From: Gardnerella vaginalis ATCC 14018 = JCM 11026
Lineage (GTDB): Bacteria > Actinomycetota > Actinomycetes > Actinomycetales > Bifidobacteriaceae
Direction of reading: 5' to 3'
Length of the DNA stretch: 64,000 bases
Assembly: GCF_001042655.1 (NCBI RefSeq)
Contig: NZ_AP012332.1
Span: forward strand, 1,302,001 to 1,366,000
Below are positions 1 to 64,000 of the stretch, piece after piece (positions within the stretch are counted from its first letter, which is position 1; each line of letters begins with the position of its first letter). Made by a program: the position numbers and the translations under genes. The notes beneath the pieces are model-generated. The model saw only the letters and a program-made list of their open reading frames with translations, made no database searches and had not been told where the DNA came from.

Positions 1-3000
1 GCCATCAACAGCAGTCTTGATATCAGACGGCTTGGTTGCTTTGTTTACAGTGTCTTTAGCACCATTGATTGCAGTCTTGGCAGCTTCAACCTTCTGCTTA
101 ACAGCTTCTTTCTGAGTCTCATTCAAGCCATTTTCAGCGTCGGTCAGCTGCTGCAAAAGCGCATCAAGCTTGGCAAGACCAGAATTCTTAGCATTTTCTT
201 CGTTAATTGCGTTCTGGCGCTTGGCTGTGTCAAGAGCATTCTTAATCTCTTCTGCGGTGGCAGCAGGATTCGTCTTTGCAAGAGCAGTTTCCAAATCGGT
301 GAGCGTTGAATCCTTACCCGACTTTGTACCGAGCAACTCGTTAAGAGCAGCATCATCGGCGTGGGTTGTATCGGTTTTACCCTCAGCACCCGTACCATGA
401 TCAAGGAATGGTAACTCATCCTTAATAGCTTTGCGAGCAGCATTTCGAGCTTGAGCTTCGTTAACAATCTGCTGAACTTCTTCAGGAGTCTTAGCACCAG
501 ACTTGGAAGTATCACCACTCTTCCCATTCAGCTTTTCCTTGAGCTTATCCTTTTCATCTTGAGTTAAATCACTAAGACCATCAATAGTGTCGTTAGCACT
601 CTTCTTATCCTTAGTGGTTTGCTCTTCTTGCTTCTTTTCGCGCTCCTTCTTATCCTTTTCTTTTTGCTCGTTTTCGCGCTTTTCCTTTTCTTCTTTTTCC
701 TTCTTCTTAATGTCTTCAGGCTTTACATTATTCTTACCAGCCTGATCATTAGCCTGCTTGAGGATATTCTGAATCTGCTCCTTTGTAGTAGCATTTTCAA
801 TCTGCTTCTTGTAATCTTCCTTCTGCTTATCAGTAAGCTTTGGATTACGATTAATAAGCTCCTTCGCCTGCTCTTTAAACTTCTTGAGATCATCAGCAGA
901 TGGGGTTGAGGTTTGATCCTTAGGCTTAGGAGTAAACAAATCAGCTTTCTTAATTCGAATCAGTTCTTCCGCATGACTATCGGTAGAGCCTGCTTTCCAG
1001 CCGCGAACAACTAAATCACCACTAGAATCAATACCAACACTCGTCACACCACCTGCTTGCTTATCTCCAGTGTAAATATTCAAACCGGATGTTCCAGCAG
1101 CAGGAGTTAAGTTATATGTGTTTGCATTGTTGCCAGAAAGAACAGTAGCACTCTTAGAATAAGCATTCGCGAGCTTTGACCAGTCAGTCGTCGTATAGTT
1201 CTTCTTCAAGAACTGCTCTACAACAATCTTCTTGTAATCATCATCAGTTAAATCACCCTCGTGATCCAACGTCAACTTCTCAAAATTGTACGTATACTCA
1301 ACTGGCTTTGGCTTCTGATAATCAGCAATCTTCTTGATAAGCTCACGAAGAGCTTTCTCATTATTCATGCCATCAATATCTGTGTCAGTAGCTTTTAGAG
1401 TGGTTATAGCATCATCTGTTAACTCTCCAGCTTGCTTTCGCTGGTCACGAAGCTGCTTAGCAAGCTATTTCAATTTTTCAACGGTGTTGTCCGTAGGAGT
1501 CTGGCTTCCACTATTTGGAGCATACAAATCATCTGCTGAAATAATAAATAATGGGGTCTCAGTTGATACGTCAATATTAGCGTCATCCTGGTCTGCATAC
1601 TGATAACCAGTAACTGTTAATCCATTATCACTATTTACACTAATTGATGTGACTCTTCCATTACCATTGTTATATGGTTCAAGATTTGTTGTACCGGCTT
1701 TCGCTGTCCAGTTTTTACCAACAGCTACGTTACTAGTAACACTTGCTAATTCTTGTTCAGTCCAACCAGTGTAATTATCTTTAACAAACTGCTTTAATGC
1801 TTTAGCAGCTTCTTGAGGCTTTACATCAGAAACCTTGGATTCATTAATTTGAGTCTTAGTAACAAAATATTTATAAGTATTTTTGTTGTTGTTAGGGTCA
1901 GTATCAGTCTTGCTCGTAGGCGTCTGCTGCGTAGGATTCTGGGTACCAGTTCCAGTTACCTCCTTTTTATAGAAGATTCCGATTGGATAAACCTTATCCT
2001 CATATCCATCAGCCTTGAAAGTCACGGTACCATCCGCAATACTAATCGTTGCAGATGTTATAGTCACAGACTTACTAGGATCGTTCGCATCTTTTGCAGT
2101 ACGACCCTTTAACTGATTTTGAAGTGTTGTAATTAAACCTGGAGCAACAGTAGCATGCTTATCAAATGGATCAAATTTTACCTGAGCAGGTGCATCCGGC
2201 AAATCAACCGTGAACGTCTTCTTTTCTTCAGCTGGCTTTGGAGTTGGCGGCTTTGGAGTAGGAGTTTGCTCAGCAGCCTTTTGCTTTAGGAATTGCCAAG
2301 AAGGAATCTCTGTTGTTGAACCGTCTGCCCAGGTGATGATGGCATTCTTGAAGTCTTTATCAAAGCTTACAGGAGTTTTATCGTCTTTCTTAGCTGCAAT
2401 ATAGACATCCAAGTCAGCGTTTGCTTTATCGAAAGCATCGGTTACTTGCTTTTTCTCCGTGTCAGTCAATTTTGAAAGATTCTCAACCTCAATCGCATCC
2501 GGCACAACGTAAGGCGCCCAGTCGGAGATTTTTGGTCCTTGTAACACCAAATCTGTAGAAGGAATAGTAAGCTCTGATCCATCAGCATAAGTAACTTTTG
2601 CGCTGCCGTCTTCTTGAACGCGAATTTCATACTGACTATTAGTTTGCTTCACATGCTTCAAGAACTCGTTTGGAGATGAACCACCATTAGCATCAATAAT
2701 CGCTTGACGAATTTTAGTTTTTTCATCAGAAGTAAGATTCTTCAAATTCACTACAGGCGTGCGCTCAGGCATGACTGGCTTGTACTTATCTTTATCAGTC
2801 TCGTCTTTAGAAACAAGCAAGCTAGCTGGCATAGTGCGAGTCGTCTTATCTTTAAAGGTGATAGTTGCAGAGCCGTCCTTATTCACAACAACACCATTAT
2901 CAGCAACTAATTCTTTGAAGTACTTGGTGTTTTCATTCGCTTTTGTGATTTTTTCTTTAATTGCTTTCTGTTCCGCATCCTGCAAATTAGAAGGATCCTT

Positions 3001-3955
3001 AACCTTCGTAACCTCTGGATACACAAGCTTCAAATGGTCCGCAATCTTTGGAGTATTGTGCTTTTGACCAACAGCATAGTGCCAGTTACCAGCAAAACGA
3101 TACACGCCAGCAGCAAAACGAAGCGGATTCTCATCGCGCTTCTGCCAAGCATCATCCGTCATCTCGCCAACGTAAGTCATGTCATAGAAGCGCTGACCTG
3201 CCGACTCCCAGTCTACAAAAATGCCCTGTAAGCCGTCGGTTTCCTTCTGATAATCACCCCACTGACCCTCAGTATTTCCAGCGTTATCGTAACTTCCGCC
3301 ATTAAGACCAAGCAGCTGCTTCCACCCCTTATTTGCAAGCACATTTTGCTCATCAAAGTAGAAGTTGGAGATGCTTTTCCACTGCTTTGGAGTAGGATAT
3401 GTTTTCTTAGACACAACGCCGTAGCCGTTTGTATCTGTAAACGTAAACTGCGAAGAGCCAGTTGGCACAAACGGCTGATTTCCGCGCTGATTTGTTAGTT
3501 TTTCAACGCGCGTATACGTAATATTTTGAACGTTCTTCAAGCCTTTTGGAACGCCATACCACCACATTGGGCGGAATCGCCAATCGTCAGCTGCGCCGTC
3601 TTTTTTGGCACAATTAGAAAGATAATGAACGCGAACAAACTTTCCAAGCGGGTCTTTACCTTCATCCTTGCCCGCCTGAGCATGCTCAAGAGTATCGTAA
3701 TAATCCACTTCTATGTGGAAACGAGCTTCTGTATAACTTGCGTCTGTTTTATAACCGTAATAAATGTTGTTGCCAGTGCCGTCTACATAACCGTCAGCAT
3801 AGGCAGGTGAGGAAACGAATACCCCCCCCCCCAAGCACCATTGCGCCAGTCAACATTGCAGCGCAAACGCTCTTTGAAAGAACTGGCTGAGAATCAGCCC
3901 CAACACCAGAATTAACGCCAGAATAGTGCTTAACTACACGAATCTTCTTAGACAT
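1..3955 (-). pseudogene. Large secreted surface protein with GA-like modules, frameshifted at a G11 tract and interrupted by TAG; runs off left edge
   Basis: The start is ATG at 3955, with GGAG seven bases upstream. With a 10-G tract the first ~54 residues would form a signal peptide: a basic start (MSKKIRVVK), a hydrophobic core including VLGGGVFV, and an AYA cleavage site. As sequenced, the tract has 11 Gs and translation ends at TGA 3796-3794 after 53 residues. The proper frame is open from 3834 to 1468, meets TAG at 1467-1465, and stays open in the same frame to base 1. The mature part has three ~75-residue modules, each with an LT..EK helix and a D/KDGS-type strand, then a proline-rich spacer. 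Two copies of a ~130-residue module follow, one on each side of the TAG. Then come GA-like three-helix modules (LTDKQKEDYKKQIENATT) and a Lys/Glu-rich coiled coil (about 600-720). No anchor is visible because the end lies outside. Ligand unknown; GA modules in other bacteria often bind host proteins. The gene is either phase-off plus a nonsense mutation, or a pseudogene. Confidence 0.8.
3822..3832 (-). repeat. G11 homopolymer inside a signal-peptide coding region
   Basis: Eleven consecutive Gs on the coding strand (Cs on the plus strand) fall in the hydrophobic core of the signal peptide of the surface protein. G10 or G13 would join the start at 3955 to the long downstream frame, while G11 gives a 53-residue dead-end product. 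Tracts of this length are classic slipped-strand mispairing sites. A homopolymer sequencing error cannot be excluded. Confidence 0.85.
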
Positions 3956-4309
3956 ACTCTTACTCCATCATCTTGTTTTTGAATTCTGTTCAAACCAAAT
4001 CACAAAATTCATATAATAAAGTAAAGCAAATTCTACTAATTGTTATATACAATTTAAGATTAATTTGTATGATGAATTTTATGCGATTAACGCGCGCAAC
4101 ACACAAAAATCTCGATGATGAAAATCACGCAATTGTTCAAGCAAGTAAGAGGGCTGGGTGATTCTTGGTCGAACAGTATAAGAGCGGCAGCCGATAGTAA
4201 ACAACACACTGGCTCACGCCTACAAACAAACTTAAACCAAAAAACAAAACAAAAAAGTCAAATCGGAACAACCGCAACAACAGAATACACGTAAGAGGCA
4301 GAGCGTTGT

Positions 4310-4361
4310 GCGAATCGACGACTTCGAGCTGCATAATGCGCGAGAAGTCACTTCGATTCGC
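4310..4361. repeat. Nested intergenic palindrome
   Basis: The outer arms GCGAATCGA (4310-4318) and TCGATTCGC (4353-4361) enclose a second stem GACTTC/GAAGTC. The loop segment (gagctgcataatgcgcgag) recurs inverted near 14548-14566. This element and the next fill most of the gap between the surface gene and the acetyltransferase. The rest of the gap (3956-4309) is AT-rich; it should hold the surface-gene promoter, but no convincing -35/-10 pair was found. Confidence 0.7.
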
Positions 4362-4376
4362 TGAGCCACTTAAGTG

Positions 4377-4464
4377 TAAAGTCCACTGGACTTTATTCTT
4401 GAGCCAAATCACGCTTTGAAGGAGCTTGAAATGCGTTATGCAATTTCAAGCTCAGTCAAAGCGC
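4377..4464. repeat. Dispersed intergenic repeat, inverted copy of 29127-29214
   Basis: The element has a 19-nt palindrome TAAAGTCCACTGGACTTTA (4377-4395) followed by a nested hairpin. The outer stem is CGCTTTGA (4412-4419) / TCAAAGCG (4456-4463) and the inner stem is GAGCTTGAAAT (4422-4432) / ATTTCAAGCTC (4443-4453). The 67 nt at 4398-4464 are the exact reverse complement of 29127-29193. The end of the acetyltransferase gene, including its stop codon, lies inside the element, so the element may also act as its transcript-end hairpin. Confidence 0.85.
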
Positions 4465-5123
4465 TTGGTGCGGTTTACAAACGGCTCACCCGAATATATG
4501 TACAAGTCCTCAACGAGGTCTTTTACGCGGTTCGCATACTTCTCATGATCCTTTTTAGCCCACGTAGCATCTCGCCTAAGCCCGTGATAATCGTAGAAAC
4601 TAACATCGCAAGCCGTATCTGTGTGCAAAAAGTAGCGATTCACTCCGCGGCTGCGCAAATGTTGCATTGTGCGCTTCCACAATCCGCCACCGACTCCGTG
4701 CCCGCGAGCGTCTGGAGAAACAATAAAAAGCTCCAACTCTGCCTGAGTCAAGTCGTTAATATGGCTCATCGCCTCTAACTTGCGCTCAATCTGGCCCATG
4801 CCAATCGCAGAATCCAACGCTTTTGCGTGCGAAGAATCGCCTTTAATAGCCATCTTTGCTTCTTGCTCTTCTAGCATCTTCTTAACTTGCTTAAACAGCA
4901 CTTTATCTCCGTACACGCGCGCAAGCAAAAGTCCCATAAATTTGCCGTTTATCGTTGCAACAGTTCCAAACGTGGATGGCTCTAAATAGTGCAGCACGAA
5001 TCGCCTAGAAAGATTGCGCGAAGCGTCTGCTCCAACAGCATTCGCAATCCCCCATGTGCGCTCGTATTCTTCTATGATTGCGTCAATGTCGTTAATTTTA
5101 ACTGGACGAAACTCAACCGTCAT
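4452..5123 (-). CDS. GNAT family N-acetyltransferase
   Basis: The 223-residue protein has a GNAT fold signature. The acetyl-CoA-binding motif A is visible in LFIVSPDARGHGVGGGLW (V..P..RG.GVG), preceded by a strand that resembles the usual central strand and followed by a C-terminal YFLHTD...YDYHGLRRDA segment typical of the family. The acceptor substrate cannot be read from the sequence. The start at 5123 has GAAGGA at a good distance. It follows the helicase-nuclease gene by 87 bases on the same strand and could be the last gene of that transcript. Its final codons and stop lie in the dispersed palindromic repeat 4377-4464, so the C-terminal few residues may be repeat-derived. Confidence 0.85.
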   Translation of the reverse strand: MTVEFRPVKINDIDAIIEEYERTWGIANAVGADASRNLSRRFVLHYLEPSTFGTVATINGKFMGLLLARVYGDKVLFKQVKKMLEEQEAKMAIKGDSSHAKALDSAIGMGQIERKLEAMSHINDLTQAELELFIVSPDARGHGVGGGLWKRTMQHLRSRGVNRYFLHTDTACDVSFYDYHGLRRDATWAKKDHEKYANRVKDLVEDLYIYSGEPFVNRTKRFD

Positions 5124-5210
5124 TTTGTCCTTCTTTTACTTTTACTAACTTTACTTTTACTAACTTAAATCGGCTTATATTCTACTTTTAGATTATCAAA
5201 AAAGTTGATT

Positions 5211-8200
5211 TTAAAAAGACGCTTCACTCAAAATTTCGTCGCGCGTTTTACACAATGCGTGAATCTCGCGATTTTCCGCACGCGCCTCGCTAACGTAGTA
5301 AAGAGTGGCGTCAATGCATCTTAAATCAACGTTTGTTGCGCGCGCTAGCAGCATCCTATACCAGTCGAGCTGCTCTAGTTTTAGGCGAATATCTTCCGCG
5401 CTTTTTGGCCGCTTTCCCGTCTTCCAGTCAACGATTGTGTAGAGTTTTGTAGTATCGCTAGCGTCTAGTCCTCCTGCAAAAACAGCATCCAAAGTGCCGT
5501 TGATGATTCTATTTGCAAATTCCGTATTATCGATTTGCATTAAAATCGGCATTTCTGCAGCTAGCGGCACTCGTTTTGCCCAACGCGATTCTATAAGCCG
5601 TTGCTTCCATTGATTTAATGCGCAGCTTTGCGAATCTGAATCTTTGCAACTTTGATTAAAATCATCTATAACTTTTTGTCTGTTTTCAGGCGTTTTTTCT
5701 AACGATATTCCATGTTTTACAATGTTTTTCCACTCGTAGCATTCACAAGATTCGCTCGGTGTTGCTGAGTCTACAAACTGTTGCGCCCAAGCGTGGAATT
5801 TTGTGCCCAGGTTTGCATCTATTGAAGGAATGGACGGGATTGGTCTAATGCAAGCCAATAGATTGTTGTAAACGCTTGTTTTTGCATTTTGTGCGATTTT
5901 ACTTATTTTTTGCAACGATGTTACGTTTAGTCTTGATCCGCTAGATATTTTATTCACTTTTTCGGCTAATTCTTCTAGCGAATAGTCGCAGTCATTTTGT
6001 GATGTTAAGTCCGCGTCTTGTATGAAAATTTTTGCCTTATAGAGCAACGATTTAGGGTTTGTGTTTATGGATGAATCGTATACGGATTCTAAATCAGAAT
6101 CGCAGTTTTCTACGAGTTTTGCTGATTCTATTAAGGATTTTTCTATAGTACTGCTCAACGTACAAGGCCATTTAAGTGTTGGCTCTAAACTTGATGAGTC
6201 AGACTGAGGCGCGATTTTGCTAAATTCTGCAGCAAATTCCTGAGCATCGTCTCCAGCTATAAAACCGAAAACATCCTGTTCTTCATATTCTTCAGATTCT
6301 TTCGATTCTGTTTTATTTTCCTCATTTGAATCACAGCGTTGGACTTTGATAGCTCCATTGAGATTTTTAATAGCATTTATTGATTCGTTAAGAAACACTG
6401 ACGCACTGCGCTTTCTGCCACTTTGAGCGCTATCTCCAGATGTAGCTGATCCTGTTAAAAGAGCAGCGAACTTTGCGCGCGTAAGAGCAACATACATAAG
6501 GTGACGCTCATCCATGTGAAGCTGAATTCCGCGCTCCTCACTTTGCGTAAATGGCATAGAATCAACGTTTTGCTGGGATTTATACGCGTTATACACGCGG
6601 CGCGTTTCTTCGCTCAAAAAATCGCCAGAATCCGAAGAATCGCAAGAATCTACTTCTTTAACTGCCTCCGCAAAATCGCACAAAGCTTTGATTCTATCTG
6701 GCTTAATCTCGTCAAAAATCTTTTGCACACTATCTAAACTTTGCATTGCTTTTTCTGGGTGCATTGCCTCCGCGCGCGTGACTGTATGCGGAAAATGCGG
6801 CAAAATGTTGGCATCCACGCGCAATGCGCAAGGCACGCTTGCACCAAACTCAATCGGTATGCGAGCGCTAGCCTGCCCATTATCATCAACTTTTAGCGAA
6901 TCTCCTTGATTACTTGGAAAAGCGCCCTCATTTAGACCAACTACAGCAACAGCAGGCCATTGCAATCCTTTGGATTGGTGAACTGTCATTAGCACGACTT
7001 GCGCTGGTTCTGTTTGAGACGAAGATGAAACAGAGGATCCTGACTGAGAATCAAGATTTTTTGCTGAGTCAATCCAGCTTATTAGTCCGCGCAAACTTAC
7101 GTCCTGCCACTCGCCCATTTCCTGAATATATGTTTCTACAATTGCATTTAGAGAATCTAACACACTACGCATGTCGTCCAGCATGATTTGGTTGCTAAAA
7201 TCCTTGTATTTTAAGGCAGACCCCACTGCTGTATCTATGTCTACATTAAGAGCTTGAACAGCGGCTTGCATTACGTTTGTTAGCGAGTTTCTTTGTATGC
7301 CTTCTACATTATGTAGGATTTTACTAAGTCTTTTTACTGCATCAAATCCTCCAATGCTAAGTTTTTGCTGCATTTGATTAACCCACTGGTCGTTTTTTGT
7401 GGAAAAATCACGCATTATTAGGTCTGCTAAATAAACTCCGCCATAAATATTTATGACTTGCCCAGATATTTCCCCACTATTCGCCTTGTTTCTAAGATTG
7501 CGAACGGCAGAATCCCACTGACTTTTAGGAAGATCTGCTTCTAATAATCCTGCCGACGAGTAAATGTTGTAAAGATATTCCGTGTTGGCGCTATTTGCGA
7601 TTGCAGCTAATGCCCCCAAATCATCGGTAGATAGCGCAAAACGAGGTGTGGCTAGAAGTCGCATAAGTGAGTTTGAGTCGCTGTGATCTTGCACTACTTT
7701 TAGGAGGCTTAACACATCTTTAACTGCTGGCTTTTCGATTAACGATGAGTATCCTACTATGCTTGTTCTTATACCTGCTGATTCTAATTTTTCAGCATAT
7801 TTTGGCATATTTGCTTTACTTCTAAAAAGAATTGCAAGTTGCGGCTCAAGCGGATTTTCGCCATATTTTTCAACGATTTTCTTAGCGAATCGCACTACTG
7901 CATCAATTTCTTCTGCCTGAGATGGCATAAATAGCGCTGCAATCGTGCCATTTGATGCATCCTCTTTTGGCTTTAAAGTTTCTACTTGCACTTCGCGATC
8001 GTCAATGCTGCTAAATCTACGACTTGCGTTTTGCGTTGAATTATCGCCATTTTCTCCGCGCATCGGCTCAGTTAGTGCGTTTGCAACTTTTAGTATAAAA
8101 AGCGAGTTTCTGCGTGTAACAGTTAGCGAATATTTGTTTTGTTTGTTTATATTAAAGTCTTGTTCAAATTTGCAGAAAGCTCCTGTAGACGCTCCTCTAA

Positions 8201-9383
8201 ACGAGTAGATTGCTTGGAATGGGTCTCCTACTGCCATAACGTGTGTACGCTTTGACGCCGCAAAATCGCCATCATTATCGCCACCATTCTCCGCATCATT
8301 CTCCGCATCATTCTCCGCATGAAACAGCGTATTTATAAGCATTGCTTGCGTTGTAGAAGTATCTTGATATTCGTCTAAAAGAACTTGCGAATATTGATTC
8401 CTGTATTGCGCACAAATCGAAGGAAAATGTGTAACCAAATAGTAGGCTGCGATTGTAAAATCGCTAAATTGTGCCATGTTTACGCGCTTTTTTTCAGCGT
8501 CAAATTGCAAAACAAGATCTAACAGTATGTCTCTTTTTACACATGAGTTGTATAGGTTCACGCAAAGTTGCAAGCATGAATCATCCCAATATTTTTCGTA
8601 TTTTTTACACGCTTGTTTAAATTTTTCTGAAGATGTTTTTGTAACGTCTTCCGCACTCATTCCAGCAGTTTTTTTGACTTTTTTGTATTTTGGTATTGCT
8701 GGTGATTTAGCAGGTAATGGCGATTCGACTTTCTTGTTTCCTATGACATTTTTTAAGTGTTCTGCAAACTCGTTATTCCACTCTCGTATTTTTTGTACTG
8801 CTTGAGGCACACTGGAACAAGTGTTTCCTTGCGCATCTACACCTATCATTGAGCATGATATTTCAGCACAAAGTTTCATAACATCTGAACATAACGTGTC
8901 AAAATCATATAATTTGTTTAAATTTTTATTGTGATTTTGTGGATTATCTAAATATTTTCCGATTATACTTTTTATGATTTCCATCGCGCCAGCATCGCTT
9001 AATGGCATTGTGTTTTGATTAAAGCCAACCAAAAGCCCGTATCTTCTTACGATTGATTGAAAGAACGCGTCGTACGTCATCACTTCTGGCTTTAAGAATG
9101 ACTTTGCGCCATTTGCACCGCTTGCACTCACCTCTGCAGAAACGCGACTTAGCAATTCCGCAGCCGCCTTATTTGTAAAGGTTAATCCCAATATGGACTC
9201 TGGCGGAACTTTGCTTTTAATTAAATGTATTACGCGGCGAGTCATAGTGTATGTTTTGCCGCTGCCAGCTCCAGCAACTATTAGAACGTCCTGATTAATC
9301 GGCGCTTCTATAACGTTTTTTTGCTCTAAACTTGGAGCACTATTAGGCGTGGATTTTACGGCGTTAACGTTGTTATTATTCAT
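5211..9383 (-). CDS. UvrD/PcrA-type helicase with C-terminal PD-(D/E)XK nuclease (AdnB-like subunit)
   Basis: This ~1,390-residue SF1A helicase has a complete motor. It shows Walker A GAGSGKT (residues 38-44), motif II LLDEYQDTS, motif III GDPFQAIYSFRGA, motif V MTVHQSKGLQW and motif VI YVALTRAK. The C-terminal part has the RecB-type nuclease signature: GTKFHAW, GTLDAVF and YTIVDWKTGK. With the gene upstream it forms a pair like mycobacterial AdnA-AdnB, which resects double-strand breaks for recombination. The preferred start is ATG 9383, with GAAGG five bases upstream; a TTG at 9395 is in frame. The start overlaps the stop of the upstream gene by 8 bases, so translation is probably coupled. 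Long acidic and Ser-rich inserts make it larger than typical AdnB, and one insert is encoded by a 12-bp tandem repeat (8285-8320). The family is firm; the subunit name is inferred. Confidence 0.88.
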   Translation of the reverse strand: MNNNNVNAVKSTPNSAPSLEQKNVIEAPINQDVLIVAGAGSGKTYTMTRRVIHLIKSKVPPESILGLTFTNKAAAELLSRVSAEVSASGANGAKSFLKPEVMTYDAFFQSIVRRYGLLVGFNQNTMPLSDAGAMEIIKSIIGKYLDNPQNHNKNLNKLYDFDTLCSDVMKLCAEISCSMIGVDAQGNTCSSVPQAVQKIREWNNEFAEHLKNVIGNKKVESPLPAKSPAIPKYKKVKKTAGMSAEDVTKTSSEKFKQACKKYEKYWDDSCLQLCVNLYNSCVKRDILLDLVLQFDAEKKRVNMAQFSDFTIAAYYLVTHFPSICAQYRNQYSQVLLDEYQDTSTTQAMLINTLFHAENDAENDAENGGDNDGDFAASKRTHVMAVGDPFQAIYSFRGASTGAFCKFEQDFNINKQNKYSLTVTRRNSLFILKVANALTEPMRGENGDNSTQNASRRFSSIDDREVQVETLKPKEDASNGTIAALFMPSQAEEIDAVVRFAKKIVEKYGENPLEPQLAILFRSKANMPKYAEKLESAGIRTSIVGYSSLIEKPAVKDVLSLLKVVQDHSDSNSLMRLLATPRFALSTDDLGALAAIANSANTEYLYNIYSSAGLLEADLPKSQWDSAVRNLRNKANSGEISGQVINIYGGVYLADLIMRDFSTKNDQWVNQMQQKLSIGGFDAVKRLSKILHNVEGIQRNSLTNVMQAAVQALNVDIDTAVGSALKYKDFSNQIMLDDMRSVLDSLNAIVETYIQEMGEWQDVSLRGLISWIDSAKNLDSQSGSSVSSSSQTEPAQVVLMTVHQSKGLQWPAVAVVGLNEGAFPSNQGDSLKVDDNGQASARIPIEFGASVPCALRVDANILPHFPHTVTRAEAMHPEKAMQSLDSVQKIFDEIKPDRIKALCDFAEAVKEVDSCDSSDSGDFLSEETRRVYNAYKSQQNVDSMPFTQSEERGIQLHMDERHLMYVALTRAKFAALLTGSATSGDSAQSGRKRSASVFLNESINAIKNLNGAIKVQRCDSNEENKTESKESEEYEEQDVFGFIAGDDAQEFAAEFSKIAPQSDSSSLEPTLKWPCTLSSTIEKSLIESAKLVENCDSDLESVYDSSINTNPKSLLYKAKIFIQDADLTSQNDCDYSLEELAEKVNKISSGSRLNVTSLQKISKIAQNAKTSVYNNLLACIRPIPSIPSIDANLGTKFHAWAQQFVDSATPSESCECYEWKNIVKHGISLEKTPENRQKVIDDFNQSCKDSDSQSCALNQWKQRLIESRWAKRVPLAAEMPILMQIDNTEFANRIINGTLDAVFAGGLDASDTTKLYTIVDWKTGKRPKSAEDIRLKLEQLDWYRMLLARATNVDLRCIDATLYYVSEARAENREIHALCKTRDEILSEASF
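8285..8320. repeat. Three perfect copies of a 12-bp in-frame repeat
   Basis: The unit CATTCTCCGCAT is repeated three times and encodes the acidic insert ENDAENDAEN in the helicase between motif II and motif III. Copy-number change would keep the frame and only lengthen a surface loop. Confidence 0.85.
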
Positions 9384-12300
9384 TTTTACCTTCAATCATT
9401 TCGTAAACCGTGTCCACTTTTCCAGCGCAACCAGGACATACATCTAAACATCTGCAATGATTTTTATGGTCTGCTTTTGGCTCAACAACAAAACTGGTTG
9501 ACTTAACAGCAGAAGCAGCAAAGAATACTCGAGATATCATCATAAGAGACCATTTTGTTCTCATAGGCAGGTTTACAAAATCCGACCACGCATTCTGGCT
9601 CACACCGTCCGCAGGATTTTGCGCATCAATATCTGGAAGCTCGTAAAGACGATTATCATCCGCATACCTGTATCGACTTATCAGTCCTTTAGTGCTCAAC
9701 GCGCCATCAGCATCAAACAAAGACGGCTGACAAATGTTTTCTGCAACACCATTATCTTGCGCAGGAGAATCTTTGTATACAACGTGAAACAGCGCACTTC
9801 GCGCGATTTTTGTATGCTTAAACTTAAGCAATTGTTTAACGTCTTCAACGTTTTCGTTACAAAACACAATCCCAAGCTGATAGCAGATAAGTTGTAAATC
9901 GTTAAACACCTGCTGCGTTTTAGGAACTTTTCCTGTTTTATAGTCGATTAAGCGAATTTGTTCCGTATTGTCATTTAACTTTCTAATTTCCATGCGGTCA
10001 ATTCGACCTTGAATCCTCACTCGCAAATCGCTAGACGCGCCATTTTGCCATCCACCTACTAAGAATCCCATTATTGAATAAAGATCTTCCAAGCTTGTTT
10101 GCGTTTTAGACGCACGATTATAGGCGTTTAAAATATCGTCGAATCCAAAAGTGGCATTTATATTGCACTCGCAATAAGCATGTTCAAGATTCCCCAAATC
10201 GACGTCTGCAATTGTAGGTTTTGCAGACTTCGACCTTTCTAACGCTGGTAAAATATCAGTAACCACACCGTCTTCATCTTTTTTTGCCATAATCGGGTAG
10301 TTTGATCCAGTTAAAGAACCTACAAAATATTGAGCAATCGTATAAAGCGCTCGTCGAACATTTAAATCATTTTTTATAAAACGATATCGGTCTTTTACGT
10401 CTGAAATATTGGAATCGCTTGGGCAAATCGAATAATAATGCTCAATCATAGTGTTTGCAACATCTTCAATAGCCTTTTTTTGTAAAGCGCTTATAGATTC
10501 AAACGAAAAATCAAAGTCAGGAAATTCGCTAACTTTGTTATTTTTAATCGCAGCAAACGCTTGCAATTGTGGATATTTTTCGCGTAAATACTCGTTGTCT
10601 AAATGCTCATCTTGACTTGCCCATCTAGCAGTTTCGTGAATAAGCGTGCCGAATTGTGCTGCCGTTCCTCCACGTGTAGGACCTGCAAATTTTCGTTCTA
10701 AAAGACAACAGACTGGACATGACCAAAGACTATCCACCATTGATGGAGATAGTGTGACTAAGTTTGATTTTGATTCGTTTTCAATAGATTTCTCTTCGGT
10801 CTTAGAACCGTAATTTTTACGAATAAAATCCCAATTTTCTGGATTTGCCGAATCCACTCCATTATTTTTCAAAAGATTCAACGCTGTTAAAGCATCTTTA
10901 ACAGTAGGATTTTCGTCTAAGTTGTGACTATTTTCTGATTCATATATTGCACGCGCTATTTGTGTTCGCGCCGAAGCAACAAGCCCTCTAGGATCCGCAT
11001 CCATTACAGCAAAATCTTCACAGAAATCAGTGTATTCACTACTTCCATCCGCATTACGCCAATATATTTCTGGCAAATAGTAGTAGAGAAAATCAGAAGG
11101 AACACAATCATCACTATTAACCGCGCTTATAAATAGATGACGGTTGGCGCGCGTAATCGCCATTAAAAAGCTTCGCTGCTCTCCAGTAAAAATCGCTTGT
11201 CTATCGTTTACGCAAATTCCAGTAGGATTAGCGTATTCATCTAATAATGATGATTTTTTAGAATTATTAGATTTAAGGTTTACTGAGCCGAAAATCCTAT
11301 TATTTAACACCATGTTTACTAGAGTTTCTGACCCAAACATTGTGCTTCTAGCCGCAGTATTTGGCCAAACTCGCTGCTGTACGGCTGGAATCCACACATA
11401 ATCCCAGCGAGAACCAACCGAGCCAGACGGAGTTGTGAGCGTTACAGAATCAGGAGCAGGAGCAACACTGGCAAGAGAATCAGCTTCAATTTCCATTTGA
11501 CGAACTTGATCAATAAACTGTGTGATTGTTGGTGCCGCTGCATAATAGTCGCCAGCAACCGACGACTCGTAATAATCCGCACGCGAATCTATGTAATTAA
11601 ACGAATTAGCATACTCAAATAATCGCATAGCAGCATCTAGTCTATCGTTTGCAAGACGACCTTCATCGTTGTTTTTAAGCGCTTGAATCTGCCACTTTTT
11701 AGCGCAATTACAAAGATTCCACGCCTGCCCAAGTATGTAACTAGCCTCGTTTGTTTCACTATTTTGAATTTTTGCTAAATCTTGTTTTAAAATCTTAGAC
11801 AGTTTAGACGTGATTTTAAAAACGCGCATTAAAGTACGAAGATGAACACTGTTTGGGCGCATTTTTTGCAAAACAGAAAAAATTTCTGTAGTTTGATCAG
11901 ATTGAGTTTGGTTAGCTGGTGACTTATCAGCTGGTGACTTATCCAATAAATCAGAATCGCAGGAATCAACACTAAAATCATCACAATCCATTGATTTATC
12001 AATAGCACAACTATCAATAAGCGCTTTAATTATCAGAAGATAGCAGGAATCAACACTAAATCGCGTGGAATTAGGGTTTGGATTTGAATCAAAAATACGA
12101 TTGTCGAAGTTAAAATTAGCATCCAAACCATCATTCTTAGAATCAGTCTTGTTTAAAAGCTGATTTTGCAGTAAATCCCACTGTCTTATAAGAACGCTAA
12201 GAGGGGAATTTTCCTTAGATGTAACCATGTCACTAAGAGAGACAATGGAACGCATAAGCGCTTCTACAGCACTTAAATCAGCACAATTATAATTATCTGA

Positions 12301-14352
12301 ATCTATCAGGGGACTATCCATTATGGTTTTTATGCGACTTTTCACAAAACGCGCAATCGAAGAAATAGTGCGAGTTCCTAAAGATACGTCTTTAGCTAAA
12401 TTATCCACGCTATTTTGGCTAAATTGCGCCAATTCAATAAGCGCAAACAATGCTTTTATAAACGGCTCTTCCCTGAGAGCGCGAGTAACGGACGAGTATC
12501 GCACAGGAACACCATCTTTGCGAAGTCGCTCGCCAAAAGCACGAACAGTAGCATTATCGTGAGCAATCACAGCCATATTTTTCCACGGGATTTTGTGATC
12601 TAAGTGAGCGCGTTTTATTTGCCAAATAACACAATCCATTTCTTCGCGCGCAGTACGATACAAGTCGCCAGAAACCGAAGAATTTTCTGTTTCTTGCGAA
12701 TTTGATTCGATTTTTTCTATAGGAAAAGCGCCTTGAATATTTGCCATTTTCCAAGCCCTGCGGGCGATAGGCGTTGGCGTTGGCATAAGCGAAGGGATTG
12801 AAAGCGAAACCCTAGATGAAAAAAGACTCAGTGGAATTGAGCGACTATTTTGTTTTAGCAAATCTGAAGTATTTGAAGAATCTACATAGTCATTGGAATC
12901 ATTGGGATCATTGGGATCATTGTAAGACTCAGCTACACCGTCAATCCTATAGTCACAAATTTTAAGTACCGCTGCTTGCATAACACCATGCTGAGCAGCT
13001 TCAACCACATAATCTGGGTATGATCCACGGAAGGATTGCACAGATTCGTCTGGGTTTGCCGTTAAAACAATACGAACGCCCAAACTAGATAGAGACTCAA
13101 GAAATGCAAGTCCAGCAAGTGTTACATCATGAAAATCATCTACCACCAAAAGACGTGGAAGTGAACATTTAAGCGCAAATAATTCTTTAGAAAAATCCTT
13201 TGAAGAGTCAGCTGAATAGTCGCAAGCAACCGACGATTCTTCTGTATTATCATCATATAAACTCTTAAAAATCTCATTCAAAATTTGAACACCGTTAGCC
13301 AAAAGTTTAGAAGAATCTAATCTAAAAGCATTTGGATATTTTTTCCGCACACAATCCGCATACTGACTACGAAGTGCAAAAGCCAAATTCCATTGCACAC
13401 GCAAACGATTAGCAATGCTAGAAGATTGCAAATCCGCCTGCAAAGTTGCAAGCAAATCGGAACTAGAGCCGGATTGCAAATGCGACTGAAAATTAAGGCT
13501 ATTTAATATTTGCAACTCTGCAGATTCGCTTACAATTCCCATTTCGTCTAACCGAGCGAGCATATCGCGAAGTTGATGAATGAAAGCACTATTTATTGGC
13601 AAATCCTGAGTATTTTGAGCATTATAAGCATTATGTGCATTCCGATAATCTGTAGAGTCGAACGAATCCATAAGATTATCACTGTTTTGCAACTGCGATA
13701 TTACGTAAATCCAAGAATCATGTGATTTATAATCACCATCTTGCAAAGATTTAGAATACTCTCCAGAAAAATAATCGTTAAAAAGCGAGCAGATTTTGCA
13801 ATCACCGCTATCGCCTTGCAAAACATGATTAACATGCATTCGCACTATTTCGCGAAGAATCGCATCTTGTTCAGCGCCGTTAAGCAATTTAGGAGAGGGC
13901 ATTCCAAAAAGCTTATTTCGTGCGGAAATCAGGCTGAATGCAAAAGCGGAAAGAGTGCCAACTGGACGAGACTGGTATGAAACACCAAGATTGCTTATTA
14001 CGTAGTTAGACATGCGTGCGGCAGTTGCACGATTCTGAGCTGCGGCGATAGCAAAATCAGTGCGAATCGCATATTTGAGTAAAAGCTGTACGGCTTCATC
14101 GTATTTAGAGTCCTGCGTATTCTTCCAATTAGCTCGCAAACCGCATAGAAGAGCGTTTAGAGCGAAACTTGACTTTCCAGAATTTGGAGCGCCAAACACC
14201 AACAAAACATTGGTGTGACGTTCGCTGGTGTTTTTAAGACTGCCATCAAGCAACGATTGAACAGCATCTAGCGCAGAATCTTCCGTACACATAAACACAA
14301 TTCTATCAACTGGCTTGCGTTTGTATGTAACCTCGTAGTGCGATTGTACCAA
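9376..14352 (-). CDS. AddB/AdnA-like protein: degenerate UvrD-type motor plus PD-(D/E)XK nuclease with C-terminal Cys cluster
   Basis: The protein is ~1,658 residues. The motor half is recognisable but altered: the P-loop is GAPNSGKSS (residues 54-62), motif II reads VVDDFHDV instead of DEYQD, and motif VI is MAITRANRH. The nuclease half has GTLIHETARW and IRLIDYKTGKVP. A WSCPVCC segment before the nuclease and HCRCLDVCPGC near the C-terminus could ligate an iron-sulfur cluster, as in AddB-type nucleases. By position and motor decay it matches the AdnA role, with the next gene as the active motor. The start is uncertain. TTG 14352 is the only start after an in-frame stop and has no clear ribosome site; ATG 14292 is the next candidate. 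If TTG is right, codons 2-6 lie in a 14-mer that belongs to the upstream inverted-repeat array. A 9-bp in-frame tandem repeat (12892-12918) encodes NDPNDPNDS. Confidence 0.85.
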   Translation of the reverse strand: MVQSHYEVTYKRKPVDRIVFMCTEDSALDAVQSLLDGSLKNTSERHTNVLLVFGAPNSGKSSFALNALLCGLRANWKNTQDSKYDEAVQLLLKYAIRTDFAIAAAQNRATAARMSNYVISNLGVSYQSRPVGTLSAFAFSLISARNKLFGMPSPKLLNGAEQDAILREIVRMHVNHVLQGDSGDCKICSLFNDYFSGEYSKSLQDGDYKSHDSWIYVISQLQNSDNLMDSFDSTDYRNAHNAYNAQNTQDLPINSAFIHQLRDMLARLDEMGIVSESAELQILNSLNFQSHLQSGSSSDLLATLQADLQSSSIANRLRVQWNLAFALRSQYADCVRKKYPNAFRLDSSKLLANGVQILNEIFKSLYDDNTEESSVACDYSADSSKDFSKELFALKCSLPRLLVVDDFHDVTLAGLAFLESLSSLGVRIVLTANPDESVQSFRGSYPDYVVEAAQHGVMQAAVLKICDYRIDGVAESYNDPNDPNDSNDYVDSSNTSDLLKQNSRSIPLSLFSSRVSLSIPSLMPTPTPIARRAWKMANIQGAFPIEKIESNSQETENSSVSGDLYRTAREEMDCVIWQIKRAHLDHKIPWKNMAVIAHDNATVRAFGERLRKDGVPVRYSSVTRALREEPFIKALFALIELAQFSQNSVDNLAKDVSLGTRTISSIARFVKSRIKTIMDSPLIDSDNYNCADLSAVEALMRSIVSLSDMVTSKENSPLSVLIRQWDLLQNQLLNKTDSKNDGLDANFNFDNRIFDSNPNPNSTRFSVDSCYLLIIKALIDSCAIDKSMDCDDFSVDSCDSDLLDKSPADKSPANQTQSDQTTEIFSVLQKMRPNSVHLRTLMRVFKITSKLSKILKQDLAKIQNSETNEASYILGQAWNLCNCAKKWQIQALKNNDEGRLANDRLDAAMRLFEYANSFNYIDSRADYYESSVAGDYYAAAPTITQFIDQVRQMEIEADSLASVAPAPDSVTLTTPSGSVGSRWDYVWIPAVQQRVWPNTAARSTMFGSETLVNMVLNNRIFGSVNLKSNNSKKSSLLDEYANPTGICVNDRQAIFTGEQRSFLMAITRANRHLFISAVNSDDCVPSDFLYYYLPEIYWRNADGSSEYTDFCEDFAVMDADPRGLVASARTQIARAIYESENSHNLDENPTVKDALTALNLLKNNGVDSANPENWDFIRKNYGSKTEEKSIENESKSNLVTLSPSMVDSLWSCPVCCLLERKFAGPTRGGTAAQFGTLIHETARWASQDEHLDNEYLREKYPQLQAFAAIKNNKVSEFPDFDFSFESISALQKKAIEDVANTMIEHYYSICPSDSNISDVKDRYRFIKNDLNVRRALYTIAQYFVGSLTGSNYPIMAKKDEDGVVTDILPALERSKSAKPTIADVDLGNLEHAYCECNINATFGFDDILNAYNRASKTQTSLEDLYSIMGFLVGGWQNGASSDLRVRIQGRIDRMEIRKLNDNTEQIRLIDYKTGKVPKTQQVFNDLQLICYQLGIVFCNENVEDVKQLLKFKHTKIARSALFHVVYKDSPAQDNGVAENICQPSLFDADGALSTKGLISRYRYADDNRLYELPDIDAQNPADGVSQNAWSDFVNLPMRTKWSLMMISRVFFAASAVKSTSFVVEPKADHKNHCRCLDVCPGCAGKVDTVYEMIEGKNE

Positions 14353-14441
14353 AAAATGCCCAAATTAGATACAATCGCACTACAGCTTTATGTAGTGTGA
14401 TTGTATAGAGACACGCCGTAAATCAGGTACAAACGCACTAC
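14335..14441. repeat. Four alternating 14-mers upstream of the helicase-nuclease operon
   Basis: GTAGTGCGATTGTA (14335-14348), TACAATCGCACTAC (14370-14383), GTAGTGTGATTGTA (14392-14405) and TACAAACGCACTAC (14428-14441) alternate in orientation, forming two inverted pairs offset by about 57 bp. They lie where the promoter and 5' end of the AdnA-like gene should be. They could be a regulator-binding array, or the middle pair (15-bp stem) a hairpin. Confidence 0.8.
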
Positions 14442-14453
14442 ATGGCAGGTCAT

Positions 14454-14709
14454 GTCGTTCGCACGGATTAGCCGTGCGAACGACTTCGCCGCCGTAGAAG
14501 CACACCGTGCTTCTACGCTAAGCGGCTCAGCGAGTCGAGGTGATTTCTCGCGCATTATGCAGCTCGAAATCGTCGACTCGCACGCGGTCTAAGCGCGCGA
14601 ACGTCTTCGCTTGCGTTGAAAGCACACCGTGCTTTCAACCCTAAGCAAGCTCAGCGCTCCGAATTACCTTTTCGCGCTACGCTCTAAGCGAAAAGGTAGG
14701 TCGGAGCGC
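14454..14709. repeat. Cluster of four nested intergenic hairpins
   Basis: H1 14454-14484 is a 13-bp stem with a 5-nt loop. H2 14481-14537 has stem CGTAGAAGCAC/GTGCTTCTACG with loop ACC, wrapped by GCCGC/GCGGC and CGACT/AGTCG. H3 14609-14650 has stem GTTGAAAGCAC/GTGCTTTCAAC with loop ACC, wrapped by GCTTGC/GCAAGC. H4 14654-14709 has GCGCTCCGA/TCGGAGCGC around TACCTTTTCGC/GCGAAAAGGTA. H2 and H3 share the loop, a CTAA bulge and a trailing TCAGCG, but their paired arms differ in a compensatory way. There is no gene in this stretch. Confidence 0.85.
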
Positions 14710-14710
14710 A

Positions 14711-15472
14711 CTATTGTTGACTAAGAAGTCGCGTAGCGCGAGCGTTTTTAATCGCAAGAAATGCTATTCCAATGCCAATAAAAATCAGCGTAAAAATGGC
14801 AAGCAAATAAACAACACCCACTCCAAGCGTTGTGGAATTAAACGTGTTTGGCGCAAAACCAAACCATCCTGCAGGAGCCTTGTAATTCAAAAAATTGTAC
14901 GGCGCTGCCATAGCATGCTCTCCCCATCGCACGCCAGCAAACTCGCTTAAACACACAGCGTACGCAACGTAAGTGAGCGGCGGAATCGTAGCAAAATAAA
15001 CGTGCGCGCGGCTGGACTTGTACTTGTAATCAAAAAGAACAAAGTCAAAAATCGCAAGCAGCGGCGTTATAAAATGCACGCATAAGCTTGAGCACCCATT
15101 GTTCATGTACGCGCCAACAAATCCGAGCTTGTTTGTAGGAGCCAAAAAGCACAGGTACAGCGTAAAAGTGACGGCGATTGAAATCGTCATCATAAATTTA
15201 AAAATGTACCATGCGTTTGGCTTTGCATCCACCCAGGCTCCAGCGCGCTCACTCTGTTCATCGCTTTTAGATTTAAGCGCACTTCGCGTGTCTAAAATCA
15301 GCGAGCCAAGCAGCGCAACACAAATCATCAAGTTAGAAAGATTCGTAAAATACGTTAGTGCCATTGAATCCCAAGACATTGCCATTCCGTAAATGGACGA
15401 AACTATTGCAATAATTCGAATCATGGTTCTTGTAACGTAATCTTTGCGCGCCAAGACTAGTGTTTCGCTCAT
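14711..15472 (-). CDS. Pr6Pr-like integral membrane protein
   Basis: The 253-residue protein has about six membrane segments. The pattern YFTNLSNL after the second segment, the VHFITPLLAIFDFVLFD segment and the late W-rich PAGWFGFAPNTFN loop resemble the Pr6Pr/FAR-17a-like family of bacterial membrane proteins, whose function is unknown. The assignment is by recall of the family pattern only. The start at 15472 follows a short AT-rich gap after the tip pilin gene. The stop at 14711 is one base from the outer arm of hairpin H4, which may protect or end this transcript although no T run follows. Confidence 0.6.
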   Translation of the reverse strand: MSETLVLARKDYVTRTMIRIIAIVSSIYGMAMSWDSMALTYFTNLSNLMICVALLGSLILDTRSALKSKSDEQSERAGAWVDAKPNAWYIFKFMMTISIAVTFTLYLCFLAPTNKLGFVGAYMNNGCSSLCVHFITPLLAIFDFVLFDYKYKSSRAHVYFATIPPLTYVAYAVCLSEFAGVRWGEHAMAAPYNFLNYKAPAGWFGFAPNTFNSTTLGVGVVYLLAIFTLIFIGIGIAFLAIKNARATRLLSQQ

Positions 15473-15584
15473 TCTTATCTCGCTTTCAAATAATTTTTAA
15501 CTCTCATCTATGTTCTTCAATGTTTTACATAAATAAGATTTACTATACTTGACTCCGATCTAGGAATAGCAAAACGTGCAAAAT

Positions 15585-18500
15585 TTAATGGCGATTTTTG
15601 TAGATAAGGCCAAACAATCTCCTGCAGCGCAACGGTTCTGCCGAAACATTGCAATGCTTGCTGTACGTTAACTCGCCACTAAATCCGTTTCCGCTAAGCA
15701 CAGACGCCAACCATCCGCGCCTACCGAATGCGCCCGACGCGATGAAGAGTGCCATTAATATGCCGAACAGGAAGGTATACGTAATAGCAGCGTTTCCACC
15801 AGTAAACGGCAGCGGAATCGGCGACACGTTGATGCCAGTAATCTTTATGTAGCCTATGATAGGAGCTGTTTCTTTACTCTCATCATAGCCAACGCTCTTA
15901 TTATCTGACTTATCTTTTGTCTGCGCGTATACGGCGTAAACAGCCGTATTGCCATGAGTGACAAGCATCTGCTGCAATTTGTCAGAATCTACACTTGCGT
16001 TTCCGCTATTATCGCGCTTCAAAATAGGCGTGCAATCTTTATCTTGAGGCTTGTTATTGTTCATCCAACGCACGCATACTTGAAGATTCTTCTCAACTAC
16101 GTCTCGAGAATCAAAATCATCGCTAGCATCTACTAACAATTCTTTGCCGCCCACTTTACCGTTAGTGTCTGGATTACCTGTGAAAGTGAACTTAATGTCA
16201 TTAGCACTAACCTCGTAAGGTTTAGCCATAGTCGAAGATTTAAGCGAACCTATAGATTCAGCTTTAGGCTTTATTACATCAACCGGCACTACGTATACTG
16301 GAAGAAGTGTAGGTGCAGAGGCAACATTCTTAAAATGAGTTTGTGCATTATAGCCATACGTGTTCTTTAAGCTATTCATTGCCCAACCGTTAGAAAGCGA
16401 CAAAGCATAAACTGGAGCAATAGCCTTTTTAGATGTTCCTTTTATGTCATCTGCAGTTTCTATGTTCTTATGTCCGCCTAAAACTTTTTCAAGATTAAAT
16501 GATTCAGAATTGACACTCGTACAATTTGGATTTGCAGTATCACCGCCCTCACACCATTTGTTCACAGTAATATCTTGAGGACTCATATTCAAATAATTAT
16601 TACCCAATGTACTGTAATTCATGCCATTAGTGTTAGAAACATTTAATCCGCCACCATAGTTTCCATTACCTAATACTAAATCAGGTATATTGATATACTC
16701 ATCGTTCAGCGTGAAGAAACCAGAGCCATTGCCGAATTTATCTACTCTAGTTTTGCCATCAGGGAGCTGTACCGTAACTTCCTTACTACCTTCGCCATTT
16801 TTCTTATCTGTACCACTTACAACGCGCAAAGATGGTTGAATCTTCTTAAACTCATCTTCACTCATACCAGATGGAACATTCGGCTTAAGAGTGAGAGCAT
16901 TCTGTAATTGGTTTAAATCGATGCGCTTGTCTTTCGTACTCGCGTTATAACGGTACACAAGCGATTGATGACCAGGCGCGCCAACCAGTTCAAAGCCAGG
17001 GTCGCTAGAACGCTCACCAATATATGGCTTCTTCTTATCCCAAGTAATCGTGTAGTCAGCGGCAGAATTACTATCACTTCGCAGCTTAGCAAATCTTGTT
17101 ACAATATTGCGCCTAGGCTCTGGCGTTACAGTTCTCCTACGCCATCCGCGCGTAAGTATAAACGAGTCCTGCTCGCTACCTACATTAGAGTAATTATTGC
17201 GTCCATCATCCTGTTTTTGAGGAGCAATATAGTTCCCACGTTTCCACGTAACTTTCGACTCATTTGCGGCAAGAGTATCGTCATCATCATCTAAGCTAGC
17301 GTTACTATTGTCTACACTAACACCACTTCTTGTATTAGTAGCATTATCGAGCGAATCGTTATCACCCGAGTCTAGCCATTTGCCTCCTGCATTTCCGTTG
17401 CGCAATACATGATTCACAGCACGCTTTTCGGAATCATTCAGAAGCAGTGGATGCACTTGTACTACTTTCTTATTGACTACGACTGGGAAGAATACACAGT
17501 CAGACGGTTCACTCCACACCTTTGGAGCCTTACTTTCAAGACGGCATACAGAACTTCTCTTAGAAGACAAAGAGTCAACTGATTGAACACCTCGCATGTC
17601 TTCTTCTTTTGCACTATTTGCTCCGTTTTGAGCCTGACTTACATTTTCACTACCTGAAAGCTTCTTCAAATCATTATTAACAGAAGTAGTTTCATTAGCA
17701 TCATTTGCTAACTCATCCAAATTTTCGGATTTAACGCCAGGCATATCTGACCAAGGTCCGTAAGATCCAGTGCGATTCCTTGCACGCACTACGCTTCCAG
17801 GGGCTAGGAAACCTGATGGGAACAATATTGCAGTTTTATCGCCACCAAATGCTGTCTGATTTAGATCATTTGTACTTAGCCCTTCTGGGAACATGTAGCC
17901 ATCACACAAACTCCACCTATCACCTGTTTTAGCTCTACATAATGCCAATGATTCACTAATATCACTATCATCATTTATACCTGTAGTAGCATCTGCACTT
18001 CTACTGTATATTGCATTAGCACCAGCATTCCTTAGCGATACTGTATTACCAGTTTTTGCTGCAGCTTTCTTTGCGCGAGCAAAATACACTACGAGTCGAG
18101 TTGCATTATTTCCAGAAATCACAGACACCTTATTGCTGTAATTAGGAGCAGAGGCTCCTTCCCAATCATGAAGCCACACGCCAGAACCAGACAAATCATT
18201 ATAGTGATTACCATCGTATGCTCGCACAACTGGAGCTTTAGCTACAGTCCAATTGAACTTGAATTTGCCTACTACTGCTTCGTCACTCTTGTTTCCAGAG
18301 TCGTCAGTTACTTGCGCAATCATCTTGAAGGTTGGAGAATTTTTAGAATCATTTCCACGCCATTTTTCTATAAATCCGCGCAACAGTTCCTTATTTGTAT
18401 TGCCTCCTGTTACAAACCTTACGCGAGGAGCTTTTTTAGTTTTCGGATCTGTTGCACCTTCTGCTTCAATGTCTATGCTCAGAGTATCCTTCAAAGCTTT

Positions 18501-21500
18501 GCTTACATGCGTAGTCTTATCTGCAACATTGAAATCATCATCCAGTGCAAGCAAATCTACTACGTTGAATAATCCCGACTGCTTTGTAATATCAGTCTTG
18601 TTCATATCAATAGTCGTAACAGTTCCGCAAGAATTAGCATTTGTTTTAGTAGGATTACACTCGCCAAGAAGCTTCTTACTAGGATCGTTAGCATCTTTTA
18701 CTGAAATCCACGGCTTGTTCTTGTCTACTGGCACGAACCACACGTTAATTACATTTGGCGTGTGATCTTTGTCACCCTCGTCTCTGGCCTCTAATTCTCT
18801 CCACGGATTACCGTTGAAAATATATAGCTGCGCATGCAAAGGGTATTTGTTACCACTTTTCTTTAGAATAGCAGCACCAATATTAGCTCCAGAATCTTGC
18901 TGATTATAATCTTCGCCACCTGGCATAACGTAACCTTGAGGCTGAACAAAATTATCTTTATCAGTAATATTATTTGTGAATATAGTCTGACCGCCGCCAA
19001 GATTACTATAATTAACTAAATCAACAATATTAGCCCATTCTCCGCGCGCATTATTTACTTTACGTGCGTAGCCAATTCCATCACCGCGATTAGGCATTCT
19101 GTTGTATCCACCCCACAGCTTTTCTATGGTTGTCTTATTAGTAGAATCAGCATCATTAGTGTTCAATGGGTATAGTGATGGCTGTATTTGGTTTCTAAGC
19201 CATCGGCTTTTCTTTGTGCCTTGGAATAAGCTCAAAGCCTCATTCGTGTTGAAGTTTTTATTATCACCTTGGTTAATGTTGAATCTGTACACCAAATACT
19301 GTGAGCTATTTTCATCACGACCGTACCACTTAAAGCCATCGTCTGTGTTACGACCGTTTATTTTTCCACTGCCGTATGACCAATCATAATCTGCACGAAT
19401 ATTAACAAATCGCGTGATTTTCTTCTGCTTTGGATCAAGTACAGTTTCCTGATTTTGATCATCTTTAGTGTCATTGCCTGTACCAGTTGCTTTTACTACT
19501 TTAAAAGTCTTTTCTGAACCTGACTTACCTTGAGCTGTATTTTTAGTGTCAGGAGTTACAGAAAGGCAGATTTTATACTGCTTTGTGTTGTCTTTACAAG
19601 AATATTTATCGCTTGTGCCGCCAAGAGTTTTAGTTTCATCTTTCGACCAACCAATTTCATCTTTTCGGTATTGGAACAAACGCGGATTCTTTTGCTTAAT
19701 TCTATCTATCAAACCTTGTTTTTCGGAAGGATTCAGCTCATACGGGTTCACCTGAACCATGCCATCGTCTGGCCAAGTCATATCTAATGGCAATGGGTCA
19801 GAAGATGCATTCAAAGTTGTTTGAAGCTGAGAAGCATTATTGCCAACACCCGCATAAATTCTTGAACCAATCTCTGCCAAATGCTCTGGGATAGTTATTT
19901 CACCAGTTTTTGGATCAAATGTTATATCCTTCTCATAAGGCATAAAGTTAGTAAAGTACGAATGATCAGGTTTATCATCGTTAAGCTGTTGCCAATCTTC
20001 ACCTGCTTGACGAGTTAACATAATACCGTGGCATGATTTATTAGGACAATCACTAAATATTCTGAATGTATCAGTTTCTCCTACAGGCTTCTGCTTTGGC
20101 TCACCTCTTTTCCATATGCGAACAGCTAATACTGCAACTTGCTTAGATTTTGTTAAAAGATTAACTTTACCAACGTATCTACCATTTGGCTGTTTTTGCC
20201 AACGAACATTAGGAGCAGTAAACTCATCGCCAGTTATAATAAGCTTAATCTTTTTTTGAACCTTATTTCCAGCATCATCCCAAGCGTGGAACGTAAACTC
20301 TTTAACACCAGAATCATTAGATTTAAGTTCAGGACCATTTGTTTCACTTGTAGTTACATAACCTGATTGATCTGTAGCACTATCAACGCCTACAGGCTTA
20401 GATTGATCATATTTATTAAAAGCAGTTGCTTTAAATTGTTCACTTGTTGACTGTATATCTGTTTTATTGTTGTTATCTTTTACCTTTTCTTTGGTTCCCA
20501 TGTACACGTGTTTATCATCGTGACCAGTTACTAGGAATCTAATTCTGCTGCCAACCGATATTTTCATACCATTTTCAGGCACAGATCTAGGCTCTCCACC
20601 ATTGATGCTAACTTTTACGTCTATAGTCGGCTTCTCATCATCAACATGCGTAAACACAAGTGGTAATACGCCAGTAGACTCATCCCAATACGTTATTTTT
20701 GCGTACTTTGCAGCAACATACACTGGCTTTACTTCTGGCTGTTCACCAAATTGAAGCATAATACGATTTTCATCATTAGGATTAGTTGGGGTTGCGTATT
20801 CTTCTTTTACAGGATTTGAGAAGTAGTCTTTTGCAAGTTTCGCATATTTTGCTTTTTCGTCGCCAGTTAACTTTTGGTCAACTGTTTTACCACTAGGCGC
20901 ATCATAAAGTTTCCAAATATAACGCTTTGTATCATTTAGCGGCCTAAGCTTACACTCTTGACTATCTTTATTTTTCGCAGCTGCATCCGCTTGTGCAGAC
21001 TTATCTGCAGCTTTATCAGCAGCTTTGTCATCATCACCCTTGCAAGGGTCTACTACGTTTACAACTGGTACTCTTACAGCAACCTTCGTTTCCGCATCTT
21101 TCAGAGTGTTAGATTTCTTAAGCGAACCATCTGCATTTGTCCATTCAACACTATAAATGGCGCGATCTTTAATCGCCGCGTTTGCACCAGAATCTTGGCT
21201 ATACAAATAACTATCGTTAAGCGGATACTCTAAACCATGAGCATCACCGGGAATTTTACCATCCTTAATAGAACCGTAGTAAACAGAGTCATCTGAATCT
21301 GAATATTTACTATAGTTTTCAAGATTATTACTACTATGCGAATCTGGCATATATAAACGCGGATTCAATGCGTGAGCAAATTCATATATTTTACCCTTGT
21401 TATCAAGATAATTTACATAATCTGCAGCTTTTCCTAAACTATCTTTAGAAGACCTATATTTTGGATTATCTTGCCACTCTTGAGTCTGCAGTGGTCTAAA

Positions 21501-23615
21501 CACATCCGCTTGACCAATAATATCGTACTTTACTTTTTTAGCAGAACCCATTTGAAGCTTGTCATTCCAATATTGAACAGTCAAATCGTGTATGCCAAAC
21601 TTTGAATCTTTTGTATTAATATTAGTGTTAGGATCTAATGGTTTTCGCCACCATCTGTTTCCACGAGCATACTTGTTTTCTGACGCATTATACTTTGGCA
21701 ATAATGAAAGCTGGCCTTTAGCCCAAACTGTATTATTACCACATTGTGCTTCAGTATCTTTATCACACACTTCTTGTCTTGTAGGTTGGAATAACAAACT
21801 CGTAACATCAATATTCTTAGTATGAGCCAATAATTGACCATTATTGCTAGTAAAAGGACCTAAATGTGTACCACGAAGGAAGGAGTAATGCGGCACATTT
21901 ATATCTACAAGATTAGGTATTCCATACCATTGCTGATACAAAGTAGTGTATTCGTAAGTTGTATGGCCTGATCCAATACGATAATTTGACAAAGAGTATT
22001 TAGGATTCCTACTATATGGATCGCCTAAACCGTATCTTGAAAGAGGACCATGCCAAGTATCTCCATAATAGCTTCCTGCACCATAGTAGGAAGTACTCAG
22101 TTTTCCATATTTACCATTATTCGATGTTGTATAGTGAATATGGTAGCTATAAGGTGATTTGCTCTCATCAAATTGATTACGTAATGCAAAAATCTTTGCT
22201 CGTGGCTCTTTATCAGTTCCTCGAAGCTCAGAAAAGAGGTTATCTATCAATTTTATATAAGTGTCATTAAATTTTTGAGTACCATCTGGAGGAAGACGAG
22301 TACCAGCTTTATGTTCACCTTCACTTGGGAAACCATAGTTACCAGAATGATAGCAGTCAAAGCCGTAAGAATCACATAATCCAAGTTTACGATTGCTATC
22401 ATCTCTGTCCCTTTGAGTTCCACCTTCAAAAACACCAACATTTTCTATAGCATTTGAATTACCAATGCGATACCACGCTTTATCAAGGGTCTCGCCATCG
22501 TTAAGTGGCTCTTTTCTAGTGCCCTCATCAATACAAAAACCGTTTGGATTAACCCAATCTTTTGCGCAACCGCGATTCTTTGCATCAAAATGCAAGCGCT
22601 CTACATACTGGTCATACTGGCCATTACTTGTGTCGAGACTCTGATCTTTAGGAACAACAAAATAGGTCAAAGCTTTAGCAGCACCATGAATGCGCGCACC
22701 CATGTTTACAAGTACATCCCAAATATATCCATTACCATCACGTTTAGGAGTACGTTTCATAAAAATGTAATCGTGAACATCGTCAAGCTGAATACGATTT
22801 AAAGAATCAACACCATTTTTATTTTTCAAATAAGCTAAGTTACGTATACGTTTTTGCAGGTATGTTCCACGCGGATATGGAGTAAAGTTTGGGTCATTAT
22901 TCGTATAAATACCCTGAGGTTGATCATAACCACTATCTTCGCGCCAAGGATTATCTCCACGTTCCATATCAGCACCTTTTGACGCTCGATGACCTGTTTC
23001 ATCACCATCATCTGTAATGCATTCAGAACGAGCATAATTACGATTACAGCCGGGACGAAACTCCATCCTGCTGCGATCGTAACCCATTTTGTCTCCATTT
23101 GAAGATCGTTCTGTATTATTGAATATTTCATTGGAGCGATCCATGCCAAAAGAAGTATAAGATGCACCCTGCTTAGCCATACCTTTGGCAGCGCTCATCA
23201 TAGCACTGTCAATAAGTCCTTTATCAGACGCATCACCCTTAGCGGCGTTGTTAGCAAGATTATTATTTACGCTTACACCATTTTTCAGCTTTGCAAACGC
23301 ATTGTTTTGTCCATCTATAAAAACTGGAGGTTGCGATGGCGCAGAAATATCGGCATTATCAGCAGCATTAGGCTTAGCAGCAGATTTAGGCTTATCGCCA
23401 GACTTATTGGACTCATGCTTTTTACCAGAATTACCAGAGATAGCCGCATTCGCGGCAGTGCCACTGTCAGCAGCTACAGCAGTGTTTGCAGTTAGGCACA
23501 TCGGCAGCCACATCGCCACCGAAATCAGGAAAATAAGAGCAGCCTTAGTCGCCTGCTGAGCTAAACGTCCTATCCAGACGACAACACTTAGCAAAACCGT
23601 CCAAATACTTCTCAT
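15585..23615 (-). CDS. Giant LPFTG-anchored surface protein of the pilus locus (probable tip or adhesin subunit)
   Basis: The protein is ~2,676 residues. A signal peptide is seen (IFLISVAMWLPMCLTANTAVAA), followed by a low-complexity Asn/Lys/Asp region. Long beta-rich repeats follow: at least two copies of a block with ITRF..R.D..W near its start and LVYR(F/Y)N further on, plus NPYELNPSEK / HPLLLNDSEK segments. The C-terminus carries the sorting motif LPFTG at ~2602, a membrane helix and RR. An unusual ~40-residue tail follows the RR, whereas anchored proteins normally stop there. The start ATG 23615 has AGGTGG five bases upstream; an in-frame ATG at 23723 gives a longer but poorly initiated version. 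It is the last gene of the pilin-sortase-tip set, which suggests it caps the pilus and makes host contact. The ligand cannot be inferred. Confidence 0.85.
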   Translation of the reverse strand: MRSIWTVLLSVVVWIGRLAQQATKAALIFLISVAMWLPMCLTANTAVAADSGTAANAAISGNSGKKHESNKSGDKPKSAAKPNAADNADISAPSQPPVFIDGQNNAFAKLKNGVSVNNNLANNAAKGDASDKGLIDSAMMSAAKGMAKQGASYTSFGMDRSNEIFNNTERSSNGDKMGYDRSRMEFRPGCNRNYARSECITDDGDETGHRASKGADMERGDNPWREDSGYDQPQGIYTNNDPNFTPYPRGTYLQKRIRNLAYLKNKNGVDSLNRIQLDDVHDYIFMKRTPKRDGNGYIWDVLVNMGARIHGAAKALTYFVVPKDQSLDTSNGQYDQYVERLHFDAKNRGCAKDWVNPNGFCIDEGTRKEPLNDGETLDKAWYRIGNSNAIENVGVFEGGTQRDRDDSNRKLGLCDSYGFDCYHSGNYGFPSEGEHKAGTRLPPDGTQKFNDTYIKLIDNLFSELRGTDKEPRAKIFALRNQFDESKSPYSYHIHYTTSNNGKYGKLSTSYYGAGSYYGDTWHGPLSRYGLGDPYSRNPKYSLSNYRIGSGHTTYEYTTLYQQWYGIPNLVDINVPHYSFLRGTHLGPFTSNNGQLLAHTKNIDVTSLLFQPTRQEVCDKDTEAQCGNNTVWAKGQLSLLPKYNASENKYARGNRWWRKPLDPNTNINTKDSKFGIHDLTVQYWNDKLQMGSAKKVKYDIIGQADVFRPLQTQEWQDNPKYRSSKDSLGKAADYVNYLDNKGKIYEFAHALNPRLYMPDSHSSNNLENYSKYSDSDDSVYYGSIKDGKIPGDAHGLEYPLNDSYLYSQDSGANAAIKDRAIYSVEWTNADGSLKKSNTLKDAETKVAVRVPVVNVVDPCKGDDDKAADKAADKSAQADAAAKNKDSQECKLRPLNDTKRYIWKLYDAPSGKTVDQKLTGDEKAKYAKLAKDYFSNPVKEEYATPTNPNDENRIMLQFGEQPEVKPVYVAAKYAKITYWDESTGVLPLVFTHVDDEKPTIDVKVSINGGEPRSVPENGMKISVGSRIRFLVTGHDDKHVYMGTKEKVKDNNNKTDIQSTSEQFKATAFNKYDQSKPVGVDSATDQSGYVTTSETNGPELKSNDSGVKEFTFHAWDDAGNKVQKKIKLIITGDEFTAPNVRWQKQPNGRYVGKVNLLTKSKQVAVLAVRIWKRGEPKQKPVGETDTFRIFSDCPNKSCHGIMLTRQAGEDWQQLNDDKPDHSYFTNFMPYEKDITFDPKTGEITIPEHLAEIGSRIYAGVGNNASQLQTTLNASSDPLPLDMTWPDDGMVQVNPYELNPSEKQGLIDRIKQKNPRLFQYRKDEIGWSKDETKTLGGTSDKYSCKDNTKQYKICLSVTPDTKNTAQGKSGSEKTFKVVKATGTGNDTKDDQNQETVLDPKQKKITRFVNIRADYDWSYGSGKINGRNTDDGFKWYGRDENSSQYLVYRFNINQGDNKNFNTNEALSLFQGTKKSRWLRNQIQPSLYPLNTNDADSTNKTTIEKLWGGYNRMPNRGDGIGYARKVNNARGEWANIVDLVNYSNLGGGQTIFTNNITDKDNFVQPQGYVMPGGEDYNQQDSGANIGAAILKKSGNKYPLHAQLYIFNGNPWRELEARDEGDKDHTPNVINVWFVPVDKNKPWISVKDANDPSKKLLGECNPTKTNANSCGTVTTIDMNKTDITKQSGLFNVVDLLALDDDFNVADKTTHVSKALKDTLSIDIEAEGATDPKTKKAPRVRFVTGGNTNKELLRGFIEKWRGNDSKNSPTFKMIAQVTDDSGNKSDEAVVGKFKFNWTVAKAPVVRAYDGNHYNDLSGSGVWLHDWEGASAPNYSNKVSVISGNNATRLVVYFARAKKAAAKTGNTVSLRNAGANAIYSRSADATTGINDDSDISESLALCRAKTGDRWSLCDGYMFPEGLSTNDLNQTAFGGDKTAILFPSGFLAPGSVVRARNRTGSYGPWSDMPGVKSENLDELANDANETTSVNNDLKKLSGSENVSQAQNGANSAKEEDMRGVQSVDSLSSKRSSVCRLESKAPKVWSEPSDCVFFPVVVNKKVVQVHPLLLNDSEKRAVNHVLRNGNAGGKWLDSGDNDSLDNATNTRSGVSVDNSNASLDDDDDTLAANESKVTWKRGNYIAPQKQDDGRNNYSNVGSEQDSFILTRGWRRRTVTPEPRRNIVTRFAKLRSDSNSAADYTITWDKKKPYIGERSSDPGFELVGAPGHQSLVYRYNASTKDKRIDLNQLQNALTLKPNVPSGMSEDEFKKIQPSLRVVSGTDKKNGEGSKEVTVQLPDGKTRVDKFGNGSGFFTLNDEYINIPDLVLGNGNYGGGLNVSNTNGMNYSTLGNNYLNMSPQDITVNKWCEGGDTANPNCTSVNSESFNLEKVLGGHKNIETADDIKGTSKKAIAPVYALSLSNGWAMNSLKNTYGYNAQTHFKNVASAPTLLPVYVVPVDVIKPKAESIGSLKSSTMAKPYEVSANDIKFTFTGNPDTNGKVGGKELLVDASDDFDSRDVVEKNLQVCVRWMNNNKPQDKDCTPILKRDNSGNASVDSDKLQQMLVTHGNTAVYAVYAQTKDKSDNKSVGYDESKETAPIIGYIKITGINVSPIPLPFTGGNAAITYTFLFGILMALFIASGAFGRRGWLASVLSGNGFSGELTYSKHCNVSAEPLRCRRLFGLIYKNRH

Positions 23616-23681
23616 TTGTCCACCTAAACTCTCGTGTGCTAATTTCCACATGCCAATCAATGTATTAAGTTTTAAAATCTT

Positions 23682-23760
23682 AAATTTTGATGTATTTAAA
23701 TTTTGATGTATTAAACGCATCAATTTTTTTAACGTATTAAGTTTTAACGTATTAAGTTTT
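23682..23760. repeat. Two AT-rich tandem repeats between sortase and tip genes
   Basis: AAATTTTGATGTATT(T/A) occurs twice (23682-23697, 23698-23713) and AACGTATTAAGTTTT occurs twice (23731-23745, 23746-23760), ending at the sortase stop codon. They separate the sortase from the preferred tip start at 23615 and contain the alternative ATG at 23723. Confidence 0.8.
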
Positions 23761-24908
23761 CAGTTTTTAAGCTTTGAAGCCTTCGGACGCTTGCCCTGCG
23801 CAAAACCATCAATAATCGACTCAAAGGATTCCTGACTAATCCTTCTCACTTCTTCGGAATCCCTATACATCTGCTTGTTTTGGTCGCCATAAATGCCAAG
23901 CCAAAGAGTATCGTTAGTCTGGTCATCACCATTGGCATCACTATGGTCATCACCATTATTTCGATCATCGCCGTTCTGCTTATCGTTTTTCTTCTTTTTC
24001 TTCTTAACAATCGGCAGACCAGCCCAGTAAATGTAGCCTCCAACCACACTCAAGCTTGCAATGCTCCCAACAAGCCACCACGGGAATCTCGGAACATCTG
24101 GCTTTTTACCAAGCAAAGACTTGTCCGCAGCAGGAGTCGGTATTACTCGCTCTCCCGTCACCAAGATTCTCTGTGTGTTGATTCCAAGCGGCGTGCAAGT
24201 AATCAGAGTCACAAGATCCTTGCCTGGCACTGCAGCAATTTTCTTTGTTTCGTCTGGGTTTACAACAATTTTTTCTATCACCTTGTAAGTGAGAATCTCG
24301 TCAAAAACCTCGACCGTAAAAGAATCGCCCTTATCTATCTCATCCAATCTCGTGAACATTTCCGCACTAGCCAAACCGCGGTGGCCAGTAATCACGGAAC
24401 GAGTCCCTAATCCTCCAACTGGTAGAGAAGTTCCGCGCAAATGTCCAAGTCCCTTAAGCAGAGTATCGTCCTGCGTACCGTGATACACGGGCAAATCTAG
24501 GTCAATTTTCTTAATGCGAAGGCGAGCCATAAGACCATCGTCATTCGCTTTCAACTGATCCCAATAGTTTTGACTAACGTCAGACGTTTCGCCATGGGAT
24601 GTTGGAATATTCGTGTTCGCCTCATATATTGCTCCTACGGATAGCTTGCGATTGTATTCGCGCGCGCGAGCCAGCTGCTCATGCGGAGCTGGAATAGCAT
24701 GCGTGATTAGCTTAGCGTATTCCGCAGCTACTTCCGACATGTGATACTGGCTTAACCACATTGCTGCATGTGGGTATAACAGTGAGGCGAACGATGCGGT
24801 TAATAGAAGCGCTGGAACGATAGAAGATTTAGAAAATCTCCACTTTCGTTTATCGCGTTTCTTATGCTTAACCGCAACGTTTCGATTTAAGAATAAAAAC
24901 CTAAGCAT
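23760..24908 (-). CDS. srtC: Class C (pilus-polymerising) sortase
   Basis: The 382-residue transpeptidase has a basic N-terminus and a membrane segment (VPALLLTASFASLLYP). The catalytic set is visible: His176 in ITGHRG, Cys238 in TLITCTP and Arg247 in QRILVTGER. A second membrane segment near 275-300 is followed by a Lys-rich and then Asp/Asn-rich cytosolic tail. Two membrane anchors and TLITCTP are typical of class C sortases, which join pilin subunits through the pilin-motif lysine. It lies between the major pilin and the giant tip-type protein, as expected for a self-contained pilus operon. The start at 24908 has only a weak ribosome site. The C-terminal acidic tail is longer than usual. 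Confidence 0.92.
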   Translation of the reverse strand: MLRFLFLNRNVAVKHKKRDKRKWRFSKSSIVPALLLTASFASLLYPHAAMWLSQYHMSEVAAEYAKLITHAIPAPHEQLARAREYNRKLSVGAIYEANTNIPTSHGETSDVSQNYWDQLKANDDGLMARLRIKKIDLDLPVYHGTQDDTLLKGLGHLRGTSLPVGGLGTRSVITGHRGLASAEMFTRLDEIDKGDSFTVEVFDEILTYKVIEKIVVNPDETKKIAAVPGKDLVTLITCTPLGINTQRILVTGERVIPTPAADKSLLGKKPDVPRFPWWLVGSIASLSVVGGYIYWAGLPIVKKKKKKNDKQNGDDRNNGDDHSDANGDDQTNDTLWLGIYGDQNKQMYRDSEEVRRISQESFESIIDGFAQGKRPKASKLKN

Positions 24909-25008
24909 TTGTTGCTTTGCGATTGGACTTGAAATTGGATTTACGATTTTATTTGTGATTTGATCTGCGACTTGATCTGCGACTTAATTTTCGATTTTGT
25001 AAGCCGAT

Positions 25009-25061
25009 GCGAGTATTCGCGAATCCGCGCAATTCACTCACTTGAATACGCAAACACTCGC
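25009..25061. promoter_or_regulatory. Intercistronic hairpin between pilin and sortase
   Basis: GCGAGTATTCGCG (25009-25021) pairs imperfectly with CGCAAACACTCGC (25049-25061). There is no clear T run on the minus strand. It could be an RNA-processing or partial-termination point that keeps sortase and tip mRNA below pilin mRNA. Confidence 0.45.
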
Positions 25062-25113
25062 ATACAGCTTAAATCACAAAACAATCAAAAATAATCACAA
25101 AACCAAGTAAGCC

Positions 25114-26970
25114 TTACGCTTCTTCTTGTTCCTTGCGGCGACGGGTGATGATGTAGAACAACGTGCCGCCCAAGCCAACAATGCCGAATGCAGTGAGCAA
25201 CACTAAGCCGCGCGCACCAGTCATTGGCAGTGCTGCGAGGATCTTGTCTAAGCCAGTGGCTTTCTTGTTTTCGATTTCCTTAGTATTGTTCTTTGTAGCA
25301 TCTGCAGCAGTATCTGCCTTCAAAGCAACGCACTTAGGAGTAGAATCAAGCAAATAACCAGCAGGAGCCTCAGTCTCAACCACGCAGTAAAGCTTAGTTG
25401 TTACAGCAGGATTAGTTTCCTTTGAATTGTAGACGAACAATCTTACGGAATCTGTACCTTCAGTCTTAGCTCCACCATCAGTCTTTACTTTAGTTTTTAG
25501 TGAAACATTATTGAGCTTAGTTCCAGCATCCTGATTATTCTTCTTAATCTTGCCATCTGAAACAGTAAAAGTGTCATTTGCAGTTGCAGATGTGTCAGTA
25601 ACCTCATATACATCAAACTTTGCATCATTCAAAGGCAACTTTTTCTTATCACCATTTGCGCCGATTTCTTCCGTAACCTTATTAACAGTCAACGTACCAA
25701 AGTGAGCGGTATCATTAGGAATGTCGTCACCACCGCAGTCACCATCTTTCTTGGTTGGTGTACATGGATCATTACCATCACCGTTACCAGTCTTATTATC
25801 ATCAACGTACGTATTGGCTACGTTAGCAATGTCCTTAACAGTATCAGCAACTTTAGTGACAAGCTCTACCTCAAGCTTAACAACTTTCTTATCGGTAGTG
25901 TGTTTAGAATACTCATCATAAGCCTTTTTGAGACCACCAGTAGATTCGGTACTAGTAAGAGAGAATGAAACTAAACCATTAGTATTTGTAGCTGTGTAAT
26001 GAGTAGTAGCATCAAGAGGTACATCATTTGCACTTGTATCTTTTTGACCAGAATCAGTATAAGTCACAAGTTTTGCACTGCTAATCTTATCGTAAGTTAA
26101 ACCAGTTTCTAGCTTATCCTTAAAACCGATCTTCTCGTACTTATTGCCATTCTTAGGAGCTGTGAGAGGAATCGCAATCTTCCAAGTTATAGTGGTTTCA
26201 TTATCCTTAGTCAAATCCTTACGGCTTAAGCTGCTAACTGTCTTAGTTGGACGTTCCTTGCTTGTATCATTCTTTGGATACACATTAACAGCGTAAATCC
26301 AAGGATTAGCCTTGTCTTTAGGATTTGGAAGAGGAGTGGTCACAAAGAACGGAGAAACACGCTTTGTAATGGAAACCTTTTTCCATGTGCCGTCTTCTTG
26401 TAATTGTGCACCAGAAGTATCGGTTTCTTCGATGTAGTAAAGACCCATCGCAAGATTTTCAAACTTGGCTTCACCACTATCACCGGTTTCAACGGTTTTA
26501 CCATTAGCTTTGTTAACACCATCACCAGTATCTGTATACTTCTCAAACTCTGCATTAGCGCCAGTCATAAACTCGGAAGCTGTCTTCTTACTAGCAGTAG
26601 TTGTTGCTACTAAATCTTCTAACTTTTTAATCTTTTTCCAGTCTGAAGACTTTGAAAGGTCAATATCATCAGAAGAATTTGCATTCTTCTTCTTTACTCG
26701 CCATAGAGTAAACTTAACACCCTTAACTGGCTTCTTATCTTTTAAAGTCTTAACAGTACCATCAGAACGTTCACTAGTTTCAGGTCCCTGATACTTGTGA
26801 ATAATAATGGATGTAGCGCTCTTTTTGCCCTGATTAATATTAGCAGTGTCAACACCCTTAGCCTCACCCTGCGCATAAGCAATAGAGCCAGCAATACAGC
26901 ATGTTCCAAGTGTGCATACCGCCGCCAAAACAGCAACGGTGCGCTTCAGCGAATTCGTATTTAAACGCAT
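25114..26970 (-). CDS. Major pilin subunit with LPMTG sorting signal
   Basis: The 618-residue precursor has a signal peptide ending near AYA (residues 31-33). The pilin motif is seen as WIYAVNVYPK (224-233), where Lys233 is the expected cross-linking residue. An E-box is seen as ETEAPAGY (from ~532), the site of an internal isopeptide bond in Cna_B-type domains. LPMTG (581-585) is followed by a membrane helix and RRRK. This is the standard layout of a FimA/SpaA-type backbone pilin polymerised by the adjacent sortase. The start ATG 26970 is preceded by AGAGGA. Upstream lie phased 11-bp repeats and a G10 tract, so expression may be both regulated and switched by tract slippage. Confidence 0.93.
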   Translation of the reverse strand: MRLNTNSLKRTVAVLAAVCTLGTCCIAGSIAYAQGEAKGVDTANINQGKKSATSIIIHKYQGPETSERSDGTVKTLKDKKPVKGVKFTLWRVKKKNANSSDDIDLSKSSDWKKIKKLEDLVATTTASKKTASEFMTGANAEFEKYTDTGDGVNKANGKTVETGDSGEAKFENLAMGLYYIEETDTSGAQLQEDGTWKKVSITKRVSPFFVTTPLPNPKDKANPWIYAVNVYPKNDTSKERPTKTVSSLSRKDLTKDNETTITWKIAIPLTAPKNGNKYEKIGFKDKLETGLTYDKISSAKLVTYTDSGQKDTSANDVPLDATTHYTATNTNGLVSFSLTSTESTGGLKKAYDEYSKHTTDKKVVKLEVELVTKVADTVKDIANVANTYVDDNKTGNGDGNDPCTPTKKDGDCGGDDIPNDTAHFGTLTVNKVTEEIGANGDKKKLPLNDAKFDVYEVTDTSATANDTFTVSDGKIKKNNQDAGTKLNNVSLKTKVKTDGGAKTEGTDSVRLFVYNSKETNPAVTTKLYCVVETEAPAGYLLDSTPKCVALKADTAADATKNNTKEIENKKATGLDKILAALPMTGARGLVLLTAFGIVGLGGTLFYIITRRRKEQEEA

Positions 26971-27163
26971 GTTTCCTCTCTTCTTTAGAGTGACATCTCG
27001 TTATGAGAATTTTGTGTTTAGAAAGAATCGCCCATGTGATTAGACTTTTCCGCAAAAATCGCATAAATATCGCGAACTACAGATTCCTCTCACCGGGCTT
27101 CTATGCGCACTAAAGCTGTGCGCCAAACCTTCATTGACTAAAACAGACTAGCATTTTGCAGCG

Positions 27164-27196
27164 TAAAAATCACCTAAAAATCACCTAAAAATCACC
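27164..27196 (-). promoter_or_regulatory. Three perfect 11-bp direct repeats in the pilin promoter region
   Basis: TAAAAATCACC repeats three times without gaps (GGTGATTTTTA on the pilin strand). An 11-bp period puts each copy on the same helix face, as in binding sites of OmpR/PhoB-type and SARP-type regulators. A TGCTAGTCT sequence just downstream on the pilin strand could be an extended -10. The regulator is unknown. Confidence 0.6.
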
Positions 27197-27228
27197 TAAC
27201 AAAAGCCTACTAAAATAAGCTTTTAATA

Positions 27229-27238
27229 CCCCCCCCCC
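27229..27238 (-). repeat. G10 homopolymer upstream of the major pilin gene
   Basis: Ten Gs on the pilin strand lie about 260 bp before the pilin start. They sit between TTTCAA and TATTAA with a total spacing of 17 bp, so the tract could be the spacer of a weak promoter and length change would alter its strength. The hexamers are poor matches, so the promoter reading is tentative while the tract itself is certain. Confidence 0.7.
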
Positions 27239-27378
27239 GGTATCGTTGAAATATCAGGGTTTTCTCAGCTTAATAAGTGATTAAAATTGTTAAAAATTCT
27301 TTCCGAATTTTTGCTAAATTCGCACCTTGGCGTGTCGAATAAACCGCGTCGTTATCGCTCAGGCAGGTAATCGTTCGC

Positions 27379-27448
27379 GCGTTTGCTTTCCCTTTTTCAG
27401 GAAATATGACTACAAACACGGGCAAAAATACACAAACACAAGCGAATC
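27379..27448. repeat. Dispersed intergenic repeat (copy 1)
   Basis: The segment from CGCGTTTGCTTTCCCTTTTT to GACTACAAACACGGGC matches 54861-54905 in arrangement. The part from GACTACAAACACGGGC to GCGAATC is repeated at 29053-29094. The arms CGTTTG/CAAACACG can pair. Confidence 0.7.
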
Positions 27449-27476
27449 AAGTCAAATTGCATTTTATAGCAAAATG

Positions 27477-27556
27477 TCGATTCTGCAATAAATCATCAAA
27501 ATAAAATTGTCGATTCTGCAAAAATTTGCTAAAATAAAATAATCGATTTTGCAAAG
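27477..27556. promoter_or_regulatory. 33-bp-spaced direct repeats before the AAA ATPase gene
   Basis: TCGATT(C/T)TGCA occurs at 27477, 27510 and 27543, exactly 33 bp apart (three helical turns), with partial conservation of the intervening AT-rich sequence. The last copy ends 19 bases before the ATPase start. The likely meaning is an operator array, possibly autoregulatory. Confidence 0.65.
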
Positions 27557-27571
27557 AATGGCGGAATTACA

Positions 27572-29017
27572 ATGATTTATAACCTTAATCAATCAACATC
27601 TATCGCAACATACACTGAGCGCAAATTTCCACGCAAACTCTACTCACAAATGCTCAATTGGAAAAACTCTTCTAACGGAAAAACAGCACTACTCATAGAA
27701 GGACCACGACGCGTAGGAAAATCCACTATTGTAAAAGAGTTTGCGCAAAATGAGTATGAAAGCTACATCTTAGTGGATTTTTACACAGCATCTCCAGAAG
27801 TAAAACAACTATTCGAAGATCTTTCAGATTTAAACTACATCTTCTTGCAACTCCAGCTTACATATAAAACAAGCCTCAAGGAACGCAAGTCGTGCATTAT
27901 TTTTGATGAAGTTCAACTCTGCCCAAAAGCGCGCCAAGCAATTAAAGCCCTAGTAAACGATGGAAGATACGACTACATAGAAACAGGCTCACTAATTTCA
28001 ATCCACAAAAACGTTAAAAATATTCTTATTCCAAGCGAAGAACGCAAACTAAAAATGCATCCTATGGATTATGAGGAATTTAAGTGGGCACTTGGCGACA
28101 ATACAACCATTCCGCTTCTAAAAAAACTCTACGATTCTAAAAAACCAATCGGTCAAGCAGCATGCAGAAAAATGCTAAGAGATTTTAGACTTTATATGCT
28201 TGTTGGAGGAATGCCACAAGCTGTTGAAAGCTATATTGAAACCAACGATTTTAGTGTTGTAGATAGAGTAAAACGCGATATTCTTTCACTTTACGAAGAT
28301 GATTTTAGAAAAATAGACCCTACTGGTAAAATATCTGCAATTTTTGATTCCATTCCAGCTCAGCTCATGTCTAACACTTCCCGTTACCATGTTTCGAGCG
28401 TTCTTGCTGGCAACAGAGCAAATACTGTTCTTGAACAACTAGCTCAACTAGAAGATTCTGGAACTGTGCTAATCTCCCACCATACTAACGATCCTAATTC
28501 TGGAATGTCTCAACACAAAGATTTATCTAAGTTCAAACTCTTTCTTGCAGATACTGGTTTGTTTGTTACGTTAGCATTTAAAGACAAGTCTTTTACAAGC
28601 AACGACATTTATATGCGATTGTTAAACGATAAGTTGCAAGCAAATCTAGGTTATGTATACGAAAATATTGTTGCTCAAACTTTGAGCACTCATGGACACA
28701 AATTGTATTATCACACTTTTATGGACGGCGACGCGCGATTAATCGCGGACGATACTAATGTTGAGATTGACAATCACGATAATCGCCACAGCAAGTGCAA
28801 CAATCGCAACTATGAAGTAGATTTCTTGATTGCTGATAAGAACAAGATTGTGCCGATTGAAGTAAAGAGCTCAGGTTATAAAACGCATGCTTCACTTGAT
28901 TCTTTCGCGCGTAAGTTTTCCTCGCGAATTGCACGGGAAATATTGATTTATACGAAAGACTACCAACATAATGGAATGCTGGAATACATTCCAATAGTAA
29001 TGACTGAGTTCTTGTAA
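27572..29017 (+). CDS. AAA ATPase with DUF4143 C-terminal domain
   Basis: The 481-residue protein has an AAA_14-type N-terminal ATPase: Walker A GPRRVGKST (44-52) and Walker B CIIFDEV (D112, E113). A DUF4143-type C-terminal domain follows, with EVDFLI and PIEVKSS, resembling the PD-(D/E)XK nuclease core. Such proteins are abundant and often multi-copy in bifidobacteria and other gut bacteria; their role is not settled. It is the only plus-strand protein gene between the left edge and 55997. It stands alone, flanked by intergenic repeats and preceded by 33-bp-spaced repeats, which suggests a mobile or independently regulated cassette. The start ATG has a weak GGCGGA upstream. Confidence 0.88.
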   Translation: MIYNLNQSTSIATYTERKFPRKLYSQMLNWKNSSNGKTALLIEGPRRVGKSTIVKEFAQNEYESYILVDFYTASPEVKQLFEDLSDLNYIFLQLQLTYKTSLKERKSCIIFDEVQLCPKARQAIKALVNDGRYDYIETGSLISIHKNVKNILIPSEERKLKMHPMDYEEFKWALGDNTTIPLLKKLYDSKKPIGQAACRKMLRDFRLYMLVGGMPQAVESYIETNDFSVVDRVKRDILSLYEDDFRKIDPTGKISAIFDSIPAQLMSNTSRYHVSSVLAGNRANTVLEQLAQLEDSGTVLISHHTNDPNSGMSQHKDLSKFKLFLADTGLFVTLAFKDKSFTSNDIYMRLLNDKLQANLGYVYENIVAQTLSTHGHKLYYHTFMDGDARLIADDTNVEIDNHDNRHSKCNNRNYEVDFLIADKNKIVPIEVKSSGYKTHASLDSFARKFSSRIAREILIYTKDYQHNGMLEYIPIVMTEFL

Positions 29018-29052
29018 TTTGCTCACGTCTTCGCTTGCGTTGAAAGCACATA

Positions 29053-29094
29053 CGACTACAAACACGGGCAAAAAGAAACAAACACAGGCGAATC
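29053..29094. repeat. Dispersed intergenic repeat (copy 2)
   Basis: The segment from CGACTACAAACACGGGCAAA to GCGAATC is nearly the same as 27408-27448, differing by a few bases. It sits just after a sequence (29024-29050) shared with 14600-14625. Confidence 0.75.
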
Positions 29095-29126
29095 TACGAC
29101 TTCGAGCTTAAAGCGTAGCGCGAGAG

Positions 29127-29214
29127 GCGCTTTGACTGAGCTTGAAATTGCATAACGCATTTCAAGCTCCTTCAAAGCGTGATTTGGCTCAAGCATAAAG
29201 TCCAGTGGACTTTA
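29127..29214. repeat. Dispersed palindromic repeat, inverted copy of 4377-4464
   Basis: It has the same nested hairpin and adjoining 19-nt palindrome (29196-29214) as at 4377-4464, in opposite orientation and 24.7 kb away. The inner stem is GAGCTTGAAAT/ATTTCAAGCTC. Confidence 0.85.
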
Positions 29215-29275
29215 TGTGCCAAATCAGCCGAGCGGCTACTAATAGCCGCGAGGAATAGAGCGCTGAGCCGATCAA

Positions 29276-29300
29276 ACGTAAAGTCCAGTGGACTTTACGT
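29276..29300. repeat. 25-nt perfect palindrome with the TAAAGTCC core
   Basis: It is a second copy of the TAAAGTCCAGTGGACTTTA core within 80 bp, here extended by matching ACG/CGT ends. Between the two copies lies another hairpin, GCGGCTA/TAGCCGC with loop CTAA. Confidence 0.8.
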
Positions 29301-29381
29301 GCGGCGAAGACGTGAGCGCGCTTAGACCGCGCGAACGAAGTGACCGCACTTTACACCAGATTTAATACAAAACACGCAAAC

Positions 29382-29432
29382 GCAAAAAAACAAAAAGCCG
29401 CTGCAAGATGTGTAAAACAACTTGCAACGGCT
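29382..29432 (-). terminator. Rho-independent terminator of rpoBC
   Basis: On the minus strand AGCCGTTGCAAG and CTTGCAGCGGCT form a 12-bp stem (one G-T pair) with a 13-nt loop, followed by TTTTTGTTTTTTTG. It lies about 100 bp after the rpoC stop. Confidence 0.9.
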
Positions 29433-29529
29433 AATTCAATTCAGACTAGCAAAATCAAACCTAGAGATTTAAGCAAATCACCCATAAATAATATAGATAG
29501 CCTAAAATCGCCAGTTATACATAGACTGA

Positions 29530-32500
29530 TTAGTTAAGGTCATCGTCATAATCACCCTGACCACCCTGATCATCAAGGAAGTCATCTGGATTAAACTCAT
29601 CCCCAAGCTGCATATCGCCAAAATCAATGTTCGAGAAATCAACATCTCCCATGTTGCTCTCGCCAAAGTTTGACGGAGTGCCATCTGCTCCACCCAAACC
29701 AAGGTTTGGATAAACAGCATCACGCACCTCAGGATCTGCAAAGACATCCGCATTACGATAACGCGCCAAACCAGTACCAGCTGGGATGAGCTTACCAATA
29801 ATAACGTTCTCCTTCAAGCCCTTAAGATCATCTTCCTTCTGGCTCAAAGCAGCTTCAGTAAGCACGCGAGTAGTCTCCTGGAAGGATGCGGCAGAAAGCC
29901 AAGAATCTGTAGCCAAAGAAGCCTTTGTAATACCCATAAGCTCTGGACGACCAGCAGCAGGCTTACCACCATTCTTAACAGCCTCAAGATTTGCTTCACG
30001 GAACTTAGCCTGATCCACAAGTTCGCCTGGAAGAAGGTTCGTGTCTCCAGAATCAATCACCGTAATGCGGCGAAGCATCTGGTGAACAATAACCTCAATA
30101 TGCTTATCGTGAATATCAACGCCCTGAGAACGGTACACGTTGTGCACTTCTTCCACAATGTTCACCTGAGCAGCACGAGGACCAAGAATTCGCAGAATCT
30201 TCTTAGGATCCACAGAACCTTCAATCAGCTGCGTACCAACCTCAACGTGGTCTCCATCCTTAACAAGCATTGGAGCACGACGAGTTACTGGGTAAACGAT
30301 TGGCTCAACCGTAGTATCGTCTGGAGTCAAAGTCACCTGACGACCATGGTCAGTATCCTCAACCTTCACAACACCTGGGAACTCAGCAATTGGAGCTTCG
30401 CCCTTAGGTGTACGAGCCTCGAAAAGCTCGGTAACACGAGGAAGACCCTGCGTAATATCGCTTGCCGAAGCAACACCACCAGAGTGGAAGGAACGAAGCG
30501 TAAGCTGCGTACCAGGCTCACCAATGGACTGTGCTGCAACAATACCAACAGCCTCGCCAACATCAACAAGAGAGCTTGTAGCCAAAGACCAACCGTAGCA
30601 CTTTGCGCAAACGCCACGCTTAGACTCGCAAGTAAGCACAGAACGAGCCTTAACTTCTTCGACACCATGCGCAACCAAGTCACGCAAAACATCCATCGAA
30701 AGCGCGTCACCACACTTAGCCAAAACGGTTGTACCATCTGCTGGATCGAGAACATCTGCAGCAAGCAAGCGCGAGTATGGACCACCATCAGCAGCCTTAA
30801 CAAGCGTCAAATTGCCATTTTCGTCGCGGTCCGCAATCTTCATCATAAGACCACGCTTTGTGCCGCAATCTTCCTCACGAACAATAACTTCCTGAGAAAC
30901 GTCCACAAGACGACGAGTCAAGTAACCAGATTCTGCAGTACGAAGTGCGGTATCAGCCAAGCCCTTACGCGCACCGTGCTGGGAGATGAAGTACTCCAAC
31001 ACAGAAAGACCATCACGGTAGTTTGACTTAACAGGACGAGGAATAATCTCACCCTTAGGGTTTGCCACTAAGCCTCGCATACCAGCAATCTGACGAATCT
31101 GCATCCAGTTACCGCGTGCACCAGACTGAACCATGATGTTCACGTTGTTATCATCATGGAAGTTCTCGCGCATAGCATCTGCAACCTTATCGGTGCATTC
31201 AGTCCACAAGTTAATCAACTCTTGACGACGCTCTTCATCTGTAAGAAGACCCATATCGTACTGGGAGTTAATCTTTGCAGCCTGATTCTCATAGTCTTGT
31301 GCAATAGACTCACGATTTGAAGGAAGCACAATATCAGAGAATGCCATTGTAACGCCAGACCAAGGTGCTCGAGTAAAGCCAAGATCCTTCAAAGCATCAA
31401 GGGATGCGGCTACCTGAGCAGTGGAATAACGTGTAGCAATATCGTCAACAATCTTGGAGAGAACACCCTTTGGAACCTGCTGGTTCACAAACGGATAGTC
31501 CTCTGGAAGAGTGCCGTTAAACAACACGCGACCGTAGGATGTGGCGAACAATACAGTTCCATCCTTAAAGCGCTCTTCATGAACAACATCTGGGCTGCCT
31601 GGCTCTGGATCTACGACCTTAAGTTCTCCTGGCTCCCAATCCTTTGGTAGCACAAAGTCCTCTGGCACGCGGATTAATACCTTTGCCTGCATGTCAATCT
31701 CATGCTTGTCGAGTGCCATTTGAGCCTCTGCAAGCGAAGAGAAGATTCTGCCTTGACCCTTTGCACCGTCTATTACTGTAGACAAGTAGTACAAGCCCAA
31801 AATCATATCCTGAGATGGCATGGTAACAGTGTGACCATCTGCTGGCTTCAAGATATTGTCGGATGCCATCATCAAGCTGCGAGCTTCTGCCTGAGCTTCG
31901 GCGGAAAGTGGCAAATGCACTGCCATCTGGTCACCATCGAAGTCAGCGTTGAATGCGGCGCAAGCAAGTGGTGGAAGGTGAATTGCTTTACCTTCAACCA
32001 AAATTGGCTCAAATGCCTGAATACCCAAACTGTGAAGTGTAGGAGCACGGTTAAGAAGCACAGGATGTTCAGAAATAACTTCCTCAAGCACACCCCAAAC
32101 CTCGGAATCTCCGCGATCTACAAGGCGCTTTGCGCTCTTCATATTCTGAGCAAAGCCCTGATCCACCAAACGCTTAATAACGAATGGCTTAAACAGCTCC
32201 AACGCCATTGGCTTAGGCAAACCGCATTGATGCATGCGGAGGCTTGGACCAACAACGATTACGGAACGGCCAGAATAATCAACTCGCTTACCGAGCAAGT
32301 TCTGGCGGAATCGACCCTGCTTACCTTTAAGCATATCGGAAAGCGACTTTAGTGGACGGTTCGATGCACCAGTTACTGGGCGACCACGACGACCGTTGTC
32401 GAAGAGTGAATCGACTGCTTCCTGAAGCATGCGCTTTTCGTTATTAAGCATGATTTCAGGAGCACCAAGTTCAATCAACCTCTTCAAACGATTGTTACGG

Positions 32501-33549
32501 TTGATTACTCGACGGTACAAGTCGTTCAAATCGGATGTTGCAAAGCGTCCACCATCAAGCTGAACCATTGGTCGCAAATCTGGTGGGATTACTGGAATAA
32601 CGTCCAAAACCATTGCTTCTGGCTTGTTTCCAGTAGTCAAGAACGCGTTTACAACTTTAAGTCGCTTCAAAGCGCGCGCCTTGCGCTGACCAGTACCATT
32701 GTCGATTTCTTCGCGAAGTTCTACGGCAGCAGACTTAAGGTCGAAGTCCTGCAAGCGCTTCTTGATTGCTTCAGCACCCATGCAGCCTTCAAAATAGTCA
32801 CCGTAGCGGTCTTCCATTTCTCGCCAAAGGTCAACATCGCCTTCCATGTCTCCTGCGCGTAAGCCCTTAAAGCGATCGAAAACTGCGTTCAAACGCTGAA
32901 TCTGCTCATCGTAGCGAGTACGAATAGCAGCCATTTCTCGCTCTGCTCCAGCGCGCAATTTAGACTTTGCGTTGCCTTTTGCTTCGCCTGATTCTTCCAG
33001 CTCGTGCAGGTCTTCTTCTACCTTCTTTGCGCGAGCTTCAATCTCATTGTCGCGGCGCTTACGAAGATTGCCGATTTCCGTATCGAACTCGTCTTGCAAG
33101 TCTGGAAGATCTTGGTGACGCTGCTCTTCATCTACCTTAGTAACCATGTAGGCTGCAAAGTAAATAACCTTTTCCAAGTCTTTTGGAGCAATATCAAGCA
33201 GGTAACCCAAGCGGCTTGGCACACCCTTGAAGAACCAAATGTGTGTTACAGGAGCCGCAAGCTCAATATGACCCATGCGTTCACGGCGAACGCGGCTGCG
33301 TGTAACTTCCACGCCGCATCGCTCGCACACGATTCCCTTAAAGCGCACGCGCTTATACTTGCCGCACGCGCACTCCCAGTCGCGAGTAGGACCGAAAATC
33401 TGCTCACCGAACAGACCATCCTTCTCTGGTTTAAGGGTACGGTAATTAATGGTTTCTGGCTTCTTAACCTCGCCGTGGCTCCAGCTACGGATGTCGTCGG
33501 CGGTTGCCAGTCCAATCCTCAGTTTGTCAAATGCGTTGACGTCCAGCAC
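29530..33549 (-). CDS. rpoC: DNA-directed RNA polymerase subunit beta'
   Basis: The 1,339-residue largest core subunit of RNA polymerase has an N-terminal zinc ribbon, Cys60/62/75/78. The catalytic loop [14 protein letters not shown] (around residues 530-540) holds the three Mg-binding Asp. The second zinc site is in the CGTKRGL...[13 protein letters not shown] region. A strongly acidic C-terminal tail ([14 protein letters not shown]) follows. The start is GTG 33549, with AGGA eight bases upstream. It lies 87 bp downstream of rpoB in the conserved rpoBC operon and ends at a clear terminator. Nothing appears broken. Confidence 0.98.
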
Positions 33550-33636
33550 TATTATCGTCCTGTCTCATGAAATTGTTTTTCTAAGTTTCTTAAAGTGATT
33601 AGTGATTAGTGATTAAGTTATTTCTAATCACTGGTA

Positions 33637-37203
<3,567 letters not shown>

Positions 37204-37295
37204 TGGACGTTCCTTTATCGCTAGCTAGTTTTCTTAATCCTTGGGAGCTTTAGAAAATCGCAGCAAACGCGCTTAAAATCAATGATTTTGGGTTT

Positions 37296-37330
37296 GCGGG
37301 CGCCTTCTTCGGTTCCTTGAGTATGCCCGC
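37296..37330 (-). promoter_or_regulatory. Hairpin in the rpoB leader region
   Basis: GCGGGC (37296-37301) pairs with GCCCGC (37325-37330) about 95 bp before the rpoB start. There is no T run. It could belong to the 5' leader of rpoBC; a TAAAAT sequence just upstream (minus strand) may be a -10, but no good -35 was found. Confidence 0.35.
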
Positions 37331-37402
37331 TATATGACACACCGTGTACAAAGAAACGATTTTACCCCTTCACATCGACTTTTGGCGCCATTTGTGCATG
37401 TG

Positions 37403-38119
37403 TTAGCGAACAGAAATAACCACGGGATTGCTTTGTAGTCCTGACACATCCTTATGCGCAATTTGTGCAATGTAAGTTCCGCGCGAAACTTTAGGCAAGT
37501 CGGCGTCATCTAAGCAATCCTTGCCGGTAGGCGTTCCGACTGTAGCATCCGTGCTCCATACGATTTTTTTCTCGTACGAATCACCTTTTGCCATTAACAA
37601 AGGCTTGAGTGGAATTCCGCACACATCTGATCTCCACTGCGGCTCTATTTTCTGCTGCTTTTCTTGCTTTTCTCTAGATTTATCTGATTTATCAGACTTA
37701 TCAGCACTTACGCTGTCTCCAATTGTCAACACCATTCTGCCATCCGACGCATCTATTCTGCAGGAATCGTCTCCTTCATGAACTATGCGAGCAGTAAATT
37801 CTACGCTTCCTCCCATCGGTACAGATTGCGATGCTGAGGTTAATTCAATACGAACGTCTTTTGCACTACATTTTTTTATGATTCCAACAGGTCTTGGATC
37901 TGGCACAAGTTGTTTAGATAGAGTAACGTCTGAATGTTTGCTTATAGCAGTTCCGATTGCGGCAATTCCTTTGAAAACGCTGATTATGCAAAAGATACAA
38001 AACACTAAAACAGCCAGCAGCCCCACGCAAACTATGATTCGGCGGCGAATGTACATGCGGCGGCGCGCAGCACTAATCTTCCGCTTCGGTTTACGTTTTA
38101 ACACAGGCATAGTCACCAT
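37403..38119 (-). CDS. Membrane-anchored extracytoplasmic protein of unknown function
   Basis: The 238-residue protein has a very basic N-terminus (KRKPKRKISAARRRMYIRRR) followed by one membrane segment (IIVCVGLLAVLVFCIFCIISVF). An outside domain follows that reads as an Ig-like beta fold (FTARIVHEGDDSCRIDASDG ... GTYIAQIAHKDVSGLQSNPVVISVR). A Lys/Ser/Asp/Gln-rich linker sits in the middle. Four cysteines in the outer domain may form disulfides. No family was recognised. It follows trmL on the same strand by 54 bp and may be co-transcribed with it. The start is ambiguous between 38119 and a second Met four codons in. Confidence 0.7.
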   Translation of the reverse strand: MVTMPVLKRKPKRKISAARRRMYIRRRIIVCVGLLAVLVFCIFCIISVFKGIAAIGTAISKHSDVTLSKQLVPDPRPVGIIKKCSAKDVRIELTSASQSVPMGGSVEFTARIVHEGDDSCRIDASDGRMVLTIGDSVSADKSDKSDKSREKQEKQQKIEPQWRSDVCGIPLKPLLMAKGDSYEKKIVWSTDATVGTPTGKDCLDDADLPKVSRGTYIAQIAHKDVSGLQSNPVVISVR

Positions 38120-38173
38120 TGTAATGCATGAGTAGTTTTAAGACTATTTTTGACTATAAGCTATTTTTATAGA

Positions 38174-38857
38174 CTATTTTCCGCCCTCAAATCCAAGCTG
38201 ACGCCACGCTTCATAAATGGCGATTGATGCGCAATTTGTAAGATTTAAGCTTCTAAGCGAAGGACGCATTGGCAAGCGAACCTGTTCCGCAACATGAGGG
38301 CCAGCCATAATATCCATTGGGTCTGGAATATCTCCTGGCTCTGGTCCAAAAAGCAAAATATCGTTCGGCTTATACTCAATATCTGTGTAAAGTTTTGTGG
38401 CATTTGCAGTAAACGCGATTATGCGAGAATTTGGCATTGACTCAACAAGGTTTTCAAAATTCGGGTGCATAACAACGTGTGCCATATCGTGATAATCAAG
38501 ACCCGCGCGACGAAGCTTTGTATCTTGAAGATTAAATCCAAGTGGCTCTACAAGATGCAAAATAGTGCCCGTTACCGCGCAAAGGCGAATCGCAGAGCCT
38601 GTGTTTCCTGGGATTCTAGGCGAATAGAAGCACAAGTGCGGGGTCTGAGTTTGCGCAGTGCTTGCATCTTGCGCGCTTAGCATGGCATCCATAACGCTGA
38701 TTGGATTTCCGTGCGCGTCTGTTACAAGCTCGTCCGGACCGTAGTTTGACTTTCGGTAGCCATACTCATACATCTGCTCTACACGATTGACTGGGTTTTG
38801 TGCGTCTTGCATACTTTTATCTTCTTTACTTTTATCTTCTTTACCTGTGACTTGCAT
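38174..38857 (-). CDS. trmL: tRNA (cytidine(34)-2'-O)-methyltransferase
   Basis: This SPOUT-class methyltransferase modifies the wobble base of certain leucine tRNAs. The family motifs are clear: the N-terminal IPGNTGSAIRLCAVTG, the central ILLFGPEPGDIP and the C-terminal knot RPSLRSLNLTNCASIAIYEAW, which binds S-adenosylmethionine. The protein is longer than usual (~227 versus ~155 residues) because of a charged N-terminal extension, partly encoded by a 15-bp tandem duplication (AAAGAAGATAAAAGT twice). The start could be GTG 38872, ATG 38857 or ATG 38812. If GTG is used, it overlaps the upstream transporter stop by four bases. Confidence 0.9.
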   Translation of the reverse strand: MQVTGKEDKSKEDKSMQDAQNPVNRVEQMYEYGYRKSNYGPDELVTDAHGNPISVMDAMLSAQDASTAQTQTPHLCFYSPRIPGNTGSAIRLCAVTGTILHLVEPLGFNLQDTKLRRAGLDYHDMAHVVMHPNFENLVESMPNSRIIAFTANATKLYTDIEYKPNDILLFGPEPGDIPDPMDIMAGPHVAEQVRLPMRPSLRSLNLTNCASIAIYEAWRQLGFEGGK

Positions 38858-38868
38858 ACTCGTAATAA

Positions 38869-39825
38869 TCACCTCAATAAAATCATCATAATAAAAATAA
38901 GCGCGAATCCTGCAAAATCAGCCCACGAGAACACAGCTCCCGTAAACACAACAGCCGTGATTGCCGCCATAACAGGCTCGCTCGCCCCCAAAAGCGTTCC
39001 GCGCACAGATCCAACTCGCATAACGCCAGCCAAAAACATCCAATATGCGCCAAAAGTTCCGCCAACAATCGTAAAAGTAAACAGCAAGTACGCGCGCAAA
39101 TCCAAAGGAGGCATTGTTTGCCATGGCTTCACAAATGGCATCATAATAAGACCTGCAATAATAAACGTAATTCCGTTTACAGTAAGATTTCCCCATTTTG
39201 CAATCAATTTAACTGGCATAATCGCAAGAGCCGCCGTACTTGCAGCATCTGCCAATCCCCACAAAAGTCCCATCAGCGGCAGCGAAAGCGAGCTAAAATT
39301 GCCTCCCGTTGCCATAAGCGCAGTTCCTGCAAATGCAAGCAAAACACCAATGTTTTCGCGCAAAGTCGGAGTTCTTTTTGACCGCAAACACACATAAACA
39401 AGCACAAAAAGCAGATTCAGGCTTTGCAAAACAGTAGCCGTGCCAGAATTAGTCCAGTCAATTGTAAAAAGATACGCCACTTGCGTTAAAAGCACACACA
39501 CAATACCTGTTACAACTAGCATTGGCCATGATTTTTTTGTGCTTAATGCATCAACGAGTTGCTTGCGATTAACAATTGACGCAACGATTACAAAAAGCAC
39601 GCCTGCAGCAAGCTGACGAACGCACGCGATTTGCAACGGACTCACAAGGTATTGCGACATTAGAATCTTAGAAACAGTAGCATTCGTGCCCCAAAGCGCG
39701 CCACCAAGAATCGTCAAGATTATGCCAATCATCATTGTGCGCGGACTATGATCCACCGCAGGATTTGGCTTTTTAGGCTTTATTTTTTGGATATTCTTTA
39801 CAAAACCAACATCCATGCTAAACAC
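38869..39825 (-). CDS. EamA/DMT-family transporter
   Basis: The 318-residue membrane protein has about ten helices in two repeated EamA halves (first half around GGALWGTNATVSKIL, second half around LLWGLADAASTAALAI). Members export amino acids, amines or other small metabolites, and the substrate cannot be assigned here. It has a basic N-terminal cytosolic extension. It precedes trmL on the same strand with the stop next to the trmL start, so the two are probably co-transcribed. The start is ATG 39825. Confidence 0.9.
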   Translation of the reverse strand: MFSMDVGFVKNIQKIKPKKPNPAVDHSPRTMMIGIILTILGGALWGTNATVSKILMSQYLVSPLQIACVRQLAAGVLFVIVASIVNRKQLVDALSTKKSWPMLVVTGIVCVLLTQVAYLFTIDWTNSGTATVLQSLNLLFVLVYVCLRSKRTPTLRENIGVLLAFAGTALMATGGNFSSLSLPLMGLLWGLADAASTAALAIMPVKLIAKWGNLTVNGITFIIAGLIMMPFVKPWQTMPPLDLRAYLLFTFTIVGGTFGAYWMFLAGVMRVGSVRGTLLGASEPVMAAITAVVFTGAVFSWADFAGFALIFIMMILLR

Positions 39826-40093
39826 CTTCTAAACTTACATCCCGTACTCGCTAATAATCCTGTAGTTTTGCGCATATGTAGCAAGTTGTAAGTCGCAAAC
39901 CTCGCAAATCGCTTACTACATATGAAAAATCTACACTATCACATAATCAACAACACGCACATAATCAACAACACGCAATTGCAAGGATTGTATACTCAAA
40001 TCAATCCGCCACGCGCGACTTTGCATTATCCTCAGTTTATGTTATCTTATTTAAGTTGTCTTTCGTTATGCTGTTTAGCACAATGATTGATGT

Positions 40094-40178
40094 GGAGAAT
40101 TCGCCTAGTGGTCTATGGCGCACGCTTGGAAAGCGTGTTGGTGTAACAGCCTCACGAGTTCGAATCTCGTATTCTCCG
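40094..40178 (+). tRNA. tRNA-Ser (GGA)
   Basis: The acceptor arms GGAGAAT/ATTCTCC pair fully. The anticodon stem-loop CACGCTTGGAAAGCGTG carries GGA. A long variable arm (class II) is present and the T arm is ACGAG-TTCGAAT-CTCGT. CCA is not encoded. The gap on its left (39826-40093) shows no gene. Confidence 0.95.
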
Positions 40179-40184
40179 CGCTTA

Positions 40185-40220
40185 GGGTTCTAGCCAGCAT
40201 CATTGGTTAGAACCCTTTTT
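40185..40220 (+). terminator. Terminator of tRNA-Ser
   Basis: GGGTTCTA/TAGAACCC stem with a 15-nt loop, followed by TTTTT, immediately after the tRNA. Confidence 0.9.
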
Positions 40221-40277
40221 ATATATTTGCCTATGCATCAAAATATATGAACATAAACAAGCAGCTTAGCGTCGAAC

Positions 40278-41015
40278 TCAACTGTTAGGCAATTTCTGCG
40301 CAGAACAACCATGCAAAATTGAAGCCATGCTACGTTTTTCCGCACTAGTAACGCTAAGATCGTACTTATACTTAACAGCAATCTGCCTAGCTACATAATC
40401 GCATCTAAAGGATTTATTAGATGGAAGCCAATAAGCCGCAGAAGCAGATCCTTTTTCTTGGTTCGCTGCTCCTTGAACAGCAAGAAGATTAAGCATATCG
40501 TTACCAAACTTAAGCCTCTTGGCATGACTCCATTTCCAAGCGCCTGATTGCCAAGCGTTTTCTAGTGCTACAACATGGTCGATTTGAACAAGAGCACTAG
40601 TTTTTCTTCCTCGAACAAAATTAATATTTAAACCGGTATAAGGATCGTGCAAAAGCCCTGATGCTACTTTGCAAGAACCAGAATACTTAAAACGAACCTG
40701 TTTTAAATCGCGAGCAAGAACATCTTCTCTAACATCACAGCCATTTTTATCAACATCTGTAGTCCTGTATCCAAAGACACTCCTGTTGTATCCAGACGGG
40801 TGTGATTTAGCGACTTTTAGCTTATTAAGAAGAGCAGCAGCATCTCCATCAGCAACGTATTCACCAGTAATTTCGCCGACATCATGATTGATTTTTGGCA
40901 GAACAAGCCCAATAACAATGCCTATAAGAATAGCCAAAGAAATAAGCCATATAAAAGAGGTTATTCTTTTGGATATAGGATTACTTGAATAATGCGTATT
41001 ACGATCGTACTGCAT
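40278..41015 (-). CDS. Membrane-anchored or secreted HNH nuclease (DUF1524 / GmrSD C-terminal-like)
   Basis: The 245-residue protein has one N-terminal membrane segment (SFIWLISLAILIGIVIGLVLP), so the nuclease domain is probably outside the cell. The DUF1524 HNH core is visible as QIDHVVALENAW, then MLNLLAVQGAANQEKGS, with the conserved His, Asn and Lys positions. A Tyr/Asp-rich segment (GYNRSVFGYRTTDVDKNGC) precedes it, as in actinobacterial secreted nucleases. The likely role is digestion of extracellular DNA for nucleotides or against biofilm DNA. Its start overlaps the end of the ABC-like gene by 17 bases, implying coupled translation. Confidence 0.85.
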   Translation of the reverse strand: MQYDRNTHYSSNPISKRITSFIWLISLAILIGIVIGLVLPKINHDVGEITGEYVADGDAAALLNKLKVAKSHPSGYNRSVFGYRTTDVDKNGCDVREDVLARDLKQVRFKYSGSCKVASGLLHDPYTGLNINFVRGRKTSALVQIDHVVALENAWQSGAWKWSHAKRLKFGNDMLNLLAVQGAANQEKGSASAAYWLPSNKSFRCDYVARQIAVKYKYDLSVTSAEKRSMASILHGCSAQKLPNS

Positions 41016-43599
41016 GATTTATGTCTACAACCCAAGGGATACGCCTAATAACAACGTCTAAAACTTGTTGAATAAGGCTAATAAGCACAATAATTGCCAT
41101 AACCGCGTACACAACATTCCATTGTGGATTCTTAGTGACAATTGGGTGAATAGTGTTAGAAACAAGCATTATTGTGTTCGCAATACCTATAAGAGCAACA
41201 GACATAAGAATTGCCTGCATTCTTCCCACTTTACGAGATAATCGCACTCGCTGTTGCGAAAGCTTACGCATTGAATCAACAACACGCTTAACACAATGCT
41301 CACCCTGTCGGAAAGCTAGAACCTCATCAATACCAAGTTCTACATCATCAACTTCAAGCTCCACCATCTTTTGTTCTGAATGAACTTTCTTAATAAAACT
41401 GCGGAGTCTAAGTCTAAATAATCCTGGAATTATAAACACTATTAGAGCACAAATCACAACAGCAAAAATAGCAATTTGAATATCAAAGTAACATAACAAA
41501 ACGATTGCTGGAATAATCGACAAAGCCATTCCAACACTCATGCTTAAACCTGCCTTGTGCAAATGCGCATGATGAAGATCCACGCCAGCAAAAGATGTCA
41601 CTAATGTTATGCATCTTAAACATGCGCATACGCTTACGATAAGCACGTATTCTTGCATAGCAAGTCCAAAAAGCGGTCGATTAGCGATAGCGAACATTGC
41701 TGCAAAAGTGCAAACAGGTATCAATACTGCGCAAACTATATTGATTGCTGTAGAGAATGCTGAAAGAATCGCAAAAAACGCCTTTTTCAACGAAGATATA
41801 GTTGATTTACTTTCATGAGATAAATCTTTCAATAAGCCTTCGTGTTTTGCATTATTAAAATTCTTATTAGAGTTTTCATCAAAACTTTTAGCATATTTGT
41901 CTACTTTATTAGCTTTATCAACACTACCATCTGCGAAATTTTCGACATAAGAGCTAATAGAACTAGAACTGGTGTAATGCGAATTATGATATACACTAAC
42001 GTTAACCAAATTGTCCGCTTTAGAAACGTAGTTATCGTCTGGCAAAAATACAAGAATCGTAGCTTTTTTAGCAACATGACGCAAAATATCACATAAATTC
42101 TTAGCTTCATCAGAACTAATATCGCTTGAAGAATAGTCGAAAATATACACTGGAGTTCTACGAATAAGCGCACGAGCCATAATAATTCGTCGGAAAATAT
42201 CTTGCTTATTTTCAACCTGAATATTGTCTACACGCAAATCTAATCCGTTATAATCCGCATAAACAACACCATCTACATGAGCAGTACGCAATGCTTGCCA
42301 CATAGATGTAGTAGTAGCATTAGACGATGCCATGAGCAGATTCTCTCGCAAAGTGGCTGAAAACAGATGACTATTTGAACGAACAATAGTAACAAGATCT
42401 GCAATAGCACCAGGATTTTCATTATTTAGTGAAACATAAGTTGAGTTTCCAGAAATATCACCAAAATCAGATACCACAAAAGGCGATTCAACATCTACTT
42501 CAGAAAAACCATATCTATCGCTGTAAGATAGCGCAACATCTGATTTATCGCTAAAAACTACGCCATTCAAAACATTATTAGTAAATAATTCGTAGTATTC
42601 CTTTGGCATTACATTCAATTTTCCACTTGAAATATTAAAGGATGCACGCAAAGGTTTATTATTTTCAGTGAAATTGCATCGCACATGAAGAGAAACATTA
42701 CTGGCTCCATCTGGGATGCTCAGCGACTTTTTATTATCTGAGAAATCTATGGAATCTGCAGAAGCAGAAGATTCTACAGAGTCTAAATTAGAAGAATGAA
42801 CCTTATTAGAAGCAACACTTTTAAACAAGTCACTAATGTTATTCAAACCTAAAACAGCCCGATTTTTAATATGCATACAGTTAGCAACTCTACGTATTGG
42901 ATCTACGCTTAGCATAAGAAGGGGCAAAGTTAGCATTGCAGCAGGAAGACCAACAGATTTAACAGAAAGAAGCCAAACTGTAGAAATAATTGCCACACCA
43001 GTCATTAAATACGTTAAAAATACGCATAAACAGCGCCACAAAACGCGAACATCTGCAAGAGCAGATACAAGTGCCAAAGTAGAAAAAATTGACGCAAAAA
43101 CGCAAATCGTGGCAACATAAGAGTTTATTGAAAACATTGCAACACTAACCGCAAAAGGCATAGGAAAAGCAGCAATGATCTGCGGCAAAAGTAAACCATA
43201 CCAACGTTGAACCCACGCAACATCATCGTTCACACAAATAGAAGAATATCCCTTAGACCACTTTTTAGAAGAACTCAAAGAAAGCATAGAACGCAACATT
43301 TTTGGTCTAAGCTTCATAGATACGCGAGTTCCAATTTCGGTAGAAATAGTACAAGACTGATGGAACGCAATATATTTTACGATAAGTATTCCAACAAGAG
43401 AAATAAGATAAGACGTCAATTCAACAGAGCTTAACAAGGATTTGCCAGTATATTTTGCAGGAATAAGCACTGGCGAAAGAATTCCAACACAAACATACAC
43501 AAAACCAATATTCGCAAGAGAAGATATAGCAAGACACGCCGCTCTTAAAACAACCAAGTGCTTAACACCTGGAACAAAAGCGAAGAAACGACCAATCAT
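40999..43599 (-). CDS. CydCD-like ABC membrane protein with degenerate nucleotide-binding domain
   Basis: The 866-residue protein has two membrane blocks (about 1-240 and 610-850) resembling type I ABC exporter halves. Between them is a ~250-residue region following the ABC ATPase outline without its motifs. The Walker A position reads GKLNVMPKEYYELFTNN, the signature loop VENKQDIFRR and the Walker B position VYIFDYSSSD. Only the ATLRENLL and IIMARALIRR patches remain recognisable. No second ATPase domain follows the second membrane block. The frame is open throughout, so the protein is probably made. It may have lost ATP hydrolysis and act as a scaffold, or may be a decaying CydDC (cysteine/glutathione exporter) homologue. 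It overlaps the HNH nuclease gene by 17 bases. Confidence 0.75.
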   Translation of the reverse strand: MIGRFFAFVPGVKHLVVLRAACLAISSLANIGFVYVCVGILSPVLIPAKYTGKSLLSSVELTSYLISLVGILIVKYIAFHQSCTISTEIGTRVSMKLRPKMLRSMLSLSSSKKWSKGYSSICVNDDVAWVQRWYGLLLPQIIAAFPMPFAVSVAMFSINSYVATICVFASIFSTLALVSALADVRVLWRCLCVFLTYLMTGVAIISTVWLLSVKSVGLPAAMLTLPLLMLSVDPIRRVANCMHIKNRAVLGLNNISDLFKSVASNKVHSSNLDSVESSASADSIDFSDNKKSLSIPDGASNVSLHVRCNFTENNKPLRASFNISSGKLNVMPKEYYELFTNNVLNGVVFSDKSDVALSYSDRYGFSEVDVESPFVVSDFGDISGNSTYVSLNNENPGAIADLVTIVRSNSHLFSATLRENLLMASSNATTTSMWQALRTAHVDGVVYADYNGLDLRVDNIQVENKQDIFRRIIMARALIRRTPVYIFDYSSSDISSDEAKNLCDILRHVAKKATILVFLPDDNYVSKADNLVNVSVYHNSHYTSSSSISSYVENFADGSVDKANKVDKYAKSFDENSNKNFNNAKHEGLLKDLSHESKSTISSLKKAFFAILSAFSTAINIVCAVLIPVCTFAAMFAIANRPLFGLAMQEYVLIVSVCACLRCITLVTSFAGVDLHHAHLHKAGLSMSVGMALSIIPAIVLLCYFDIQIAIFAVVICALIVFIIPGLFRLRLRSFIKKVHSEQKMVELEVDDVELGIDEVLAFRQGEHCVKRVVDSMRKLSQQRVRLSRKVGRMQAILMSVALIGIANTIMLVSNTIHPIVTKNPQWNVVYAVMAIIVLISLIQQVLDVVIRRIPWVVDINHAVRS

Positions 43600-43852
43600 T
43601 TAACTATCCTTTTCTTTTCCATAGAAAACTCTTTTAAATTCCAAAAATACTTTCACGCACTACAAAGTACACACACGATACCCTGCAGATTGAATCTACA
43701 AATTCGAGTAGCTCGCACTGTTAAAATCAGCTTTAAATCTCTTAAAAACGCTATCTAAACACTCTCTACAAACACATACCCACGCACTAGCTCACTACCC
43801 CTTTAGCATTCAAGATTACGCTGAGCATCAGGCATCAACACGCCGAAGAACT

Positions 43853-44536
43853 TTAGCTTAAATGCCAACTAATACGATGCAAATCACTAGGACCATACTC
43901 TAAAATCGCAGCTCTATGCGATTTAGAACCATAACCCTTGTTATGTGCCCAATCATAAATTTTATATTTAGGATCATCAGACAAGCTTGTCATAAGAGAA
44001 TCTCGAGTCACCTTTGCGATCACAGAAGCTGCAGAAACACTAGCACACTTCTGATCAGCCTTAACTAAAGTGTGAACTTTAACAGGAAAATCAATACTAG
44101 GCGCATCAAAAGTTCCAGAAACCTTACCAATATAATTAAATGGTCCATCTAAAATCGCTGCAATATGAGCATTTTCAAGCTTATATCGCATACTGTTTTG
44201 CACATCTGAAATTGCACGAATCGCGGCTACACCAAGAGCATAACTTATTCCCCACTCGTCAATCTCGCGATTTGTACAAGAACCAACAGCAAAAGCATCG
44301 CACCAATTTTCAAGAGGCTCCAATAATCCTTCACGCTTGTGAGCGTTAATAAGCTTGGAATCAGCTAATCCATCAGGAAAATAACCAGAATTAATTTTAT
44401 CGGCACCAAAAAGAGCAGCACCAACCATAACAGGACCAGCTAAACTACCACGTCCAACCTCATCTAATCCAATAACCCAATCGAAGCCACTTTTTAAAAG
44501 GTCTTGCTCAAAGTTAAAAGACGGAACAGCAGCCAA
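43853..44536 (-). CDS. rnhB: Ribonuclease HII
   Basis: The 227-residue enzyme cleaves RNA in RNA-DNA hybrids and at single ribonucleotides in DNA. The N-terminal GLDEVGRGSLAGPV motif carries catalytic Asp25 and Glu26; a C-terminal AKVTRDSLM segment and the late Gly-Tyr-Gly-Ser region are also typical. It is the third gene of the rplS-lepB-rnhB run, 39 bp after lepB, an arrangement common in Gram-positive bacteria. Confidence 0.95.
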   Translation of the reverse strand: MAAVPSFNFEQDLLKSGFDWVIGLDEVGRGSLAGPVMVGAALFGADKINSGYFPDGLADSKLINAHKREGLLEPLENWCDAFAVGSCTNREIDEWGISYALGVAAIRAISDVQNSMRYKLENAHIAAILDGPFNYIGKVSGTFDAPSIDFPVKVHTLVKADQKCASVSAASVIAKVTRDSLMTSLSDDPKYKIYDWAHNKGYGSKSHRAAILEYGPSDLHRISWHLS

Positions 44537-44575
44537 AATCTCCCCAAATCTAATATCTACGCACGTTTAAAAGAA

Positions 44576-45430
44576 CTATTTAGCATCTGACTTATTTCTT
44601 ACATCATCAAACGCATCGCTATGATTTTCAAAAATACCCATACGATTCAAAGGCCAAAAACGCATAAATGCCACGCCTTCAACCTTAGAAATAGGTACCA
44701 AACCATCGTCACCATCATTCTTATGATACCTAGAATCCGCAGAGTTAGCGCGATTATCTCCTAGAACAAATACATGACCAGGTTTAACCTTCACCTTAAA
44801 CGGGAAGGAACTAGGACTTACACCTGGTTTAATATAAGCAGATTCAAGCACAGGAACACCGTTAACAAGAATTGGGTCACCATCGCCCTTACATTCAACG
44901 GTATCCCCAGGCAATCCAATTAGACGCTTTATAAGATCTTTACCAGACACAATTCCGCCGCGACTATTTTCACCTTGAAGCCAATTAGCAGGATCTTCAA
45001 AAACAACAATATCTCCACGATTTAGCGGAAACAGTCGAGGAGTGAGCTTAGACGTAACAACATAATCGCCAATATGAATTGTGTCTAGCATAGAGCCAGA
45101 CGGAATAAAATATACGCCGAGAATAAAAACACGAAGAAAAATAACAACAAGAATAGGCACAAGATACCATGCAACAAGCTCTTTCCAAGATGTTTTAAAA
45201 AGCTTGCGAGTACGAACCTTGGACTGAGATTTAGAGGAATCATAATCACTATCTTGATATCCAGAAATATGATTCCCTTTTATTTTTCCATGCCTAGCAC
45301 GTTTAGCACTGAAGCCAGAAGTTAGACTTGGTCTTTCTTCTGGCTCCGGTGGAACTGGAGAAGGATTTAAGCCGTGACCTGCCACATTAACAATGTGACC
45401 ATCGCTATTTTGCAAGTCTTCGGCAGACAT
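44576..45430 (-). CDS. lepB: Signal peptidase I
   Basis: The 284-residue membrane protease removes signal peptides from exported proteins, which here would include the pilins and adhesins of this window. It has a ~75-residue cytosolic N-terminus and one membrane helix (LVPILVVIFLRVFILGVYF). The catalytic Ser113 lies in IPSGSML, Lys168 in DLIKRLIGLPGD, and box E is VLGDNRANSADSR. The start ATG 45430 has AAGGA six bases upstream; a longer reading from 45625 would run through rplS in another frame and is not credible. It is 37 bp downstream of rplS. Confidence 0.95.
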   Translation of the reverse strand: MSAEDLQNSDGHIVNVAGHGLNPSPVPPEPEERPSLTSGFSAKRARHGKIKGNHISGYQDSDYDSSKSQSKVRTRKLFKTSWKELVAWYLVPILVVIFLRVFILGVYFIPSGSMLDTIHIGDYVVTSKLTPRLFPLNRGDIVVFEDPANWLQGENSRGGIVSGKDLIKRLIGLPGDTVECKGDGDPILVNGVPVLESAYIKPGVSPSSFPFKVKVKPGHVFVLGDNRANSADSRYHKNDGDDGLVPISKVEGVAFMRFWPLNRMGIFENHSDAFDDVRNKSDAK

Positions 45431-45467
45431 ATTAATCCTTAACGTTAAATCCTTAACCTTAATAAAT

Positions 45468-45836
45468 TTACTTAGCAGCGCTGTTGTCACGACGCTCGGC
45501 AATACGAGCAGCCTTACCACGCAAAGCGCGCAAGTAGTAAAGCTTAGCGCGACGAACGCGACCACTACGAACCAGCTTAATCGAATCGATAGCTGGGGAA
45601 TGAAGTGGGAAGCGACGCTCAACACCAGTGCCGAAGCTCACCTTACGTACAACGAAAGTCTCGCGAACACCAGCACCCTTACGAGCGATAACAACGCCAG
45701 TAAAGGTCTGAATACGAGTGTTGTTGCCTTCCTGAATCTTAACGTTAACGTCAACAGTATCTCCAGGACGGAAAGCTGGGATTTCCTCAGCAGACTTAAG
45801 ATGCTTAGCATCAAATGCTTCTACAGCATTCACCAT
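45468..45836 (-). CDS. rplS: 50S ribosomal protein L19
   Basis: The 122-residue ribosomal protein lies at the 30S-50S interface. The family pattern [20 protein letters not shown] and the [18 protein letters not shown] tail are intact. The start ATG 45836 has a strong AGGAGG upstream; a longer in-frame reading to 45935 would only add an untypical extension. It is the first gene of the rplS-lepB-rnhB run. Confidence 0.97.
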
Positions 45837-46047
45837 GATAATTCCTCCTCGCCGCCGCATATCGACGTAAGCTACATCAAAGTAAGTTAGTCTAATTTTA
45901 ACTTTTTCAACTTTACTTTGAATAATCCTTCCCAAAAAGTTTGCTTTTCAGGGCTTCCATCTGCCAAAACTTTAAAAAAGCAGGCTAGACTATTGATAAG
46001 TCGACTATGCGGCATCGCCTTATCGAAAGCATACAAAACACAAATTT

Positions 46048-46075
46048 ATGCTCAATAATGGACATTATTGAGCAT
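46048..46075 (-). terminator. Hairpin at the end of the ABC transporter operon
   Basis: ATGCTCAATAATG/CATTATTGAGCAT, a 13-bp stem with a 2-nt loop, lies 15 bp after the ATPase stop. The following sequence on the minus strand is T-rich but has no clean T run. It probably ends or stabilises the transcript. Confidence 0.5.
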
Positions 46076-46089
46076 TATTTCGCACTATT

Positions 46090-47652
46090 TCAGCGCACAA
46101 CGCCATTAAGCGGCGCCGTCTCAACAGTACGAGTTAATTCGTCATCATCGGCATCGTAGTCAAAAAGCTCACCATAACGACCCCAGCTAATCGCAATATC
46201 AAATTGCTGACGAGCCAAGGCGTCCGTATGCTTGCTGCGAAGCAAATCCAAAATCAACTCGCCACGAAGCTTGCCATTGCGGTTTCGGCTCAAAGCCTGA
46301 TCAATTGCATGAACAAGAGGAGCATGCTCAATTGCAAGACGCGCAAACACCTGCTTGCTGTGCAAAATGTCGGCATTATGCCATTCTTGACCTGCTGGCG
46401 TAATAGTAATATGACCATTTTCTGCTGTAAGCAAATTAAGCATTGTTCCAGCATCTACAAGTGGGAACAAATCATCGATTTCAAACGACAAATCCGCAGC
46501 CAAATCAGCCAAATCAATGCCATCTGGCTCTTCCGAAATAACGTCTAGCAAACCTGCCATTCCTCCTGGCGTTGCGTTCGGCAGCAAGTGCACAGCAACA
46601 GGCTCAGGCTTCGGCTCCCCCGCATCCGCCTGCTCCTCGTTTTGCTTAGCTTCTGCCTCCGCGTCGTGATGCTTTTGAATAAGCATGTCGGCGATTGCAG
46701 CAGCCTCTGTTTCTTCCGCATCCGTCTGTTCCACAGGTTGAGAATCGCCATCCGCACCAGACAAGTCGCCAGCAACCGTTGTATCAGTATTATCTGGCTC
46801 AGATTCACCCTCTGGCATAGAACCAGTCAAAATCGCATAAAGATTATCAACCATCGCCTCAAATTCAGCACTATGCTTGTCTCTCGGGCGAGGCAAATCA
46901 ACTTGCACGTCTGCAATCAAATGCCCAGGATGAGATCCCAAAACCACCACGCGATCTGCCATTTGCACAGCTTCTTCAATATTGTGCGTAACGATTACAA
47001 CAGACTTGATATCACGCTCTTCACTAGACCAAAGCTTAAGAACTTCCTGACGAAGATTTTCTGCTGTAAGAACGTCAAGCGCAGAAAATGGCTCGTCCAT
47101 AAACAGAGCATCTGGGCGCAAAACAAGCGCGCGCGCAATACCTACGCGCTGACGCATGCCGCCAGAAAGCTCCTTTGGGTACGCTGTTTCAAAGCCGTCC
47201 AAACCAATAGCATCAATTGCTGCGAGAGCAAGCTCCGTGCGCTTTTCTTTGCTAACGCCTCTAGCGCGCAAACCAAGCTCCACATTGTCTTGAACTGTAA
47301 GCCATGGCATAAGTGCGAATGTTTGGAAAACGATTGCCACCCCTGGGTTTGGACCAGTAAGCTCGCGACCGCGATACGTTACAGTTCCCTCTGTTGGCTG
47401 AATTAAGCCTGCCATTGTTCGCAAGAAGGTTGATTTTCCAGCGCCAGAACGCCCTAGAATTGCAACGATTTCGCCTTCGCGCAACGTAAACGATATATCG
47501 TGAAGTACGTGCTGAGTAGTTCCACTATCCGATGTGAAACTTTGAGTTATGTGTTTTGCGTCGATGATATCGCTTGTAACTGAAGATTGCGCAGCCAAAT
47601 TCTGCGCAGCCTTTTCTGCGGTTTTGTTCAAAGTGTTCATAATATTTGCCAA
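46090..47652 (-). CDS. ABC transporter ATP-binding protein with C-terminal AAA-associated domain
   Basis: The 520-residue protein has an N-terminal nitrate/sulfonate/taurine-type ATPase: Walker A GRSGAGKS (67-74), signature LSGGM (162-166) and Walker B ALFMDEP (ending near 188). An acidic linker (~270-350) leads to a C-terminal domain (about 355-515) resembling the AAA-associated domain found on ATPases that partner duplicated permeases. It energises the permease encoded just upstream (96-bp gap). The substrate is unknown: family names suggest an anion, but the M-box-like leader of the operon points to a Mg2+ link. Confidence 0.9.
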   Translation of the reverse strand: MANIMNTLNKTAEKAAQNLAAQSSVTSDIIDAKHITQSFTSDSGTTQHVLHDISFTLREGEIVAILGRSGAGKSTFLRTMAGLIQPTEGTVTYRGRELTGPNPGVAIVFQTFALMPWLTVQDNVELGLRARGVSKEKRTELALAAIDAIGLDGFETAYPKELSGGMRQRVGIARALVLRPDALFMDEPFSALDVLTAENLRQEVLKLWSSEERDIKSVVIVTHNIEEAVQMADRVVVLGSHPGHLIADVQVDLPRPRDKHSAEFEAMVDNLYAILTGSMPEGESEPDNTDTTVAGDLSGADGDSQPVEQTDAEETEAAAIADMLIQKHHDAEAEAKQNEEQADAGEPKPEPVAVHLLPNATPGGMAGLLDVISEEPDGIDLADLAADLSFEIDDLFPLVDAGTMLNLLTAENGHITITPAGQEWHNADILHSKQVFARLAIEHAPLVHAIDQALSRNRNGKLRGELILDLLRSKHTDALARQQFDIAISWGRYGELFDYDADDDELTRTVETAPLNGVVR

Positions 47653-47748
47653 TCTGTTTTGTAAAGTTAAAAAGTTTATAAACTTAAAAAGTTTAATTTT
47701 CCGTAGTTTATTTGATTTATTCGATTGATTAGTCGATTGATTAGTCGA

Positions 47749-49497
47749 TTAATTCAAAACAAATCTTTTTGCCGAATACCTTTGCAAAGGAGTCCAGAAC
47801 AGTCGATTACTTAACACCACTATTAAGCTCATAACCGTTACTCCCACAAGCGTTTTTACAGAATCACCAACGGTTGTTGCATTCGTAATATACGCGCCCA
47901 AACCCTGAGTTGCCATGTGATTCTTGCCATATTCCACAATCTCTGACACAATCGAAGCGTTCCAAGCACCACCAGCGGCAGTAATTCCGCCAGTGCACCA
48001 GGATCCAAAAATCGCAGGCAAAACAAGAGTCTTCCACTTGAGCATACGATTTAATCTAAAGCTTCTTGCCATTTCTCGTAAATCGTCTGGAATCGCGCTA
48101 GCGCCTGCAATAACGTTAAACAGAATGTACCATTGCGTGCCAAGCGCCATCAAAATAATACTTCCCCATCCAAGGTCAATATGCCAAGCCATAAACCACA
48201 TCATTGCAAATGGGAACACAAAGTTTGCTGGGAAGCTAGCCAGAATTTGCACAACAGGTTGCATAATTCGCGAAATCTTAGGATTCATGCCAATATATAC
48301 GCCTACTGGAACCCAAATCAGCGAGCTCACAAAAATCAACACAGCTACGCGAGCAAAAGTCAAAGCTCCTAACGCTCCAGCTGTAGCGAACTCCTGCAAA
48401 CCTGTGCGAGTTGCTACAAAGTAAAGCATTTGAGCAGCAAGCCCCAAAATCAGCACAGCCATAACAATGTTGAAAACCAAGTCGCCAAGTTTACGCTGTG
48501 ATGCTTTACGCGGCCACTGTGAACCTGTGCGTCCGAATGGTCGTGTAATAATTTCAAGCCATTCGCGAATCGGAGAAAACAGCTTGCTAATAACTTCGTC
48601 GGCATGCGAATGACGAATAAGTGTCAAAACAGCACTCTTTCGTTCTTCGTCGGATGCGCTTTGAGTTATGCGGAATCGTTCTGCCCAGGCGGTAAGCGGC
48701 TTCCAAAGGAAGAAGTCAATCGCTAGCACAACAACAATCATGGATAAAATAGCCCACCAAATGTTTCCAAGCTTGTTTTCTGCTGCAGATTGCGCCACAA
48801 AACTACCTACTCCAGGAAGCGCGTAAGTGTGATTGTTTACGGAAATCATTTCGGAAGCAGTAAGGAAGAACCATCCGCCGCCAACGCTCATCATGCAATT
48901 CCAAAGCAGCGGAATCATTGCGTTTGGCATATCTAGTACCCAGAATCGCTGCCAATGCGTAAGTTGCAAGCTGCGCACTGCCTCGTCTAGCTCTTTTGGC
49001 TCGCTTAAAAGCGAACGGTGGAACGAGAAAGTCATATTCCAAGCCTGGCTTGTAAAAATCGCAAAAATCGAAGCGGCTTCAACGCCCATCATCGATCCTG
49101 GGAAAATCACCAGCCAAATCGTTACTGTAGCCGAAAGGAAGCCAAGAATTGGAACGGATTGCAAAATGTCTAGCAACGGAATAAGAACCTTGCCTAGTCG
49201 GCGGCTGCGCGCTGCAAGAGATCCGTAAATAATGGTAAAAATCAGCGATGCTATAAGCGCAAGCATCATACGAAACACGGATCTAAGCGTGTAGTAAGGC
49301 AAATTAATAAGGTCAGTTGAAACTGCAGAAGGTATTCCTTTAGGTCCAATCGGCTGGTTAATGCGCTGCAAAAGGAAAGCGCTTACTCCAAAAAGCGCGA
49401 TTATACCAACGCACACAATAATGTCGGACCAAAAACGAGTGTTTTCGTCTACTTGCGTACTAGCACCGTTTTTTCCAGATGTTGTAAATATTGTCAT
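47749..49497 (-). CDS. ABC transporter permease, internally duplicated
   Basis: The 582-residue protein is made of two fused BPD-type permease halves. Each half has about six helices and an EAA-like loop (first near SLQLTHWQRFWVLDMPNAM, second near SFRLNRMLKWKTLVLPAI), so one chain may supply the whole channel. This matches the duplicated-permease anion-type ABC family. No substrate-binding protein is encoded nearby. The start ATG 49497 has AGAGGA upstream and follows the small protein gene by 137 bp containing only small hairpins and no clear terminator, so it probably shares the M-box transcript. Confidence 0.88.
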   Translation of the reverse strand: MTIFTTSGKNGASTQVDENTRFWSDIIVCVGIIALFGVSAFLLQRINQPIGPKGIPSAVSTDLINLPYYTLRSVFRMMLALIASLIFTIIYGSLAARSRRLGKVLIPLLDILQSVPILGFLSATVTIWLVIFPGSMMGVEAASIFAIFTSQAWNMTFSFHRSLLSEPKELDEAVRSLQLTHWQRFWVLDMPNAMIPLLWNCMMSVGGGWFFLTASEMISVNNHTYALPGVGSFVAQSAAENKLGNIWWAILSMIVVVLAIDFFLWKPLTAWAERFRITQSASDEERKSAVLTLIRHSHADEVISKLFSPIREWLEIITRPFGRTGSQWPRKASQRKLGDLVFNIVMAVLILGLAAQMLYFVATRTGLQEFATAGALGALTFARVAVLIFVSSLIWVPVGVYIGMNPKISRIMQPVVQILASFPANFVFPFAMMWFMAWHIDLGWGSIILMALGTQWYILFNVIAGASAIPDDLREMARSFRLNRMLKWKTLVLPAIFGSWCTGGITAAGGAWNASIVSEIVEYGKNHMATQGLGAYITNATTVGDSVKTLVGVTVMSLIVVLSNRLFWTPLQRYSAKRFVLN

Positions 49498-49634
49498 GAT
49501 AAGTCCTCTGGGAACGCGTATTTTTACACGCGTTTGCCGCTTATCACCACTATTTTTTGCGTTTATCTTAAATTTCGCTTAGAATTTTAGACTTTATTTT
49601 AGAAGCGCTTATTTAGCGCGCGGCTGCTGGCGAC

Positions 49635-49847
49635 TTATCCCAACAAATCAAATAAAATAAAATCTTTAATCTCAAAACCTGTAATCGCAAACATTTTGGC
49701 GGTGACTGCCGGTTTTTTATATTCATCTTTTGTATATTCAGGGGGAACGTCCGTACTACTACTAATACTGTCTGAATCGTCACTAACGGCATTAACTGTA
49801 TTAGCGCTTTGATTACAACTGGTACTACTGCTACTGTCATGTTTCAC
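49635..49847 (-). CDS. 70-residue protein of unknown function directly after the M-box-like leader
   Basis: The start is GTG 49847, with a near-perfect AGGAGGTGATT ribosome site eight bases upstream, the strongest in the window. The product begins with a Ser/Asn/Asp-rich stretch (DSSSSTSCNQSANTV) and ends with a hydrophobic-amphipathic part (AKMFAITGFEIKDFILFDLLG). No family was recognised. Its place between a Mg2+-type riboswitch and an ABC transporter suggests a regulatory or accessory peptide of that operon. An overlapping frame from ATG 49840 is less well placed for the ribosome site. Confidence 0.65.
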   Translation of the reverse strand: MKHDSSSSTSCNQSANTVNAVSDDSDSISSSTDVPPEYTKDEYKKPAVTAKMFAITGFEIKDFILFDLLG

Positions 49848-49970
49848 GGCAATCACCTCCTCTAGCTTGTGCGCGCCAACGCAAAACCGTATCATCGTAT
49901 CATCATTGAACCGGACGGCAAGCAAGAAGACACAAGGTGATTTTTAAATCAAAAGAAATCAACCTTAATC

Positions 49971-50115
49971 TTGTCGTTCAAGCTTCAGCTTCGCAGGGCG
50001 GTGGTGTTGCATTAGTCGAAGCCTTGAAATCGACAACGACTGTTGACCAACTTGCAGTGTCTCCACTGTGTTGCGGCAGCAACCCGTATCCCCGTGGTAG
50101 CCTTACCTACCGACC
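49971..50115 (-). ncRNA. M-box-like (ykoK-type) Mg2+ riboswitch
   Basis: Read on the minus strand, the leader contains GGTAGGTAAGGCTACC (50111-50096), then GGGTTGCTGCCGC, then GGTCAACAG (50048-50040), in the order and spacing of the M-box aptamer as I recall it from Bacillus mgtE. A long hairpin follows (TTGTCG at 50036-50031 pairing with CGACAA at 49976-49971, with inner stems) that may complete the aptamer or form the switch. It starts about seven bases after a consensus promoter. M-box RNAs fold when Mg2+ is high and switch off downstream genes. Identification is by eye. Confidence 0.8.
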
Positions 50116-50121
50116 GTGCTC

Positions 50122-50150
50122 ATTATAAATTATCACTGCTCTTGTGTCAA
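50122..50150 (-). promoter_or_regulatory. Consensus sigma-A promoter of the M-box leader
   Basis: TTGACA (50150-50145), a 17-bp spacer and TATAAT (50127-50122) are perfect at both hexamers. Confidence 0.92.
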
Positions 50151-50159
50151 CCTATTTTT

Positions 50160-50211
50160 GAATCGAAGTGCATTCGCGCGCTACGCTCTAAGCGCTCATG
50201 CAAGTCGATTC
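50160..50211. repeat. Nested intergenic hairpin of the dispersed family
   Basis: GAATCGA/TCGATTC, TGCAT/ATGCA and GCGCT/AGCGC stems are nested. The core CGCGCTACGCTCTAAGCG is shared with 14674-14690. It lies between the pgi terminator and the M-box promoter. Confidence 0.75.
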
Positions 50212-50213
50212 GC

Positions 50214-50250
50214 AAAAAGCCTCTTGAAGATTTAATCAACAAGAGGCTTT
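50214..50250 (-). terminator. Terminator of pgi
   Basis: On the minus strand AGCCTCTTG/CAAGAGGCT stem with a 13-nt loop, followed by TTTTTG, 36 bp after the pgi stop. Confidence 0.88.
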
Positions 50251-50285
50251 AAATCAACAATCAAATAAGATTGCTACACACTCAC

Positions 50286-51980
50286 TTACTTGCGATGAGC
50301 GCGATAGAAGCGAATCAAGCTCTGGGTAGAAGCATCCTGAGCTGCCAAAGCATCGTCATCCTTAGAGATTGCAGGAGTAATCTGCTTTGCAAGCTGCTTG
50401 CCAAGCTCCACACCCCACTGATCGTAGGAATCCAAGCCCCAAACAGTGCCTTCGACGAAGGTGATGTGCTCGTAGAGAGCAATCAACTCGCCCAAGCTAA
50501 ATGGAGTCAAAGCTTCGCCGAAGATAGAAGTGGTTGGACGGTTGCCGCTAAATACGCGAGCTGGAACAATCTCTTCTGGAGTTCCTTCAGCGCGAACTTC
50601 GTCAGCAGTCTTGCCGAAAGCAAGAGCCTTAGTCTGTGCAAGATAGTTGCCCAAGAAGAGCTCGTGCACATCCTGATCGCCATCTTTAGTAGGATTTGGC
50701 GTGTTCACGAAAGCAATGAAGTCAGCTGGAATAAGCTGAGTGCCCTGGTGAATCAACTGGTAGAAAGCGTGCTGGCCGTTGGTGCCTGGCTCACCCCAGA
50801 AGATTTCGCCGGTTTCGCTTGTTACAGGAGTGCCGTCCCAGCGCACAGACTTACCGTTGGATTCCATGGTGAGCTGCTGCAAATAAGCTGGGAAACGGTG
50901 CAAGTACTGATCGTATGGAAGCACAGCGTGAGAAGCAACCTTGTAGAAGTTGCGGTACCAAACGTTGAGCATACCGAGAAGCACAACAACATTCTTCTCG
51001 AATGGGGTTTCAGCAAAGTAAGTATCGATTGCGTGGAAGCCCTTCAAGAACTCTTCGAAGCGCTCTGGTCCAAGAACTACAGCCAAAGAAGTGCCAACAG
51101 CGGAATCCACAGAGTAGCGGCCGCCAACCCAGTTCCAGAATCCGAAAGCGTTGGTTGGGTTAATGCCGAACTCTTCAACCTTCTCGAGATTGGTGGAAAC
51201 AGCCACGAAGTGCTTTGCAACAGCTTCAGCCTTCTTTGCGTCGCTGCCGTCAATAGCACCGCTCTCCTGAAGCTTATTAAGCAACCAGGTACGAGCGGTA
51301 CGAGCGTTGGTCAAAGTCTCCAAAGTGGTGAAAGTCTTGGAAACAATGATGAAAAGCGTGGTTTCTGGATCCAAATCCTTGGTCTTCTCTGCCATATCAT
51401 TTGGATCGATATTAGAAACATAGTGAGCGCTAATTCCAGCATCAGCATATGGCTTCAAGGCTTCGTAAACCATGACTGGACCCAAATCAGAGCCGCCGAT
51501 ACCAATGTTTACAACGGTCTTGATGTTCTTGCCAGTAACGCCCTTCCAAGCGCCGGAGCGAACTTCGTTAGCAAAATCGTAAATGCGACCCAACACTTCA
51601 CGCACGTCGGCAACGGTATCCTGACCGTCTACCATGAACTTACCAGCATCTTCGGCTGGACGACGCAAAGCGGTGTGCAATACTGCACGATCTTCGGTGT
51701 TGTTAATGTGCACGCCAGTGTACATCGCCTTAGTGCGCTCATCAAGCTTAACTGCCTTTGCAAGGTCGGCGAAAAGCTTAAGCGTCTCTGGCTTAATCAA
51801 ATTCTTAGAAAGATCGAAGTGGAGGTCTCCAGCTTCGAAGCTCAACTTATCCACGCGATTTGCATCCTGAGCAAACCACTTCTTCAGGCTCACGCCTTCG
51901 GACTGCAATTCATCATAGTGCTTCTGCAAAGCAGCCCATTCAGGTGTTTTAACGGCGTCAACTGGTGGATTGATGGCCAT
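50286..51980 (-). CDS. pgi: Glucose-6-phosphate isomerase
   Basis: The 564-residue cytosolic enzyme interconverts glucose 6-phosphate and fructose 6-phosphate, feeding the bifid (phosphoketolase) shunt in this family. Signatures are intact: [18 protein letters not shown], a middle [17 protein letters not shown] segment and the C-terminal [17 protein letters not shown]. The start ATG 51980 has AAAGGA nearby. It is a single-gene transcript with its own terminator. Confidence 0.97.
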
Positions 51981-52224
51981 TTCTTGGTCCTTTCATCTTG
52001 AATGAAGTGACGTGATGCCTTGTTTTATCAATCTTTAGGCACACTTGAACACGTTTTAATCACAATAATCATCGAGAATCATAGTGAACTATAAAGTAAA
52101 CACGTGTAAATGCGCGCAAAGTGGAACTTGTGCATCACTATCTTCCAATTGCCAAGATACTCACAAAAGCGGACAGAAATACACTTTGACTAGAACACAT
52201 GCGAACATTTGCGGCGCGTCATGC

Positions 52225-52253
52225 TAGACAAATTGCAAATATTAATATATAGT
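52225..52253 (+). promoter_or_regulatory. Promoter of tRNA-Thr
   Basis: TAGACA (52225-52230), a 17-bp spacer and TATAGT (52248-52253), each 5/6 to consensus, end 42 bp before the tRNA. The remaining gap between pgi and this promoter shows nothing else. Confidence 0.7.
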
Positions 52254-52295
52254 ATTTGATTTGTGCGCGAGTCGCGAATGCTTCTCGGGCAAATT

Positions 52296-52368
52296 GCCAC
52301 TTTAGCTCAGTCGGTAGAGCGTCTCACTCGTAATGAGAAGGTCGACAGTTCGATTCTGTCAAGTGGCT
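52296..52368 (+). tRNA. tRNA-Thr (CGT)
   Basis: Acceptor arms GCCACTT/AAGTGGC, D arm GCTCAGTCGGTAGAGC, anticodon loop CTCGTAA with CGT, T arm GACAG-TTCGATT-CTGTC. No encoded CCA. Confidence 0.95.
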
Positions 52369-52405
52369 CTTAAAGTTTCTTTTTCGCTTGTTTTAGGCGA
52401 TTTAA

Positions 52406-52486
52406 GCGCGAGTGGCGAAATGGTAGACGCGCAGGATTTAGGTTCCTGTGTCTTACGACATGTGGGTTCAAGTCCCATCTCGCGCA
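52406..52486 (+). tRNA. tRNA-Leu (TAG)
   Basis: Acceptor arms GCGCGAG/CTCGCGC, anticodon stem CAGGA/TCCTG with loop TTTAGGT (anticodon TAG), long variable arm, T arm GTGGG-TTCAAGT-CCCAT. It lies 37 bp after tRNA-Thr and is probably co-transcribed. Confidence 0.94.
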
Positions 52487-52487
52487 C

Positions 52488-52525
52488 AAAAATGGACCAA
52501 ATGCTATTGCACCTGGTCCATTTTT
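52488..52525 (+). terminator. Terminator of the tRNA-Thr/Leu transcript
   Basis: TGGACC/GGTCCA stem extended by AAAAA/TTTTT with a 16-nt loop. The T run marks termination on the plus strand, and the A run could serve the converging lysozyme transcript. Confidence 0.85.
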
Positions 52526-52571
52526 CTCTTAAACGAAACAACCAAAGAAAATATTAACTCTTAGTCTAAAA

Positions 52572-54482
52572 CTACACTCCAAAAGCATAAGTCTTAGTAT
52601 CTTTGAGTGTACCATTAGATGTGTAGGCTTCAAAATGTGTCCAATAAATTCCAGATTTAGGACTCCACAAAGCCCATGGACCCTTAAATTGGCTCACCCA
52701 TTGTTTGGCGTTATAGTCATATATTTTGATAATCGTGTAACCATTAGGATTATTTGTAGTAGCACCTAGTAAAACATTGCTACCACGCCAAGCCGCATAA
52801 GTGCCAGAAATCACGGTATCACCTGTAAAAACAGGAGCCGGTGCATTTTGAATCTCATAATGGAAAGCAATGGTTTTGTTACCCAAAGGCTTCTTAGTGA
52901 ACGAATCACGAACATCACAGTGAAGCCAATAATCACCGTTGCTTGTCACCCAAGAAGCCCAATTGCTAACAGACCAGTCAGAAATAGTCTTCCACTGCTT
53001 ATTAAGCAAATCGTAAGCAAGCCAACGGTATTCCATATGATTGTAAATACTACTACTTGCTGCAGCGCCTACAGCTATATCGTTACTGCGAACAATCCAC
53101 GTAAAATCGATGTGAGCGCGGCTTGTAGGCGTAGTTGGCCTAGTACCAAATGCATTTAAATCAACATTACCTTGAATTCCAGATACAGAACCGCTAGAAG
53201 TGTACTGCCAGCCGCCTAATGGTGTTGTAATGTTAAAAAGCGTACTGGCACCATAGCTAGCAACCCAGCTTGTACGATCGTGAATATATTGGGAATTAAG
53301 CGGACCGTTTAAATAATTAGCATAAGAATAAACACCTAGATTAGTGTATCCAGCAGAAGCAAGCTGGTTCCACCACGATGCAACAATATTCTGATAAACA
53401 TATGGATCAGTAGGTGGTTGATGCCCTGCCCACTCCCATCTTTCCAAATCATAGTAAACAGGGTATGCAAGGTCACTTGGATTAACGCCAGCACCTTGCA
53501 AAAGCCTTGCCACATCAGCACCTTCGGAAGCTCCATCAGAAGGCGTTTCAGCGTAGGAATAAACATAAACTCCAAAAGGAATACCTAAACGCTTGCATTC
53601 GTTAATATTTCGCACAGCATACTTGTCGTAACCATTATCCCAACCGTAGCTGATGCGAATTATTGTACCTTCTACTCCAGCGGCTTTAGCAGCAGCCCAA
53701 TCAATTTCATGCTGATGTTCAGAAACATCTATAACACCTCTAGCGTTATAAGCAAACATGTTTCCGTTGCCATCAAAGAATGATTGAGAACCATTGTAAT
53801 CTTCCCATTCCACACCATAATTTGTTACAGGCAAATAGGCTTTGCGAACAATACCATCAGTTGTTGTGGCTGTTTTAGAAGACAATATTGTTGAATCTTT
53901 TGCTTTAGCAGAAGATTTAGACTCGTCTGGAATAGGCTGATTTGAGCTTATTAGACGAACTTTGGAAGGATTGGCAGAATTTGTAGAATTCGTAGAATTG
54001 TAGCGCTTAATTGCTTTTCGCAAATCTCCAACAGTAATAGGCGTAAAACGTCTTCCATCGCTCTTAGCAAGAGGATCTGGCTGCTTGTCTTTAGTACCAA
54101 TAATTTTAGGATCAGTAACAATATCGCCAGTTTTAAGAGATTTCAAATGACCAGTAGATGTAAGAGCATATTTTGAAGAAACTACTTCGTCACTATTCTT
54201 AAATGACGACGCCACTTTTGAAGGCAACTTAAAATCAGGATTATTGGCATCACCATCGGCAAAACCATTCAAACGATTATCTTCAGCAGAATTACTATTC
54301 CCATTATCTGCACTTTTTATTGCATTATTTTTGGCACTTCTTAATGAACTTCTTGATGAACTAGAAGCAGAGCCTTCAAAAACACCACGTCCTTCAACAT
54401 TAATAGATGGAGAAACGTTCATAACAAATGCAGCAGCAACAGAAACTAAACTTGCAATTACACGTACAATAATTTGTCCCAC
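52572..54482 (-). CDS. Secreted GH25-family lysozyme
   Basis: The 636-residue protein has an N-terminal hydrophobic signal segment (IIVRVIASLVSVAAAFVM). A ~200-residue Ser/Asn/Lys-rich spacer follows. The glycoside hydrolase 25 barrel spans about 246-445, with Asp252 in IDVSEHQ and the D-x-E catalytic pair at 345-347 (YYDLERW). The C-terminal ~170 residues hold two repeats of a Trp/Tyr-rich beta domain (YRWLAYDLLNKQWKTISDW; YTIIKIYDYNAKQWVSQF), similar to cell-wall or surface-binding repeats seen on streptococcal proteins. It should cleave peptidoglycan between MurNAc and GlcNAc, for wall remodelling or attack on neighbours. No anchor motif is seen. Confidence 0.9.
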   Translation of the reverse strand: MGQIIVRVIASLVSVAAAFVMNVSPSINVEGRGVFEGSASSSSRSSLRSAKNNAIKSADNGNSNSAEDNRLNGFADGDANNPDFKLPSKVASSFKNSDEVVSSKYALTSTGHLKSLKTGDIVTDPKIIGTKDKQPDPLAKSDGRRFTPITVGDLRKAIKRYNSTNSTNSANPSKVRLISSNQPIPDESKSSAKAKDSTILSSKTATTTDGIVRKAYLPVTNYGVEWEDYNGSQSFFDGNGNMFAYNARGVIDVSEHQHEIDWAAAKAAGVEGTIIRISYGWDNGYDKYAVRNINECKRLGIPFGVYVYSYAETPSDGASEGADVARLLQGAGVNPSDLAYPVYYDLERWEWAGHQPPTDPYVYQNIVASWWNQLASAGYTNLGVYSYANYLNGPLNSQYIHDRTSWVASYGASTLFNITTPLGGWQYTSSGSVSGIQGNVDLNAFGTRPTTPTSRAHIDFTWIVRSNDIAVGAAASSSIYNHMEYRWLAYDLLNKQWKTISDWSVSNWASWVTSNGDYWLHCDVRDSFTKKPLGNKTIAFHYEIQNAPAPVFTGDTVISGTYAAWRGSNVLLGATTNNPNGYTIIKIYDYNAKQWVSQFKGPWALWSPKSGIYWTHFEAYTSNGTLKDTKTYAFGV

Positions 54483-54654
54483 AACTCCTCCAGAGATATG
54501 CTTTTACGTGTTTTTACCTCATACAACCATAGCAATATGCGCAAACAGTAAAGAAACAAATCGCAAATCAGAATAACGAAAAAACACAAAAATAACTATG
54601 ACTAATCACGATATATTTAGAACAATCGGAATCAAAGAAATCACAGAAATCAAG

Positions 54655-54728
54655 TGGAGCGGATGACGGGAATCGGACCCGCGTCATCAGTTTGGAAGAC
54701 TGATACTCTACCATTGAGCTACATCCGC
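54655..54728 (-). tRNA. tRNA-Gly (TCC)
   Basis: On the minus strand acceptor arms GCGGATG/CATCCGC, anticodon loop CTTCCAA with TCC, T arm GACGGG-type stem with TTCGA-like loop; CCA is encoded at 54657-54655. The rest of the gap 54483-54947 holds only a dispersed repeat. Confidence 0.93.
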
Positions 54729-54860
54729 AATTGCACGTAATGGAATTTTTATAAGACCCCAAAACAGCGACTCGAACAATTATACAGATGATTTTGACAT
54801 AAAACAACTAACGACACTCCACTTAGATTCTCAAGAGCGTTGTACCACACGATTAACATT

Positions 54861-54905
54861 CCCGTGTTTGTTCCCTTTTTATGCAAATACGACAACAAAC
54901 GCGGG
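54861..54905. repeat. Dispersed intergenic repeat (copy 3), hairpin form
   Basis: CCCGTGTTTGTT and AACAAACGCGGG arms pair with one G-T. The interior CCCTTTTT...AAATACGAC matches the copy at 27379-27423. A run of nine As follows on the plus strand. Confidence 0.7.
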
Positions 54906-54947
54906 AAAAAAAAATAAACAAAACCATACAGTGCAAATCGCAAATAT

Positions 54948-55430
54948 CTAAGCTATTTCTAGAATCACAAACGCAGAGGCGATTGCAGATGCATCTTCAA
55001 GCAAACCATCGTGGCTCAAAGAAACATGCCATCTAATAGAAAAGCCATTCTGTGCATTAATCATAGGAACCGTGCTCAAAGATTGCATAAGCTTTTCATT
55101 AACAGCATCATTAAGATGGACACTTGGGCAACCACGAGAATCATCTAAAATCTCAATACTCGACCACGGTGTGTTATCTAGCGTGTAAGGATATTTTGCA
55201 TCTCCAAACGAAGATAAAGCCTCGCACCACGCTTTTATAACTGCCTCTTTTCCAGCCCAGCGCGCTGCAATATGCATCGCCTCAGCGTCGTTTTTTGAGT
55301 TCGCTCGCATGGCGCACTGTCTAAGCTCTCTCTGAGAAAACAGAGCACGCCAACCATCGCCATCATGCATCTGCTCAGCAAACTGCGCAACGTTTACCAA
55401 GTCGTGCCCTATTCCTGCAATCATACACAC
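54948..55430 (-). CDS. acpS: Holo-[acyl-carrier-protein] synthase
   Basis: The 160-residue enzyme transfers phosphopantetheine from CoA to acyl carrier protein domains; in bifidobacteria the main client is the large type I fatty acid synthase. The motifs GIGHDLV (metal-binding Asp10) and WAGKEAVIKAW (Glu62) are present, with FSQRELRQC between. The usual Gly-x-Asp reads GHD here. The start could be Met1 or Met3. It is oriented away from the giant surface gene to its right. Confidence 0.9.
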   Translation of the reverse strand: MCMIAGIGHDLVNVAQFAEQMHDGDGWRALFSQRELRQCAMRANSKNDAEAMHIAARWAGKEAVIKAWCEALSSFGDAKYPYTLDNTPWSSIEILDDSRGCPSVHLNDAVNEKLMQSLSTVPMINAQNGFSIRWHVSLSHDGLLEDASAIASAFVILEIA

Positions 55431-55755
55431 CTACTTTTAGCACATATACATACTTTTTTATGTTCTACGCAAAAATACTATATAAAATCTTGTATAAAAT
55501 ATATTTAAATCAACAATCACTTACGCGCTTTTACTGCAGTAGCAAACGCCGAAAAAATCACCGGCAAATGTTTTCCAAAACTACAAAACGACAGCAAACG
55601 CCAGAAAATTACGCACGCTACTACCTGCTTAAGCATGTGTACAAGAAACGCTACAAGTGTGATTAATTCATATGCGAATAAATTACTATAAAACGATAAA
55701 ATTTTAGATAATTTTAAACAATCCGTCGTTATGACAATATTTTATACATAGAGCA

Positions 55756-55767
55756 CCCCCCCCCCCC
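55756..55767. repeat. C12 homopolymer upstream of the Rib-repeat surface gene
   Basis: Twelve consecutive Cs lie 229 bp before the start of the giant surface protein and about 45 bp before its best promoter. The gap 55431-55996 contains no gene. The tract resembles those at 3822 and 27229. Confidence 0.8.
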
Positions 55768-55811
55768 GCAGGAAATTTTACAGTTATAGAACACTTAACA
55801 ATAAAAAAATT

Positions 55812-55840
55812 ACGACAAAATAGTAAAAATACGATATAAT
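55812..55840 (+). promoter_or_regulatory. Probable promoter of the Rib-repeat surface gene
   Basis: ACGACA (55812-55817), a 17-bp spacer and a perfect TATAAT (55835-55840), in an A-rich context that could serve as an UP element. The predicted leader is about 150 nt. Confidence 0.7.
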
Positions 55841-55996
55841 ATTATGCAGCATGTATATAAACGTACTTATTGTCTACCGTTGCTTTATGAAAACACAAAA
55901 TTAGTATTTGAAGAAGAACTAGACACAAGTTTATATACGACACACATTATGGAACGTTAAATTAAGAAGCACAAGAATAAAGGATTACGGATTATT

Positions 55997-58900
55997 ATGG
56001 CAAATAGCAACCGCAAAAAGCATGCACGCGAGCAAGTTGAGAGCTCGTTTAAAAACGTTGATTCATCTTCTGCGTATGCAACCATGCGCAAGGTTTCATT
56101 GAGCACACTTGCCACAGTTCTCACTGCAGCAACCTGCTTGGGTGGTCAGCCAATCCTCGCATCCTCTAATATTCTTCTTCCTCCAACTACGGCAGCTTTT
56201 GCGCAAGAAGTGCGTAACGCTGATCCTACTCCTTGGCTGCATACGCCAAATATTCTTGAGTTCCAAAGGTATCGCTTTGCTAACAGCAACGGAAAAATCG
56301 GTCAAATAGGATCCGACGGTTTGGGTGATTACGATAACACCACCAAGAAATCGGATATGTATGCACATCTTGAAAAGAACGGAAACGACCAGTACCTAAT
56401 CTTCGATGTGTTCTTTAACAACGACGGTAAAGATATGACTGGCGCTTCCAAACAACAACAGTATGTTTGGCAAATTCCTTTTGCAGTTGCTGACTTAAAT
56501 AATGGTTATTACAATGTAGACACATTAAGTGATTTAAGCTTTAATTTTTATAAACGAAATGGCACTAGTCCACAAACAACAAACGCTGTTCTTTCACGCG
56601 ATTTTTCATTATTCACTAAAGAAAATAGCCAGTCAGCAACACTTAGTAAGCCTTTGCAAGATGACCAGCACCTTGGAAATTCTATTTACAAAATAACCTT
56701 AGGCATAAGAGGAGGAAACAGCAACAAGCAAGATTTGAGTGATACTTTCCACAAGAATGCAGGCGACGGGGTTATTAGCAATGCTACAACATTAACAGGC
56801 GTATATAAGGGCAAGAGCTACGGCATCGGCTTAAGAACTACGAACGTCGACTATGCAGTACACATGCATTGCAAAGTAAAATTACGTCAAGGAGTCACTC
56901 TTGACGACATTCAAGATGCTTATACATGGGCAAATACAAGTACTTATGGTAGAACGACTAACTCGGCTTACACCTTTATTTCTGGTCGCGAGCGCTGGAA
57001 AGAACCAAATCTTAAGCGCACAAAAAGCGACAATTTACCTCCAAAGCTGTATTTTAATGGCAAAGAGATTAGCGATTCCAACAACAGCATTACCGTGTAT
57101 CAGGGCGATACTCCTACAATCAAATTCGGAACATCTGACGACAGTGGAAAGGTTAATAGCTTCTCAGTTAAGGGTCTTCCTAACGGTAATGGAGATGTCA
57201 CTGAAAACAGTAATGGCATGGAAGCAACTGAAGCTAAGCATCACAACCATGTTGTTAATAGAGTTAAGTTTGAATATAAGAACGGCAACACGCCAGCAAA
57301 TACTGACTACACGGTTACTGTCTCTGCAACCGACGCTTCTGGAAACAAAGTAGAAAAGAAAGTTACAGTACATCTTAAAAATCTGAACCAGAAGTACAAG
57401 GCTCCAACCACTACACCGATTACTGTTGATTGGGGACATAAGGCAACTAATGAAGAATTAAAGAAACATGTTTCTAATATTGAAGGCGGTGGACAACTAG
57501 ATTTCAATACTTTCCCAGAGACTAAACTACCAGATATAGCTTTTAATGGGAAAGACACTGCTACAATATCCACATCAGCAAAAGTAATATATTCAGACAA
57601 TTCGTACCATATTGTTACGATTCCTGTAATTGTCAGAAAGCCGCTCGCATTGCAACACAAAAGCGAGCTGAAAGATCACGAAGTTAAAGTAAATGTTGGC
57701 GACACTCTTACTAAAACAGGAAACAAGGTTGACGCTAAGCAATATCTTGGCATAACCGATAAGAATGTTAAAGATAAAATTAAGAGCGCAGAGTGGGTGA
57801 ACGGCGAACCTTCCACAAACGTTGCGGGAAAGAAGACTTACACTGCTAAAGTCACATTTAGCGACGGCAGTACTGCAGAAGAAAAGGTCACTTTCACTGT
57901 TCGCCCTCAAAAGCCTAAGATTGAGACTGATTTGACTGGCGTTGCAGGTGTAAAAGGCAAGGAAGTTGTAGTTAATGCTGGTCCTGGCACAGCTGGAAGC
58001 ACTGTAACGCTTAAAGATAGCAAGGGCAATCAAATTGGAACTGGAAAAGTTGGCAACGATGGCAAAGTTACAATTACAGTTGCTAACGGCATTCCTGAAG
58101 GAAACATTACTGCAGTAACTACTACTGCAGATTCCGTAAGCTCTGACGCAAGCGACGCTAAGAAGGCTACTAAGGATGACAAAGCTCCAACGCTTACTGC
58201 TGATAAAGATAGCGTTACCGTAAAAGTTGGCGAAGATCTGAAAATTCAGCTTACTGCAAAAGATGATGTAAAGATTGAATCTATTGACACAGCAACAGCA
58301 ACGATGGCTTTTGCTCGAAATGATTTCAGTAAGATGATGGCTGTCGCAGCGCGTGCAAAAACTGATTACACGAAGAATAGTGATAAGGAAAAGGTTTTCA
58401 CTTATAACTTCTCCGGCTTTAAGCCTGAAGAAGTTGGCACTTATACTCTTACGTTCTCCGCAACTGATGCTGCTGGTCACAAAACAGAAAAAACTGTGAC
58501 TGTAAAAGTGGAGAAAAAAGAAGACATTAAGTCAAAGAATATTGCTGTTGACTTAGGTCACAAGCTCACCGAAAAAGACGCCGAAAAAGCTATTGCCAAC
58601 GGAAGAAAGCTTAAAAAAGCAGGCGCAACCTTCAAGTGGAGCACTGAAACTGGCGGAACTCCAGACACTTCCACTGTTGGCAAGGAAAAGACTGGAAAAG
58701 TTATTGTAACTATTCCTACTAACGACAAAAATCACCCACGCGTTGAAACTGTTGACGTTAAGGTAACTGTTAGGGATAACGAAAGTCCTAAAGTTGCGAT
58801 TCAGCAAAAGGGCGACGGTGGTACATATAACACCATTGATCCTGGATATCCAGATGGTCCAAAATACCCACCAGTATTTACTATTACTACATACCGCGGT

Positions 58901-61900
58901 GATAAGAACGATATTAAGATTACTGCAACAGACAACAGTGGCAACGTTACAACTCTTACTTTAACGCCTAAAACTCCAGGAGAAACAGAAAAAGCTCCTA
59001 CCGGAACTGGCACAACTACAGATCCTAAGACTTTGACGCTTGATGGCACTACTCCGCTCAACACTAAGCCTGGCGAGTATACGCGTACCTTAAAAGCGGT
59101 GGATCCTTCGGGCAATCTTAATGAAGTAACTGTTAAGTTTATTGTTAAGCCGCAATCCGACAAATATGGTGATGTTAAAGGCACGCCTGTTACGTACAAC
59201 ATGGGCAGCGGCACAAAGCATCCAGATCCTAAGAGCGGTATTAATGCAGATGATCTAAAGAAACTACCTAGCGACGCTACCTACTCTTGGGCTAAGGAAC
59301 CAGATTGGAATAAGCCTGGCGAGCAGAAAGATGCTAAAGTTCGCATAACATTTAAGGACGGTTCAACTAAAGACGTTACTACAACCGTTACCGTTAAGGA
59401 CGATATCGCGCCTGTTATTAACACACCTAGTACCAATAAGGCAAAGAGAGCAGACACTGAGAAAACAGCTGAGTACTACCAGTTCAAGGTGCATAATGGC
59501 AAACCGTTCAGCATTGATATCAACGCTTATGACAACAGCGGAAAGATTAAGAGTGCAACAATAGCAACATTCCCAGGTCATGACGGAAAAATCACTATTG
59601 ACAATCAAAACGGGAATTCTGCAGAAAAGCCTGCGACTATTCATATTAAGGGCACTGCAAAACGAGATGCGAGTATAACTAATTCGTCCGATAACAAGTG
59701 GTCTCGTGAGCTTGTTGTTACAGACGAAGCTGGCAACGAGTCTAAGCTTAAGGTTCAAATCTCCGTGTACACGGATGCTGAAGAGCATACTGCTACTGCT
59801 AAGCAAGTTGATAATCCTAAGGATAACAACGCAATTACCAACGCGATCACAATAACAAAATATGATAATCCAAATACGCCAATCGATAAGACTGGTATAA
59901 CATTTGAAGTTGGAAAAATTCCTACAGATGATGGAAATTACACTGTTCCTGTAACTGTTAAATATCCAGATGGATCTTCCAGCAAGATTGAAGTGCCTAT
60001 TGTCGTTAATAGGGAGTCTAACAACTACGACCCTGTTGGCAGGACGATTACTGTTCATTGGAATTCTAAGGAAGATATTGCAAATAAGATTAAGTCGTTT
60101 GGCGATGGCAATGGCTTGACGTGGAATGGAAACTCTCCAAAGCAAAATCCAACAGTAGAAATCGTCAACACAAAAGACGTTCCAAGCACCGATAAGCCTG
60201 GCGAAAGCAAAGTGCAGGTTAAGGTTAAGTATTCGGATGGCTCTAGTGACGTTGCAACAGTAACTGTTAAAGTTTTGGATCCACAAAACAAGGATTACAC
60301 GCCAGAAGGTCAAACAATTAACATTGACTACAATAAGACGCCGAATACAGGTATATCCAGCAAGATTACCGGCGTTGGCAAGGATAAAGGCATTAGCTTT
60401 GGTAAAGATAAGCAAGGCAAAGATATAACGCTTCCAGAAGGCGCAAGTATTGCTATTGACGACAAAGCTAAGACTGTTCCAGATGGCACTCAGCCTGGTA
60501 CTTTCGATATTCCTGTAACCATTACGTATAAGGATGGCTCTAAAGATCACGCAACAGTAAAGGTTACTGTAGGAAAGCCTCAAAGTGAAACTCATACGCC
60601 AAAGGTTGACGGCGGAATCACTAAGAAGTATGGAGAAAGTGGCCCTTCTGACAATGACATCATTGCTAAAGTCACTGTTCCAAACAAACCAAATGGTACA
60701 ACAATTACAGTTGATAAAGGTCAAACACCTATCGACACTAAGACTCCTGGAACCGTAAACGTTAAGGTTACTGTTAAGTATCCTGACGGTTCTGAGGATC
60801 ACGTGGAAGTTCCTGTAACAGTTGGCGAGCCAGATAACGAAACCTACAAGCCAAGCGCAGAAGCTATCAACAAGAAGCGTAATGAGAAAGCTCCTGATGC
60901 TGATGAAATCAAGAAGGCTGTAAAGACTTCTACAGTTAAGAACAAGACTGCTCCAAAGGAAACAAAAGTAGAGCTTGTAGATCCAAAAACTCCTCTACCA
61001 ACTACAGATAAGACTGGCACAACTAACGTACCTGTTAAGGTCACATATCCAGATGGTTCCAGTACTGTTGTGCAAGTACCTGTAGTAGTTACAGACACTG
61101 ATGCCACTGCGAACACTCCTGCAGTTGACCCTGTAGAAGAGCCGTATGGTACTGATAAAGAAAAGACCAAGAAAGCTGTTACAGCTGCTGTAACTGTTCC
61201 TGATTTTAAGCCAAAGAAGGACGGCGATAAGCCAACAGTCACTATCACAAGCGCCGATAAGGATATTCCAGACGGCACAAAGCCTGGCACTTATCACGTT
61301 AAGGTTAAGGTCACGTACCCAGATAACACAACTGATGAAGTTACTGTTGATGTGACTATTAAGAACAAGCAGTCGGATACTTTCGAGCCAAAAGCAACGC
61401 CTGTTGTTAAGCCGTTTGGCAAGAAGGTTACATCTGATGATGTAACAGGCAATGTAACTGTTCCTAATTGGTCAAAAGATTCAAAGGAACAACCAAAGAT
61501 TGAGTTGAACGAGCCTAACACAAAGCTTCCAGATGGTAAGACTCCTGGACACTCTACTGTTAAGGTTAAAGTCACCTACCCAGATGGCACAACTGACACT
61601 GTTGACGTGCCAGTAACTATTAGCGATAAGCAGTCTGAACTTTACCCACCTAAGGCAGATAATCTTGAAAAAGATAATGGTCAAAAGCCTTCGGACGACG
61701 AAATTATCGGCAAAGTAAGTGTTCCTACCTGGCCAACGAACGAAACAAATAAGCCAACTTACTCTATTGCTGAGGGAGATAAGTCTAAAATCCCTAATGG
61801 AGATAAGGCTGGCAAGTTTGAAGTGCCTGTAACAGTTACGTATCCGGATGGATCAACAACTGTTATTAACGTACCTGTAACTATTAAGTCTCCAACTGCT

Positions 61901-64000
61901 ACAGCTAAAGTTGTGACTGTGCCAAAGGGCGTGGAACCTAAGCCAGAGGACAGCATTGCCAATAAGGATAAGTTCCCTGATGGCACTAAGTTCGAGTGGG
62001 ATAACAACGGAAAACCAGACACATCTAAGGAAGGTAACAGCGTAAAAGGCAAAGTAAAGATTACTATTCCTGGATCTGATACTCCTCAAGAAGTTGAAGT
62101 AAAGGTTAACGTTGTTGACCCAAGTGCATCTGAAGTCAACGTGCCACAGGGCAAGGATTTGCCAGAAGCTAAGGATGTTATTAAGGATTCTCACGATACT
62201 AGTAAGTTCCCTAATGGCACTACGTTCGAGTGGAAACCTGAAGATAAACCAGATACTAACAATCCTGGCGCAAAGAATGGCAAGATTATTGTTACTATTC
62301 CAGGTCAAAAGCCTGTGGAAGTGTCTGTAACAGTGAACGTTTTGCCAAAGCCAGAAGCGAATGTTGTGAACGTTCCACAAAATGGCACATTGCCAGAAGC
62401 TAAGGATGTTATTAAGGATTCTAGCGATACCAGTAAGTTCCATAATGGCACTACGTTCGAGTGGGAAGATAGTGGCAAACCAACTACAGATACCGTTGGA
62501 GAAAAGACAGGCGGTAAAGTAAAAGTCACCATTCCAGGTGTAAATGGCAAGTCTGGTTATACGATTGATGTTCCTGTAACTGTGAACGTAAACCCTGTGC
62601 CTATAGCAAAGGAAACCACCGTCCCACAGAACAGCAATCCTGATCCTAAGAACAGCATTGATAACAACAACAAACTCCCTAAGGGAACCACATTCGAGTG
62701 GAAGAAAGATGCTGCCCCAAAGACCGACAAGCCAGGCACTGCTAGTGGCACAGTGATTGTCAAGATTCCAGGGCAAGCACCTCAAGAAGTGCCTGTAACA
62801 ATTACTGTTACAGCATCGCCTGAAGGAAATGACGTAACTGTGCTGCAGAAGACTGACGGCAAGGACAACACTCCTCAGCCAAAGGATGTTATTAAGAATA
62901 ACGGAGATTTGCCTGAGAATGCCAAGACTTCTTGGAAGAAGAAGCCTGATACGTCAAAGACTGGCAACCAACCAGGAATTGTGACCGTTAAGGTGCCAGG
63001 CGAGCCAGATGTTGACATTTCAGTCAATGTGTTCGTTGTGCCAAATCCAGCCGGTAAAACAGTGAGCGTACATGTTGGTGATTCTCCAAGCGCAGAAAAC
63101 AGCATTGCCAATAAAAATGAGTTACCTAACGGAACCAAGTTTGCTTGGGCAACTAACGGTACTCCAGATACCAAGACAGCTGGAAACAATAAGAGCGGCA
63201 CTGTCGTGGTAACTATTCCAGGTATCGCAAATCCTGTGAACGTACCAGTAACAGTAAACGTTGTGGCACAGAACAAGCCATTTATCAACGATGGCAAAGC
63301 CGAAAACAAGCCTGGTGATAAAGGTTCTGCAGATAATGGCAAGACAACTATTACTGGTAAGGGAACTCCTGAAGCCACTATCAAGGTTCAAAACAGCAAT
63401 GGCACCGCATTGAAGGATGGCAATAAAGAAATAACTGTCACTGTAGATAAAGATGGCAACTTTACCGTTGATGTTCCTCATCAGACCCCTGGCACAACAC
63501 TCAAGCTTGTTCCAAACAAGGGTGGAGTTGATGGTGACGCAACTACTGTAACCGTCACTGCTAAACCACAAAAGCCAACGATTACGGTACCGACTGACAA
63601 CCAGAAGAACGACGGAAACGTAACTGTAACTCCGCCAACTGATGACACAACGGTTGTAAAGATTGAAATCAATGCTAAACCGAATTCAATCAATGGTCCA
63701 GAACAGCCAGTTCGCACAATTATTGCCAAGAAGGATAACGATGGTAAGTGGAAGATTGACGGAGACGCTCCAGATGGCGTAACTGTTAATCCAAATACTG
63801 GCGTTGTTACGATTCCAACAAAGAATTTGGAAGACGGCAGCACTATTACTGCAGTATCTAAGAACAAGACGGACAAACCATCTGATCCTGCTACTGCTGT
63901 AACTGGCTTTAAGACTCCACAGATTAGTGAGCAAACGCTAAAAGACAATCCAGATGATTCTACTAAACAAATCATCACTGGAAAGACTCTTCCGGGCGCA
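55997..64000 (+). CDS. Giant Rib/YPDG-repeat surface protein, partial (runs off right edge)
   Basis: Open from ATG 55997 to the last base, at least 2,668 codons, with the frame checked at several points. A long signal peptide (basic start, then VSLSTLATVLTAATCLGG, cleavage likely near AFAQ) is followed by a ~270-residue unique domain that may be the ligand-binding head. Then come Ig-like beta domains with ATDNSGN/ATDASGN motifs. From about 59,700 to 61,900 there are Rib-type repeats of ~80-90 residues with VTVKYPDGSS..VEVPV. From 61,900 to 63,260 there are shorter repeats (NGTTFEW ... KVKVTIPG). Bacterial Ig-like domains close the visible part. The sorting signal, if any, is outside the window. 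Such stalks project adhesive heads from the cell wall. AAAGGA lies 12 bases before the ATG, rather far. Confidence 0.92.
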   Translation, partial: MANSNRKKHAREQVESSFKNVDSSSAYATMRKVSLSTLATVLTAATCLGGQPILASSNILLPPTTAAFAQEVRNADPTPWLHTPNILEFQRYRFANSNGKIGQIGSDGLGDYDNTTKKSDMYAHLEKNGNDQYLIFDVFFNNDGKDMTGASKQQQYVWQIPFAVADLNNGYYNVDTLSDLSFNFYKRNGTSPQTTNAVLSRDFSLFTKENSQSATLSKPLQDDQHLGNSIYKITLGIRGGNSNKQDLSDTFHKNAGDGVISNATTLTGVYKGKSYGIGLRTTNVDYAVHMHCKVKLRQGVTLDDIQDAYTWANTSTYGRTTNSAYTFISGRERWKEPNLKRTKSDNLPPKLYFNGKEISDSNNSITVYQGDTPTIKFGTSDDSGKVNSFSVKGLPNGNGDVTENSNGMEATEAKHHNHVVNRVKFEYKNGNTPANTDYTVTVSATDASGNKVEKKVTVHLKNLNQKYKAPTTTPITVDWGHKATNEELKKHVSNIEGGGQLDFNTFPETKLPDIAFNGKDTATISTSAKVIYSDNSYHIVTIPVIVRKPLALQHKSELKDHEVKVNVGDTLTKTGNKVDAKQYLGITDKNVKDKIKSAEWVNGEPSTNVAGKKTYTAKVTFSDGSTAEEKVTFTVRPQKPKIETDLTGVAGVKGKEVVVNAGPGTAGSTVTLKDSKGNQIGTGKVGNDGKVTITVANGIPEGNITAVTTTADSVSSDASDAKKATKDDKAPTLTADKDSVTVKVGEDLKIQLTAKDDVKIESIDTATATMAFARNDFSKMMAVAARAKTDYTKNSDKEKVFTYNFSGFKPEEVGTYTLTFSATDAAGHKTEKTVTVKVEKKEDIKSKNIAVDLGHKLTEKDAEKAIANGRKLKKAGATFKWSTETGGTPDTSTVGKEKTGKVIVTIPTNDKNHPRVETVDVKVTVRDNESPKVAIQQKGDGGTYNTIDPGYPDGPKYPPVFTITTYRGDKNDIKITATDNSGNVTTLTLTPKTPGETEKAPTGTGTTTDPKTLTLDGTTPLNTKPGEYTRTLKAVDPSGNLNEVTVKFIVKPQSDKYGDVKGTPVTYNMGSGTKHPDPKSGINADDLKKLPSDATYSWAKEPDWNKPGEQKDAKVRITFKDGSTKDVTTTVTVKDDIAPVINTPSTNKAKRADTEKTAEYYQFKVHNGKPFSIDINAYDNSGKIKSATIATFPGHDGKITIDNQNGNSAEKPATIHIKGTAKRDASITNSSDNKWSRELVVTDEAGNESKLKVQISVYTDAEEHTATAKQVDNPKDNNAITNAITITKYDNPNTPIDKTGITFEVGKIPTDDGNYTVPVTVKYPDGSSSKIEVPIVVNRESNNYDPVGRTITVHWNSKEDIANKIKSFGDGNGLTWNGNSPKQNPTVEIVNTKDVPSTDKPGESKVQVKVKYSDGSSDVATVTVKVLDPQNKDYTPEGQTINIDYNKTPNTGISSKITGVGKDKGISFGKDKQGKDITLPEGASIAIDDKAKTVPDGTQPGTFDIPVTITYKDGSKDHATVKVTVGKPQSETHTPKVDGGITKKYGESGPSDNDIIAKVTVPNKPNGTTITVDKGQTPIDTKTPGTVNVKVTVKYPDGSEDHVEVPVTVGEPDNETYKPSAEAINKKRNEKAPDADEIKKAVKTSTVKNKTAPKETKVELVDPKTPLPTTDKTGTTNVPVKVTYPDGSSTVVQVPVVVTDTDATANTPAVDPVEEPYGTDKEKTKKAVTAAVTVPDFKPKKDGDKPTVTITSADKDIPDGTKPGTYHVKVKVTYPDNTTDEVTVDVTIKNKQSDTFEPKATPVVKPFGKKVTSDDVTGNVTVPNWSKDSKEQPKIELNEPNTKLPDGKTPGHSTVKVKVTYPDGTTDTVDVPVTISDKQSELYPPKADNLEKDNGQKPSDDEIIGKVSVPTWPTNETNKPTYSIAEGDKSKIPNGDKAGKFEVPVTVTYPDGSTTVINVPVTIKSPTATAKVVTVPKGVEPKPEDSIANKDKFPDGTKFEWDNNGKPDTSKEGNSVKGKVKITIPGSDTPQEVEVKVNVVDPSASEVNVPQGKDLPEAKDVIKDSHDTSKFPNGTTFEWKPEDKPDTNNPGAKNGKIIVTIPGQKPVEVSVTVNVLPKPEANVVNVPQNGTLPEAKDVIKDSSDTSKFHNGTTFEWEDSGKPTTDTVGEKTGGKVKVTIPGVNGKSGYTIDVPVTVNVNPVPIAKETTVPQNSNPDPKNSIDNNNKLPKGTTFEWKKDAAPKTDKPGTASGTVIVKIPGQAPQEVPVTITVTASPEGNDVTVLQKTDGKDNTPQPKDVIKNNGDLPENAKTSWKKKPDTSKTGNQPGIVTVKVPGEPDVDISVNVFVVPNPAGKTVSVHVGDSPSAENSIANKNELPNGTKFAWATNGTPDTKTAGNNKSGTVVVTIPGIANPVNVPVTVNVVAQNKPFINDGKAENKPGDKGSADNGKTTITGKGTPEATIKVQNSNGTALKDGNKEITVTVDKDGNFTVDVPHQTPGTTLKLVPNKGGVDGDATTVTVTAKPQKPTITVPTDNQKNDGNVTVTPPTDDTTVVKIEINAKPNSINGPEQPVRTIIAKKDNDGKWKIDGDAPDGVTVNPNTGVVTIPTKNLEDGSTITAVSKNKTDKPSDPATAVTGFKTPQISEQTLKDNPDDSTKQIITGKTLPGA
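62161..62470. repeat. Near-identical DNA blocks inside the Rib-type gene
   Basis: A ~75-bp block beginning GCCAGAAGCTAAGGATGTTA occurs at 62161 and 62392, exactly 231 bp (77 codons) apart, with only a few differences. The high DNA identity suggests recent duplication and a site for repeat-number change by recombination. Confidence 0.8.

What the first reader, a model, noticed from the sequence alone, without database searches (positions are those of the whole stretch)
3822..55767. All three main surface loci in the window carry a 10-12 nt G/C homopolymer
G11 (3822-3832, in a signal peptide), G10 (27229-27238, pilin upstream region) and C12 (55756-55767, upstream of the Rib-type gene) are the only long G/C runs I noticed in 64 kb, and each sits at a surface-protein gene. 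In an AT-rich genome such runs should be very rare. The simplest reading is an independently switching set of adhesins and pili giving many surface phenotypes per population. Similar poly-G variation has, to my recollection, been described at some bifidobacterial pilus loci; the multi-locus arrangement is the point to check.
Basis: partly seen in the sequence, partly recalled or inferred. Interest (0 to 1): 0.85.

Follow-up and report, generated by a model that had tools for sequence, protein, structure and literature searches.

The report
Poly-G switches at Gardnerella surface genes
This vaginal bacterium carries about two dozen slippery runs of G or C, nearly all at genes for surface proteins, where changes in run length probably switch the genes on and off; the general idea is already published for this genus, and the added detail here is how the runs are built into promoters and signal peptides.

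Summary
Observation confirmed. The three runs (11, 10, 12 nt) are the only G/C runs of 6 or more in the window; each lies at a surface gene. The genome has 24 runs of 9 or more (about 0.75 expected) and one of 7-8 (about 14 expected). Multi-locus poly-G/C variation in Gardnerella is already in print (Garcia 2024, PMC11287997); that paper's primers match the window exactly around the 3822 tract, which varied between sibling colonies. Added here: of 24 genome tracts, 7 lie in or just after a signal peptide, 13 between a -35-like and a -10-like box, 1 upstream of a promoter (Rib gene), 3 unclassified; 21 go with secreted or surface proteins. Five are copies of one promoter cassette; all 36 cassette sites in 12 of 112 genus genomes abut a G-run of 9 or more. 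The cassette genes fetched share their ends but not their cores, and paralogues are more alike within genomes than between, on average. No MutS match, NucS present. Switching at the pilin and Rib tracts is inferred, not shown.

The parts
3822..3832 (-). G11 tract (sense strand) 41 codons into a secreted-protein gene, inside the signal-peptide-like leader; out of frame at this length in this assembly
   Evidence: published clonal length variation at this tract
3833..3955 (-). 5' piece of the gene: start codon and first part of the leader, ending at the tract
1465..3821 (-). 3' piece of the gene, open in another frame; atypical Rib domains and MiiA motif
27229..27238 (-). G10 tract upstream of the pilin gene, between a -35-like and a -10-like box
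27246..27251 (-). -35-like box TTTCAA (17 nt from the next box, tract included), assigned by eye
   Evidence: the consensus scanner did not list it
27223..27228 (-). -10-like box TATTAA directly after the tract, assigned by eye
   Evidence: not listed
25114..26970 (-). SpaH/EbpB-family LPXTG major pilin gene
23760..24908 (-). sortase gene next to the pilin
15585..23723 (-). large gene of 2,712 codons after the sortase, no Pfam match; membership of the pilus cluster is by position only
55756..55767 (+). C12 tract upstream of the Rib-type gene
55771..55781 (+). near-palindrome GGAAATTTTAC next to the tract (exact dyad GTAAA-T-TTTAC in 2 of 6 aligned genomes), possible operator
55812..55840 (+). 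promoter-like site ACGACA-17-TATAAT, 44 nt after the tract; TATAAT kept in 4 of 6 aligned genomes (G000, G031, G131, G097), not in G113 and G132
   Evidence: number of such sites in the region not above shuffles (4 against 2.7)
55997..64000 (+). Rib-domain surface gene, runs off the window

Best explanation
The three runs are contingency loci: short homopolymers that gain or lose bases by slipped-strand mispairing at replication. In this window they use three mechanisms. At 3822 the tract sits inside the signal-peptide leader, so its length decides whether the secreted protein is read in frame (translational switch). At 27229 the tract fills the spacer between a -35-like and a -10-like box before the pilin, so its length would set promoter spacing and hence pilus transcription. 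At 55756 the tract lies 44 nt upstream of the core promoter of the Rib gene next to a near-palindrome, so its length would alter the spacing between a regulator site and the promoter. Across the genome these three designs fit 21 of 24 tracts, all at genes judged secreted or surface. Shown: tract anatomy, bimodal run lengths, conservation in related species, and (published) clonal length change at 3822. Inferred: expression change at all three loci, the boxes and operator, and independent switching.
For: Run excess and bimodality. Clonal variation of the 3822 tract. The 3822 tract is found at 12 loci in 10 of 112 genomes of the genus, own genome included; 9 of the 12 are uncut by assembly gaps and measure 8-11. 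Frame type: 33 tracts in or after signal-peptide-like leaders in 7 genomes, 13 in frame and 20 out of frame, near the one third in frame expected of a free slip (2 of 33 by eye, 1 of the 13 ambiguous; an open downstream frame of 150 codons was part of the selection, so it is not evidence). Spacer type: of 100 usable other tracts in 7 genomes, 68 are followed at once by TA (background 8%), 60 have TTG starting 13-18 nt before (background 18%), 51 have both; collapsed to 46 groups, TA 24 (p about 1e-14), TTG 19 (p about 5e-5). Cassette: 36 sites in 12 of 112 genomes, 2 for the reversed pattern; all 36 abut a G-run of 9 or more. Genes whose product starts like the pilin have an upstream tract in 6 other genomes. 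No MutS domain found, NucS present; NucS is reported unable to correct indels (passages of PMC8228993).
Against: The promoter scanner did not list the pilin spacer promoter; its -35 (TTTCAA) is poor. With looser grouping (32 groups) the TTG signal weakens to p = 0.02 while TA stays at 5e-8. TA also follows 16 of 32 in-ORF tracts, so TA alone is no proof of a promoter. Spacers of the 51 box-pair tracts run from 16 to 25 nt and all 23 cassette spacers are 18-20, longer than the usual 17. The Rib promoter site is no more frequent than in shuffles. Three of 24 tracts have no clear surface gene. The pilin DNA query matched only 6 of 9 relatives. Tract lengths in assemblies may carry sequencing error.
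Confidence: 0.85

Rival explanations
1. The runs are neutral by-products of GC skew and poor indel repair, without function.
For: G lies on the leading strand for 23 of 24 tracts, which GC skew alone explains (expected 0.90, p = 0.29; dnaA at 571, terminus taken as opposite). No MutS match.
Against: One run of 7-8 against about 14 expected, 24 of 9 or more against 0.75; places are fixed relative to promoter-like boxes and signal peptides and kept in several species.
Confidence: 0.05
2. The poly-G/C runs are fixed structural elements (stiff spacers or protein-binding sites) whose length matters little.
For: All 23 fetched cassette tracts lie at 9-11 nt, and the later 9 lie at 9-10.
Against: Lengths differ between orthologues (8-11 at the 3822 tract) and between sibling colonies.
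Confidence: 0.07
3. The out-of-frame genes, such as the one at 3822, are decaying pseudogenes or assembly errors rather than switched-off genes.
For: 20 of 33 frame-type tracts are out of frame.
Against: Orthologues of the 3822 gene in G080 (second copy) and G131 are in frame at their own lengths, two lengths coexist in clones, and the 3' piece is open over 780 codons.
Confidence: 0.03

Closest known systems
Gardnerella variable homopolymer tracts (Garcia et al. 2024, PMC11287997; abstract, sections 11, 12, 13, 39 and passages read)
   Same: Same genus, same kind of tracts, same association with Rib, GA, FIVAR, InlB-repeat and LPXTG proteins; the 3822 tract is the one they sequenced.
   Different: A word search of the main text (promoter, spacer, leading strand and others) shows no placing of tracts between -35 and -10 boxes; supplements were not read. 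They call the gene a GA-module protein; my Pfam scan of the piece after the tract finds atypical Rib domains, not GA.
Bifidobacterium breve pilus G-tracts (Penno et al. 2022, PMC9187656; abstract, sections 12, 15, 21 read)
   Same: Poly-G of 8-13 nt at sortase-dependent pilus clusters in Bifidobacterium (GTDB puts the present genome in the same genus as these relatives, by recollection), replication slippage shown.
   Different: There the B. breve tracts are inside the first pilin gene, between Sec signal and LPXTG; here the pilin tract is 258 nt upstream of the start.
fetA/porA of Neisseria (passages of PMC5320596)
   Same: Homopolymer between the -35 and -10 boxes changes transcription.
   Different: Here the design is inferred at 13 loci of one actinobacterial genome, five of them copies of one cassette.
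nadA of Neisseria meningitidis (abstract of PMC2791445)
   Same: Phase-variable tract outside the core promoter, flanked by repressor operators.
   Different: Homopolymer rather than TAAA repeats (recalled); no regulator known here.
Neisseria opa family (recalled, no paper read for it beyond listings)
   Same: Dispersed paralogues, each with its own repeat tract, with constant and variable parts.
   Different: Opa tracts are in the coding region (recalled); the Gardnerella cassette tract is in the promoter.

Membership tests
Simple-sequence-repeat contingency locus (phase variation) | Homopolymer long enough to slip, in excess of chance | tested here: met
Simple-sequence-repeat contingency locus (phase variation) | Placed where length changes would alter frame or promoter | tested here: met
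   for the Rib tract the effect on the promoter is less clear
Simple-sequence-repeat contingency locus (phase variation) | Length varies within a clone | not testable with these tools
   Published for the 3822 tract; no reads held for 27229 or 55756
Simple-sequence-repeat contingency locus (phase variation) | Expression switches reversibly with length | not testable with these tools
   needs expression data
Promoter-spacer switch of the fetA/porA type | Tract between -35 and -10 boxes | tested here: inconclusive
   Signal over many sites strong; for the pilin the boxes are weak and the scanner missed them
nadA-type distal switch (Rib gene) | Tract upstream of the core promoter with flanking operators | tested here: inconclusive
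   Near-palindrome on one side of the tract only, TATAAT in 4 of 6 aligned genomes; no regulator known
Bifidobacterial pilus G-tract (Penno type) | Tract inside the first pilin gene between signal peptide and LPXTG | tested here: not met
   Tract is 258 nt upstream of the pilin start

The most novel reading that the evidence does not exclude
Gardnerella has an Opa-like repertoire built on transcription: a promoter cassette with a poly-G spacer, a signal peptide and a C-terminal anchor-like tail recur together around the chromosome (5 copies here, up to 6 in relatives), kept alike within each species by gene conversion while the cores diverge, and each copy switches on its own, so that a clone presents many combinations.
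Probability: 0.45. Interest if true: 0.65.

Novelty: new member of a known kind. Interest (0 to 1): 0.5.

Why it matters
Gardnerella is associated with bacterial vaginosis, and clonal heterogeneity of its surface could bear on persistence, recurrence and immune recognition (argued in PMC11287997). The anatomy gives a concrete prediction for each locus (frame, promoter spacing, distal spacing), so that tract lengths read from vaginal metagenomes could be turned into an expression forecast. The cassette family is a candidate variable antigen set; I saw no report of it in the listings, which show only the top rows of an open-licence library.

Tried and rejected
A special strand rule: G lies on the leading strand at 23 of 24 tracts, but GC skew alone predicts about 90% (p = 0.29), so I claim no more. 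Correlation between the non-G part of the spacer and tract length, which would show tuning to a fixed spacing: none (r = -0.07, n = 51). Spacer promoter of the pilin by consensus scan: not listed. Cassette proteins: no Pfam match for the two of five scanned, and for one of three only weak NCBIfam matches below their cut-offs. Two tracts (L039, L042) share a repeated terminator-like flank; not followed. The tract at L040:11482 first looked attached to a gene of 440 codons without a signal peptide; on the other strand a secreted gene of 1,442 codons starts 111 nt away, and the same start follows the tract in 4 relatives (L075, L095, L104, L138). The genome-wide TA signal also shows at half of the in-ORF tracts; unexplained. 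Papers seen only as passages: Yeoman 2010 (PMC2928729; no word beginning with phase or homopolymer in it) and PMC12519793.

Rows dropped: of 139 tracts of 8 or more in 7 genomes (24 + 115), 137 entered the counts; 2 of G112 were fetched only later as short stretches. G014, G113 and G022 (41 tracts) were left out of those counts because of assembly gaps. One signal-peptide candidate (L118) was judged false by eye and moved to the other class. Four of 104 non-ORF tracts next to runs of N were left out; one search used a stricter N filter. In one search, 20 of 23 cassette genes had a start that my pattern recognised and 19 were complete.
Full report
Observation. Only three G/C runs of 6 or more exist in the window, at the coordinates given. 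There are none of 6 to 9; shuffled sequence yields 0.027 runs of 9 or more per window and 3.3 of 6-8, though some shuffles have none of the latter. The genome (1,667,406 bases, one contig, window at 1302001-1366000) has 24 runs of 9 or more and 25 of 7 or more; the odd one is 7 long. Shuffles of the 297,917 bases held of this genome, scaled up, predict about 14 runs of 7-8 and 0.75 of 9 or more. Too few short runs and far too many long ones is not what drift gives.

Organism. Size, the exact match of the Gardnerella primers and the 1.5-1.8 Mb relatives with the same tract point to Gardnerella vaginalis or a very close relative; this is inference.

Published state. Garcia et al. 2024 (PMC11287997; abstract, sections 11, 12, 13, 39 and passages) report a median of 20 G/C tracts of 8 or more in 91 Gardnerella genomes, in their strains about 70% upstream of ORFs and about a quarter within, often at proteins with Rib, GA, FIVAR, InlB-repeat or LPXTG motifs, but also at methyltransferases, transporters and others. 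They Sanger-sequenced one tract and found two lengths among colonies of a single origin in two strains. Their primers fit window 3629-4173, 545 bp against their stated 546. So the first tract of this finding is the very one shown to vary. Penno et al. 2022 (PMC9187656; abstract and sections 12, 15, 21) show slippage at intragenic pilin G-tracts of B. breve.

Classes in this genome. From, partly by eye, I sort the 24 tracts so. Seven lie in an ORF, in or just after a signal-peptide-like leader, as G (glycine) or C (proline) runs; two are in frame and five out. The 3822 tract is inside the leader; the other six lie after it. Thirteen lie between a -35-like and a -10-like box: eleven with TTG plus TA (spacers 17-21, one of 25), the pilin tract with TTTCAA-17-TATTAA, and the tract at L040:11482, which on the C strand reads TTGATA, tract plus 9 nt, TATGTT and precedes a secreted protein of 1,442 codons. 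One, at the Rib gene, lies 44 nt before ACGACA-17-TATAAT beside a near-palindrome. Three are unclassified. Twenty-one of 24 go with genes judged secreted or surface; by a crude test that also catches membrane proteins, 8 of 26 window ORFs have a signal-like start (the Rib gene runs off the window and is not among the 26, and the 3822 gene is counted without its leader).

Comparison across species. I took 137 of 139 tracts of 7 genomes. In-ORF tracts: 33, of which 13 in frame and 20 out. Other tracts: 104, of which 100 usable; 68 are followed by TA, 60 have TTG at the -35 distance, 51 have both; control offsets give 8% and 18% on average, at most 20% and 28%. Collapsed to 46 groups the two signals give p about 1e-14 and 5e-5; collapsed to 32 groups, 5e-8 and 0.02. 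TA also follows 16 of 32 in-ORF tracts, which I cannot explain, so the TTG box and the cassette are the firmer evidence.

The cassette. The pattern CTTGACTTTTNNNAACG occurs 36 times in 12 of 112 genomes of the genus, against 2 for the reversed pattern. It asks for a single G, yet all 36 sites abut a G-run of 9 or more (in G022 the run is followed by an assembly gap). Of the 23 cassettes in the fetched set, 22 are followed at 119-131 nt by a gene whose product begins MxNKKAIAA, and the 23rd shows the start of the same gene before its contig ends. Mean identity within a genome against between genomes: upstream 0.92 vs 0.71, signal peptide 0.98 vs 0.82, C-terminus 0.97 vs 0.69, leader between tract and start 0.82 vs 0.73, core 0.39 vs 0.29. 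The ranges overlap: the closest between-genome pair reaches 0.96 upstream. This fits gene conversion of the ends with divergent cores; recent duplication with replaced cores is not excluded. One member in this genome ends in an LPTTG-type signal, four in LGNAG at the same place.

Window loci in relatives. The 3822 tract is present in 10 of 112 genomes of the genus, own genome included. The Rib-upstream query has some match in all 9 relatives searched, but in several of them only short pieces match; the tract with its flanks could be aligned for five of them (G031, G131, G097, G113, G132). Genes whose product starts like the pilin, with a tract about 245-320 nt upstream, occur in G031, G080, G131, G132 (which has a second tract at 447), G014 and G022; they were judged by their first residues, not by domains.

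Why they slip. A MutS domain search found nothing in the genome while it rang in 11 of 14 control genomes; NucS is present. NucS repair is reported not to correct indels (passages of PMC8228993). One Pfam family for MutS is a limited test.

Verdict. The additions are the assignment of three different switch designs to the three loci, the recurring promoter-spacer design, and the cassette family with signs of concerted evolution.

Noticed in passing
L031, L033, L035, L045, L047 (cassette genes outside the window): Five dispersed paralogues with constant signal peptide and tail and divergent lysine- and alanine-rich cores, each behind the same poly-G promoter cassette.
   Followed up: partly
L039:6390 and L042:6511: Two tracts share a flank (CTCTCTAGGCTG and on); in L042 it forms a terminator-like inverted repeat around the tract. 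Possible repeated element.
   Followed up: no
L038:4001-15256: Four in-ORF tracts within 12 kb at neighbouring secreted proteins with similar signal peptides; one in frame, three out.
   Followed up: partly
window 5211-14352: Two large genes with UvrD-like helicase and PD-(D/E)XK nuclease domains side by side, AddAB-like by recollection, not far from the 3822 gene.
   Followed up: no
window 27572-29017: AAA_14/DUF4143 gene divergent from the pilin across the tract; whether the tract also affects it is open.
   Followed up: no
genome tracts: TA follows the G-run at 16 of 32 in-ORF tracts too, against about 8% expected; unexplained.
   Followed up: no
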